Assembly (NCBI RefSeq): GCF_020382885.2 | Contig: NC_058506.1 | Coordinates: forward strand, 23,224,818-23,288,817 | From: Scatophagus argus | Lineage: Eukaryota; Chordata; Actinopteri; Scatophagidae | Direction: 5' to 3' | DNA: 64,000 bases | Shown here: one piece after another, positions 1 to 64,000 of the stretch | Layout of the letters: the number at the start of each line of letters is the position of its first letter | Numbering within the stretch: the stretch's first letter is position 1 | The notes under the pieces: generated by a model | What the model was told of the DNA's origin: nothing | The model's input: only the letters and a program-made list of their open reading frames with translations | Databases searched by the model: none | Program-made: the position numbers and the translations under genes

Positions 1-607
1 TGATTGTATCCACCTGTTCCCCATCACCTCCATGTGTTCAAATAGTCTGCGTTTCCTTTGTCTTGTGCCAGTGTGTTTCTTCCGAGTACCTTCACCCCAA
101 CCTTGCCTTTGCTGCAGCTGCACTATTGCCATGAGCATCTTTGATTTTTGTCTCTGCATCAGAGAGATTTTATGTTGTGAGTTTCTTAGTTCAGGATTTT
201 GCCTTAGAAATCTCCTAGAAATAGTTAGAAGGTGAAGGAGTGATTTTTTTGTTACCTCTTAGATTCTCTTTGTAGATAGTTTGTCCTCTGTTTTGAGAGT
301 GATTTTTTTTTGTTCCTTGTAGATTTTCCCTGTCGTTAGTTTTTTGCCTCCTGTTGGAGTGATTCTTGGTTTTAGAGATAGTTGTTTATTTCATTTGTAA
401 ATTTCTTAGCTCTTTTGTTTCTTCTCTTCAAAGAATAATAATTTTCATAGATGCGTGTCTTCGAGTCGAAGACGTGCTTCAGGTATTTTCATAGCCATTT
501 GTTTTTGTCTCTCTGTATGAAGTATTACCTGGCTGCCTTAAAATAATAAAGTCAGCTTAAATATCTACCTGCTCTGCATCTGAGTCCTGCCTGAGCCTGA
601 TCCTGAC
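1..607 (+). mobile_element. possible LTR fragment (fossil)
   Basis: The stretch ends in a CCTGACA-type terminus near 607, with an AATAAA signal at about 545 and pyrimidine-rich sequence upstream. This resembles the right end of a fish LTR retrotransposon repeat. No internal region is visible in the window and the left end lies outside it. I call it a solo or partial LTR fossil with low confidence; unclassified repeat is the alternative. Confidence 0.3.
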
Positions 608-734
608 AGGATCCAGGTTTGAGATGGTCCAGCTCTGGTTTGGGCAAAACATCTACAGCTGGTTTTAGGCTTGAGCATGAAATTTTGGTCCATGAAGACC
701 TCTGCTGCCTATGGATGCAGAAATGTAGCTTGGA

Positions 735-881
735 AATCAGAATAGAACAGAATGCCTTTATTGTCACTATACACGTGTACAATGAGATTAAAAACCAACT
801 CCACGGTGCAAACAGTGTAAACATAGAATAAAGTAAGAATAAGCAATACAATATATGAATAAATATGGTGGTATTTACAGT

Positions 882-979
<98 letters not shown>

Positions 980-1345
980 GCAAATTATGGATTGAATATT
1001 GCACATAGAAAGGTATTGCACAGGAGGTAAGAGACCGGTGATTGAGGTGAGTGGACTATGGCATCAGTGCATGTGAGAGTTCAAGGTTATCATGAATTCA
1101 TGGTTATTGCTTTTGTGAAGAAGCTGTTTTTGAATCTATTTGTCCTTGTCCTGATGTACCTGTAGCGCCTCCCTGAAGGCAACAGGTCAAACAGGTTAAA
1201 GCCAGGGTGGGAGCTGCCCTTACTGATGTTTTTGGCTCGGCTGAGGCAGCGGGAGGTGTAAATGTCCATCAGGGAGGGGAGAGGGCAGCCGATGATCTTC
1301 TGTGCTGCCTTTACAACTCTCTGGAGCCTCTCCCTGTCTGCAACA
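735..1345 (-). mobile_element. LINE 3' end, jockey-superfamily (Rex1/L2-like)
   Basis: Minus-strand translation of about 1345-1090 gives an open stretch with the typical end of fish non-LTR reverse transcriptase ORFs: DRERLQRVVKAAQKIIG, then DIYTSRCL, then LLPSGRRYR and RTRTNRFKNSFF, ending at a stop at 1092-1090. The following 3' UTR runs to the sequence at about 735-780 that reads as the usual 3' terminus (complement of 'gcctttattgtcac'). The element is 5'-truncated. A long TA/GT microsatellite splits the UTR. Exact clade is not resolved by eye. Confidence 0.75.
884..979. repeat. compound (TA)n(GTAT)n(GT)n microsatellite
   Basis: About 47 bp of TA dinucleotides, then a short GTAT tract, then about 36 bp of GT. 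It lies inside the 3' UTR of the minus-strand LINE fragment and is expected to vary in length between individuals. Confidence 0.95.
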
Positions 1346-1654
1346 GTACAATTACCGTTAAATCAGGTTTTTCATAGACACGTTTGAGCCTGCAGCAGGA
1401 AACAAGTCGAGCTGTTTGTGCTCCATCTGACACACAGTCAGCAGCTGCTGTCCGGACATGTCTGATCATCAGAGCTCAGGAATGTTTGATGACGATTGTA
1501 CTGATTATTGTTCTCCCATTCATGTTGAAGGATATGTGATCAGGAGTGCTAAAAACTTGTCTGACAGATTGTTGTTTTCCCTAAAAACTGCTGATGCACT
1601 CAACAGATCATCAGTAAAAAGTTAGCAAGACAAGCTACCATACTTAAACACAAA

Positions 1655-1900
1655 GGTGCTATGAGCTAAATGCTAACGTCAGCAGGCTAACATGCTGTTG
1701 TTTACACAATGCTCACATTGTAGTTTAGTGTGTTAGCATGCTAACATTAGCAAATGAGCAGGTGGGAATGTCATGAAGGTATTTAGTCATAAGCCAAAGA
1801 ATTGGACACATCAAATGCTGACCTGATGATGGCACTAGATGAATCACCAGAGTTATCAGAATTCACTGTGAGGGAAACATGAACATGTGAGCTACATCAG
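1655..1900. repeat. dispersed fish repeat with 'gctaacatgcta' core
   Basis: Tandem-like and inverted runs of 'gctaac' / 'gttagcatgctaac' at 1668-1752, followed by 'gatgatggcactagatgaatc'-type sequence. The same arrangement is frequent in teleost intergenic DNA. It resembles the repeat at 3503-3700, but more weakly. Its class is unknown. Confidence 0.45.
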
Positions 1901-2149
1901 TCGGTCGGAGGGCTGCTGAGAAGATTCAGTCTGAACAAACTGTCATCCTCTGTGTCAGAGGTCGGCTAAAAGAATCTTCCTAAAATGTTTTGAGTGTTTA
2001 CGGTCACAAAACATCATCTTTGTTCCTGTCCTGCTGCATTTTGAACACTCAGGTTAACATTTGCTAATGTTTTCACAAACTTAGCAGTGACAGCAGAGGA
2101 TCAAGCGCTCCAACCTGGTTCACAATGCAGAACTAAAGAGGACCTGTAT

Positions 2150-2390
2150 ATTATATATATAATATTCCTGTACGTCTGCCCGTCCTGGGTGAGGGATCCC
2201 TCCTCTGTTGCTCACCCTGAGGTTTCTTCCATTTTTTCCTGTTAAAGGTTTTTCTGGGAGTTTTTCCTTAGTCGATGTGAGGGTCGAAGGGCAGAGGATG
2301 TTGCTGATGTTATGTTAAGCCCTTTGAGACAAACTGCTTGTAAAAATGGGCTATACAAATAAAGTTGACTTGACTTGACTTGACTGTAAA
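2150..2390 (+). mobile_element. L2-type LINE 3' tail
   Basis: The stretch holds the characteristic fish L2/Maui 3' UTR: a 'ctgaggtttcttccatttttt' type block, 'gtttttctgggagtttttcc', 'ccctttgagac', 'gggctatacaaataaa', and an end in (GACTT)n, the usual microsatellite-like LINE2 tail. Only the 3' tail is present, with no coding part. Confidence 0.8.
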
Positions 2391-3500
2391 CTGCATGTCA
2401 CACTTTCATTTTTCCTGTCTGTTTACAGACATGTGGACAGACTCGCTTCATCCTCAGTAAAACTGTCAGCAGTTTTCACACACCGAGATGAACCTCCTTC
2501 CTCAAAACACAAAGTGCCTCAGAGTAGTGAAAACCAACACCTTTTTTAGATCAGGGTCGTAATGCTGCATACATAATGAGTTGACCAGGGTGGCTAAAAT
2601 AAAAAGCAGAACAATTACTGTCCAGTATTAACTCTTACTCAGTGTTTATTATTGGATATTGGACATGATACACATGTGATAAATCATCTTTTCATGAGAT
2701 GTGATGTTGAGGCAGCACAAAGCAAACTTGACTGACTTGAAATTTCTGGGTTCAGTTTGAGACTTAGAAAGATTGATGAAAAGAAGGAGTTTCGAAAACA
2801 GAAAACCAGAACCACTTAAAGTTGACTGAACAACAAGCAGATACTGACAATGCTGGTGACCCAGTTTGCTAACTTAAGCCTCATGCAGTAAAGTTATGGG
2901 AGACACACATTACACTTTTAATCAGTAACACTGATACGATGTTTTGTATTTCTACAGAAGAAAAACTTCTCAGAGCCTCAGAGCTGAGCTGTTCATTTGG
3001 TGTTTTGGTATTTCAAAATGTATTAACAGCAAAAACAAATATGAGAGGAGAAACAACATTTTCATGAGAAACTTTTGACAGGTTGATATTCAAACAGCTT
3101 GTATATCCAATGTATGTGACTGTTATAAAAATGTGCTGCAGCCCCTCAGTACATAGCATGAACAATAACATAAAACAAGTGTCACTTCTCGTCACAGCTG
3201 AGCAGGAAATGAAGAAACTCTCTGTCTCGTGTTTTACATTTTTAGGTTTTCATATTCTCGTGGGACAAAACAGAAAAACATGAAAGCGGTGACCAACATG
3301 CTGAATCATGGATGTGTTACAGAGCTGGACAGTTTTTATAGCTTATTTTGATGCATGTATGTGGCTTCACTAGGAAATCGCAGTGGAGAGATGACAGGAA
3401 ATGAGATGAGATGAGATGAGATGAGAGAGAAAAATGGACCAGACCGGGTCACATGACCAACAAAAAGAGCTGAAGCTCTGTAGCCTTCCCCACATTAGTT
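2391..3500. other. no gene recognised
   Basis: AT-rich DNA downstream of the LINE tail, with short open frames on both strands that show no family motif. A (GATGA)n run of about 25 bp lies at 3402-3425. I see no exon-like splice pairs. Confidence 0.5.
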
Positions 3501-3502
3501 TT

Positions 3503-3700
3503 TTGACCTGATGATTGTGCCACAGTAAAAGTCAGAGGGTCACCAAAGTTATTACTGTTCATCCTGAGAGGAGCATGCATGTGTGAACAACACTTCATTA
3601 CAATCCATCAAATAGTTGTAGAGATATTTAAGTTTGAACAAAGGTGATTGACAGACACTAAGCCAAGGTGCTAACAGCTGCTGCTAGCATGGCTACATTT
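3503..3700 (+). repeat. dispersed fish repeat ('agtcagagggtcaccaaag' family)
   Basis: The core 'aaaagtcagagggtcacc' at 3527 is followed by 'aaagttatta' and 'catcctgagagg', then 'tagttgtagagatatttaag' and a 'gctagcatggcta' end. The same core recurs at 20755 and 30609 in this window, so it is an interspersed repeat. No coding capacity is seen. Confidence 0.7.
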
Positions 3701-3860
3701 TTTGAAGAATTGAAATCGGCTCACAGATCAGTTGCAATGTTCAAACTTTGCTGAGAAGACAAGCTTAATAAGTGGAGGTGCTCTGGGCTCACTGCATCAT
3801 ATAAAAACATCATGAAATGATGAAATGAAATAATACAATAATGACAAAACTGGAAATGAA

Positions 3861-4133
3861 CAGTGGTGGGAAGTAAGTACATTAACTTACTACTTGAGTA
3901 CAGTTTTGAGGTATTTGTACTTTTTATCAGAATTTCCATTTTATGCCACTCTACCTTTCTGCTACAGTACATCTCAGAGGGAAAAGCTGCAACATTAAAG
4001 TGATTAAAATTGAACACATTAATGCATTACATTCCAATTATATTTATTATTCAGCACTTTATGGACTTCTATTCAATATAAACACTTAACAGAGTATTTG
4101 TAAATGTGGAATATTGTACATCTTCCACCACTG
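3861..4133. mobile_element. hAT-type MITE (CAGTGGTGG termini)
   Basis: The left end is 'cagtggtgggaagtaagtac' and the right end 'acatcttccaccactg', which form imperfect terminal inverted repeats. The interior has the usual 'ttgaggtatttgtactttt' and 'catctcagagggaaa' blocks of this very common fish non-autonomous element. Flanking 8-mers (gaaatgaa / gaaatatt) match only in the first five bases, so the target duplication has decayed. It lies just downstream of the slco2b1 stop codon and may contribute to its 3' UTR. Confidence 0.8.
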
Positions 4134-4368
4134 GAAATATTAGTAGAATGTGTACTGAGTATTAGATGTAAAAACAGTATATATCACGCAGTATGTCAGG
4201 CTCATCCTGCAGGCTGATTGGTCCTTTACATGAAAGGCTGGAGAATCACTCAACACACTTTGACTAACTTATAGCTTCTCACCATCTGAACAAACTTTCT
4301 GAACTCTTCTTGTTGTCTTCCTTTAGCCTCTGTGTCCTTTCTTTTCTGCATCCTCTTGTTGTATATCT

Positions 4369-4564
4369 TCAGGTTTTTATATCTTTCGTGTCATTGTCTT
4401 TAGATGAAACATTCTCCTGTGTTTTCTGCCCCTTCACCAGCTCGTAGCCCCCTTTACGTCTCGGCTCAGGTTCTTGACGTCTGGCCATCCTGTGCAGGAC
4501 CACGGCACACAGCAGGAAGCAGAGCAGTCCCCCACACACGAAGACCACCTGCATGCCAAGAAAC
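4369..4564 (-). CDS. slco2b1: slco2b1 last coding exon (TM12 and C-tail)
   Basis: 196 bp including the stop. It encodes [20 protein letters not shown] (TM12) and a basic cytoplasmic tail ending [15 protein letters not shown]-like (read as [15 protein letters not shown]). The acceptor is 'tctctgtgcag'. Confidence 0.9.
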
Positions 4565-5707
4565 CTGCACAGAGACACGTGGTCTACAGCTTGTGGGCTA
4601 CCATGCTTTGAACCAGGTCCTGGCTGATGTTTAAGGATTTTCTAAAACCACTATGAACTGTTCATTCTGTATGTTTTCACAATGACTTCGCACTCAGGAA
4701 CAACATGTTTTTGTGCTAACAGTGACATTCTTCACGGACAAACCAAAATTGATATTGTAAAATGATTTTTTCTATTTGTTATTGTTTTTTGTTTTTTTTA
4801 AATATGCTAATAGTTTTTAAATTTCAGACACTGGATGACTGACTCCATCTTGATGAATTGGGACAATGATAGGAAGAAAACCAGGACCAGATGTGAACTT
4901 CCTGATCTTCAAATGTACAAACTTGTTTCTGAGAGTTGAATGGGGGCAAGGGACAGCAGATCACCAGAAGAACCACAAATTACAGCTCACTATATCTCTT
5001 CACAAGTCCTGTCTTGTCTGCTGTACCTTTGTCTGTAGCTGTAGCTACTGTTAGCTTAGTTAGCTGTGGCGCTAGAGGCCCTGCACCTGACTGAAGTCTG
5101 CCTGGACCGAGATCTCAGATCACAGGGGAGGTCACTGTGAACCCAGCTGGACACCAGACTGGGACTGAGCCTCTGAGACCAGTAAAGGCCAAGTTGAGGA
5201 CAGAGGACACAGTACAGAGGTAATTTACAACAACTCAGAGAGGGAAGGTGAAGCAGCAGAGGACTGAGAGAGTCAGGTATCAGCAGCGTGTTGAGCAGGA
5301 ATATTTTCATATCTCACTCTGTGAACTTAGGCTTTATTTGGAACAAACCAGAGGTGAGTGTGGAAAGACAAACCAAGACAGTTTGAGTGGATTTTATTTC
5401 GTTTCTGTCTTGTCTGAATGAAGTGGGTTCAGCTCGAGGCAGTTCAGCTCGTCTCAGTTCAGTTAAAGAAAGAAACTTGAGTTCAGAAGGTGTGCTTCTA
5501 GATTTTCCTGTTTAGAAAGGAAAACAGGCGTAAGAATATTTCCTTTAAGGATATTTTGTGAGTTTGTTTTGTTTCCTTACTGTACTAAACTCTAAGAGAG
5601 CTTGTGAAATTCACCAAACTTGCAACTCATACACATCTCCTGGCTGGAACTGCAGGAGCCTCAAGAGGTACAAAGTGGTATTGCAGACAGGACGGGCTGC
5701 AGCTCAG

Positions 5708-5760
<53 letters not shown>

Positions 5761-8700
5761 GGATAGATACTTTATTTATCCCGAGGGAAATTCAAGAGTG
5801 GTTAGCATGCTTACCTAGATAGATTTCTCTGCTACACAACACAGAGATATCTCCAAAATAACATCAGCACTGTTGATGTTAGTCCATTGTTTTATTGTTT
5901 TAAACTAAAATTCTGGACATTTCTTCCAAATTGCATCTTTAAAGATAAAGTCTGAAAGTCAAAATAAAATTCTTCACATGGTCAACCTGTACACAGTGTG
6001 ACAGAGCAGGTGAATGGACTCACCTGTGTCTGAAGTGGTCCAGGTTATAGTAGAGACAGGAAGTATGTTTGCCACACTTTCTACCCCACAGGATGCAGGT
6101 GGTGTCAATGACGCTGCCATACAACACTGGGCCAGGCATGAACGCTGTTCGCGCGCACACACACACACACACACACACAGAACTGTGATGACAGAGGACT
6201 GACTGTTGCGTAATCAGCCTTTCCTTAGATTTAAGCACCTGAATAATCACAAGCCCTGCTCATATTCCAAAGGAAATCAACGAACTGATCTGATGATTCA
6301 TCAGGGTTTGTTTTCTGGCTACTATGCTGGAAATGTCTCACTTTGATGCACCTGAACACCTGAACCTGAAGGCTCCAAGCCTTACATACAAAGGGGGCAG
6401 CCGTGGCCTAGAGGTTGGAGAAGCGGCTTGTGGTCGCTGGTTCGATTCCCGCACCAGACGGGCAGGAAAAATTTGAGTGTGGTGGAGTGATAATGTCCCC
6501 ACCCCCCATTAGCTGGCTGATGTACCCTTGAGCAAGGCACTTAACCACCCTTGAGCAAGCCCACTGCTCCTGTGTGTTTCACTGCATGTTGCCTGTTGCA
6601 TATGTGTGTTTCAATCAGTGACAGGTTAAATGCAGAGAAGTAATTTCCCATCTTGGGATTAATAAAGTAACTTAAATTAAATTAAAAATTGAACCACAGA
6701 CTCAGCTTGTCTGTTATGAGTCCATGGCTGATGGACTCACCGAGCACTCTGAACAGCATGTACTGAACTCCCACTGCAAAAGACTTGTCCTCTGTGGGCA
6801 CCGTCCTGCAGCAAACACAAACATCACATTCATGTTAAGGTTCATTTTTCATTCTCTAAATTCATCTTTGTGTGTTTTCTTTGCTGACATGCTGAAACAG
6901 CACTGGCAGTTTCTATTTCAATTGTTCTGGTTCAGAGGTGCTGAATGGCCAAGATGTTAACAGGAGCTGTCTGACTACATGTAGACAGATTACATTAACA
7001 TGCCTTGCCATGTTGCCTGAGGGAGGCTCCACAGTGTTAGATAAACTCACTGTGTTCACCCACTGAGTTGATCAAGTATCCTGTCAGTCTGCAGGTTAAA
7101 GTGACAGATTGAACAGTGTATAGACCACCCATTAATTATCAAATAACTACTTTAATATCTCCAAGGCTGAGCTCAGCTTTCTACTCAGAGTAGAGACGTT
7201 GATCCTACGCATCGAGAGGATCCACTTGAGGTGGTACCGGCATCTGGTCAGGATGCCTCCTGGACATCGCCCTGGGAAGTTGTTTCAACCTTGTCCATCT
7301 GGGAGGAGACCCCAGGGCAGACCAAGGACACGATGGAGGGACTATGTCTCTCACCTGACCTGGGAACGCCTCAGCGTCCCCCAGACAAGCTGGTGGAAGT
7401 GGTCAGGGAGAGGACATGATGGGCTTCCCTGCTGAAACCGCTGCCCCCGCGACCCAGACCCAGATAAACGGTAGAAAATCTTTAATATTTGTTCATTATT
7501 CACGGTGGATTTTGAATAAAAATAACTCAGCCTAGAAAAATATGAACAGATTAGAGCTTGTAGTCATTGTTTAATGTCAAGTCTAACTTCTTAAGGTGAC
7601 ATCGGTGAAGCTGAGAGAACATTAATGATGTGACAGCTGGCATCTTTATCCACCAGGGACAATAATATGGAACAGGTGAGTCAGCAGCTGGGGATCTGGT
7701 GACCAAACCCTAACCCTTTGATCTGAGGTGAGGTTTAGGATTTTTCAAGAAAAGTATTTTCAATAAACTGAGGATTGTGATTAAATATGAACCTGACCCG
7801 TAGCAAAAAATAGTATACTTGAAGTTTATTTTATTAAGTATGCTTGAGTATAAGTATAGCACGTATACTACGGACCATGTACTTGTAGTGTGCTAGAACG
7901 TATACTATTTTAATACTTCTTCGAACTAAATTGGAACATTTTTAAGTTTATAAAAGTACTTTAGGTACACTTAATAAGGTCTATACTTCTAGTCCACATT
8001 TTAGTCTACTGAAGTATACTTAAAGTATACCACAAGTACACTCTTCTATATACTAAGTACCGTATATGAAATGTATATAAAAAATAAACTTCAAGCATAC
8101 TGCTTCAGTTTTAGTATAAAATAAGGGTACACTTGGTGTACTTAGTACACTTGGAGTGGAGTTGGGGGAGTTGAGAAGAAATAAAATAAAAAACTTCCCA
8201 GACCTCTCCTAAAACAGTTTAGTACGATTAATTTTTGTTCTTAGGTTGTGACCTATAGTGGCTGCTATAATTATCATGGGAGCAAAGGAGGACCTTGGAT
8301 GATGTGGCATCAGGAGCAACAAATCTTGCAGAGGGAGGATATCAGATGATTGGACTCTAACTAATGAGGCTCCTGCTCATGTCACAAGTAAAACCAAAAG
8401 TCAACAGTGAGTTAACTTATGTCATATATTAACTTATGCCATGTGTGTAACTTGATTTACATAACTTATGGACTTACTTTACAACAAACTACCATATTTT
8501 CATAAACTAACAAAACTGTTTCACAACGTTACTCACATGAAGGTCTGATATGCCTGTCACTGGTACTCCCCCATGATGTCTTAGTCTGTGTCAGACTGAC
8601 TCTGGCCTGACGTGCAACTCTCTCTGTGATCTCTTATTTAAGCACAGCTCATCACATATGACATTTGTTTTTGTTGTCATGACAACAGTACAGGTGGTGC

Positions 8701-11700
8701 AGCTGCTGCTTTGGAACAGAAATAACTGATGATTTCCAGATGTTTGCAGACGTCATGTTGTGGTTGTGTTTGTACCTCAGTATCATCATGTAGGAGGGTG
8801 TCTGTGAGAAGGAGGCGATGAAGCTGGTGACGCCCAGAAGGGCCATGAACGGGAGGAGGAGGTGGGAGCATCTGCTGCCGCAGGTCCCAGGAGAGGCGGA
8901 GCTGAGGCCGCCCACACACCGACACTTGGTGTAGTTCTACAGAAACAGACACACTGTGAGACCCCTCCACAGGCTGCACTGCGCAGTACGTATAGAACAA
9001 GAGGATTAAAATCTTTGTACTGAAGTTGGCACTAGCTGAGAAACCATGATCTCATTTATATATTCTTTTTTTTTTGACAATGATTGATTGATTAATTGAG
9101 AAAATAGTCATGACATGAATTGATAATGAAAATAACAGTAAGAGCAAAGAGGGAAGCAGGAAGAGTTGATACTTCAGTTAGCTCAAAGCTAACATCTGTC
9201 CAGCTGACGTCTGTCTGTCCTCAGTCACTTTTAGAAGAACACAGCAGGCAGGTTTGTTTTGAACACACCTTCACAGTGGGGTTTTGTTCAGCTGTACGTG
9301 TGCAGTGCAATGACTTTTGTATTTTTGTCCATTCATTCATTTTGTCCGTCTATCTGATGAGACACATTAGCTTCCTTCCTGGATGTTGCTGAAGTGATGT
9401 TCTGTGATGTTTGTGGGTGTTGAGTTTGCCATCTGTCACTTTCAAGACATTGAAAAAGAAAGATTTCATTGAGCTCATTAAATGTCCCTCTATCTGTCTT
9501 CTGTCTAAACAACATCCTTCTCTCTTTCCAGGTTGATCTCTTCACTATCATCTTCAACTTCATCTTACCACAGTCAAGCTCCTCTGGAGCTGCTACAAAC
9601 ATCTGGATATGATGTAATTTCCTGCACATTTTGCCAGTTGTTCAGATTTGAACTTTGATTTTTCTGTTTCTAATGTAAAATTACTGCTAACACAAAAAAT
9701 TAAAACACTATTAACAAATAGTTTCAATGCATCCAAATAAGTAATTTTTCAGTTTCACTTTCAATTTAACATCCAAATGATTTGTATTTGAAATAAAATG
9801 TTCATTTCTATTTTGATAGGATTCTTTTATGCCTCTTTTGTGGAATCTGTTCAATGCTTTGGTTTCTGACTGTTTATACCCCAAGCTTTCCAAAGGATTC
9901 AGTCCCTCAACAACTGAGGCTCACACAGACTTATGATTGACTCCTGTGAACACTAATCCTGTCTGTTTCCACAGAAATAAGTGATGGTGGTATAAACATT
10001 GGGAATGTAAACGGTGTTAAAAGAGGATGAAACTGTGAGAGGGAGAACAGATTACAGTTTGTGTGTGCAGAAAGAACCGAGAAGCTGTTGGCTGCTTTGC
10101 TGTTACTGCACACAGTGGGAATGTAGATTTAAAGCTCTGTTAGTCAGAACATGTGAAAACAGGACTATTTTTTTTTAAGGTAAATCATATTTACGATGAT
10201 TTTATTGCTGTCATCTGTTTCTATGGTGATACAGCCGGCATGGCAGGGAGACCTGAACTCAACACCATCTGAACCACAGACTGGGTTAAATGCCTCCGGG
10301 GGACACCCACAGTCACTGCTGCATGACAACACATCAGAGCTGAAAAACACACACACACACACATTATAAAGATGTTTTAGTTTCAAAACCTTTAACAGTA
10401 GGAAATGAGTTGGATGTGCTGGAAATCATGTGGACTGTTCATGGTTTAATTAACAAGGTGAGTTCTATGGCACCAGAGTAACAAAACCAAATGATTTGTT
10501 CAGTTTTTCTTGGAGTTACTCAAACAGTAGACAAGCAGCTGAGGGTGTAGATACCCGGGAGGGAAGATTCCCGACACCTTCTGGGTGGGACAACCAATGA
10601 GCAGCAGTGGCGTAGCGGAGACCAGGCACAGCAGGATGGCAACACTGCACAATCTGCTAGCACCCCTAACCGATAGATTCAACCTCCGCATCAGAACTCC
10701 ACCCAGCACAGTACCCAACACCGCCAGCGGGATACAAAGTCCTCCTGAGATGAAGACATCAGGAAGATGAAAATGTTGGTTTGATTTCATCCCAACTTTC
10801 CTGTGTTACCATCAGTTTGATTCCACTGTACCTGATACAGCAAAAATAATTTAGATATCATATTTATGCCCACTCCAGGAGATGAATGAACTTCCTGCTC
10901 TCTCACCTATCATCATGATGGAAAAGGACACAGTCTGGCTAAATTGTCTCTCAATGAACTTGGCCATAAAGGTTGCAAGGCCAGCCAGCAGCGCTGCCAG
11001 GTTGACTTGAGCCAGAACCACCAGCAGGTAGATGGGGCTGCGCAGGGTCCGCAGAGCGATACGAGGGAAACCTGAGACACAGTGGTGGACAGTAAGGTCT
11101 GGGAGATGTAGATATTTATCCTTAAAGAGCAAGTTCACCCAGAATTCCTGGCACAATATCAAACCCCACCATAATACAGATTCATGTCTTTTTACAAATA
11201 ATTTTCCAGTTACAGTAGACAATCTACAGATTTCATTGCGCTTTTTATTTTAATGTTGAAGCCAGCAGAAATCTTAGAATTTGAATTTTTGCACTAAAAG
11301 ACTTGTGGCGTCGCATTGACCCCCGTTTGCTGTCGACACTCAGCCTCATCAGCCAGGAAACAGATGAGGAAAAGAAGACTCTTACTTTTGAGGAACTGAA
11401 ACAGAGAGAGTTCCCGGACTGGGTCTGTCTGCTGCTGCTTGCAGTCTGGTCTGGACTCAACATCATCTGCATCATCCTGCACAAATATGGAAGCAGAGCA
11501 CACATGACATGCTGGACTTATTTATTTTTTTTTTTTTGTGCGGGTTTCCTGTCACTGCCTGCAGACTGAGTATTTGGTTCACATAAAACATAAACGTGAT
11601 ATAGCTGCTGGTGTGAAGACCTCTGCACACATCATCTCTAGTAAAAACATGATACTCATTTATTTAGATTTTACATTTGACCTCAGACAGACATGATCAG

Positions 11701-14700
11701 AGATGGATAACATGAACTGTTAAACAGATGCACCGAGGTTCTAACATGGTGGTCTGCACCCAGGCTTCCCTTTTGTAGATGTTGGCTCCTGATTAATGTT
11801 CATCGGCATATTTAGACAAAAATGGGAGCCAAGCCTGGAGGTGAAGCTCATTTATCAGTGGATCTACATTCCAGCCCTGACAGATGGCTGCTGAATAAAT
11901 GAGTTTCCTTGGCAGCATATTTGGCTCTTCTTGGCTAATGTACAACAAATCCAGCTTCATCACACAACTGTATTTACAGTCTCAAAATTCATTCTTAATG
12001 TTGAGATAATTTGTTCCTGATAGACAACACTCATCTTGTAGATACTAAATGGCTGTTGGTCCTCTCTTCAGTCTTATTACATTGTTGTGTTTGTTACAGT
12101 TGAATTCATCACACAGTCAGACAAAATGAACAAAAACAAGTCAATGATAGCAGCTGTGCTATATGTTAAACATCGAGCTTCAGTTTAATCTGTTTCAGTC
12201 CGTTGACAAGCATTGGCTCCTCTAACCACAAACATTTTTTCAAAGAAATGAAGTAATGAATGCCAGCAGGTTGCTTAACACACTCTTCTATCTGATATGA
12301 AATGCACACCAACACACCCAGCAGCCAAAGTAATCAGCAGAGTCCAGAGTCTTGTTTAACAACTCACTGAAGCCAAACTTCAGAGTTACTTTCGATTTCA
12401 AAATCACTTCATGACAGAGATGTTTACCAAAGTCTTTAAAACTGAAATCTACCAAGACTAATACTGCTAACAACTACTACAAAGGTCAGTAGGCAATGAG
12501 ATTTACTCAGTTTTTTGGCACAGTTTCAATCATAAAATTATTTTACAAAATAAAAGCAAGAAAACCACATTCAGTCTTGTGAGATATGCCAGACTTGTGG
12601 AATTCAGATAATCTCTTTGTCAGTCTGAAAATGTCAGTAAAGTGTAGCAGCAGTCGTGGTTGTGATCATAATGTAAAGGCTGGAGAGTTCAGACAATTTT
12701 TAGGAGTTATCTCAACCTCTTTATCTCAGTATTTACAGACTCAGAACCACAGGTAAATACTGGTGACTCTTAGTTTTGTGCTGTTCAACACACGAACAAA
12801 CCAACCATCGTACATCCTGAGTTCAGTCTTTATACTGAATTGTGAGATAAAACAAACACAAGGCATCAGTAAGTGTTGGGTTGTCATCAGTTCACATCAT
12901 CAAAATCTCTAACATACTGAAACTTTAACATCCCTCCTGTGACAGGAAAACTCAATTATCTACTGTTTAAAAGTGAAAGTTTGGGTGCTTTTTATTACTC
13001 AGGGAGTCATTGTAGATATTAAGCAACCATTTAATGGATTGTTTTTCTGAACTTTCTGTAGCTTTCTTTTTGGGGACTGAGTCAAAACATACTGAAACAC
13101 TGTTTTTATTGTCTGGCTGGATATTTCCTAACTAAATAACTTTAATAAAAAACAATCTGTTATATTACTCAGATTTAATTGAAAAACATACATGATGTCA
13201 ATTTTGACACACATTCCTGCATAAGATGGCTTTTTACTGATTTTACTCTTGAACGTTCCCAAACAAAAACAGAAGACAATTTTTTAATTGGTTTAGCCTA
13301 ACATGCCATTTTCTCCTGTTCACTTTCAACCATAAAAGAAAAGCTGATAAGCTGTCAGATGTTTGTTTAACTGAAGCAGTAAACACATAAAGATTCCATA
13401 GGTTAGGGTGATGGTGATTGGTGTTGGTGTAAGAATATCAGGCTAATCCAGCAGTGTTTATTACATATATTATTACATTTACAATGTCAAGTAATTAGTT
13501 ACCATCAGCTGGGTCGACAATGTTGTAACTAACACAAAAGAGTGTAATCTGCGACTCTAAATATCCCTGCAAAGCTGCATGTTCAGCCTTTGTAAAATAA
13601 ATCCACAAATCCAGTGCTGAACGTCCTCTGTGGTTATTCTTTTATCTACGTTGATAACAGTTCACATTGTTAGCATGACTGGACTGATGTTATCCATCCA
13701 CTAGCAATCCCATCATGCCTTAGATTGTGTCTGTTGACCAATCAGAGGCTGTATTTGATTAGGGTATACAATGTCAACCCCCACTGGATTTGTAATTAAC
13801 TGCAATTCCCATATTTGTAATAATGTTTCATTTTTGTAAGGACACTGCTATCTTTAGGTCAGTCAGGAATGTTTCTACTCACCTCTTTGGGCATGTTTCT
13901 GGGGAAGAAGAGGTAAGGTAATGCAGTGAGGAAGAGGAGACAGGATGCCACCAGGAAGCCAAGCCACCAGGCTCCCACCCAGCGCAGATCCTTTGGGTCC
14001 AGTTTAATCTGGTCTGGAACAATAAAAGAACACAAGTCAGTGGGTTATTACAGGGCAAGGAAACTGTGTGGAAGTTTGACTTTTCACAGTCTGCCCATCA
14101 TTACCTCAATATACCGACAGTATGAAATATTGCTGGAACCCTATGCAGAGGGTGAACTGATAAATTCAGTAAACTTCTCTGAAAGAATACGTTTCTTTTT
14201 AGATATATGTTGACATAGGTTTTACTGATGATAACTCAACAAAACTATGAACCTCCTCTCGGGGGTGTTATGGAACATCTGGGGTGGAGGTCTCTGATCC
14301 CCAAAACCCTTCATGACAGCTTTAGGAGCCTGAAGAAGTAGACGTAGAGTTGGGCGATGTGCCTGAGCAGGATGAATTTAAATGTGTTGGATTAAAAGAA
14401 ACTGTGATGAAATCACAGATTTTGTTCATCCCATTTAATCTGCATTTATTTCATTCGGTTTATTTTTTTCAAATTAAATCTAATCATGTCAACTGATTCC
14501 TCCTGTGTGTAGTTTAGGCAAATAAAGTTTGTTTGATTGATAACCTAAACCTAACTGAAAGCAGGGCTTCACAACTTTTATTTTTTGTTTCTTCTTGTAC
14601 CAGAGCTAAAGCTGAACATCCATTTCCTTTCCTTTGATTTGGACCTCACTGATGAGTACATGAGATGAAGCTGATGAAACATTTCAGTGTTGCTAACTAA

Positions 14701-17700
14701 TAAAAACTTCAAGATGAGTTTGAGTTAAACTACAACTAATGATCATTGTCATTCCTCATTAATCTGGTAATGATGTTATTGGTTCATGAGTTCAGTGGTT
14801 GGTTTATTAAAAGTCAGAAAGTGCTATAAAGTCTAATTGCTTGCTTTGTCCCCTATCTACATGAAAGGGGAGACTCTGGAAAAAAATATAAATCTGAACA
14901 TCTATGAGGTCTTCTGGACATGTGCAGAAAAACAGTTAAGCTGTTTGTCAGTCACAAGACATCAGGAACAATAAAATATAGTTTTATGCGGAGAACCAAG
15001 AGCATCCAAATCACAGTAGCTACTGCTACTTCTGCTGCTATTACTACTGCTACTTGAGGCCGGCTCTATGCAGGGGCAAGAGGCGGCAACGCCCCCTCAA
15101 ATAAATGTCTTGCCCCCTCAAATCAAAATGTTAGAAGTTGAAAAAACAACATTTTAATATCTTCACAAAATGAATATATTACAAGTTGACAAAATATCTA
15201 CAATAGTGGAGAAATCCGCCGAAAAATGGACACGATGTCCCTCGTTTCCTCTCTCCCTTAAGTAGCTGATGTACTTCCTTAGAAGTATTTTAAATGCTCG
15301 AAAGACATCCAAACAAACATCAACTTACTGTGGCCAGTCATGTTTTCCGAGGTTGCACAGTGAAACACTTTTACCTCGGAAGATTTTTCCAAGTTCCGAG
15401 TGTAAATGAACGCAGCAGAAGCAGCAGCGTTTTCTCAGCCACACCAGGCTGTAGTTCTGCACTGTTTTGTTTCATATAATCACAGCGGTTATTACAAAGC
15501 CAGCTTACTTATTTTCCTCTCCAGCTTCCGGCAGCTCACAAAGAGAAAGTTAATGCTGTGTAATGCATCTGTTTTTCAGAGCTTTTAAAAAGCGCAGTGC
15601 TGCTCCTGCCTGTATTGATAGTAGAGGCAACGATGCTGCTGCTAGCACATCAGAGACAGCAGCTAGCATAACTGCTACTTGAGCATCAGCAAGCGCTGCT
15701 TCTCCAGTACCTTCCCCAACAAGTGCTGCCCTGAAGCAGCCTGCTCAGCTGCCAGATGACTTAAATCACCATCTCAGCCAACACTGGGTAGTTACCCAAA
15801 GCGTACATTTGGTACAACATTAAGATCATTTAATCCTGCCTGGTACTGCACACGACCAGGGCAAAGCAGGAGCTTAGTCTTCAGGTGGGACACCCAGGTT
15901 GGACAGGTCTGGAGGTAGAGGCCTGACAAAGTGCAGTCCACTTCTCCAGGTTGGGATTGGACACATAGCTAACAACCCAATTCAATGAAGAAAACACAGT
16001 TAGTATAAACACAGGGGAAACAAAGTGCTGGAGGATGACGTTCTTCACATTTCTGAGTGCCCCCTCATATGCCTGCCTAGAACCAGTCCTGCTGCTACTG
16101 CTACTACTGCTACTACTACTACTCCTGCTACTAGTAATTATAGTAAAAACTAGTAAAAATTAAATGAAAGTTGAAATTTCAATTTTGAACTTTGAAGAAC
16201 ACAACATTGTACTTAAAATAAAAATAAGTGTGGGATAAGTTTTTTTCAGTTTAAATATAAATACAAATTTTATTCAGTTCAGACTTCAGGTCAGGGTTAG
16301 GCTTAAGGTTATTGCCCCTACTGTCCCATGTAAATGATTGATAGGAACAAAAATCTTTTGGTGAATTGCAGTACAGTAATTTTACTATGCAGAACACAGG
16401 AGTTGCTGGAGTATCCCTGCCTCGATCAGTCAGTTTGTGTTATTGTGAGACTTTCAGTGGTGGAAGCAGTGCTGGGCTGAGGGAGTGGAAACCTTTCAAC
16501 TACTGAATCAGTCATCAGACGGCATGCAAGTCAGTTATGTGTGTTATTTATTGGCAGCTCTATGCTTTGTTTTTATCCTGAAAAAAATGACCAATATTAA
16601 TCCCACCCACACACAGGCATTCATCTCCTTCTTTTTTAAATGAAGAGTTCAGATCGAGTTTAGCTGTACTCTAGCTGTTTAGCAACATTTCAGTCCAGCT
16701 GCGAGTTATCAGGTGTGTCTCCTCACCTCTGGAAATCTTATCAAAGTCAACATAAAAGCGCAGCATGAAGGAGCCGGTGATGAAACCAAACGCTGGGCCG
16801 ATGGAGGTCACAGCGAGGAGGATGCCTGAAAATCAAGAAAATCTCATTAACCTTTCATTCTTTTCTGTCTGCTTGCAAGGCTTATTTTAGCTGGATCCAT
16901 GACTAGCCTTGTAATTTCGAAAGAGAAATGGTTGTATGACCCAAGCACAGTCTAACTGGGTTCTGCAGGGTTCTGCCTGCAAAGTGCCAGTCAGTGTTTG
17001 TAATGCTGGAGGACCAATCAGGTTCTACCTCTGTGTTGTGTTACTTAACTGATGAAGAGAAGATCACAAACCCTCGCAATTACAAAAATTGCAAATCAAA
17101 TTGTTATAGCTAGCTCATTTTTATTCTTGTTTGAACTGGGTGATAACCTGAATTTTTAACAACTATGATAACTTTTGATTGTGAATAACGGTACTCAAGC
17201 TTATAAAAGAATTAAAGTCATTGTTAGCAAGTCAGCTCATGACCAAAATTTTAATATTTAAAAAGTTGAGATTAAATCTGTTTCTCCATTCCCAGTTACT
17301 TAACTTTTCACTAATCTTTGTGAACGTTTGTGTCTGCTCTGTTTGTAATGTGTTGTTATGTGTTGTGAGCAGCACCAGAAGTGAAGAGTATGCAAAAGAT
17401 GAACAGCAGCAAACAGGAAAGTTTATAAAATTTAAAAAAAAACATTCTGTCAGCTTTGATTTGACTCAGTGTTCTGGTTGACTCAGTGTTCTCAGTTAAA
17501 ACATTTTGAAATTTTGTCTGCTCCCAAACACCATAAGTTAATTCAATAATTAATATCTTGATTCATTGTGCTGACTTGTAAAAAAAATGTTTTCCAGAAA
17601 CTCCCAGATTTGTGTTCAGTCTAACCAGACAGATAATTATTATTATTATTATAGCTTCAAGCTCACAGTATATCAGGAGGTGTTACTGCCTATCAGGGAT

Positions 17701-20700
17701 TGATTGATCAGGGTCAGCCTCAGACTGAAACAGGTTTGTTTTATAAGCAGAGAACCTGTAGATGCCACAGGCCGTAGGTCAAATACAATAAGTCAAATGT
17801 TTTAAACTTAAAGTTGAACTAACAACACATCACCCAGTCACATCAGCTGCTTCTCGCTTGGTTTGATCCCTTTTTCACATTTTTTACACCGCTGTTAAAG
17901 AACTGTGGGAGGTTAAAGAAAGTGTAAGAATGTGAGGAGTCAAAAGTACAAGCCTGATCCAGAGTTGGTACATTAAAAAAACAGAATGAAGTCATTTGTC
18001 AATCTTTCTCAATTGCAATACAATGAAGATGATGCATTTAATGTTTGACCTCCTCAACTGATTTTTGCAAATATCTGCTTATGGTGAATTTGATACCAGC
18101 ATCACATTTCAAACCATCTGGGAGAGGGGACACCACAGCCTGGAAAGTTGTGGACTGCTTAGAAGAGCACCTGTCCGGAACATTACACGGGTAAACAAGT
18201 TCATTGGTAACAGGTGACAGGATCATGATTGGGTATTTTGGGGATCTTGGGTCTCCCTGATTGCCTGGCCCCTCCCACCTCACTGGAGGATTGGCTCCAC
18301 CTGCTTGGATATAAGCTGGGTGGTTTCAAGATGGCTTCTTCTTGCTCCCTCCTGGGGGCTGTTGCCTTTCAAACACCCAAGCTTGTTTTGTTTGATTTTG
18401 ATTGTGTCTCTGAAATGGTTGTTGCATGGACCCCCTTATGCTCCTGAACCAGCTGGGCCTAACACTTTGAAAGGAGTATCATTGAAAGGCTCATCACTGT
18501 GTCTGCAAATGATGATGAATAAAATTCAAATACTGACATCTCTGAACACATCTGAGATAGACTGAATGTATTCTGAAGAGTCCACATTCCAGATTGTTTT
18601 TAGAAATCATGACAGCTGTGTCCCCCAGGCTAAAGAGTAAAAAGAACTGCCAGGCTGTTGCCAACATTCAAAGCTGTGATCTGTAATGATATGGGGGTGT
18701 GTTAGTGCCCGTGGCATGGGTAACTTGCACATTTGCAAAGGTACCATTAATGCTGAAAGGCATACACAGGTTTGAGTGCAGCATGTGCTGCTATCAGATG
18801 ATGTCTTTTTCCCAGCTTTTTCCCACTGTGTTACAACAGTGTGACTTCACAGTAAAAGAATTCAGGTACCAGACTGAACCAGCTGCAGTCCAGACCTGTC
18901 TCCCACTGAAAATGTGTGGAGCTTTATAAAACACAAAATATGACAGCAAACACCCTGCACTGGACAAATGAAGTCATACATCAAGCAAGAATTAAAGAAT
19001 TTTACTTTAATTACTGTTGGAATTTGAAAGTGAACTACTTGGCTCCCAAACACTTATCGAGCTTCAAGTCACAGCTGTCTAATGTTGTTGAATACAAGCA
19101 GGAGGTGAGACAGGAGAAATTCACTATCTGTCTCCAGTCTTGAAAGTTGTAAACACTGAACACACACAGTTTAGAGCAGGCATGTCAAATTGGTCCACAG
19201 GAGGGCCGGTGTGGCTGCAGGTTTTTGTGCCAACCAACCAGAGCACACCGTTTGACCAATCAACTGTCTGAAGACAGAGATCAGTTGATTAAATGAGTCA
19301 AGTCTGGTGTGCTGCTACTTGGTTGGAAAGAAAACTCGCAGCCACACCGGCCCTCCTGTGGACCAGTTTGACATGCCTGGTTTAGAGTGTGGATCAGTGT
19401 AAACGCAACCACACACCACTCTGATGACCTCTTCTGTTACCATCAGCTGACTGCATTGAAACTAGAGGCTTATGAACTGTTCTGTTTGGGTTCTGTTAGC
19501 CCCTGACTGCACCAAGTTCTTGTGAGATTTTAACCACACAAATTAATTTGAACTCTTTATAAACAACAGGAACACGAGTGGATTTCATTTCTGAACTAAG
19601 ATGAAGATGATGGTTTTATCGTCTTCACAGTCTAACTTGTGCTGCTCCTTGTTAAATAACTCAATGGTTGAACTGATCAGGGATCAGACAACAGCTCCAT
19701 CACTTTTCTGTATGATTGCCTGTGTTGAAATCAATGGTAATTGATGTAACTGTAACTTTAATGACATTGACAGACTGTCAGCTAATTTAACGACTATTAC
19801 TTTATCAAAACATACAGAATTGGTATTTCCTCAGCAGGCGTACCGAGGTAGAGCGGTGAGTTCTTCTTGCTGGCATAGTCATCAATGTAGGAGATGCCGA
19901 AGGGCTGGATGGGGACGGCTCCGATACCCAGCAGCAGCTGACCCAACAGCAGCAGAGGGTACACCACCTGCTGGACAGGGTTCTCCAGCAGGTTGCAGCT
20001 CTGATTGGAGGATGATGTGGTGAGGAGGTTCTCTGATTGGCAGAGGCCAGAGCTGTTATCACTGGAAGCTGTTGGGAAAGAGACGGGAAGGTATGTTTCA
20101 GATCAAGTGCCCCCCAACATTTATATTTACATTTCTGGCTCATGTCCTACATTCAGAATCATAATCAGAATCACATTTATTTACCAAGTACGTGTGACCA
20201 TACAAGGAATTTGACTCCGGATTTTTCTCTCTCCTGTGCACCATACAAAATACAAAATAACAAATAATAATAATAATAATGATAAAAAATGAAAATAAAG
20301 TATTTACAAGAAGAAAAAACAAGATATAAATATAAATACATATGTACATGTACATCTCATGCCCCCATCACTCAGAGGTCATCACCGTGGTCTGTAACTT
20401 AATGAAGCTAAGACCAAGGAGATGCCACTGACCTTCAGACAGAAACCTCTGGCTCCTGCAGAGTGAGACATTTAAGGATCTGCGAACTGTCACTAATAAC
20501 TGAAGTCTGATGGGAGAAGGGTCAATAATACTTTTTTCATGAGACAAACAGTGCAGAAAACTCAGCAATAAAAACTGACAAATGCATTAATTTGTTCTAG
20601 CAGCTAATATTGTGTTAAACAGTCACTTCACTGTGCTGGAGTAATGCTTTTCTGTGATACACCTTACCCTAGACAACTACACTTGCCAATCAATTGTCCT

Positions 20701-22760
20701 GCGGAATCATCAGTTTTCTAAGTTAAACATTTAACCTCTTGATGGTCTTACATGAAAAGTTAGAGGGTCACCAAAGTTATTTCAGACATTCATGACCTGA
20801 AATTAATTGTCTGCGGTCACCACATTTTGTGGAAATCCAGCCAACATTTGTTGAGTTATTTATTTGTTCAGACTTTTGTAACAATGGAACAAGATACGTG
20901 TGTGTGAGATCTCACCACTGATGCTGTCTGTGTATTCATAAGGACCGCTCAGGAAGTGTGGCATCGCCATTAGCAGTGAGGCCAGGCAGGCCAGCAGAGC
21001 TCCACCTCCAATGTAGTGTGGCCTGTGAACTCGACTCCCGAAGAAACTCACGAAGACTATGAGCACTGTATTCCCCACCTGGACACACAAACAGAAACTT
21101 TACTTGGTAAAAATTCAGTGAATTTTTCTTTGCTTTAGTAGAATCAGTGTAATTGGAGCCATTTTGAAAAGGTTAATGTTTTCACTTTTGACACTTCAAA
21201 TACATCTTACTGATACTATTGCGCTCAAGTAAAATATTTTTTACAGTATTTAGATTACTGTAAATTTACATAAGTAAATGATCAGAATATTTCCTCCTGT
21301 ACAAAAACATAAATCTACATCTGTATTTCTGAATAGCATTCATCAGTATGCAAACAATCCAGAAGAGATTTTTGGGAAGATGTATGTTTGTCCTAAATTT
21401 TTTAATGTGGTATAGAAAACAGTAAATGTAAAAAAAAAACATTCTCAGCTGTTTTTCATAAACCGCAGAAAGTGTCCTGGACTGACCTCGTTGAAAGCAG
21501 CCAGCAGTCCTGACTTCTGGCTGGAGAGACCGTAGCGTCTCTCTATGGTGGAGATAGAGCTCTTCATGTAGCCTGACACCAACAGCTGTGCCAGCTGCAA
21601 CAAACTGTGGCAGAACACAAAGAACTGCAGGGAGGAGGTCAGAAAGGTGAGCAGAGAGACAGAAGATCAATGACAGTAGCTGTTTCAGTAGCTGAAGGTG
21701 CTTTTCTGTTCTCTTTTTTTAATAGTACTCTGATTAAGTCTTCACCAAATAGCTCATGATTTTAATGATTTTGATTGATGAATCTGAATTCCAATGCAGA
21801 AACAACAAAGACTTGAAAGCACGAGTGACATTAGCTTTTCAGACTCATGACGTCATGACTTGTAGAAAGGAAATGATCGGAACAATACCAGGATGGATTT
21901 GAGGAAGTGGAGTTTGCCCTGAGACAACACAAATCTGCCGAGCTTGAAGCAACAAAGATTACTATTTACTAAAAGCTTGTATCTGTAGCAGTCACAATTG
22001 CATGTGGGGAAAAACATGTGTGGCTAGACTGACTTCAGCTCACCTCCAAACTCTGGAGGGTTTTGTTTGCAGTCAACACACAATCAATCCGTTAATCTGG
22101 AACAATGTGTGATGGGATGCTTGTTCACATTGGTACAGCTAAATCATCAAGTTTATGTGCCGTCTGAACAATCACTGCATATGCATAGGACTGAACCCTT
22201 GTGACACCACTAAAATCATCAGGATGTTGTTTTACAGTCTATATCCCCTCTGGATGTGCTGTTCCTCAAATTAAATCTGGTACATTAACAACAAACACAA
22301 TGAAAATTACACACTGATGGTGCTCCATAATAAAGAATTAAAAAGGAAATAAATGCTGTGGTCTCCCCTTTCCACCAGCAACTACAGCATTTTGAAGGGA
22401 ATCTTCCTTCTGTATTTCTGACCAATGAGAGAGCTGCTTGCTTGGGCATGGCACTTGTTTACAACCTTTGGAAGGCTCTTAAATGTTGCTTTGTGAACAC
22501 AATCAGAACTTGGGGGAAATACGCTATATCAGCTGTGTCAGCCTAGTTAGTAAATCAGGACAAAGAAGTGAGGAGACATAAATCATGAGGGCAACTGAAC
22601 ATCGAAGATAGAAGTAGTTTCAGAAGAGGTTTTTGTTCTTAGTTCAAACACTGGATCTGAAGCTGAGACAAACCTTGATGCTGTTAAAGGGGCTGTGGTG
22701 CCACACAGAAGGTCGTGACCTCACAGGGTCTGCGTTCCTGTTGAGGTCATTCGAACCCAT
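4369..22760 (-). CDS. slco2b1: solute carrier organic anion transporter 2B1 (OATP2B1), 14 coding exons
   Basis: This is a multispan plasma-membrane carrier of the OATP family, which takes up amphipathic organic anions such as steroid sulfates, bile-acid conjugates and thyroid hormones (family knowledge). Coding exons on the minus strand, in order: 22760-22674, 21624-21487, 21078-20916, 20068-19844, 16825-16727, 14013-13883, 11476-11386, 11071-10907, 10744-10555, 10339-10195, 8936-8776, 6805-6741, 6144-6024, 4564-4369. All junctions are AG/GT and all phases agree, giving 1977 nt and 658 residues (human OATP2B1 is about 709). Visible landmarks are the OATP signature [13 protein letters not shown] at residues 246-258, a Kazal-like cysteine loop at about 436-505 with all ten family cysteines, and [14 protein letters not shown] in TM4. 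Paralogue choice rests on remembered 2B1 strings such as [18 protein letters not shown] and GSVIDTTC. I see no defect; the gene looks functional. Confidence 0.93.
5706..5800. repeat. (GATA)n microsatellite with LINE/SINE tail
   Basis: About 60 bp of GATA repeats followed by 'gatactttatttatcccgag' and 'ggaaattcaag'. This is the well-known reverse complement of a fish retroposon 3' end, so the GATA run is probably its tail. The element is oriented on the minus strand. Confidence 0.85.
6024..6144 (-). CDS. slco2b1: slco2b1 coding exon 13 (TM11)
   Basis: 121 bp encoding [20 protein letters not shown], then [20 protein letters not shown]. This matches human AWMPSPVIHGSAIDTTC. The acceptor is 'gcgcgcgaacag', immediately preceded by a TG repeat instead of a normal polypyrimidine tract. 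The donor is GTGAGT. Confidence 0.88.
6155..6179. repeat. (CA)n microsatellite at a splice acceptor
   Basis: A CA run of about 25 bp lies within 11 bases of the acceptor of slco2b1 coding exon 13 (transcript sense: TG run, then gcgcgcgaacag). Confidence 0.95.
6393..6683 (+). mobile_element. tRNA-derived SINE
   Basis: The head looks like an RNA polymerase III promoter: box A-like 'tggcctagaggttggag' near 6404 and box B 'ggttcgattcc' at 6439-6449. The body contains 'ttgagcaaggcacttaacc', seen in several fish SINEs, and the end is an AT-rich tail 'aataaagtaacttaaatt'. The element lies in slco2b1 intron 12 on the opposite strand. The family is not assigned. Confidence 0.85.
6741..6805 (-). CDS. 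slco2b1: slco2b1 coding exon 12 (TM10-TM11 linker)
   Basis: A 65-bp exon encoding [20 protein letters not shown], matching human VKKEDKTLAVGIQFMFLRI. The acceptor is 'tttgctgcag' and the donor GTGAGT. It is too short for open-frame searches and was found by phase and homology. Confidence 0.9.
7190..7470 (+). mobile_element. LINE ORF 3' fragment ([15 protein letters not shown] family)
   Basis: The plus-strand frame from 7199 reads [20 protein letters not shown], then [19 protein letters not shown] and TWERLSVPQ. This is the C-terminal end of an abundant fish non-LTR element; the same family occurs at 27940-28912. It is 5'-truncated and ends near 'gacccagacccagataaacgg'. It lies in intron 11 or 12 territory of slco2b1 (8776 to 6805). 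Confidence 0.85.
7812..8101. mobile_element. palindromic MITE-like element
   Basis: The left end 'agtatacttgaagtttattt' (7812) is matched in inverted orientation at 8080-8101 ('aaataaacttcaagcatact'). The roughly 290-bp interior is rich in 'agtatact' and 'aagtac' motifs in both orientations, so the whole unit could fold into a long hairpin. No transposase and no certain target duplication are seen. The superfamily is unknown. Confidence 0.65.
8776..8936 (-). CDS. slco2b1: slco2b1 coding exon 11 (end of Kazal loop, TM10)
   Basis: 161 bp encoding [20 protein letters not shown] then [15 protein letters not shown], which adds four cysteines to complete the ten-cysteine loop, and TM10 ending [14 protein letters not shown] is a candidate N-glycosylation site at the exon start. 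The acceptor is 'tttctgtag' and the donor GTACAA. Confidence 0.92.
10195..10339 (-). CDS. slco2b1: slco2b1 coding exon 10 (Kazal-like loop, first half)
   Basis: 145 bp encoding the Kazal-like domain of the large extracellular loop: [20 protein letters not shown], then [10 protein letters not shown], giving six cysteines at about residues 436-466. The acceptor 'gtgtttttcag' lies directly beside a CA/TG microsatellite. The donor is GTAAAT. Confidence 0.94.
10347..10364. repeat. short (CA)n tract at a splice acceptor
   Basis: A short CA run lies just upstream (transcript sense) of the acceptor of the Kazal-loop exon. It is the second slco2b1 acceptor built next to a TG/CA tract. Confidence 0.85.
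10555..10744 (-). CDS. slco2b1: slco2b1 coding exon 9 (TM8-TM9)
   Basis: 190 bp encoding [20 protein letters not shown], then TM9 to [18 protein letters not shown]. The acceptor is 'ttcatctcag' and the donor GTATCT. Confidence 0.92.
10907..11071 (-). CDS. slco2b1: slco2b1 coding exon 8 (TM7-TM8 start)
   Basis: 165 bp encoding [20 protein letters not shown] then the [19 protein letters not shown] block, closely parallel to human 2B1 FPRVLLQTLRHPIFLLVVLS. The acceptor is 'tgtgtctcag' and the donor GTGAGA. Confidence 0.93.
11386..11476 (-). CDS. slco2b1: slco2b1 coding exon 7 (variable cytoplasmic linker)
   Basis: 91 bp encoding [19 protein letters not shown] then [11 protein letters not shown], the large intracellular linker between TM6 and TM7. 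It is much shorter than in human 2B1. Assignment rests on phase (0 in, 1 out), the acceptor 'tttgtgcag', the donor GTAAGA and the LSLFQFLK end matching the human IQFIK before FPR. The opposite strand is also open for about 88 codons here; I regard that as a shadow. Confidence 0.8.
11580..13880. other. slco2b1 intron 6, no gene recognised
   Basis: AT-rich intron sequence of about 2.4 kb between coding exons 6 and 7. I found no transposon ends, no RNA gene and no exon-like stretch on either strand. Confidence 0.5.
13883..14013 (-). CDS. slco2b1: slco2b1 coding exon 6 (OATP signature, TM6)
   Basis: 131 bp. It carries [16 protein letters not shown], which fits the OATP superfamily signature D-x-R-W-[IV]-GAWW-x-G-[FL]-L, then TM6 and [10 protein letters not shown]. 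The acceptor is 'attgttccag' and the donor GTGAGT, ending in phase 0. Confidence 0.93.
15055..16091 (+). mobile_element. degenerate hAT DNA transposon with 8-bp target duplication
   Basis: The left end 'gaggccggctctatgcagg' and the right end (complement 'caggactggttctaggcagg') form hAT-like inverted repeats. Identical 8-mers 'ctgctact' flank it at 15047-15054 and 16092-16099. Inside, the plus frame at about 15788-15860 reads [18 protein letters not shown], the TTF-type zinc-finger block at the start of ZMYM-like hAT transposases. The rest of the transposase is missing or decayed. The element sits in a CTA/CTG repeat in slco2b1 intron 5, so part of the duplication match could be chance. Confidence 0.8.
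16727..16825 (-). CDS. slco2b1: slco2b1 coding exon 5 (TM5)
   Basis: 99 bp completing the [20 protein letters not shown] helix and [13 protein letters not shown]. The acceptor is 'gattttcag' and the donor GTGAGG. The flanking introns (about 3.0 and 2.7 kb) are the largest between coding exons and are expanded by DNA transposons. Confidence 0.92.
17639..17652. repeat. short (TTA)n run
   Basis: A trinucleotide run of about 14 bp within slco2b1 intron 4. Minor. Confidence 0.7.
18550..19140 (+). mobile_element. Tc1-like transposase relic
   Basis: Plus-strand fragments match fish Tc1 transposase: [11 protein letters not shown] near 18575, [20 protein letters not shown] at about 18690-18750, and the catalytic-glutamate block [11 protein letters not shown] near 18890-18920, followed by IKQELKNF. 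The pieces lie in different frames, and the end of the ORF and the inverted repeats are not recognisable. It is old and inactive. It lies in slco2b1 intron 4. Confidence 0.8.
19177..19379. mobile_element. hAT MITE with perfect target duplication
   Basis: The 203-bp element begins 'caggcatgtcaaattggtcc' and ends 'ggaccagtttgacatgcctg', near-perfect inverted repeats of about 45 bp. Identical 8-bp duplications 'gtttagag' lie at 19169-19176 and 19380-19387. It has no coding capacity. It lies in slco2b1 intron 4. Confidence 0.93.
19844..20068 (-). CDS. slco2b1: slco2b1 coding exon 4 (loop 2 and TM4)
   Basis: 225 bp, residues 130-205. It encodes an extracellular loop with candidate N-glycosylation sites (NSS, NQS) and two cysteines, then TM4 with [20 protein letters not shown], close to the family consensus. 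The acceptor is 'ttcccaacag' and the donor GTACGC. Confidence 0.92.
20150..20350 (-). mobile_element. LINE 3' tail (minus strand)
   Basis: The plus strand shows 'cagaatcacatttatttacc', 'aaggaatttgactccgg' and 'ctctcctgtgcaccatacaa', then an ATA-rich tract. This is the reverse complement of a common fish LINE 3' end ('ggtaaataaatgtgattctg'). A (TAA)n run at 20262-20279 is included. No coding part is present. Confidence 0.75.
20745..20880 (+). repeat. dispersed fish repeat, copy 2
   Basis: The core 'aaaagttagagggtcacc' at 20755 is followed by 'aaagttatt' and 'ccacattttgtggaaatcc', then 'atttgttgagttattt'. It belongs to the same family as 3503-3700 and 30590-30700. Confidence 0.65.
20916..21078 (-). 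CDS. slco2b1: slco2b1 coding exon 3 (TM2-TM3)
   Basis: Residues 76-130. It begins [20 protein letters not shown], the highly conserved TM2/loop block of OATPs, and continues through TM3 to [15 protein letters not shown]. The acceptor is 'tgtgtccag' and the donor GTGAGA, ending in phase 1. Confidence 0.92.
21487..21624 (-). CDS. slco2b1: slco2b1 coding exon 2 (TM1)
   Basis: Forty-six codons, phase 0 on both sides, residues 30-75. The exon encodes TM1 and the first loop: [20 protein letters not shown], then [19 protein letters not shown], then LLAAFNE. The acceptor is 'ccctgcag' and the donor GTCAGT. Confidence 0.92.
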
Positions 22761-22801
22761 AGTTAAATTTTCACCACACCAACTGAAGAACCGAAGAACA
22801 C
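22674..22801 (-). CDS. slco2b1: slco2b1 exon with start codon
   Basis: The acceptor is 'cactctacag' ending at 22802. The ATG at 22760-22758 opens a 29-residue N-terminus, [15 protein letters not shown] then [14 protein letters not shown]. This mirrors the human 2B1 start (MGTEN... RPSVFHNIK), which is why I choose this start. The donor is GTTTGT, a weak but legal site, and the exon ends in phase 0 directly before TM1. No longer in-frame N-terminus is available in this exon. Confidence 0.85.
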
Positions 22802-25180
22802 CTGTAGAGTGCAAATGGTCAAAGATAAACCCACACTGATCTATCTGTCAAACCACTCAGCACAAACAAAACATATACTCATCATGTGACTTCCTGTAAC
22901 TTTTAACTTTTAAGAACTAAATGTTGACCAAAAACACGTTGAGTTTCTGCTTGTTTTAATTACTTGTGAAACAAAATGTTTTGCTAAAAATGAAATGTTT
23001 TGTTAAAAGTGTGAAGGTGTTGTATGTTCACACAGCATCAATTAAATTGGACACATCTGAAAATAGATGTAGGGATGGACTGGACTGAGCTCATCACTGC
23101 TCTTTATTTTATTTTTTTAGGGTTTAAGTCTAATGCAATTTATTCTTCCAGCTTGTCTGAAATGAACAGACAGGAAGGCTTGGAAGCTTTTACTGTGAAG
23201 GACAGGAGGAGCAGAATAATAACAGGAAGGGAATATATAAAAAATATTTAGAAAATGTTTTAATAATATAAATTATTCATTTTCATTACCTACACTTAAT
23301 TTAATTATACACAAGTAAACATTTTCTTCATATCCGACAGTTTTTTGATCTCAAAAACAGTGTGTAATAGAAGTAAGAGGGACATGGAAGAAACAACGGA
23401 AGAAAACAATAAAAGAGAAAGAGGTGGGAGTCGGCCTCAGAGGAGCAGGAAGGAAGAAGTTCTAATCAGCAGAGGAATGTCAGCAGAGTGAAAGTCAGCT
23501 TCTGATTCAGTAAGGTCATTTTATCATTTCATCTAAACCCAAACACAAAAAACTCCTAGTCACCAAACAACCGAGGACCAGAGCTGAACAATAAAAGCTT
23601 AAGAACCTCGGACATACCTCATAATGACAAGAATTTCCCTCCAGGGTTAAATAAAGGAATTCTGATTCTGATTCTGATAGGTCACAAACGACAACAACAA
23701 TAACAGTTTACTAACCCTTTCCATTACCTAACCCTAAAACGACTCCAAAACACACAGCGGACAAAACAAACTAGACAACCATTTTCAAACCACTACAAGT
23801 TGTTGAAAAGACTAATGAGCAATCATGACCAAACTACATATTTTATAGTTAAACATGCTATATATTTCATTAATTCTTCAGTTTTGTTTATTTTTATGTC
23901 TACATGCCAGCAACAGCTGTGAATGGACCTTTGGGATTCAGAGGTAGCTGAGTATGAAGGCAAACATTTAGATTTTCCAGTCAATCTGCGTTCCAGCCCT
24001 TGCTTATAAACTCTGCGTAGTGAGTGAAAGAATGAGGCCATGATATAAGCAGCTGTAAATGAGTTTCCTTTAAAGGGCTCAGAGATGTTGAATGATGCTG
24101 AATGGAGCTGGTTCAGCTGGTTCACTTCAGGATCTACCGAGAGAGGCTAGAAAACCCTGCTGAGCGCACTGCCATGTTAAAGGAAATGTGTGGGTGGTTG
24201 GATGTGTAAGCTGATTTAAGGTCATCATCATTGGTAAAGTGTGTGTTCTAGAGGAGTAATGAAGAAGTCAGCTGTCAGTGAAGAGAGGATGAAGTGTTGT
24301 TGGTGACTCCTTTCTGATGCTCTGAAGGATGTGGGGAGGAGGAGGCGCTGTTGTTGTTTGGCTTCTGGCATGGCTCTGTGAATGGTGGTGTCACCTGTTT
24401 AAGATTAAATTTCCTACTTGTTCCTCAGAAGATGAATCCTACTGACTTTAGCGACAATCACACACTCACAGTGACATCAACAAGTTGATTGGTAAAATCT
24501 CAACCACCACTGAATGGATGAACAAAATTTGGTTCCATGTGGTTCATGAAGACCTACTGAGTGAATGTTTCAAAGTTATTTCCCCTAAAAACAAAAAAAC
24601 AAAAAAATCTTCAGATTTAATGGCTGCTTCAAAGTCTGATACTGGGTGAGAGCACAAAATGTCCAACTGCAATCCCGTTGTTGCACTGCTGTGCAAAATC
24701 CATTTACCAGAAACATTCATTTTATGCTGAAACATACAATTTTCTCAATTACCTTATTTTGTGTAGATCATAGAGGCATCGACATTAAAGTCAGACTGTT
24801 TCACATTTATGAACTTTGTAGCTGCTTTAACTGAAATGCCACACAATTTTAGTTTAGGGAAGCAAAAGTATAAAAGTACATAAAATGGAAATGATCAAGT
24901 TCAGTACAAGAACCTAAAAACTGTCATGAAGTACTTTAGTGAATGTACTTGATAATGTGTCGATGTCTGCAAAAAATAACACAGCAGCAGCTTTCATTTG
25001 TCAATCGGAGCAGCAGAACTGTCATTAAATCAGCTTGCTTTTCTCTTTGACTTTTGTTAGGAAACTGAACCAGACTTGCTCTTACAAACCAACTGCAACA
25101 AATCGGATGAATCCCATTAGTCCCATTTTGAAGGCTGAAAGGTCCCACTCAGAAGAAACAAAAGATTCATTCTGACTCAC
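22802..25180. other. upstream slco2b1 intron or 5' flank
   Basis: Mostly unassigned AT-rich DNA. It contains a retroposon tail at 23632-23680 ('aagaatttccctccagggtt' then 'ggaattctgattctg') and a decayed piece of the CAGTGGTGG-type hAT MITE family at about 24863-24956 ('aaagtacataaaatgg', 'gaatgtacttga'). No further coding exon is seen. Confidence 0.5.
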
Positions 25181-25300
25181 AGTGAAGGCAGCGGGTCGCC
25201 TCAGTTTCTCAGATTTTTCTCTCGTGATTACCAAACCATTTGTCCAACTCTGCTGCTCCACAGCCCAGGCAGGAAGGAGGAACTGGAATTTGAACCCTGT
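25181..25300 (-). other. slco2b1: candidate slco2b1 5' noncoding exon
   Basis: A strong donor (CACT|GTGAGT) on the minus strand at 25181/25180 would pair with the acceptor at 22802 ahead of the start-codon exon. The upstream DNA at 25310-25380 is purine-rich on the plus strand. I see no TATA box or CpG island. The 5' end of this exon is undefined; transcript data would decide. Confidence 0.35.
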
Positions 25301-25399
25301 GTGTTGAAGGCAGGACTGAGAAAAAGGAAAAGAAGGGGGAGGAGGAAGAGGAGAAGGAAGAGGAGGTTAAGTTTTCAGACCCGCATGTATAATCATACA

Positions 25400-26420
25400 G
25401 CATGAAAACAGAACAGGTTTTACTTTCTTATAAAAACACATTAAATCTATATGAGGAAGTTTGAATTTTCTTTACACACAAACATTTTGCTTCTTTATTT
25501 TATACACTTTAGTGTGAAACAATGTTTTGTTTTTGTTTTTTTTAATGGCCTGCATTTTTTTAACTAGTCTATAAATATACTGTAATCTATTATCTAAGTG
25601 GATTTGTGGACATCAGAGATGATTATAGCTGCTGGATATAACTAGTAGCCATTGTGAGAAATAAAAATAAATGATCAAAAATAAATTACAAACATGTTTT
25701 TCACTTGGCAGAAAACTTTGGGGTGTCTGTAAATAAGAAACATATGATGGAAAAAGATTTGTGGCATACATCGAGTTTTGTTTGTGGATGAAACATTTGA
25801 GTCAAAACTCTTTTGTAAAACCTAAAAATCACAAATGAAAATTACAATTGGTCTAAGAAAACAATTATTACATTATTTCCAATTTAACAAGCAATAAAAT
25901 AAAATGGTGAAAAATGCACAATTTCAAATTCTTCATTTTTTTGTCTCTTTAATTCTGTCTCCTTAAATTTATAATCAAATAAAACTGTAAATATTCAACT
26001 GCTGCTTAATTTTCTTTTTGGTAGCCTAACTGCTTAATGGACAAATCTGGTGATCATACTAAACATCGGTAATCAGTGACATAACCCTGAGATGAGGAGG
26101 GAAGCAGAGTGATGTCATCTTGTATGGTCACATGACAGCAGCTGGAGTGAACATGTGTTTCATTTGATGTGTGACCTGCAGGTGGAGCTAAAGCCAAACT
26201 AAAGGTCCTGTGCACCCACCACTTAAATTGATCAGTGGTGAAAAGTACTGATAAAATGCCGTGCTGTCCTTTCGACTGGCACATTTTCATAAACATGTGA
26301 CGTTACTCTCTGTAACTTCAGCTCTGCTAAACACAAATATGAAACATGTAGGGCAGCTCGTGAAGGCTCCTGAGGGCCCAGCATCAGGTATCATTGTTAT
26401 TTACCCCAGATTTGTATGCC
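25400..26420. other. no gene recognised
   Basis: AT-rich spacer upstream of slco2b1. Open frames are short and show no motif. No clear transposon ends are visible. Confidence 0.5.
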
Positions 26421-26423
26421 ATC

Positions 26424-26480
26424 ATCCCTCCTTGAGCCGCCACCTTAATGTGGTGGAGGGATTTGAGCACCTGAATACAT
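26424..26480 (+). mobile_element. 5' piece of a second LINE, left of the L2-like insertion
   Basis: 'ccctccttgagccgccacc' and 'gtggtggagggatttgagc' match the leader of an abundant fish non-LTR element. The related coding part reappears at 27940, so the L2-like element between them may be inserted into it. Confidence 0.5.
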
Positions 26481-26483
26481 ACA

Positions 26484-27938
26484 AATCCAAGATGGCGGCA
26501 TGTCTAGTAGTCTCTGAGTGTCTCTCTCAGTGTCTCTCTGAGTTAACTCGTTTTTAATGGAATTTACTGAACTCACAAAGTGGCACTCTGTTTCTACTGA
26601 AACCACTCCACAATTTTTAGCGGAACCATGGACTTTTAAAGAGTCTAATGACTTTTAAAAGCATACCATCACTGCTGGGTACAAACAAAATTCATTGGAT
26701 GAGATTAAAAAACAATGCTTTGTGTTTCAGGGACATTCATAGTGGCACTGATTCCAATACTGTTAGGCCTTGAACCCCTGGGTAGATGTCTCCTGGGTAT
26801 TATCTAAACTTCAAAGTGTTTTTTCTTTACACAATCTCACTCTTTCGCCTGGTCAAAAGAACTGCCTGGCCTTGACATATAAATATAGTGATTCAAAACG
26901 TATTGTGAAACAAAGACTGCTGATTGTCCTACTATTACTTATATCTGGAAATGTACACCCAAACCCTGGACCTGAACTGCAATACACCCAGACCCCAGGA
27001 GACTTTAAATCTATGTCTGGTCTCAAAGTTATTCATCTTAATGTGTGGAGTTTACTACCTAAAATGGACATGACAGACATTACAGACATTAAATCAACAG
27101 ACGCAGACATTATGATAATCTCTGAAACATGGCTGACAAAGTCTATTTCAAACGATGATGTTGACATAAATGGATACAAGATTTATCGTACTGACAGACC
27201 AAAAAAAGATGGTGAGGGGGATGGGCCTCTCACTGCCTCTCACTGTTGTCAATAGTTCACTCACTAGTTATGCTGCTATAGACTTAGACTGCCGGGGGTC
27301 CTCCCATGACACACTGAGTTCTTTCTTCCTCTCCCTTTCCTTCTGCACACATTTATGTCCCATTAATGTATATCACTAACCCAACTTCTTCCCTGGAGTC
27401 CTTGTGCTTTCTCGTCTCTCAGGTTCTCATGGATCGTGATTGGATCTCCTGCTGTGCTCCTGCTCGAAACTCACTGCGATTACTACTGTTTAGTCATAAT
27501 TTATTCTAATTCTGTTACTACTCTGTACAGCTACTACCATTATTACTGTTACTAATATTGTTATCTCCTGTATACTTCATGATCATTATCTACAGTTCCA
27601 GTGTTTCTAGTATTATTATTGCTGCTATGCATCTCTGCTTGTGTGCGCCCCCCCCCACTCTCTCCTTGTCTGTCTGTCTCTCTCTCTCTCTCTCAACCCA
27701 ACCGGTCAAGGCAGATGGCCGCCCATCTTGAGTCGGGGTCTCCTCTGAGGTTTCTGCCTTCCAAAAGGCAGTTTTTCCTCGTCACTGTCGCCAAGTGCTT
27801 GCTCAAGGGGGAATGTTGGGCTCTCTGTATTACAGTTTAATTAAAGAGTTTTGTCTAGACCTGCTCTAATTGGAAAATGTCATGAGATAACTTTTGTTGT
27901 GAATTGGGGCTACGTAAATAAAATGAATTGAATTGAAA
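26484..27938 (+). mobile_element. L2-like LINE, internally deleted
   Basis: The plus frame 26770-27255 begins ORF2: a leucine-rich segment, then LLLLISGNVHPNPGP, then the endonuclease start LKVIHLNVWSLLPKMD and DADIMIISETWL. The frame ends abruptly and most endonuclease and all reverse transcriptase sequence is absent. The 3' UTR follows: 'gaggtttctgccttccaaa', 'ggcagtttttcctcgtcact', then 'gctacgtaaataaaatgaat' and a (GAATT)n tail at about 27938. A CT-rich run lies at 27647-27693. Confidence 0.85.
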
Positions 27939-28912
27939 AAATTGTCTCGGCCTATGGGGCTGAGCTGTCAACTGATCACCACCTGGTGGTGAGCTGGATC
28001 CGCTGGAGGAGAAGGAAGCCGGACAGACTTGGAACGACTTGGAATGTGTTTTGTGGACTTGGAGAAGGCATTTGACATGCATGAGTGTCTGCATTGCCGG
28101 CAGTAAGTCAGACCTGTTCCTAGTGCATGTTGGCCTCCGGCAGGGCTGCTCTTTGTCACTGGTCCTGTTCATTATTTTTATGGACCGGATTTCTAGGCGC
28201 AGCCAGGGGCCTGAGGGTGTCTGGTTTGGGAACTACAGGATTTTATCTCTTCTTTTTGCAGATGATGTTGTCCTGTTGTCTTCTTCAAGCCAGGACCTTC
28301 AGCATGCACTGGGGCGGTTTACAGTAGAGTGTGAAGCAGCTGTGATGAGAATCAGCACCTCCAAATCCGAGGCCATGGTTCTCGACCAGATAAAGGTGGT
28401 CTGCCCCCTCCACGTTGGAGGAGAGTTCCTGCCTCAAGTGGAGAAGTTTAATTATATCTGGGTCTTGTTCACAAGTGAGGGAAGATGGGAGCGTGAGATT
28501 GACAGGCGGATCGGTGCAGCGACAGCAGTAATGCGGTGGTTGTATTGGTCCGTCATGGTACAGAGGGAGCTGAGCCGTAAGGTGAAGGTCTCAATTTATC
28601 AGTCAATCTAACGTTCCTACCCTCACCTATGGTCATGAACTTTGGGTCATGACTGAAAGAAGGAGATCTTGGATACAAGCGGCTGAAATGAGCTTCCTCC
28701 ACAGGGTGGTGGGGCACCACCTTAGGGATAGGGTGACCCCAAGGACACGCTGGAGGGACTATGTCACTCAGCTGGCCTGGGAACGCCTTGGGGTCCACCC
28801 GAAAGAGCTGGAGGAAGTGTCTGGGGAGAGGGGAAGTCTGTGCATCCCTGCTCAAGCTGCTGCCCCCATGACCCGGTTCCGGATTAAGCGGAAGAAAATG
28901 GATGGATGGATG
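27939..28912 (+). mobile_element. LINE reverse transcriptase fragment (RTRWRDY family)
   Basis: The plus frame 28039-28611 carries reverse transcriptase motifs: LRQGCSLSLVLFIIFMDRIS, then the catalytic LLFADDVVLLSSS and STSKSEAMVL. After a stop, [33 protein letters not shown] and a (GGAT)n tail 'gatggatggatggatt' follow. The upstream polymerase part is missing and the ORF has at least one stop and internal deletions. It is the same family as 7190-7470. Confidence 0.88.
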
Positions 28913-31640
28913 GATTGCATACCATCAGCAAACAAACTGATTCTGAGGCCATGCTGCACAGCAAAGCTCAAACATAACAGTCACAAAGAAATACAAGAAC
29001 ACATCTGTGAGTTTGTTTCTCAGTAAGATTTGATCTCAGTCACTTCATTGATTACATTATTATCTGTAATTATTAGGAAATAATGTAGAATGATTAGAGA
29101 GCATTAAAATGTTTTGTACAATGTGAAATCAACTCACATCTGGACTGTCATGCAGTAAAGACCCTGATGGCAGCACATCCAATGAATCAGCTTATTTTCT
29201 GGAACCACACATGGACTGGGTGCAGAGTAAGTACTGGGTTTGTCTGTTTCTGTTTACATCCATCAAAACATGTTCAACAGCAACCCTTCAGAAACCAGAA
29301 CTTTTAGTGGATATTTAGGAGAAAAAAAGCTCAATTTCTGCTGTTGACAACATTTTATTTCCTGGAGGTCAGAAAACAAACTGGAGATTTATAGTGCCTG
29401 AACACACTGCAGATGAGTTAAAAAGTTCTGTTCCACCCTGACAATCTGCTCAGATGCTTATTCCTCAGTCCCTACATAAGACATTTGTGTTTTAACTCTG
29501 GAGCAAACAGACATCATACTGTATCAGGTACAAGGCTGTACAAAAGGTGGATTCAGGTTTCTGTCATCACACAGTGAGTGCCGTGCAACTGGTGTTGAAC
29601 ATGTGAAACATTTAAAGTGTGAAACTGACATGAAACATTCTTGTGGGATTTTCAGTTATTTCTTATGTAAAATCTGTGTTCAGGACAGCACGCTGATGAG
29701 CTTCATACTGTGTATCTTATTCTGTTAATTTTTCTTTTGGATAAATAACATTTATTTTGATGCATGTGACTTGGTTTCAACGGATTTCTGTTTTTTTTTT
29801 TGAAAAGTGTTGTATAAATAAAATTATTATTATTATGGAGCACAACCAAGGAGGCGGATCTCGGTTATACTTGTAGGAATAAAGTTATGACACCAGGAAG
29901 ACATACACTGCAGTTCACCTTTCACCATACAAATAAAAGAGATAAGTTTAGTTTCTGAAAAGCCTCAGAAATGTGATTTTCAGTAGGCTGATGTGAACGT
30001 ACTTACACGGAAAATGTCACAACATGACACAACATGTATACTTAAACTCCTTGTTTGTTCAGTGCACACCTTGAACGAGCTTGCTGTGTTTGTTTATGGT
30101 TAGAAACTCAAAGTTTCAACTATTGACTTCTGAGCTCTGGGGACTACACTGCCCCCTAGTGGTGTACCAGTTTCATCACACTGTGTTCAAGTTGCCACAG
30201 TAATGAGAGTTCATGTTTCTCATTAATGAGATCCACTGTGAGCCGCTTCCCAGCAAAACATTTAGCAACACTTGCTGATGGTAATTAGTCCAGTGGGAAC
30301 AAAGAGAAGAGGATGGTGATAGATGTTTATCAGATATTAGAGGAGCTAATGAAATCTCCTGGGATCTACAGCAACTCACATCCTTGCAAAACTTCTGGCT
30401 GCTTATTTTCTACCATCCAGGGCCATAAACAGGAAAAACACTTCTAAAACCAAGACCATGCTGACATGCCAGTGGTCAACAGCATGCTACTGACAACTGA
30501 TTATCAGTCAACACAAAGTCCAGCTGAGGCTGATGTGAGTCATGGATAATATGGTCATAAATCAAACTATTGGACTTATTAAAATGGTGATGGGGATGGT
30601 GCTAGATGAAAAGTCAGAGGATCAACAAAGTTATTACAATTTGTCCTGAGAAGGGACATAAGGGTCCATACAAACACATTTATTTTCTTGTCAGTTGAAA
30701 CAGTCCAGACTCATTTGGAGAACAGACATTTTGGAGCAGGCAAGTGAGTGTGTCATTGCGAAGGTCCAGCCTTTAATGCACATTTAGCTGTCTGCGACAA
30801 CCTTACTCTTGTTTGCCATTTTAAAAAAGACTGACAACGCATTTCCTCATAGCAACATGCTGAAGATTCTGTGTGTAAAGGACTCTTTTGTAGGAAGGAT
30901 CGTGCAAATCACAGCAGTACTTCAGTATGATCCATTGAAAACATCTCCCTGAAATTCATCTGCTTAAGGATTCTTCCATGATTTCTGAGATGTACTAAGA
31001 CTGGACACAGATGGAAATGACAGCTGTTTTCTCTTGTGATGCAATTAGACTAGCATTTCCAGTCTTTGTGCTAAGCTAGGTTAAACATGTCATGGACCAG
31101 TCTCTGACCCTACACAGATGAGACTTCCTGAAAATACACACTTTGTTATAGTGCATGTACTGTACCGTATTGTGTAAGCAAGATCAAAAAATACACACTA
31201 AAGAATGTTCGATGATGGAGTGAGAGAGTAAAGACAGAAGTCTGCAGGCTTCAGAGACAGAGTGGTTCCCTGAATGCCTCACTGCAGTATTAAATTCTAT
31301 TAACCTGCTGGTCACTGAGGGAGGGAGCTTGGAGGCCTCCAGGACACTCATTACAGCACCACTGTAACATAGGAATACAAAGACGACTGTAAGGCAGCTC
31401 TTTAACATCAGACAGCAGCTGACTGCAGTAATCACATTAAAAAAAAAAACTGACAGGAACAAAACATTTTTGCGACCATGGAGTGTTTTGCAGCTGGAAT
31501 TTACTCAGAGCCCTGACTGGACTTTGTAATCATCATGTTTATCACCATCATGAAGCTGTGGATGACTGGAGACACTTCACCTTGAATTTATTTTATAGAT
31601 TCCTGCTCCTGTTCCCTACAGAGCATTATTCAATTTAATC
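28913..31640. other. intergenic, no gene recognised
   Basis: Spacer between the LINE block and the receptor cluster. It contains a LINE-type tail at 29800-29835 ('gtgttgtataaataaaatta' plus TTA run) and copy 3 of the dispersed repeat at about 30590-30700. The remaining open frames show no motif. Confidence 0.5.
30590..30700 (+). repeat. dispersed fish repeat, copy 3
   Basis: 'gatgaaaagtcagaggatca' near 30606, then 'aaagttattac' and 'gtcctgagaaggg'. Same core as 3527 and 20755. Confidence 0.65.
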
Positions 31641-31945
31641 AACTTGAGAAAGGTAGATAGTTATGCTTCTGTATTTTTTCTTTTTTTTCATGAAGATATT
31701 TGTAATTTTACAGCATTAGTGACACTGTACTTTACAACATTTCTCCTTTTCAGCTCTGTCCTGTCTTGGTTTCCTTCTCCAGTTTTTTTCTCCACACTGC
31801 TAAGACATGTGCAGTGAAGAATGAGATTGTACTATCAGGTTAAAAGCAGGCTGGGCAGTGGGGCTTTTTTGTGCATTACACATTTTTTTCTGTAATTTCC
31901 CAGTAATGGGACTAATAAAGGATTATCTTATCTTATTTCATTTCG
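31640..31945 (+). mobile_element. retroposon 3' tail
   Basis: 'ctgtaatttcccagtaatgg' then 'gactaataaaggattatctt' and (ATCTT)n are the classic 3' end of a fish LINE. The upstream 200 bp is probably its 3' UTR. No coding capacity remains. Confidence 0.65.
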
Positions 31946-31949
31946 CAGT

Positions 31950-33000
31950 TTTAACACTGCAGGCCAGTCCGCTTGGAATTGTCTTGGTGATCTCGTTAGC
32001 CAGTCGAGGTGTCTCTGCTCCATGAAAAATTCTTGATCTGCCTGCTGGCCATTCGGCGGGACTTTGAAGAATTAGAACATTCTGTCCTTGATGGGCAAAA
32101 GAATTTTTGAGAATGGACAAGGGTAAGCATTGCCTCCATGGATGTGGTCCAGTCTTAATCCAGCAAGTGCTTTGCCATCAGTCACTTATTCAACCACAGA
32201 TTCAGGGTGGACAGCCTACTTTTCTAAAAAAGAATCAATTTGCAGAAGAACAACACAGCACTAGCCAATAAGGTCAGAGAGTAGCAGGCTCTGGCAGAGA
32301 CCTTTTGAGAGACAGGTTTGTGGCTCATGAGACAAAAGCTCAAGAGACGTGTTCAAGACAAAGGAAAGGAAAGAAGGAAAGAAAATGTCTTTCTACGTCA
32401 GGGTCAGCACATAGCTGTCCACGTGTACTGTACATGACAAGAGGAACTGGGCTGTGGAAAAACCAAATTAAAAAAATTCAATTCCATGGTTCAAATAGAT
32501 TGCCTTTCCTCTTCTTGATAAAGTTTTGTAGGTGCAGCCTGATTCTGGCTTGAATTAGCACCAGTTCAGAAATCACATGATGTGACTGTGACAAACCAAA
32601 CTTGTTGAAGCAGTCTGGATCTGACAATGAGGCAAGTAAACACACCAGAGGGACGTCATTGACAGTCTCTATGGATACCAACCCGATGACTTGAGATTAC
32701 ATCACTTTTGACAAAACCTCTTTATAACAGTGGAGGCAAAGGGCTGAAGTCTTCTGGCAGAAGGGTGGCTGCTGGGCATTTGGTTGCTGCAGCAAAATAA
32801 AAGAAAATAAAAGGTAGTATTAAAATGTTACAATTATTTAGCTATTTAAAATTTCAATTTTATCTTCAGTTTTAGAGATCTGCTATCTTTTATAAACTAC
32901 CTTCTGAGCTCTCCCTCCTCTTTTTGCATGTGCAGAAAATTTAACTGCTCACTGATGTCTTACTGTAGAAAGACCTTTGACATGTGGCAAATCAGCTTTT
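31950..33000. other. upstream region of the first receptor
   Basis: No recognised gene. The minus-strand open frame at 32120-31938 has no motif I know. I do not see the homeodomain, EBF and TATA module that precedes the array receptors. Confidence 0.4.
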
Positions 33001-33019
33001 GCTTGTTTTGTTGCAGGTG

Positions 33020-33964
33020 ATGGAAAACTACACATTCAACAGCTTTACCCTCCAGCTGGAGGGATTAAAGATCACTGAAGTTTCCATGTATCCCATCTTT
33101 CTCTTTTTCTTTGTCTCCTACCTGATTATTATATTAGCCAATGTAGGCATTGTAGTCCTAGTTTTCATTGACACGAGCCTTCATCAGCCGATGTATCTTC
33201 TTTTTTGCAACTTGCCAGTCAATGACATCATAGGAAACTCTATCATGGTGCCTCGTTTGCTTGTAGACTTGTTGCGGCCTCCCTCTGAGCGCCTCATCAG
33301 TTATTATGAATGTGTGGTCCAAGCGTTCACCACCCACATGTTTGGTACCACGTCTCACACTGTGCTCATGATTATGGCCTTTGACAGATTCATGGCTATC
33401 TGCAATCCACTGCGTTATGCTGCCATAATGACCACCAAAATGGTGATTAAGCTGACAGTTGCAGCCTGGGGTGTGGCCTTCATTTTGGTGGGGATTCTGC
33501 TCGGTCTGACCATACGGCTCAACCGATGCAAGACTCTGATAACAAACCCCTTCTGTGACAATGCGTCCTTGTTTAAGCTCAGCTGTGACAGTGTGTTTAT
33601 CAATAATGTCTATGGTCTTACTTTCACTGTAGTCCTGTTCACAGGTTCTATAGGCAGCATGGTTCTCACCTATACTAAGATTACAGTAGTCTGTCTGACC
33701 AGTAAGAACAAGTCTTTAAACAGTAAAGCCCTGAGGACCTGCAGCACCCATCTCTTTGTGTACCTAGTTATGTTCTTGTGTGGAATGCTCATCATCATCC
33801 TGCATCGCTTTCCTCAGTACTCAGACTACAGAAAACTCTCTGCCATTTTGTTCCATATTATTCCTGGTAGCCTGAATCCCATCATTTATGGGGTTCAGTC
33901 TAAAGAGATACGAAAATTCCTGTCAAAATTGTTTCAGGTCAGAAAGGGTTTGCTGTCATTTTAA
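33020..33964 (+). CDS. odorant receptor, class A GPCR (intact)
   Basis: A 314-residue seven-helix receptor expected in olfactory cilia, coupling to Golf (family knowledge). The start is the ATG at 33020, just after a splice acceptor 'gttttgttgcag' ending at 33016, and gives MENYTFNSF with an N-glycosylation site at Asn3 as in its neighbours. Markers seen: LHQPMYLLFCNL after TM1, MAFDRFMAICNPLRY at the end of TM3 (DRY is DRF here), three loop-2 cysteines (NRCK, NPFCDN, LSCDS), KALRTCSTHL at TM6, and LNPIIYGVQ in TM7. The lone coding exon preceded by an acceptor implies an upstream noncoding leader exon. It is the most divergent receptor of the cluster and the only one with a normal NPxxY motif. 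Subfamily is not assigned. Confidence 0.93.
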   Translation: MENYTFNSFTLQLEGLKITEVSMYPIFLFFFVSYLIIILANVGIVVLVFIDTSLHQPMYLLFCNLPVNDIIGNSIMVPRLLVDLLRPPSERLISYYECVVQAFTTHMFGTTSHTVLMIMAFDRFMAICNPLRYAAIMTTKMVIKLTVAAWGVAFILVGILLGLTIRLNRCKTLITNPFCDNASLFKLSCDSVFINNVYGLTFTVVLFTGSIGSMVLTYTKITVVCLTSKNKSLNSKALRTCSTHLFVYLVMFLCGMLIIILHRFPQYSDYRKLSAILFHIIPGSLNPIIYGVQSKEIRKFLSKLFQVRKGLLSF

Positions 33965-35790
33965 TGTCAAACATCATTCAGCAGAAATGTCTTTGTCTTT
34001 GCTTTTTTGCCCGAACATTTTTAAGTTTTCCTTTATTGACATTTCTGCTAACAACCTATTACTTACATTATCAAGTAGACATTGATGGATCAAATATTAA
34101 CAAATATGTTGTTAATAGATTCCTGGCCTTTAAATATGAAAAGATTTTCACGTTCCTCAACTCATTACAACGATGAATATTTTTTATTTATTTATTCTTG
34201 ATTTGGGGTCCACTGTATACGCCTGTTGCACCAATTTTTGGTCATGCTATTGTTACTTGTTTAGATGCAAAATAAAATACACTTAAAAGGAAGTGAATGA
34301 ACTCCACTGTTCAGTCAACTTCAAGGCAAATAGATGAGTTTGACACCGTCCTTATTGTCCACATATTTCAGGATTCACGTGGCAATTTTTTTAGAAACAG
34401 CAGAGTAGCTGGATTTTGAAAGCACCCAAAAAAAAAAATCCCTCCTCACTTCAGGCCTCCCTCCAAAGAAACTCCTCAAACACAAACACTGACCACTCAG
34501 CCTGAGACACGTGAGCAGCGAATTCACCATTTTTAACAAAGTCTCTTTGCTTTTGTAATCTAATAAATACGTAGATAAACAGCTCTGTTACATGCCACAA
34601 TCATATACACACAAGCAGTCATTGTAAAAGTACCTCAGTGTGAAAAGACCACCCAGGACTGTTGATTGCTGTGGGTGTTAACTTTGTACTAATGATACTG
34701 GGTTAGCTATCACTTCTGCAGCAGCTTGTACTGTGAGAAGAGACTATTGCTGTCAACCTCCTCATATCTTATGCACATGCACTGTTGTGCATCATCTTAG
34801 TCATAAAGTCAACAATAAAAATAGGACAGCACCCAGTTAACACTATTGGAGCGGATCAGACTGTCCACAGTCTTACTGAGGTGCATTCACAGTTATCAAA
34901 TTGATCATATATACATGGCCATCAGAATTATATGATAACAGTGTGTCAGAAACACACAAGCAATCTCCTAAAATATTCACTGGATAATACATTTAGAGAA
35001 GTAAAACCTGTTGAACTCATTTAACCTCCAACACTTGATCATGATAATGCATACTGTGTGGTTGCCAAGCAACAGCTTACCAGTTTGCAGGTGACGACCA
35101 CTGACAAAACAAATAAAAGTGTGCGTTTTGTCATTGCTGGTGTGAGGCAGTGTGTGTCCCTCAGCAGACACCTCATCATGCACTTCAGTTGCTCTTAATG
35201 TGTTGTATGTTTTCCAAAAATAGCAGAAGGTTTGGCAGCATGTTGTGAGCAGAATGTATCTTTTGCCGGGGACGATGCCACAATACCATCTTTCATAAAC
35301 CTTAACAATAACTCATCTTGACCATTTTTTAAAAGGTTGCTTCAGTTTTATTTTTTGTATCTGCCTTTATTCTTTCACAGGAGGAGGACATGAATGTAAT
35401 TGTGTTTGTGCTGCTCAGATGACAAATCTTTATTTAATATTAGAGGAAGCTGTGTGCTCTATAGATTGTAAAGTCTGAGGTTTTTGATATACACAAACAC
35501 AAAACATTTGATAATATGTCTTTGCCCGACCACTGTGACTGTTACTGGGAAAAAATGAACTGCCATTGAAGTGAGGAATTTATTTAGTTTGGCAGAAACA
35601 GCCCACTTGAATCAAAAAGGATCTTGGAGAATTCAAAGAATTCAGATTAAGAAAACTAAAATTGCTTAATAACATGTCAGTTAAATGTAGAAATATTATT
35701 TGGCTGAGAAAACTTGATTAAGATAGTCATAAAGAGTTATAGTGAAATATAACTGGATTCAATTAAAACAAAAGCCTTGATTGTTATGCG
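33965..35790. other. spacer between receptors 1 and 2
   Basis: AT-rich, no gene or transposon ends recognised. I found no clear TATA and leader pair for the receptor at 35802. Confidence 0.45.
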
Positions 35791-35801
35791 ACAGATGTGA
35801 T

Positions 35802-36752
35802 ATGGAAAACCAGACTTTCAGGGAGGATATCCTGATCCTGGAGGGGTTAAAGGTCACCTCCCAGTCCTTCATTCTTGCCTTTCTGCTGCTCCTCATAATT
35901 TACATCTTCATCATGGTGTCCAACATTGGACTGCTTGTCTTGATTTTCAGGAGCAGGAGTCTCCACCAGCCTATGTATCTGCTCTTCTGCAACATGAGTA
36001 TTAATGATGTTTTTGGTGCGACGATAATTATCCCTCATATACTCCAAGATCTTTTAATATCAAACTCTGTGCGGTATATCCAATACATCAACTGTGCCAT
36101 TCAGGCCTTCTGTGTTCATCTCCATGCAAGTGCCTCTCACACTGTGCTTATGATCATGGCCTTTGACCGCTACGTGGCCATCTGCAACCCCCTGCATTAT
36201 GCCACCATCATGACCAACAGGATGGTAGTAAAGCTGTCGGTGTCTGCCTGGATGATCTCCTTGGTGATGGTGCTGATCCTCGTGGGGCTCAGCATCCGCT
36301 TGTCGCGCTGCAGGTGGATTATATTCAACCCATTTTGTGACAACGCCTCCTTGTTCAAGCTGTCCTGTGAAAGTGTCCTCATTAATAACATCTATGGCCT
36401 CGGCTACACGGTGGTCCTGCTGGGTTCCTCCATTGGTAGCATTATTCTTACCTACCTGAAAATTGCTGCTGTGTGTGTGCTCAGCAAGAACAAGGTGGTG
36501 AACAGTCGGGCGCTGCAGACCTGCACCACCCATCTGGCCGTGTACATCATCCTGTTGGTGTCTGGCTTCATCATTGTGATCCTGCACCGTTTCCCTCACC
36601 TGTCAGACCACAGGAAAGTGGCAGCAGTCCTGGGACATGTTGCCTTACCTGCTCTGAATGCTGTAATCTATGGGCTACAGATTAAAGAGGTCAGGCAAAG
36701 GATTATGACTCTGTTCCATAACAATAAAGTAGCTCTAATGGAAGTCAAATGA
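35802..36752 (+). CDS. odorant receptor, class A GPCR (intact)
   Basis: A 316-residue receptor starting MENQTFREDILILEGLKV; the upstream in-frame TTG at 35781 is not a start. An acceptor-like 'ttgttatgcgacag' precedes it. Markers: LHQPMYLLFCNMSINDVFGA, MAFDRYVAICNPLHY (intact DRY), CRWIIFNPFCDN with the loop-2 cysteines, SKNKVVNSRALQTCTTHL, and TM7 LNAVIYGLQIKEV, where the usual Pro of NPxxY is Ala. It is the closest intact relative of the broken copy at 40070. Confidence 0.93.
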   Translation: MENQTFREDILILEGLKVTSQSFILAFLLLLIIYIFIMVSNIGLLVLIFRSRSLHQPMYLLFCNMSINDVFGATIIIPHILQDLLISNSVRYIQYINCAIQAFCVHLHASASHTVLMIMAFDRYVAICNPLHYATIMTNRMVVKLSVSAWMISLVMVLILVGLSIRLSRCRWIIFNPFCDNASLFKLSCESVLINNIYGLGYTVVLLGSSIGSIILTYLKIAAVCVLSKNKVVNSRALQTCTTHLAVYIILLVSGFIIVILHRFPHLSDHRKVAAVLGHVALPALNAVIYGLQIKEVRQRIMTLFHNNKVALMEVK

Positions 36753-36926
36753 TGTAATTATGACTATATGTGAGGAGTCGATGAACTGATATCTGCATGT
36801 TGAAATAACTGCAATACTGTGGTACTGTGTATATCATATTATGGTAATAAATTAAGCTTGCATTGCATTGTTTCACAATCCACCCCTTACTGTAATGTAA
36901 TGGTAATTTACATAAAATCTGTAAAT

Positions 36927-37260
36927 CCATCCATCCATTTTCTATACCACTTATCTGTCAGGGTCACGGGGGTTTGGAGTCAATCCAAGCTGACTACAGG
37001 TGAGAGGCGGAGTTCACCTTGGACTGGTCAACAGTCAATCACAGGGCTGACACACAAAGACAGACAACCACACACTCACACCTTGAGAGCAGCCCATTAA
37101 CCTAATGTGCATGTTTTTGGTATTGTGGGAGGAAGCTGGAGAACCCAGAGAAAATTCACGCACGCACAGGGAGAACATGCAAACTCCACACAGAAAGACC
37201 CAGACCAGGATTCGAATCTGGAACCCTCTAGCTGTGAGGCGGCACCATGCCACCCAAAAT
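36927..37260 (-). mobile_element. tRNA-headed fish retroposon (minus strand)
   Basis: On the minus strand it begins with 'ggtggcatggtgccgcctc' and a box B-like 'gattcgaatcc', followed by 'gtgtggagtttgcatgttct' and 'cacaatacc', and ends with the (GGAT)n tail (plus strand 'ccatccatccatttt' at 36927). This is a very common teleost interspersed element. The insertion is close downstream of the receptor at 35802. Confidence 0.85.
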
Positions 37261-37264
37261 CTGT

Positions 37265-37930
37265 AAATCTTCATCTTCTTCTTAGGAAGTAGTTTCAAAG
37301 GTTTAATTATTGTGAAAATAAGTAGATTAAAATTTATTAAAGAAACCAAGACTGGGCCCTGGCTTCATTCATATTTTGAGAAGATTATATGTAATGTTAT
37401 TTATATGTTACACAGTAAGTGTGACATGCAGCTCAGTATTACTAAATGTGCTTACATTGAGCCTGATTAGCTTCATATAGTTTGGTTTTTATTCTTTTCA
37501 GTCTCAGCTAAATGTTAGAACTGAAATCCTGCCTTATACTCATGTTGGTGAGTAACAACTCAGATCTTGATAGACATAGTAGTGCATGGGGCCTCCCAAG
37601 TGGGCCACCAAAAGGTCCAAACACCAAAATAAGCTTTGCTCTGAGATCATAATTGATTTAATATGTCCCAGAATAACCGGTCAGAAACAGAAGGAAGGCT
37701 TCATTCAGCCTCACTGTGAGAAGTTGATGTTCATAAACAGTGTAGTAAAGTTAGGATCCACTGGATCCACTGTGAGCTTTCGGCACCCATGATGAACTTT
37801 GGTTATTGGGAGGAAGCTGGAGAACCCGGGGAACACCTGCAACAAACACAAAGAAGGTTTTGTTGGTGCAGACGGGCAGTAGTTACCTGGTGACAAACAT
37901 GTTAGAACAAACCCCAGAGGGGCCTGTTGT
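37265..37930. other. spacer, no gene recognised
   Basis: No motif-bearing frames. 'aggaagctggagaacccgg' at about 37811 echoes the neighbouring retroposon and is probably a decayed fragment. Confidence 0.4.
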
Positions 37931-37935
37931 TCAAC

Positions 37936-37977
37936 TTATATAAAATCTCAGCCCACCTTGGCTCTAAATCAACAGAG
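37936..37977 (+). promoter_or_regulatory. receptor promoter TATA and leader exon (for the copy at 40070)
   Basis: TATA box 'cttatataaaatctc' at about 37937-37945, then a short leader exon ending AAATCAACAGAG|GTGAGC with the donor after 37977. The same 'gggcct...TATAAAA...CAACAGAG|GT' pattern recurs in every array unit, which is why I read it as a receptor promoter rather than chance. The distance to the receptor pseudogene is about 2.1 kb. Confidence 0.55.
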
Positions 37978-38119
37978 GTGAGCATGGGACACACACCCTT
38001 ACACTCTAGAAATTATGTTTGTTTGCTGGGGCAATCACAGGGTCTCAGGCAGTGGTCACTGAAGAAAAGCTTTGTACTTAAACGAAGATCTCGTGACGAC
38101 CTACAGGTGACCGCATTAC

Positions 38120-39010
38120 ACCGGTTTTAGTCTTGTTATATAAGCTCCATATCTGCTTTAGAATTGATTCTAATGTGTTCTGATTACCTTTAAGACCCTT
38201 CATAGTTTGGCTTTGAAACTACGCTGATTTTATCAGTGTTATTATATACTTAGATATTTTTGTTTAAACTAATGTGGACAAAGCATTTGTAGTCAGTACG
38301 ATTCTTAAAATGCTTTCCTTATGTTTTAGATATTTTATATGAACAGGAATAAATGTCTTTTGCTATCAAAAGTTACCCATTTGATTAGAATCTTTATGAA
38401 TGTTTATTATTTGCTGCATTGTGTGAAACCCATAAATCAGCATTTGAAAATAAAAACCATTAAAATTGTGTTATTATAAAATGGTATGTACAGTAGATCA
38501 AATGAAATCTTGAACAAAAATAAAAAACTGAAACCAGAAAAGTCCTTTATTTCAGAAATACATAGTTTAAAGTAATTATATTTAAAGGCACAATGCAGCA
38601 CCTTCCTAATAAAACAATGTATAGAATGTACAAAAGATGAATCCTTTCAGTCATCACTAATCACGCCCTCTGCCTGGATGCCCTTAATTTTTCAGCATTT
38701 TACTTTCCTGTTTTGCTTTGTGTGTCAGAGTTCGCCAAATACTGACATTTTGTATTGATGTGCATTTGTTGACCAGTGAAGAGGACTCAACAATCAACTG
38801 TTTTTTTTTCTACAATTGCTTACTGGTGCATTCACACACAGTGACTGATGGATGTGTGTGCAGCGGGTACTTCAATATTCATTGACTAAACAAGTTAATT
38901 TGAAGCTACAGTGTTATTTTTTCTCTTATTGTAGCCTTCCCATGTTAACATGACTCTTTTAATTAGTGTTGCAAAATGTCTTATTGTTTGCCTAGTTTTA
39001 TTTTTAATGT
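38120..39010. other. AT-rich spacer or leader intron
   Basis: No gene, RNA or transposon end seen. It is probably the leader intron of the broken receptor. Confidence 0.4.
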
Positions 39011-39018
39011 TGTTTGTT

Positions 39019-39515
39019 CAATTCAATTCAATTTTATTTATATAGCACCTTTTACAATCAAAATTGTCTCTAGGTGCTTTACAGAAATCCAGAGCCTGAA
39101 CCCCTGAGCAAGCAGACAGTGGCAAGGAAAAACTCCCTTTTAACAGGAAGAAACCCTGAGCAGGACCCGACTCACAAGGGAGAACCATCCTGCTGATAGT
39201 CGGCTGGGTGAAGGAGGAGAAGAAGAGGTAGACAGGACAGAGAGGATGAAAGAGAGAGAGAGAGAGAGAAACATACATGCAATAAACATCATATATTACA
39301 AAGGACAAACATGACAGATTGTTTTAATTAGAATGCTGAAAAACTATGTATTGTATTTATTTGCTTTTTAGCTGATATGTTGTTTAAGTTAATTATACTA
39401 GCACTACATAGAAGAACGACAGGCAGATGTTGCGAGCAGACACTGGGTCAGAGGGCTGGTTGCAGGTCAGCATGTAGATCTGGACGGAGAGATACCTGCA
39501 GAAAGATACAGAGAG
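39019..39515 (-). mobile_element. L2-type LINE 3' UTR (minus strand)
   Basis: The plus strand begins 'attcaattcaattttattta', 'tatagcaccttttacaatca' and 'tctctaggtgctttacag', then 'ggaaaaactcccttttaac' and 'ggaagaaaccctgagcagg'. This is the reverse complement of the fish L2 3' end. A (GA)n run lies at 39249-39270. No coding part is left. Confidence 0.8.
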
Positions 39516-39524
39516 AGAGAGGGT

Positions 39525-39580
39525 TAATTTCAAGAATTTCCCTCCAGGGATTAATAAAGGAATTCTGATTCTGATTCTAA
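39525..39580 (+). mobile_element. retroposon tail (TGATTC)n
   Basis: 'caagaatttccctccaggga', 'ttaataaaggaattctgatt' and a TGATTC repeat. Same tail type as at 23632. Confidence 0.65.
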
Positions 39581-40069
39581 TGTTGTACATCATATTGACA
39601 TAAATGGCAGAACTTTCATTTCGTGATGATTTTTTGTTGTAATTGTTTGTAATTGCAGTGGGATTTTATTTTGAAAGGTGCTATAACTAATGTTCTGAAT
39701 GAATAATTCAGCTATCATTTAAACTACTTTTAGATTTCAAAGACAAACATGCATTTTGCTGTGTTTTTTGCTGTTTTTCAATCTCCAGATGGCAAAAAAT
39801 TATTTTTAATATGATCAATTATGCATATTAAAAATAGTTTCCACCTCCATTTCAAATTTTTTGCATTGAATGGATAACAGACCTTTTAGCTGCCACTGCA
39901 AATCAGTTGGAGAAGCCCAATGTTCCATTGTTAGTGTGGATTACTATATATATCCAGTTATCTTCAAAACAGTGTTGTTTTTGTATATCTAGTTTTAAAT
40001 ACCATTTATAAAATTCTCTGTCTCATTAAAATTTTGCTCTATCTCAGGCTTAAATTAACCCTCTGCACT

Positions 40070-40900
40070 ATGGAGAACCACAATTTAAGTACAGATATTC
40101 TGCTCCTGGAGGGGTTAAAGGTCAACCCCCAGTCCTCCATTCTCACCTTCATCCTCCTGCTCCTCATCTACATCTTCATCATGGTGTCCAACATCAGCCT
40201 TGTAGTCCTGATCACCAGGGAGAGGAGTCTCCACCAGCCTATGTATCTGCTCTTCTGCAACATGAGTATTAATGATGTTTTTGGGGCCACAGCCATCATT
40301 CCTCGGTTGCTGAGTGACATTTTTATTCCCAGCAGTGAGCGGTACATCCACTACATAGATTGTGTTATTCAGGCTTGTTGTGCTCACCTTCATGCAAGTG
40401 CCTCTCACACTGTGCTTATGATCATGGCCTTTGACCACCACGTGGCCATCTGCAACCCCCTGCATTATGCCACCATCATGACCAACCAGATGGTAGTAAA
40501 GCGTCTGCCTGGATGGTCTCCTTGGTGATGGTGCTGATCCTCGTGGGGCTCAGCATCCGCTTGTCACGCTGCAGGTGGATTATATTCAACCCATTCTGTG
40601 ACAACGCCTCCTTGTTCAAGCTGTCCTGTGAAAGTGTCCTCATTAATAACATCTATGGCCTCGGCTACAGGGTGGTCCTGCTGGGTTCCTCCATTGGTAG
40701 CATTATTCTTACCTACCTGAAAATTGCTGCTGTGTGTGTGCTCAGCAAGAACAAGGTGGTGAACAGCCGGGCGCTACAGACCTGCACCACCCATCTGGCC
40801 GTGTACATCATCCTGGTTGTGTCAGGATCCATCATTGTCATCCTCCATCGCTTCCCTCACTTATCAGATCACAGGAAGTTGGCATCCATCTTGTTGTATG
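40070..40900 (+). pseudogene. odorant receptor pseudogene, truncated at the array edge
   Basis: It opens MENHNLSTDILLLEGLKVN after the acceptor 'ctctatctcag' (ending 40047) and is clearly related to the receptor at 35802. Three lesions are visible. The DRY motif is DHH (FDHHVAICNPLHY). A 7-bp deletion near 40503, compared with the 35802 gene, shifts the frame between VVK and SAWM in TM4. From 40898 the sequence abruptly becomes array-unit DNA, removing TM7 and the C-tail. The second frame from 40513 keeps FNPFCDNASLFKLSCE, SKNKVVNSRALQTC and LHRFPHLSDHRKLASILL, which shows how recent the decay is. Confidence 0.92.
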
Positions 40901-41039
40901 ATTTCAGATACCCGGTTGCATTTTTGCAATGTCAGAATTCAAATTCAACCGACTGCACTTGATTCAGAACCTCACTATGATCGCCTGGTGCAATTTTGGT
41001 ATCGAAATTCAGCCTGAAATCAAAATTGGGGCCTTAAGT

Positions 41040-41400
41040 GGTTGCAAAAGAACAAAAGGTGAATAGTTCATCAGTTAATCATTCGTTTGGGGCTGATCGG
41101 ACAAACTTAAATTTTTGTGTCTCTGGCTGAAAAGAGCTCAGGAGGGCACATAGGCAGAAAGGGCAGAATGGGCTGACAGGGTCTCTGAAGCCCCCTGAAC
41201 CTGTATGGGGACGATGTCTTGAAATCAAGCCCTCATCGGGTAGAGGCGCCCTATCTGGCGAAGCAGACCTGATGGGGTCCCCAAGCTGTCTGGAGCACAA
41301 GGGGGTCACCGGGGCAATTTCGGGGGCGTGCCCTTTGATTTTAGGGCTTCGGGAACCATGCTCTTGTGTTCAGGGCAAAAAAGTTTTGGGTGTGTCCAGT
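41040..41400. other. GC-rich block of unknown nature, unit A
   Basis: Sharply GC-richer than its surroundings ('gaagccccctgaacctgta', 'ggggtcaccggggcaatttc', 'gggggcgtgccctttgatt'). Frames on both strands are open for 60-90 codons but show no motif I recognise. It is repeated at 46927-47315, 52842-53230 and 58757-59145. It could be an unclassified transposon fragment or a regulatory or CpG-rich element. Confidence 0.4.
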
Positions 41401-41840
41401 GGATAAAAAGAAATGTAAATATATTCTCTAAATATCATGTGTCCAACAAGTACAAAGAGATGCAAAAGTCAATTTTATAGAGCCCCAGATCACAATTTGA
41501 AAGAAGGCTTTCCAAAGTGCACAAAAGATTTGGGAAGGCATCTGCCAGTTATTTTATTTTTGCGCTCCGGATCAATGTTTGTAATCACAAGAGCAAGAGA
41601 ACTTCTTCAAGAAGTTTTATTTATTTATTTATTTTAAACTTGGCTGATATTTGAACTCTTAAAAATGACATCATCTTTACCAAATACTCATTTCAACTTA
41701 GTATTCATCCTTCATACTTACTTTATGTTCCATGTTAACATCAAATCTGAAATATGATAAAATCTAAGATAATTATGACGGTGGACATAGGCTGAGGGAA
41801 GTTTTGTGAAGTGAAAACATCAAGTTAATTCGACATACAG

Positions 41841-41963
41841 CAATTAAGGCCCCCAGGGATGTGAGATGGCCTTGACCGGAGAACTAAGGGCCTTTCAGAA
41901 GCTTATAAAATATGTCTGCCAGTCAACCTCTGATCTTGTCAGAGAAGGTTCATGTCAACAGAG
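41841..41963 (+). promoter_or_regulatory. receptor promoter and leader exon, unit A
   Basis: In order: a homeodomain-type site CAATTA (41841-41846), an adjacent EBF/Olf-1-like core CCCCAGGGA (41851-41859), a TATA box TATAAAA (41904-41910), then a short leader exon ending TGTCAACAGAG|GTAAAC (donor after 41963). The receptor ATG follows a strong acceptor 'ctctccctgcag' ending at 43217, so the leader intron is about 1.25 kb. Homeodomain plus EBF sites are the known hallmark of olfactory receptor promoters; their use here is inferred. Confidence 0.65.
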
Positions 41964-43218
41964 GTAAACCTGCTTCACATACTCATACGGTTCAGCATTG
42001 TTGATTTCCACTGTTCAGTGTGTCCATCTGATATGTGTCGTTGTGAAAGAAAAGTCAGCAGTGAAATGTGACTCTTGTTGAAAACTGAAAACTCCTCAAA
42101 ATCAAACCATCTCAAGCAGGAAGATGACCTGTCAAAGGTTTTAAAGCAACAACTGATATGATAAAGAACCGCTTTCAAAATTTGAGATGCTTTATATAAA
42201 AGATTGACATTTTGTTCTTTAAATGTTAACATTTAAACAGTAACAAATGAACGCAAAGAAACTAAAGTGAAAATAAATCTATTAAGTGTATCACTGCAGA
42301 AACAAATTTTGAATGTTTGATTTAGATAAAGTTTTTGTCTACATTAAAAAAAACTGCATTGTAGAATTCCTTTTCCAACAGAATGTAAGACTGGTTTAGC
42401 ATTTATTGAAAAGAGGTTGTTCAGTTTTGTCAGTGATACTGTACATGTTTCCAAGCTGTTTAGGAAATCAGTGAAACCCTCAAACTGTACATTGAGGTGA
42501 CACTGGAGCTGCAGTGTGTTTCAAGGATTTTACATTAACTTCCATTGCAATATGACCAAAGGTATTTTTAATTACATTTGTAAAGGCTCATGTGCAGTGA
42601 AGTTGTGCTCTGCGATCATAATGCTGAAGACAATACTCATGACTCCGGTTTCAGACTTAAAGCTTTCATTCAACAGTGCTGACAAAAGAGCTAGTGTTCA
42701 TTCTTTGAAAATTTGAAGACAGTTTGTTTTATGTGTTTTCTCAGCAGCACGTAGGCTACATTCAGCAAGTGGTAAGTGTCTAAAACAATGTAAAGTGATA
42801 CTGTGAGGACAGAGGTTGCTTTCCTAGCTAGGAGTAAGAGTCATGGTTTTTCATCAGGTTTTTTTTTTTTCATTGATGGCAGCAAATCATGAGAACATGA
42901 ACACAAATATCAGTTCAGATTAAAAGACTGACGATGTGGAAAAAAACAGATGTATATTAAACTCTTAAATCCCTACTTTGAAAGGAAAAACCTCAAATTA
43001 TCTTCAAGACATTGGTTAGAGTTCAGTGTAAATGGGTTTTTGTCATTTCGAGAAACTTTCGCACAAAAGAAAATTTTTCAAATTTGCTGCTTTCCATTTC
43101 AGAGCTGCACTCATTTACCAGCTCAGAAATTACTGACATTTTGATTAGCAGCATGACTAGATGAGGTTTTGATTTCAGTGTTGACTGAATTCTCCATCCA
43201 TGATCCTCTCCCTGCAGA

Positions 43219-44142
43219 ATGGAGAACCAAACGATCGATATGGACGTTCTACAGCTGGAGGGATTAAAGCTTGGCCCAAGGTTCACCATTCCAGCATTTT
43301 TCCTCCTTTTCATCATCTACATCTTCATTTTGGTGTCCAACATTGGCCTGGTGGTTTTGATTTTCACAAAGAGGAGCCTCCATGAGCCCATGTATCTGCT
43401 CTTATGCAACATGAGTATTAATGATGTTTTCGGGTCTACGTCCATTATTCCTCGCATGCTGGGTGACATTTTAATTCCAAGCAATGACCGGTACATTCAT
43501 TACAATGACTGTGTAGTTCAGGCCTTCTGTGCTCACGCTCACGGAGGCACTTCACACACTGTACTCGTAGTCATGGCCTTTGATCGATACGTGGCCATCT
43601 GCAACCCTCTCCGATACACCACCATCATGACCAACAGGATGGTGGTGAAGCTCTCAGTGGGCGCCTGGGGGGTAGCTTTCCTTATGGTTGGTATCCTTTT
43701 GAGACTCAGCACCCGCCTGTCGCGCTGCAGAAGGGTTGTACTCAACCCGTACTGTGACAATCCCTCCTTGTTCAAGCTATCTTGTGAAAATGTTGTTATC
43801 AACCACATTTACGGCCTCATCATCGCCATGGGCACAATGGCCGTGTCCCTGTGCAGCGTGATTCTCACCTACATGAGGATCGCCATGGTGTGTCTGACAA
43901 CAAGAGCTATGAGTAACAAAGCTTTTCAGACCTGTGCCACACACCTGGCTGTGTACATCATCCTGCTCTTGTCAGGTGGCATCATCATCCTCCTCCATCG
44001 TTTCCCTGGCTTATCAGATCACAGGAAGATTGGATCCATCTTGTTCCATATTGTTCCTCCTTCCATGAACGCTGTTATCTACGGACTGCAAATCAAAGCA
44101 GTCAGAGAAAAAATTTTGAATGTATTCAGCAAAAAAAAATAA
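43219..44142 (+). CDS. odorant receptor, array copy A
   Basis: A 307-residue seven-helix receptor. The ATG is one base after the acceptor 'tctccctgcag', which fixes the start; Asn3 is a glycosylation site (MENQT). Approximate markers: TM1 24-49 with SNIG, LHEPMYLLLCNMSINDVFGS at 54-73, FDRYVAICNPLRY at 121-133 (DRY intact), loop-2 cysteines at 170, 179 and 189, KAFQTCATHLAVY at 234-246, and TM7 MNAVIYGLQIK at 283-293 with Ala for the Pro of NPxxY. In intracellular loop 3 it reads CLTTRAMSNKAF, two residues shorter than copy D and the 35802 gene. The protein is identical to copies B and C. Confidence 0.95.
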   Translation: MENQTIDMDVLQLEGLKLGPRFTIPAFFLLFIIYIFILVSNIGLVVLIFTKRSLHEPMYLLLCNMSINDVFGSTSIIPRMLGDILIPSNDRYIHYNDCVVQAFCAHAHGGTSHTVLVVMAFDRYVAICNPLRYTTIMTNRMVVKLSVGAWGVAFLMVGILLRLSTRLSRCRRVVLNPYCDNPSLFKLSCENVVINHIYGLIIAMGTMAVSLCSVILTYMRIAMVCLTTRAMSNKAFQTCATHLAVYIILLLSGGIIILLHRFPGLSDHRKIGSILFHIVPPSMNAVIYGLQIKAVREKILNVFSKKK

Positions 44143-44930
44143 CATGTCACAAGTGAAGTGATGGCATTAAATCGAATGTAAAGTCATGTTAAAACTTGGC
44201 AAACCTAAAGTGAAGAATTTAATGTCCTTATTGTGATAGTGAGTAGCACATACCCAACTGCCTTGGTCTTATATCTTATAAAATCTGATACTTAAAGAAA
44301 GCTCACACAAAACAGCATGTAGGTGGGGTTCATAGAATTTGCTTGTAGGTCAATAAGCAAAGAGATTTGCAAGCATCGTGGTGGCCTCTGCACAAAGAAG
44401 TGCTTGTTGGGCTCAGCTCATTCTTCCAGTTATGTGAGACTGATGGCTATGCCAATATGTTGTCTGTGTTCAAGTTTGACAAACTAGGTGATCTGTATCC
44501 CTTAATGTTTTGCTGTTAACTGCTAATAGGTCATAGTTGTCTCAAGTATAATTACACGACACCATGCCATAAGTATTACATATTGTATGGATGTGTTTTC
44601 ATTTTGATGCATTTTCCTTTGCACATTATCCAAAGAGTATGTTTAACTGTTTTTGTCCTTAATGCTCCAAGCTTGCTGTAAAAGAATATTTCTTAGTGAA
44701 TTAAACCTCATGTCTAAAATTAGGATGTGACACAGTACACAATAAGAAAATAATAAGAATCATTAAATTGCAGAAACATTTCAATGGGACGCTTACAGCA
44801 AAGAAGTTTTTCCAGTGTCTTCTGAGATCAGAGGCACTGAGCATGAAAAGCAAACATATCGTACCAATGTCTGGAAGCAAGGGAAATAATACACACTAAA
44901 TGTGCCTGGTATATGTGAAACACTAATGAA
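44143..44930. other. 3' flank of receptor A, no second gene
   Basis: AT-rich and repeated in units B-D. Candidate polyadenylation signals (aataaa-like) are scattered. No gene is seen. The corresponding stretch in D (61894-62620) has lost a 60-70 bp piece. Confidence 0.4.
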
Positions 44931-44939
44931 TGTATTTTT

Positions 44940-45575
44940 CATATCGCCAGCAGGAAGAAAATGTAAGGTGAATAGTACTGGTCAGAGCACAGAACCTTGG
45001 GGAACTCTGTGACAAATCTTTGCGTACAAGGATGATTCATCATTAACATGAACGAACTGAGTTCAATCTGATAAATATGAATGAGACCAGCTTAATGCAG
45101 CTCCTTTAATGCCAATTGAGTGTTCACGTCTGTGGAATGAAATGTGGTGGTTAATGGTGTCAAATGGAGCACTGAGGTCTAACAATACGAGTACAGAGAC
45201 AAGATCCTCTTCTGATGCAAGCACAAGATTATTTGTGACTTTGACCAGCGTCATCTCTGTGCTGTGATGAGCTCTAAAACCAGACTGGGAATCCTTAAGT
45301 AGACTTTTACTATGTAGAAAGTCTCATAGCTGATTGGCCACTGCTTTCATGAGGATCTTAGAGAGAAAGGAAAGGTTAGATATCGGTATATAGTTGCCCA
45401 AAACCTCTGGATCAAGAGTAGGTTTTTTAAGGAGAGTTTTGATTCCAGCTACTTTAGAGGACTGTGATACATAGCCTGTTATTAGAGACGGACTGATCGT
45501 ATCTAGAAGGGAAGTGTTAAGTGGGGGTACAACTTCTTTGAGCAGCTTAGTTGGCATGGGGTCTAACAGGCATAT
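44940..45575 (-). mobile_element. L2-type LINE reverse transcriptase fragment, unit A
   Basis: The minus frame begins MPTKLLKEVVPPLNTSLLD and continues GIKTLLKKPTLDPEVLGNY, IPISNLSFLSKILMKAVANQ, then after one stop TLVKVTNNLVLASEEDLVSV, LVLLDLSAPFDTINHHIS (the first catalytic Asp region of reverse transcriptase) and further CHRVPQGSVL. It lacks endonuclease and the rest of the polymerase. The in-frame TGA after NQL is shared by units A-C but absent in D. Confidence 0.88.
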
Positions 45576-46129
45576 TGTTGGTTTGAAGAGATCAATTAGT
45601 TTAGTTTATTTTTAATAGTAACTGTTTTCATTGTTAATATCTCTTCTAAACGATTCAAGAATCAGTTGACATGAAATACGTGCATGCACTAGTTTTTATC
45701 CTCCACATCACAGCCAGATGGTGCTGCATTGTGTCTTGTGAATCCCTTATGACTTTCTTAAATTTGAAAAGAAAAAAAAAAAAGAATCACAATTGGGAAA
45801 AGTGACTCTCTCAGTAACAAAGAAAACTGCTATAGAAGCATTTATGAAATGTACCAAAAATAAATCCGATGTTCCTTCAACCTGGCCATGATTTAACTCC
45901 TGCCCTTACAAAGTAAGATCCAGTGCTAATATTTTAAAAGTTATTTTTCCAACTTGGAATCATATCCAGAATACAGCTGCCTGACAAATAAATAAATAAA
46001 AACAGATGAAAGCAAAAGCACAGTGAGTTGACACAAATAGTGGCAACCTGCATGGTCATTTTGATATCAAGTATACAGCAGCAGTTGCCTAGTGGCTGTT
46101 CAGCAATACAACAAAGTTTGGAGTACCAG

Positions 46130-46203
46130 GGGCCCCTGAGTCAGCTTGTGAAAATGTGTCAGTCCACATCCAGTCTGGCTGGAGGAGGTTCACATCAACA
46201 GAG
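46130..46203 (+). promoter_or_regulatory. decayed second leader module, unit A
   Basis: 'ggggcccctgagtcagcttg' then 'gaaaatgtgtc' and 'ggttcacatcaacagag|gtaatc' align with the active module at 41841-41963 ('gggcctttcagaagcttat', 'aaaatatgtctg', 'ggttcatgtcaacagag|gtaaac'). The TATA box has become TGTGAAAA. The donor is intact (after 46203). It looks like the leader of a receptor that has since been lost. Repeated in units B and C. Confidence 0.5.
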
Positions 46204-46926
46204 GTAATCCTTGAATGTCAAACTGCTTCCATCCCCAGTAAATAATGAACTGGGGGAAAACATGATGGGCTATAAAAGCAAATGTACCTCCACAAAGTTA
46301 AAACTTTTTCTTGGCACATGAAAATTTGATACTTTAGACTCACAGTTTGGATAAAGAATCCCAATCTTTAGTCATTCTGACCGTGACTTCATTAGATGTA
46401 ACGCTGAGGTTTTCATTTTGACTTTGACTTAAATATTTGTATAATTTGAATGTGTTTTATTTCTAATGTAATGTCTAAAGAGTGAAAATGAAGGCAGTTT
46501 TTATTTGTTTCTTGACTTACTTTTACATACAAATTTTGTGAGCTAATGTGACTCTTTTCTATAGCATGTTAATACAGCTATAGAGGTTCGATACAATGTG
46601 TGACAGTGGTGAACCTATGGTACATCCAAGCTTTCATCCGCAGAACCTTTTTTGTGAAAGTATATGCAACGTACAGCCTCATATTTCAACCAAAATAGGT
46701 TCAATTGATCTCAAAGTTGTACAAGCATCCAACATCCACCCAAAGAATCTGAATCCTGCATATCAGGTTGCCACCTCCTCTCCAATGATTTCAGATACCC
46801 GGTTGCATTTTTGCAATGTCAGAATTCAAATTCAACCGACTGCACTTGATTCAGAACCTCACTATGATCGCCTGGTGCAATTTTGGTATCGAAATTCAGC
46901 CTGAAATCAAAATTGGGGCCTTAAGT

Positions 46927-47315
46927 GGTTGCAAAAGAACAAAAGGTGAATAGTTCATCAGTTAATCATTCGTTTGGGGCTGATCGGACAAACTTAAATT
47001 TTTGTGTCTCTGGCTGAAAAGAGCTCAGGAGGGCACATAGGCAGAAAGGGCAGAATGGGCTGACAGGGTCTCTGAAGCCCCCTGAACCTGTATGGGGACG
47101 ATGTCTTGAAATCAAGCCCTCATCGGGTAGAGGCGCCCTCTGTCCGATATGCTGAACGGTGGCCCGATCTGGCGAAGCAGACCTGATGGGGTCCCCAAGC
47201 TGTCTGGAGCACAAGGGGGTCACCGGGGCAATTTCGGGGGCGTGCCCTTTGATTTTAGGGCTTCGGGAACCATGCTCGTGTGTTCAGGGCAAAAAAAGTT
47301 TTGGGTGTGTCCAGT
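46927..47315. other. GC-rich block, unit B
   Basis: Same block as in unit A, with the extra 27 bp 'ctgtccgatatgctgaac'-type segment at about 47140-47166 that unit A lacks. Confidence 0.4.
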
Positions 47316-47755
47316 GGATAAACAGAAATGTAAATATATTCTCTAAATATCATGTGTCCAACAAGTACAAAGAGATGCAAAAGTCAATTTTATAGAGCCC
47401 CAGATCACAATTTGAAAGAAGGCTTTCCAAAGTGCACAAAAGATTTGGGAAGGCATCTGCCAGTTATTTTATTTTTGCGCTCCGGATCAATGTTTGTAAT
47501 CACAAGAGCAAGAGAACTTCTTCAAGAAGTTTTATTTATTTATTTATTTTAAACTTGGCTGATATTTGAACTCTTAAAAATGACATCATCTTTACCAAAT
47601 ACTCATTTCAACTTAGTATTCATCCTTCATACTTACTTTATGTTCCATGTTAACATCAAATCTGAAATATGATAAAATCTAAGATAATTATGACGGTGGA
47701 CATAGGCTGAGGGAAGTTTTGTGAAGTGAAAACATCAAGTTAATTCGACATACAG

Positions 47756-47878
47756 CAATTAAGGCCCCCAGGGATGTGAGATGGCCTTGACCGGAGAACT
47801 AAGGGCCTTTCAGAAGCTTATAAAATATGTCTGCCAGTCAACCTCTGATCTTGTCAGAGAAGGTTCATGTCAACAGAG
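47756..47878 (+). promoter_or_regulatory. receptor promoter and leader exon, unit B
   Basis: The CAATTA, CCCCAGGGA, TATAAAA and CAACAGAG|GT elements are all preserved at the unit A positions plus 5915. Confidence 0.65.
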
Positions 47879-49133
47879 GTAAACCTGCTTCACATACTCA
47901 TACGGTTCAGCATTGTTGATTTCCACTGTTCAGTGTGTCCATCTGATATGTGTCGTTGTGAAAGAAAAGTCAGCAGTGAAATGTGACTCTTGTTGAAAAC
48001 TGAAAACTCCTCAAAATCAAACCATCTCAAGCAGGAAGATGACCTGTCAAAGGTTTTAAAGCAACAACTGATATGATAAAGAACCGCTTTCAAAATTTGA
48101 GATGCTTTATATAAAAGATTGACATTTTGTTCTTTAAATGTTAACATTTAAACAGTAACAAATGAACGCAAAGAAACTAAAGTGAAAATAAATCTATTAA
48201 GTGTATCACTGCAGAAACAAATTTTGAATGTTTGATTTAGATAAAGTTTTTGTCTACATTAAAAAAAACTGCATTGTAGAATTCCTTTTCCAACAGAATG
48301 TAAGACTGGTTTAGCATTTATTGAAAAGAGGTTGTTCAGTTTTGTCAGTGATACTGTACATGTTTCCAAGCTGTTTAGGAAATCAGTGAAACCCTCAAAC
48401 TGTACATTGAGGTGACACTGGAGCTGCAGTGTGTTTCAAGGATTTTACATTAACTTCCATTGCAATATGACCAAAGGTATTTTTAATTACATTTGTAAAG
48501 GCTCATGTGCAGTGAAGTTGTGCTCTGCGATCATAATGCTGAAGACAATACTCATGACTCCGGTTTCAGACTTAAAGCTTTCATGCAACAGTGCTGACAA
48601 AAGAGCTAGTGTTCATTCTTTGAAAATTTGAAGACAGTTTGTTTTATGTGTTTTCTCAGCAGCACGTAGGCTACATTCAGCAAGTGGTAAGTGTCTAAAA
48701 CAATGTAAAGTGATACTGTGAGGACAGAGGTTGCTTTCCTAGCTAGGAGTAAGAGTCATGGTTTTTCATCAGGTTTTTTTTTTTTCATTGATGGCAGCAA
48801 ATCATGAGAACATGAACACAAATATCAGTTCAGATTAAAAGACTGACGATGTGGAAAAAAACAGATGTATATTAAACTCTTAAATCCCTACTTTGAAAGG
48901 AAAAACCTCAAATTATCTTCAAGACATTGGTTAGAGTTCAGTGTAAATGGGTTTTTGTCATTTCGAGAAACTTTCGCACAAAAGAAAATTTTTCAAATTT
49001 GCTGCTTTCCATTTCAGAGCTGCACTCATTTACCAGCTCAGAAATTACTGACATTTTGATTAGCAGCATGACTAGATGAGGTTTTGATTTCAGTGTTGAC
49101 TGAATTCTCCATCCATGATCCTCTCCCTGCAGA

Positions 49134-50057
49134 ATGGAGAACCAAACGATCGATATGGACGTTCTACAGCTGGAGGGATTAAAGCTTGGCCCAAGGTTCA
49201 CCATTCCAGCATTTTTCCTCCTTTTCATCATCTACATCTTCATTTTGGTGTCCAACATTGGCCTGGTGGTTTTGATTTTCACAAAGAGGAGCCTCCATGA
49301 GCCCATGTATCTGCTCTTATGCAACATGAGTATTAATGATGTTTTCGGGTCTACGTCCATTATTCCTCGCATGCTGGGTGACATTTTAATTCCAAGCAAT
49401 GACCGGTACATTCATTACAATGACTGTGTAGTTCAGGCCTTCTGTGCTCACGCTCACGGAGGCACTTCACACACTGTACTCGTAGTCATGGCCTTTGATC
49501 GATACGTGGCCATCTGCAACCCTCTCCGATACACCACCATCATGACCAACAGGATGGTGGTGAAGCTCTCAGTGGGCGCCTGGGGGGTAGCTTTCCTTAT
49601 GGTTGGTATCCTTTTGAGACTCAGCACCCGCCTGTCGCGCTGCAGAAGGGTTGTACTCAACCCGTACTGTGACAATCCCTCCTTGTTCAAGCTATCTTGT
49701 GAAAATGTTGTTATCAACCACATTTACGGCCTCATCATCGCCATGGGCACAATGGCCGTGTCCCTGTGCAGCGTGATTCTCACCTACATGAGGATCGCCA
49801 TGGTGTGTCTGACAACAAGAGCTATGAGTAACAAAGCTTTTCAGACCTGTGCCACACACCTGGCTGTGTACATCATCCTGCTCTTGTCAGGTGGCATCAT
49901 CATCCTCCTCCATCGTTTCCCTGGCTTATCAGATCACAGGAAGATTGGATCCATCTTGTTCCATATTGTTCCTCCTTCCATGAACGCTGTTATCTACGGA
50001 CTGCAAATCAAAGCAGTCAGAGAAAAAATTTTGAATGTATTCAGCAAAAAAAAATAA
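49134..50057 (+). CDS. odorant receptor, array copy B
   Basis: A 307-residue protein identical to copies A and C, with the same acceptor one base before the ATG and the same leader module 1.2 kb upstream. The first base difference from A and C that I see lies just after the stop ('gtgaaatg' against 'gtgaagtg'). Expected to be functional. Confidence 0.95.
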   Translation: MENQTIDMDVLQLEGLKLGPRFTIPAFFLLFIIYIFILVSNIGLVVLIFTKRSLHEPMYLLLCNMSINDVFGSTSIIPRMLGDILIPSNDRYIHYNDCVVQAFCAHAHGGTSHTVLVVMAFDRYVAICNPLRYTTIMTNRMVVKLSVGAWGVAFLMVGILLRLSTRLSRCRRVVLNPYCDNPSLFKLSCENVVINHIYGLIIAMGTMAVSLCSVILTYMRIAMVCLTTRAMSNKAFQTCATHLAVYIILLLSGGIIILLHRFPGLSDHRKIGSILFHIVPPSMNAVIYGLQIKAVREKILNVFSKKK

Positions 50058-50854
50058 CATGTCACAAGTGAAATGATGGCATTAAATCGAATGTAAAGTC
50101 ATGTTAAAACTTGGCAAACCTAAAGTGAAGAATTTAATGTCCTTATTGTGATAGTGAGTAGCACATACCCAACTGCCTTGGTCTTATATCTTATAAAATC
50201 TGATACTTAAAGAAAGCTCACACAAAACAGCATGTAGGTGGGGTTCATAGAATTTGCTTGTAGGTCAATAAGCAAAGAGATTTGCAAGCATCGTGGTGGC
50301 CTCTGCACAAAGAAGTGCTTGATGGGCTCAGCTCATTCTTCCAGTTATGTGAGACTGATGGCTATGCCAATATGTTGTCTGTGTTCAAGTTTGACAAACT
50401 AGGTGATCTGTATCCCTTAATGTTTTGCTGTTAACTGCTAATAGGTCATAGTTGTCTCAAGTATAATTACACGACACCATGCCATAAGTATTACATATTG
50501 TATGGATGTGTTTTCATTTTGATGCATTTTCCTTTGCACATTATCCAAAGAGTATGTTTAACTGTTTTTGTCCTTAATGCTCCAAGCTTGCTGTAAAAGA
50601 ATATTTCTTAGTGAATTAAACCTCATGTCTAAAATTAGGATGTGACACAGTACACAATAAGAAAATAATAAGAATCATTAAATTGCAGAAACATTTCAAT
50701 GGGACGCTTACAGCAAAGAAGTTTTTCCAGTGTCTTCTGAGATCAGAGGCACTGAGCATGAAAAGCAAACATATCGTACCAATGTCTGGAAGCAAGGGAA
50801 ATAATACACACTAAATGTGCCTGGTATATGTGAAACACTAATGAATGTATTTTT

Positions 50855-51490
50855 CATATCGCCAGCAGGAAGAAAATGTAAGGTGAATAGTACTGGTCAG
50901 AGCACAGAACCTTGGGGAACTCTGTGACAAATCTTTGCGTACAAGGATGATTCATCATTAACATGAACGAACTGAGTTCAATCTGATAAATATGAATGAG
51001 ACCAGCTTAATGCAGCTCCTTTAATGCCAATTGAGTGTTCACGTCTGTGGAATGAAATGTGGTGGTTAATGGTGTCAAATGGAGCACTGAGGTCTAACAA
51101 TACGAGTACAGAGACAAGATCCTCTTCTGATGCAAGCACAAGATTATTTGTGACTTTGACCAGCGTCATCTCTGTGCTGTGATGAGCTCTAAAACCAGAC
51201 TGGGAATCCTTAAGTAGACTTTTACTATGTAGAAAGTCTCATAGCTGATTGGCCACTGCTTTCATGAGGATCTTAGAGAGAAAGGAAAGGTTAGATATCG
51301 GTATATAGTTGCCCAAAACCTCTGGATCAAGAGTAGGTTTTTTAAGGAGAGTTTTGATTCCAGCTACTTTAGAGGACTGTGATACATAGCCTGTTATTAG
51401 AGACGGACTGATCGTATCTAGAAGGGAAGTGTTAAGTGGGGGTACAACTTCTTTGAGCAGCTTAGTTGGCATGGGGTCTAACAGGCATAT
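50855..51490 (-). mobile_element. L2-type LINE fragment, unit B
   Basis: Same fragment as in unit A including the TGA after NQL (plus strand 'gaaagtctcatagctg'). Confidence 0.88.
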
Positions 51491-52044
51491 TGTTGGTTTG
51501 AAGAGATCAATTAGTTTAGTTTATTTTTAATAGTAACTGTTTTCATTGTTAATATCTCTTCTAAACGATTCAAGAATCAGTTGACATGAAATACGTGCAT
51601 GCACTAGTTTTTATCCTCCACATCACAGCCAGATGGTGCTGCATTGTGTCTTGTGAATCCCTTATGACTTTCTTAAATTTGAAAAGAAAAAAAAAAAAGA
51701 ATCACAATTGGGAAAAGTGACTCTCTCAGTAACAAAGAAAACTGCTATAGAAGCATTTATGAAATGTACCAAAAATAAATCCGATGTTCCTTCAACCTGG
51801 CCATGATTTAACTCCTGCCCTTACAAAGTAAGATCCAGTGCTAATATTTTAAAAGTTATTTTTCCAACTTGGAATCATATCCAGAATACAGCTGCCTGAC
51901 AAATAAATAAATAAAAACAGATGAAAGCAAAAGCACAGTGAGTTGACACAAATAGTGGCAACCTGCATGGTCATTTTGATATCAAGTATACAGCAGCAGT
52001 TGCCTAGTGGCTGTTCAGCAATACAACAAAGTTTGGAGTACCAG

Positions 52045-52118
52045 GGGCCCCTGAGTCAGCTTGTGAAAATGTGTCAGTCCACATCCAGTCTGGCTGGAGG
52101 AGGTTCACATCAACAGAG
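52045..52118 (+). promoter_or_regulatory. decayed second leader module, unit B
   Basis: Same sequence as the unit A copy, with the same degraded TATA position and intact CAACAGAG|GTAATC donor. Confidence 0.5.
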
Positions 52119-52841
52119 GTAATCCTTGAATGTCAAACTGCTTCCATCCCCAGTAAATAATGAACTGGGGGAAAACATGATGGGCTATAAAAGCAAATGT
52201 ACCTCCACAAAGTTAAAACTTTTTCTTGGCACATGAAAATTTGATACTTTAGACTCACAGTTTGGATAAAGAATCCCAATCTTTAGTCATTCTGACCGTG
52301 ACTTCATTAGATGTAACGCTGAGGTTTTCATTTTGACTTTGACTTAAATATTTGTATAATTTGAATGTGTTTTATTTCTAATGTAATGTCTAAAGAGTGA
52401 AAATGAAGGCAGTTTTTATTTGTTTCTTGACTTACTTTTACATACAAATTTTGTAAGCTAATGTGACTCTTTTCTATAGCATGTTAATACAGCTATAGAG
52501 GTTCGATACAATGTGTGACAGTGGTGAACCTATGGTACATCCAAGCTTTCATCCGCAGAACCTTTTTTGTGAAAGTATATGCAACGTACAGCCTCATATT
52601 TCAACCAAAATAGGTTCAATTGATCTCAAAGTTGTACAAGCATCCAACATCCACCCAAAGAATCTGAATCCTGCATATCAGGTTGCCACCTCCTCTCCAA
52701 TGATTTCAGATACCCGGTTGCATTTTTGCAATGTCAGAATTCAAATTCAACCGACTGCACTTGATTCAGAACCTCACTATGATCGCCTGGTGCAATTTTG
52801 GTATCGAAATTCAGCCTGAAATCAAAATTGGGGCCTTAAGT

Positions 52842-53230
52842 GGTTGCAAAAGAACAAAAGGTGAATAGTTCATCAGTTAATCATTCGTTTGGGGCTGATC
52901 GGACAAACTTAAATTTTTGTGTCTCTGGCTGAAAAGAGCTCAGGAGGGCACATAGGCAGAAAGGGCAGAATGGGCTGACAGGGTCTCTGAAGCCCCCTGA
53001 ACCTGTATGGGGACGATGTCTTGAAATCAAGCCCTCATCGGGTAGAGGCGCCCTCTGTCCGATATGCTGAACGGTGGCCCGATCTGGCGAAGCAGACCTG
53101 ATGGGGTCCCCAAGCTGTCTGGAGCACAAGGGGGTCACCGGGGCAATTTCGGGGGCGTGCCCTTTGATTTTAGGGCTTCGGGAACCATGCTCGTGTGTTC
53201 AGGGCAAAAAAAGTTTTGGGTGTGTCCAGT
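52842..53230. other. GC-rich block, unit C
   Basis: Same as the unit B block; no difference noticed. Confidence 0.4.
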
Positions 53231-53670
53231 GGATAAACAGAAATGTAAATATATTCTCTAAATATCATGTGTCCAACAAGTACAAAGAGATGCAAAAGTC
53301 AATTTTATAGAGCCCCAGATCACAATTTGAAAGAAGGCTTTCCAAAGTGCACAAAAGATTTGGGAAGGCATCTGCCAGTTATTTTATTTTTGCGCTCCGG
53401 ATCAATGTTTGTAATCACAAGAGCAAGAGAACTTCTTCAAGAAGTTTTATTTATTTATTTATTTTAAACTTGGCTGATATTTGAACTCTTAAAAATGACA
53501 TCATCTTTACCAAATACTCATTTCAACTTAGTATTCATCCTTCATACTTACTTTATGTTCCATGTTAACATCAAATCTGAAATATGATAAAATCTAAGAT
53601 AATTATGACGGTGGACATAGGCTGAGGGAAGTTTTGTGAAGTGAAAACATCAAGTTAATTCGACATACAG

Positions 53671-53793
53671 CAATTAAGGCCCCCAGGGATGTGAGATGGC
53701 CTTGACCGGAGAACTAAGGGCCTTTCAGAAGCTTATAAAATATGTCTGCCAGTCAACCTCTGATCTTGTCAGAGAAGGTTCATGTCAACAGAG
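53671..53793 (+). promoter_or_regulatory. receptor promoter and leader exon, unit C
   Basis: The same four elements as in units A and B, unchanged by eye. Confidence 0.65.
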
Positions 53794-55048
53794 GTAAACC
53801 TGCTTCACATACTCATACGGTTCAGCATTGTTGATTTCCACTGTTCAGTGTGTCCATCTGATATGTGTCGTTGTGAAAGAAAAGTCAGCAGTGAAATGTG
53901 ACTCTTGTTGAAAACTGAAAACTCCTCAAAATCAAACCATCTCAAGCAGGAAGATGACCTGTCAAAGGTTTTAAAGCAACAACTGATATGATAAAGAACC
54001 GCTTTCAAAATTTGAGATGCTTTATATAAAAGATTGACATTTTGTTCTTTAAATGTTAACATTTAAACAGTAACAAATGAACGCAAAGAAACTAAAGTGA
54101 AAATAAATCTATTAAGTGTATCACTGCAGAAACAAATTTTGAATGTTTGATTTAGATAAAGTTTTTGTCTACATTAAAAAAAACTGCATTGTAGAATTCC
54201 TTTTCCAACAGAATGTAAGACTGGTTTAGCATTTATTGAAAAGAGGTTGTTCAGTTTTGTCAGTGATACTGTACATGTTTCCAAGCTGTTTAGGAAATCA
54301 GTGAAACCCTCAAACTGTACATTGAGGTGACACTGGAGCTGCAGTGTGTTTCAAGGATTTTACATTAACTTCCATTGCAATATGACCAAAGGTATTTTTA
54401 ATTACATTTGTAAAGGCTCATGTGCAGTGAAGTTGTGCTCTGCGATCATAATGCTGAAGACAATACTCATGACTCCGGTTTCAGACTTAAAGCTTTCATG
54501 CAACAGTGCTGACAAAAGAGCTAGTGTTCATTCTTTGAAAATTTGAAGACAGTTTGTTTTATGTGTTTTCTCAGCAGCACGTAGGCTACATTCAGCAAGT
54601 GGTAAGTGTCTAAAACAATGTAAAGTGATACTGTGAGGACAGAGGTTGCTTTCCTAGCTAGGAGTAAGAGTCATGGTTTTTCATCAGGTTTTTTTTTTTT
54701 CATTGATGGCAGCAAATCATGAGAACATGAACACAAATATCAGTTCAGATTAAAAGACTGACGATGTGGAAAAAAACAGATGTATATTAAACTCTTAAAT
54801 CCCTACTTTGAAAGGAAAAACCTCAAATTATCTTCAAGACATTGGTTAGAGTTCAGTGTAAATGGGTTTTTGTCATTTCGAGAAACTTTCGCACAAAAGA
54901 AAATTTTTCAAATTTGCTGCTTTCCATTTCAGAGCTGCACTCATTTACCAGCTCAGAAATTACTGACATTTTGATTAGCAGCATGACTAGATGAGGTTTT
55001 GATTTCAGTGTTGACTGAATTCTCCATCCATGATCCTCTCCCTGCAGA

Positions 55049-55972
55049 ATGGAGAACCAAACGATCGATATGGACGTTCTACAGCTGGAGGGATTAAAGC
55101 TTGGCCCAAGGTTCACCATTCCAGCATTTTTCCTCCTTTTCATCATCTACATCTTCATTTTGGTGTCCAACATTGGCCTGGTGGTTTTGATTTTCACAAA
55201 GAGGAGCCTCCATGAGCCCATGTATCTGCTCTTATGCAACATGAGTATTAATGATGTTTTCGGGTCTACGTCCATTATTCCTCGCATGCTGGGTGACATT
55301 TTAATTCCAAGCAATGACCGGTACATTCATTACAATGACTGTGTAGTTCAGGCCTTCTGTGCTCACGCTCACGGAGGCACTTCACACACTGTACTCGTAG
55401 TCATGGCCTTTGATCGATACGTGGCCATCTGCAACCCTCTCCGATACACCACCATCATGACCAACAGGATGGTGGTGAAGCTCTCAGTGGGCGCCTGGGG
55501 GGTAGCTTTCCTTATGGTTGGTATCCTTTTGAGACTCAGCACCCGCCTGTCGCGCTGCAGAAGGGTTGTACTCAACCCGTACTGTGACAATCCCTCCTTG
55601 TTCAAGCTATCTTGTGAAAATGTTGTTATCAACCACATTTACGGCCTCATCATCGCCATGGGCACAATGGCCGTGTCCCTGTGCAGCGTGATTCTCACCT
55701 ACATGAGGATCGCCATGGTGTGTCTGACAACAAGAGCTATGAGTAACAAAGCTTTTCAGACCTGTGCCACACACCTGGCTGTGTACATCATCCTGCTCTT
55801 GTCAGGTGGCATCATCATCCTCCTCCATCGTTTCCCTGGCTTATCAGATCACAGGAAGATTGGATCCATCTTGTTCCATATTGTTCCTCCTTCCATGAAC
55901 GCTGTTATCTACGGACTGCAAATCAAAGCAGTCAGAGAAAAAATTTTGAATGTATTCAGCAAAAAAAAATAA
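55049..55972 (+). CDS. odorant receptor, array copy C
   Basis: Identical in protein to copies A and B. Its 3' flank agrees with unit A ('gtgaagtg', 'gcttgttggg') rather than with its neighbour B. Confidence 0.95.
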   Translation: MENQTIDMDVLQLEGLKLGPRFTIPAFFLLFIIYIFILVSNIGLVVLIFTKRSLHEPMYLLLCNMSINDVFGSTSIIPRMLGDILIPSNDRYIHYNDCVVQAFCAHAHGGTSHTVLVVMAFDRYVAICNPLRYTTIMTNRMVVKLSVGAWGVAFLMVGILLRLSTRLSRCRRVVLNPYCDNPSLFKLSCENVVINHIYGLIIAMGTMAVSLCSVILTYMRIAMVCLTTRAMSNKAFQTCATHLAVYIILLLSGGIIILLHRFPGLSDHRKIGSILFHIVPPSMNAVIYGLQIKAVREKILNVFSKKK

Positions 55973-56769
55973 CATGTCACAAGTGAAGTGATGGCATTAA
56001 ATCGAATGTAAAGTCATGTTAAAACTTGGCAAACCTAAAGTGAAGAATTTAATGTCCTTATTGTGATAGTGAGTAGCACATACCCAACTGCCTTGGTCTT
56101 ATATCTTATAAAATCTGATACTTAAAGAAAGCTCACACAAAACAGCATGTAGGTGGGGTTCATAGAATTTGCTTGTAGGTCAATAAGCAAAGAGATTTGC
56201 AAGCATCGTGGTGGCCTCTGCACAAAGAAGTGCTTGTTGGGCTCAGCTCATTCTTCCAGTTATGTGAGACTGATGGCTATGCCAATATGTTGTCTGTGTT
56301 CAAGTTTGACAAACTAGGTGATCTGTATCCCTTAATGTTTTGCTGTTAACTGCTAATAGGTCATAGTTGTCTCAAGTATAATTACACGACACCATGCCAT
56401 AAGTATTACATATTGTATGGATGTGTTTTCATTTTGATGCATTTTCCTTTGCACATTATCCAAAGAGTATGTTTAACTGTTTTTGTCCTTAATGCTCCAA
56501 GCTTGCTGTAAAAGAATATTTCTTAGTGAATTAAACCTCATGTCTAAAATTAGGATGTGACACAGTACACAATAAGAAAATAATAAGAATCATTAAATTG
56601 CAGAAACATTTCAATGGGACGCTTACAGCAAAGAAGTTTTTCCAGTGTCTTCTGAGATCAGAGGCACTGAGCATGAAAAGCAAACATATCGTACCAATGT
56701 CTGGAAGCAAGGGAAATAATACACACTAAATGTGCCTGGTATATGTGAAACACTAATGAATGTATTTTT

Positions 56770-57405
56770 CATATCGCCAGCAGGAAGAAAATGTAAGGTG
56801 AATAGTACTGGTCAGAGCACAGAACCTTGGGGAACTCTGTGACAAATCTTTGCGTACAAGGATGATTCATCATTAACATGAACGAACTGAGTTCAATCTG
56901 ATAAATATGAATGAGACCAGCTTAATGCAGCTCCTTTAATGCCAATTGAGTGTTCACGTCTGTGGAATGAAATGTGGTGGTTAATGGTGTCAAATGGAGC
57001 ACTGAGGTCTAACAATACGAGTACAGAGACAAGATCCTCTTCTGATGCAAGCACAAGATTATTTGTGACTTTGACCAGCGTCATCTCTGTGCTGTGATGA
57101 GCTCTAAAACCAGACTGGGAATCCTTAAGTAGACTTTTACTATGTAGAAAGTCTCATAGCTGATTGGCCACTGCTTTCATGAGGATCTTAGAGAGAAAGG
57201 AAAGGTTAGATATCGGTATATAGTTGCCCAAAACCTCTGGATCAAGAGTAGGTTTTTTAAGGAGAGTTTTGATTCCAGCTACTTTAGAGGACTGTGATAC
57301 ATAGCCTGTTATTAGAGACGGACTGATCGTATCTAGAAGGGAAGTGTTAAGTGGGGGTACAACTTCTTTGAGCAGCTTAGTTGGCATGGGGTCTAACAGG
57401 CATAT
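56770..57405 (-). mobile_element. L2-type LINE fragment, unit C
   Basis: Same fragment and same TGA as in units A and B. Confidence 0.88.
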
Positions 57406-57959
57406 TGTTGGTTTGAAGAGATCAATTAGTTTAGTTTATTTTTAATAGTAACTGTTTTCATTGTTAATATCTCTTCTAAACGATTCAAGAATCAGTTGAC
57501 ATGAAATACGTGCATGCACTAGTTTTTATCCTCCACATCACAGCCAGATGGTGCTGCATTGTGTCTTGTGAATCCCTTATGACTTTCTTAAATTTGAAAA
57601 GAAAAAAAAAAAAGAATCACAATTGGGAAAAGTGACTCTCTCAGTAACAAAGAAAACTGCTATAGAAGCATTTATGAAATGTACCAAAAATAAATCCGAT
57701 GTTCCTTCAACCTGGCCATGATTTAACTCCTGCCCTTACAAAGTAAGATCCAGTGCTAATATTTTAAAAGTTATTTTTCCAACTTGGAATCATATCCAGA
57801 ATACAGCTGCCTGACAAATAAATAAATAAAAACAGATGAAAGCAAAAGCACAGTGAGTTGACACAAATAGTGGCAACCTGCATGGTCATTTTGATATCAA
57901 GTATACAGCAGCAGTTGCCTAGTGGCTGTTCAGCAATACAACAAAGTTTGGAGTACCAG

Positions 57960-58033
57960 GGGCCCCTGAGTCAGCTTGTGAAAATGTGTCAGTCCACATC
58001 CAGTCTGGCTGGAGGAGGTTCACATCAACAGAG
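57960..58033 (+). promoter_or_regulatory. decayed second leader module, unit C
   Basis: Same sequence as in units A and B. The unit D equivalent would lie beyond the right edge of the window. Confidence 0.5.
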
Positions 58034-58756
58034 GTAATCCTTGAATGTCAAACTGCTTCCATCCCCAGTAAATAATGAACTGGGGGAAAACATGATGGGC
58101 TATAAAAGCAAATGTACCTCCACAAAGTTAAAACTTTTTCTTGGCACATGAAAATTTGATACTTTAGACTCACAGTTTGGATAAAGAATCCCAATCTTTA
58201 GTCATTCTGACCGTGACTTCATTAGATGTAACGCTGAGGTTTTCATTTTGACTTTGACTTAAATATTTGTATAATTTGAATGTGTTTTATTTCTAATGTA
58301 ATGTCTAAAGAGTGAAAATGAAGGCAGTTTTTATTTGTTTCTTGACTTACTTTTACATACAAATTTTGTAAGCTAATGTGACTCTTTTCTATAGCATGTT
58401 AATACAGCTATAGAGGTTCGATACAATGTGTGACAGTGGTGAACCTATGGTACATCCAAGCTTTCATCCGCAGAACCTTTTTTGTGAAAGTATATGCAAC
58501 GTACAGCCTCATATTTCAACCAAAATAGGTTCAATTGATCTCAAAGTTGTACAAGCATCCAACATCCACCCAAAGAATCTGAATCCTGCATATCAGGTTG
58601 CCACCTCCTCTCCAATGATTTCAGATACCCGGTTGCATTTTTGCAATGTCAGAATTCAAATTCAACCGACTGCACTTGATTCAGAACCTCACTATGATCG
58701 CCTGGTGCAATTTTGGTATCGAAATTCAGCCTGAAATCAAAATTGGGGCCTTAAGT

Positions 58757-59145
58757 GGTTGCAAAAGAACAAAAGGTGAATAGTTCATCAGTTAATCATT
58801 CGTTTGGGGCTGATCGGACAAACTTAAATTTTTGTGTCTCTGGCTGAAAAGAGCTCAGGAGGGCACATAGGCAGAAAGGGCAGAATGGGCTGACAGGGTC
58901 TCTGAAGCCCCCTGAACCTGTATGGGGACGATGTCTTGAAATCAAGCCCTCATCGGGTAGAGGCGCCCTCTGTCCGATATGCTGAACGGTGGCCCGATCT
59001 GGCGAAGCAGACCTGATGGGGTCCCCAAGCTGTCTGGAGCACAAGGGGGTCACCGGGGCAATTTCGGGGGCGTGCCCTTTGATTTTAGGGCTTCGGGAAC
59101 CATGCTCGTGTGTTCAGGGCAAAAAAAGTTTTGGGTGTGTCCAGT
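58757..59145. other. GC-rich block, unit D
   Basis: Same as the unit B block; no difference noticed, in contrast to the diverged 3' half of unit D. Confidence 0.4.
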
Positions 59146-59585
59146 GGATAAACAGAAATGTAAATATATTCTCTAAATATCATGTGTCCAACAAGTACAA
59201 AGAGATGCAAAAGTCAATTTTATAGAGCCCCAGATCACAATTTGAAAGAAGGCTTTCCAAAGTGCACAAAAGATTTGGGAAGGCATCTGCCAGTTATTTT
59301 ATTTTTGCGCTCCGGATCAATGTTTGTAATCACAAGAGCAAGAGAACTTCTTCAAGAAGTTTTATTTATTTATTTATTTTAAACTTGGCTGATATTTGAA
59401 CTCTTAAAAATGACATCATCTTTACCAAATACTCATTTCAACTTAGTATTCATCCTTCATACTTACTTTATGTTCCATGTTAACATCAAATCTGAAATAT
59501 GATAAAATCTAAGATAATTATGACGGTGGACATAGGCTGAGGGAAGTTTTGTGAAGTGAAAACATCAAGTTAATTCGACATACAG

Positions 59586-59708
59586 CAATTAAGGCCCCCA
59601 GGGATGTGAGATGGCCTTGACCGGAGAACTAAGGGCCTTTCAGAAGCTTATAAAATATGTCTGCCAGTCAACCTCTGATCTTGTCAGAGAAGGTTCATGT
59701 CAACAGAG
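59586..59708 (+). promoter_or_regulatory. receptor promoter and leader exon, unit D
   Basis: Same four elements, unchanged, ahead of the diverged receptor at 60964. It lies in the part of unit D that matches unit C. Confidence 0.65.
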
Positions 59709-60963
59709 GTAAACCTGCTTCACATACTCATACGGTTCAGCATTGTTGATTTCCACTGTTCAGTGTGTCCATCTGATATGTGTCGTTGTGAAAGAAAAGT
59801 CAGCAGTGAAATGTGACTCTTGTTGAAAACTGAAAACTCCTCAAAATCAAACCATCTCAAGCAGGAAGATGACCTGTCAAAGGTTTTAAAGCAACAACTG
59901 ATATGATAAAGAACCGCTTTCAAAATTTGAGATGCTTTATATAAAAGATTGACATTTTGTTCTTTAAATGTTAACATTTAAACAGTAACAAATGAACGCA
60001 AAGAAACTAAAGTGAAAATAAATCTATTAAGTGTATCACTGCAGAAACAAATTTTGAATGTTTGATTTAGATAAAGTTTTTGTCTACATTAAAAAAAACT
60101 GCATTGTAGAATTCCTTTTCCAACAGAATGTAAGACTGGTTTAGCATTTATTGAAAAGAGGTTGTTCAGTTTTGTCAGTGATACTGTACATGTTTCCAAG
60201 CTGTTTAGGAAATCAGTGAAACCCTCAAACTGTACATTGAGGTGACACTGGAGCTGCAGTGTGTTTCAAGGATTTTACATTAACTTCCATTGCAATATGA
60301 CCAAAGGTATTTTTAATTACATTTGTAAAGGCTCATGTGCAGTGAAGTTGTGCTCTGCGATCATAATGCTGAAGACAATACTCATGACTCCGGTTTCAGA
60401 CTTAAAGCTTTCATGCAACAGTGCTGACAAAAGAGCTAGTGTTCATTCTTTGAAAATTTGAAGACAGTTTGTTTTATGTGTTTTCTCAGCAGCACGTAGG
60501 CTACATTCAGCAAGTGGTAAGTGTCTAAAACAATGTAAAGTGATACTGTGAGGACAGAGGTTGCTTTCCTAGCTAGGAGTAAGAGTCATGGTTTTTCATC
60601 AGGTTTTTTTTTTTTCATTGATGGCAGCAAATCATGAGAACATGAACACAAATATCAGTTCAGATTAAAAGACTGACGATGTGGAAAAAAACAGATGTAT
60701 ATTAAACTCTTAAATCCCTACTTTGAAAGGAAAAACCTCAAATTATCTTCAAGACATTGGTTAGAGTTCAGTGTAAATGGGTTTTTGTCATTTCGAGAAA
60801 CTTTCGCACAAAAGAAAATTTTTCAAATTTGCTGCTTTCCATTTCAGAGCTGCACTCATTTACCAGCTCAGAAATTACTGACATTTTGATTAGCAGCATG
60901 ACTAGATGAGGTTTTGATTTCAGTGTTGACTGAATTCTCCATCCATGATCCTCTCCCTGCAGA

Positions 60964-61893
60964 ATGGAGAACCAAACGATCGATATGGACGTTCTACAGC
61001 TGGAGGGATTAAAGCTTGGCCCAAGGTTCACCATTCCAGCATTTTTCCTCCTTTTCATCATCTACATCTTCATTGTGGTGTCCAACATTGGCCTGGTGGT
61101 TTTGATTTTCACAAAGAGGAGCCTCCATGAGCCCATGTATCTGCTCTTCTGCAACATGAGTATTAATGATGTTTTCGGGGCTACGACCATTATTCCTCGC
61201 GTGCTGAGTGACATTTTAATTCCAAGCAATGACCGGTACATTCATTACAATGACTGTGTAGTTCAGGCCTTCTGTGCTCACGCTCACGGAGGCACTTCAC
61301 ACACTGTACTCGTAGTCATGGCCTTTGATCGATACGTGGCCATCTGCAACCCTCTGCGATACACCACCATCATGACCAACAGGATGGTGGTGAAGCTCTC
61401 AGTGGGCGCCTGGGGGGTAGCTTTCCTTATGGTTGGTATCCTTTTGAGACTCAGCACCCGCCTGTCGCGCTGCAGAAGGGTTGTACTCAACCCGTTCTGT
61501 GACAATCCCTCCTTGTTCAAGCTATCCTGTGAAAATGTTGTTATCAACCACATTTACGGCCTCATCATCGCCATGGGCACGATGGCCGTGTCCCTGTGCA
61601 GCGTGATGCTCACCTACATGAGGATCACCATGGTGTGTCTGACTAGCAAGAGCAAAGTTGTGAATAGCAAAGCTTTTCAGACCTGTGCCACGCACCTGGC
61701 TGTGTACATCATCCTGCTTTTGTCAGGTGGCATCATCATCCTCCTCCATCGTTTCCCTGACTTATCAGATCACAGGAAGATTGGATCCATCTTGTTCCAT
61801 ATTGTTCCTCCTTCCATGAACGCTGTTATCTACGGACTGCAAATCAAAGCTCTCAGAGAAAAAATTTTGAATGTATTCAGCAAAAACAACTAA
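60964..61893 (+). CDS. odorant receptor, array copy D (diverged)
   Basis: A 309-residue receptor. It differs from A-C at more than a dozen residues, all after about position 37: FIVVSNIG, LLFCNMS, GATTIIPRVLSD, NPFCDN, VMLTYMRITMV, FPDLSD, KALREK and the tail KNN. Loop 3 reads SKSKVVNSKAFQTC, the form shared with the 35802 gene, so copies A-C carry the derived two-residue deletion. TM7 is again NAVIY. It is intact and expected to be functional. Confidence 0.95.
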   Translation: MENQTIDMDVLQLEGLKLGPRFTIPAFFLLFIIYIFIVVSNIGLVVLIFTKRSLHEPMYLLFCNMSINDVFGATTIIPRVLSDILIPSNDRYIHYNDCVVQAFCAHAHGGTSHTVLVVMAFDRYVAICNPLRYTTIMTNRMVVKLSVGAWGVAFLMVGILLRLSTRLSRCRRVVLNPFCDNPSLFKLSCENVVINHIYGLIIAMGTMAVSLCSVMLTYMRITMVCLTSKSKVVNSKAFQTCATHLAVYIILLLSGGIIILLHRFPDLSDHRKIGSILFHIVPPSMNAVIYGLQIKALREKILNVFSKNN

Positions 61894-62629
61894 TATGTCA
61901 CAAGTGAAATGATGGCATTAAATCAAATGTAAAGTTATGTTATTTAAAAACTTGGCAAACCTAAAGTGAAGAATTTAATGTCCTTTTTGTGATAGTGAGT
62001 AGCACATACCCAACTGCCTTGGTCTTATATCTTATAAAATCTGATACTTAAAGAAAGCTCACACAAAACAGCATGTAGGTGGGGTTCATAGAATTTGATG
62101 GGCTCAGCTCATTCTTCCAGTTATGTGAGACTGATGGCTATGCCAATATGTTGTCTGTGTTTAAGTTTGACAAACAGAGTGTTCTGTATCCCTTAATGTT
62201 TTGCTGTTAACTACTAGTGGTCATAGTTGTCTCAAGTATAATTACACAACATCATGCCATAAGTATTACATATTGTATGGAGGTGTTTTGATTTTGATGC
62301 ATTTTCCTTTCGCACATTATCCAAAGAGTATGTTTAACTGTTTTTGTCCTTAATGCTCCAAGCTTGCTGTAAAAGAATATTTCTTAGTGAATTAAACCTC
62401 ATGTCTACAATTATGTGTGACAAAGTACACAAAAAGAAAATAATAAGAATCATTAAATTGCAGAATCATTTCAATGGGAAGCTTACAGCAAAGAAGTTTT
62501 TCCAGTGTCTTCTGAGATCAGAAGCACTGAGCATGAAAAGCAAAGATATCGTACCAATGTCTGGAAGCAAGGGAAATAATACACACTAACTGTGCCTGTT
62601 ATATGTGAAACACTAATGAATGTGTTTTT

Positions 62630-63265
62630 CATATCACCAGCAGGAAGAAAATGTAAGGTGAATAGTACTGGTCAGAGCACAGAACCTTGGGGAACTCTGT
62701 GACAAATCTTTGCGTACAAGGATGATTCATCATTAACATGAACGAACTGAGTTCAATCTGATAAATATGAATGAGACCAGCTTAATGCAGCTCCTTTAAT
62801 GCCAATTGAGTGTTCACGTCTGTGGAATGAAATGTGGTGGTTAATGGTGTCAAATGGAGCACTGAGGTCTAACAATACGAGTACAGAGACAAGATCCTCT
62901 TCTGATGCAAGCACAAGATTATTTGTGACTTTGACCAGCGTCATCTCTGTGCTGTGATGAGCTCTAAAACCAGACTGGGAATCCTTAAGTAGACTTTTAC
63001 TATGTAGAATGTCACATAGCTGATTGGCCACTGCTTTCATGAGGATCTTAGAGAGAAAGGAAAGGTTAGATATCGGTATATAGTTGCCCAAAACCTCTGG
63101 ATCAAGAGTAGGTTTTTTAAGGAGAGTTTTGATTCCAGCTACTTTAGAGGACTGTGATACATAGCCTGTTATTAGAGACGGACTGATCGTATCTAGAAGG
63201 GAAGTGTTAAGTGGGGGTACAACTTCTTTGAGCAGCTTAGTTGGCATGGGGTCTAACAGGCATAT
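62630..63265 (-). mobile_element. L2-type LINE fragment, unit D (stop absent)
   Basis: Here the plus strand reads 'gaatgtcacatagctg', so the minus frame runs on through NQLCDILHSKSLLKDSQSGF for 164 codons (63247-62753). This is the ancestral state; the stop in A-C arose after their common ancestor split from D. It is still only a fragment of reverse transcriptase. Confidence 0.88.
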
Positions 63266-63459
63266 TGTTGGTTTGAAGAGATCAATTAGTTTAGTTTATT
63301 TTTAATAGTAACTGTTTTCATTGTTAATATCTCTTCTAAACGATTCAAGAATCAGTTGACATGAAATACGTGCATGCACTAGTTTTTATCCTCCACATCA
63401 CAGCCAGATGGTGCTGCATTGTGTCTTGTGAATCCCTTATGACTTTCTTAAATTTGAAA

Positions 63460-63477
63460 AAAAAAAAAAAAAAAAAA
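63460..63477. repeat. A-run, expanded in unit D
   Basis: The A-run is about 20 bases here against about 12 in units A-C (for example 45770-45782). Such a tract is prone to sequencing and assembly error. Confidence 0.8.
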
Positions 63478-63637
63478 GAATCACAATTGGGAAAAGTGAC
63501 TCTCTCAGTAACAAAGAAAATTGCTATAGAAGCATTTATGAAATGTACTAAAAATATATCTGATGTTCCTTCAACCTGACCATGATTTAACTCATGCCCT
63601 TACAAAGTAAGATCCAGTGCTAATATTTTAAAAGTTA

Positions 63638-63907
63638 AGCCTGTGAATATTCTCATTCATCCAGGTCATGGTTATCTCAAGGAAATTCAATCGAATGCAA
63701 CTGGACTTAGTTATTTGTCTTTGAAGACGTTTCACCTCTCATCCAAGAGGCTTCATCAGTTCACGCTCGCTTGACTAGGCTGGGACTAGTCCAACTAGCT
63801 GGTTTGGAGACCCAGGTATTTAACCTCTGTGGAGGCATTCACATGGCCAGTGGTGTCATAGGCTCGTTTAGTGCTCCATTGTGCCAATTCGATTGAATTT
63901 CCTTCAG
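63638..63907 (-). mobile_element. 270-bp insertion unique to unit D, 15-bp target duplication
   Basis: The target 'atattttaaaagtta' is duplicated at 63623-63637 and 63908-63922, and units A-C have a single uninterrupted copy, so the boundaries are exact. The insert contains 'gaagacgtttcacctctcat' and 'ccaagaggcttcatcag', a motif I associate with a widespread teleost retroelement. It also carries an inverted pair 'aaggaaattcaatcgaat' / 'attcgattgaatttcctt' near its ends. The orientation is a guess and the family is unresolved. The long duplication fits target-primed insertion rather than cut-and-paste. Confidence 0.85.
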
Positions 63908-64000
63908 ATATTTTAAAAGTTATTTTTCCAACTTGGAATCATATCCAGAATACAACAGCCTGACAAATAAATAAATAAAAACAGATGAAAGCAAAAGCAC

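Follow-up and report, generated by a model that had tools for sequence, protein, structure and literature searches.

The window, by which we mean the whole stretch of DNA analysed, spans 64,000 bases with 0 N and carries a cluster of olfactory receptor genes in its right half. All six ORFs of at least 200 aa in the window are receptors, and every one lies on the + strand. Four of their proteins (A, D, OR2 and OR1) were scanned and all four gave a PF13853 (olfactory receptor) match above the cut-off in a single uninterrupted ORF, the proteins of B and C being identical to that of A. The features of the cluster are listed below.

32984–33964, + strand: OR1, receptor
35802 (ATG)–36752, + strand: OR2, receptor
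40070–40897, + strand: OR0, broken olfactory receptor, both ORF pieces matching PF13853
40898–46784, + strand: unit A, 5887 bp
42671–43329, + strand: 659-bp block in unit A, present in 4/4 units (further copies at 48586, 54501 and 60416), candidate crossover zone
43219–44142, + strand: receptor A, 307 aa
45066–45605, − strand: weak reverse-transcriptase-like fragment inside the unit (Pfam scan of two ORFs)
46785–52699, + strand: unit B, 5915 bp
49134–50057, + strand: receptor B, 307 aa, identical to A
52700–58614, + strand: unit C, 5915 bp
55049–55972, + strand: receptor C, 307 aa, identical to A
58615–64000, + strand: unit D, a mosaic, running past the window end (58615–61074 identical to B and C, about 2.6% different from 61075 on)
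60964–61893, + strand: receptor D, 309 aa, with codon 38 the first difference from A–C
63638–63907, unstranded: 270-bp insertion in D, with a 15-bp duplication on either side (63623–63637 and 63908–63922)

Left of the receptor cluster lie organic anion transporter exons (OATP/SLCO family) on the − strand (8655–21099), with PF03137 in five ORFs and Kazal domains in one (10168–10425). A LINE-type reverse-transcriptase ORF is found on the + strand at 27976–28608 (RVT_1, E = 2.4e-12). Two dispersed repeats (7322–7479 and 28739–28899) are 78% identical, and the second of them overlaps a LINE-like ORF region. About 250 bp at 19153–19400 match their own reverse complement at 75.6% and are possibly a small hairpin transposon. 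Among 16 non-receptor ORFs scanned with Pfam (14 elsewhere, two in unit A), the only matches were to OATP, Kazal and reverse-transcriptase domains, and tRNA and Rfam scans of the 64,000-base window gave 0 matches. The fragment inside the unit is faint, in that ORF 45066–45323 of unit A matched RVT_1 at E = 1.5e-05 and 25.3 bits, under the cut-off of 29.6, and ORF 45327–45605 of the same unit had no Pfam match.

Directly before the array, OR0 lacks 7 bp that OR2 has (near 40502), and its 3′ end is lost at about 40897, right where the array begins (40898). The coding sequences of OR2 (35801–36623) and OR0 (40069–40884) are 87% identical, and their flanks showed no similarity at E 1e-3 within the stretches compared, hence conversion between the two may have been confined to coding sequence.

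Near-identical units of the array

The ORF list places the four receptor starts (43219, 49134, 55049 and 60964) exactly 5915 bp apart, and both this spacing and the left edge at 40898, as given in a first-pass annotation of the same DNA, were borne out. The unit length of 5915 bp proposed there fits B and C; unit A is 5887 bp long because of indels close to its left end, and D has no end inside the window. Self-comparison at a lag of 5915 gave 99.6–100% identity per 500-bp bin in all bins from 41501 to 55000, and one exact run at this lag is 4837 bp long. The units are arranged head to tail, and B, C and D have the same left junction across the 51 bases compared. Taken with the 659-bp block that is free of mismatches in all four units, the 4837-bp exact run is a repeat far beyond chance.

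Pairwise alignment of A and B yielded six substitutions (41364, 41408, 42670, 44158, 44407 and 46540) and two indels (27 bp after 41252 and 1 bp at 41376), in keeping with the “fewer than ten” differences counted initially. B and C differ at two of 5915 bases (50073 and 50322), again the number reported before. Between A and C there are two differences in 5376 positions (41409 to 46784), plus 41364, 41408 and both indels. The proteins encoded by A, B and C agree at 307/307 residues, as the first-pass annotation had read them.

At the right-hand side, the 270-bp insertion in D contains an 18-bp inverted repeat. Past this insertion the unit homology picks up again for 93 bp at 97.8% identity, up to base 64000. 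A reading of D as the end of the array is therefore not supported; since homology resumes, the array may be longer than four units, with a right edge that would lie outside the window.

Mosaic structure of unit D

The fourth unit is not the equal of the other three. D shows 0 differences from B and 0 from C across a tract made up of the unit's initial 2460 bp, which ends at codon 37–38 of the receptor ORF. Beyond the switch, C and D differ by 65 substitutions in 2532 positions and by seven indels, counted up to the D insertion. The same break is seen against A (3/2432 upstream of the switch versus 65/2532 downstream), and under even placement a first half free of C–D differences has a log10 P of about −19. 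We therefore rejected D as a fourth equal unit, given the 65/2532 C–D differences after codon 37.

Eight of the 65 C–D substitutions fall in an intracellular-loop cluster. We considered a burst of eight substitutions with a 6-bp indel in this loop, the third intracellular one, and set it aside, as two indels (1 and 5 bp) with four substitutions fit better; the true C–D count is therefore slightly below 65, which leaves the mosaic conclusion unaffected. A 63-bp deletion is also present in D, with an edge a few bases from the equivalent of 44407.

The 659-bp block consists of the 548 bp before the ORF and the first 111 bp of the ORF, and it ends at the C–D switch. Judged from these alignments, D is a mosaic whose 3′ part is older, its hybrid switch lying inside the receptor ORF and adjoining the shared homology. 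Gene conversion could also have made the upstream tract. The earlier description of the locus as an array of one unit is incomplete, given this older 3′ part of D and the fact that A, B and C did not arise as plain serial copies of each other (see below).

Ages were estimated assuming a star-shaped history and a mutation rate between 2e-9 and 1e-8 per site and generation. For the tract shared by B, C and D (0 changes in 2460 bp), the 95% upper bound is about 41,000 to 203,000 generations, and the C–D split downstream of the switch dates, with the same rates, to about 1.1 to 5.5 million generations. The first-pass view of a very young expansion is supported for A, B, C and the upstream part of D, whereas the downstream part of D is older.

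Order of descent, conversion and assembly

Up to the D insertion, 68 gap-free columns vary among the four units: three separate A from B, C and D, 63 separate A, B and C from D, and two join A with C against B with D. The three A-specific columns are all upstream of the switch, and the 63 D-specific columns are all downstream. Only the remaining two, at 44158 and 44407, are informative for unit order, the latter lying close to the edge of the 63-bp deletion in D, and at both B carries the allele of D and C the allele of A. Had B mutated independently at both sites, a chance match to D would have P of about 7e-5. We rejected serial copying from A to B to C on the basis of these two sites, at which B has the D allele while A and C agree; the downstream part of C is also nearer to that of A than to that of its neighbour B. 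Between the equivalents of 44158 and 44407, the other differences that mark D are absent from B, hence a D-to-B conversion tract does not explain the two sites.

The same two sites bear on whether the array could instead be old and stable, gene conversion having lately homogenised it by writing one sequence over A–C and the upstream part of D. Such a history would account for the identity of D with B and C upstream alongside a 2.6% difference downstream, and gene conversion in olfactory receptor clusters is reported in PMC1995454. However, conversion would have had to overwrite 5.9-kb units almost completely, together with their intergenic DNA, to leave 2/5915 differences, and D, whose intervening differences B lacks, cannot have been the donor of the two D-like alleles in B. 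We regard homogenisation as very unlikely.

Upstream of the switch, five events are private to A (three substitutions and two indels), all of them located to the left of the 659-bp block. Were such events placed evenly, this arrangement would have a probability of about 0.005 (0.04 if the substitutions are taken by themselves); position 46540, which separates A from B and C and is not comparable in D, was left out of this calculation. These upstream differences of A could be later private mutations.

Whether the copies are real can be judged from the alleles at 44158, 44407, 46540 and their equivalents, which read G,T,G in A, A,A,A in B and G,T,A in C. Three downstream combinations are more than two alleles of one diploid copy supply. 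The first-pass annotation took the few real differences to speak against a pure assembly echo; the three combinations argue more strongly for the same view, although they fall short of proof, as misplacement together with a phase switch or base error could imitate them. In an artefact of this type there would be fewer true units (e.g. A–D or A–C–D), with a loop through the 659-bp block repeated or the B allele laid in tandem. A loop of the common block, a downstream part and the D-type upstream part would make B and C look like the products of unequal exchange, the B–C difference of 2/5915 is of an allele-like amount, and the alternation G,T / A,A / G,T is as expected from a haplotype switch. 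In the older assemblies that PMC9516828 looked at, 4–16% of the sequence was falsely duplicated, and the vertebrate cases described there resemble our units in being near-identical adjacent copies with allele-like differences. Our units differ from them in having three, not two, downstream versions and no gap between copies, a mark of false duplication named in that source and absent here (0 N in 64,000 bases). Since a single diploid copy could appear in three versions only through a further phase switch or base error, we consider an assembly artefact unlikely.

Recent unequal crossing-over fits best among the explanations considered. We think it likely that this olfactory receptor array, in a genome that the character of its receptors and repeats suggests to be a fish's, is real and young, and that its head-to-tail units multiplied through successive unequal homologous exchanges between neighbours. 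The array would have begun as an ancestral pair, an A-like unit (U1) followed by D (U2), which recombined at least twice with their 5′ ends misaligned. Every exchange would have joined the upstream part of U2 to the downstream part of U1, placing one new hybrid unit directly left of D. With two haplotypes of U1 (A,A and G,T), two exchanges would lead to the succession of units seen, with G,T in A, A,A in B and G,T in C, followed by D. An exchange before these probably gave D its own upstream part, taken from the same family, as A and D are separated by 3/2432 differences upstream and by 65/2532 downstream. This two-exchange history is the simplest we found, as inferred from the pattern of alleles, and one of several that fit.

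A further step would be to see the locus as an active exchange site, at which a zone of about 659 bp (the DNA before the gene and 37 codons) is reused, so that one common control region and N-terminus would be joined again and again to a changing receptor body, and individuals of the species would differ both in that body and in copy number. We consider this unlikely.

Receptor proteins and biological meaning

As marks of olfactory receptors, PMC1325023 gives an N-terminal N-glycosylation site and the motif MA[FY][DE]RYVAIC, and both were found in the predicted proteins. The glycosylation site is NQT at residue 3 in A, D and OR2 and NYT in OR1, and MAFDRYVAIC is found at residue 119 in A, D and OR2, with the variant MAFDRFMAIC in OR1. 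For the IC3 motif KAFSTCXSH, A and D read KAFQTCATH, two positions off the strict motif. Candidates for the three conserved cysteines of the second extracellular loop are C170, C179 and C189, present in A and D. By sequence, the closest solved structures to A are consensus olfactory receptors (9wpm, 8hti and others).

Receptor D agrees with A at 288/307 aligned positions, with 19 differing and two extra residues in D. At the differing sites OR2 matches D over most of the loop and also at residues 62, 73, 178 and 306, and it matches A at residues 215, 222, 295 and 307, hence changes have occurred on both sides. In the third intracellular loop (about 43898–43916 in A, and equivalents in B and C), A–C differ from D by the two indels (1 and 5 bp), which in combination preserve the frame. 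As the longer form is common to D, OR2 and OR1, the shorter loop is derived in A–C. Excluding the codons before 38 and the loop, C and D are separated by 6.0 changes at 178.7 synonymous sites and 12.0 at 586.3 nonsynonymous sites (dS 0.034, dN 0.021); from these small counts, constraint on the receptor between C and D appears weak at most.

Each unit would supply about 2.3 kb of upstream DNA along with an identical receptor. The 659-bp block may be called a promoter by position only. Its 548 bp before the ORF, searched with O/E-type and homeodomain-type patterns, contained 0 O/E-type sites and one homeodomain-like site.

Olfactory neurons as a rule express about one receptor allele each, with mutually exclusive expression even between identical transgene copies (PMC1995454). 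If so here, A–C would give one receptor additional chances of being picked when a neuron settles on its single receptor, and would take a larger share of expressing neurons, and D would contribute a close receptor variant. With one allele per neuron, more copies would mean more neurons choosing the receptor, not more receptor per neuron; we infer that A–C would raise the number of neurons and not the amount in each. The first-pass annotation saw dosage of one receptor rather than new specificity, which agrees with the protein identity of A–C and omits D, with its 19 differing positions and two extra residues.

Our array is in line with the teleost olfactory receptor clusters described in PMC1325023, which likewise hold single-ORF 7tm_4 receptors in the same orientation with close paralogues adjacent, and for which tandem duplication has been suggested as the cause of contiguous same-orientation subfamilies. 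It differs in having three identical proteins and a recombination switch that can be located beside the 659-bp block. In humans, the olfactory receptor loci that vary in copy number are reported to be young ones with high-identity paralogues (PMC2978733), and the multi-allelic loci among them resemble ours in both respects; population variation was measured there, whereas here one assembled sequence is at hand. Tandem duplication of olfactory receptors via unequal crossover and mosaic receptors via recombination have been described (PMC1995454), and tandem duplication, mosaics and copy-number variation are established for this family in the sources consulted (PMC1995454, PMC2978733, PMC1325023, PMC3464592). 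A literature search found this array named in no title among the matches listed. We see it as a textbook case of birth-and-death evolution among olfactory receptors, of an ordinary kind and with breakpoints that are unusually easy to read, and a clear new instance of a known process.

If the copy number is real, the locus is a clean snapshot of olfactory receptor birth, in which identical genes with near-identical upstream DNA stand beside a mosaic neighbour. It would then show how exchange within a receptor ORF joins one control region to a different receptor body, and would offer a direct way to ask whether identical extra copies raise the number of neurons choosing a receptor.
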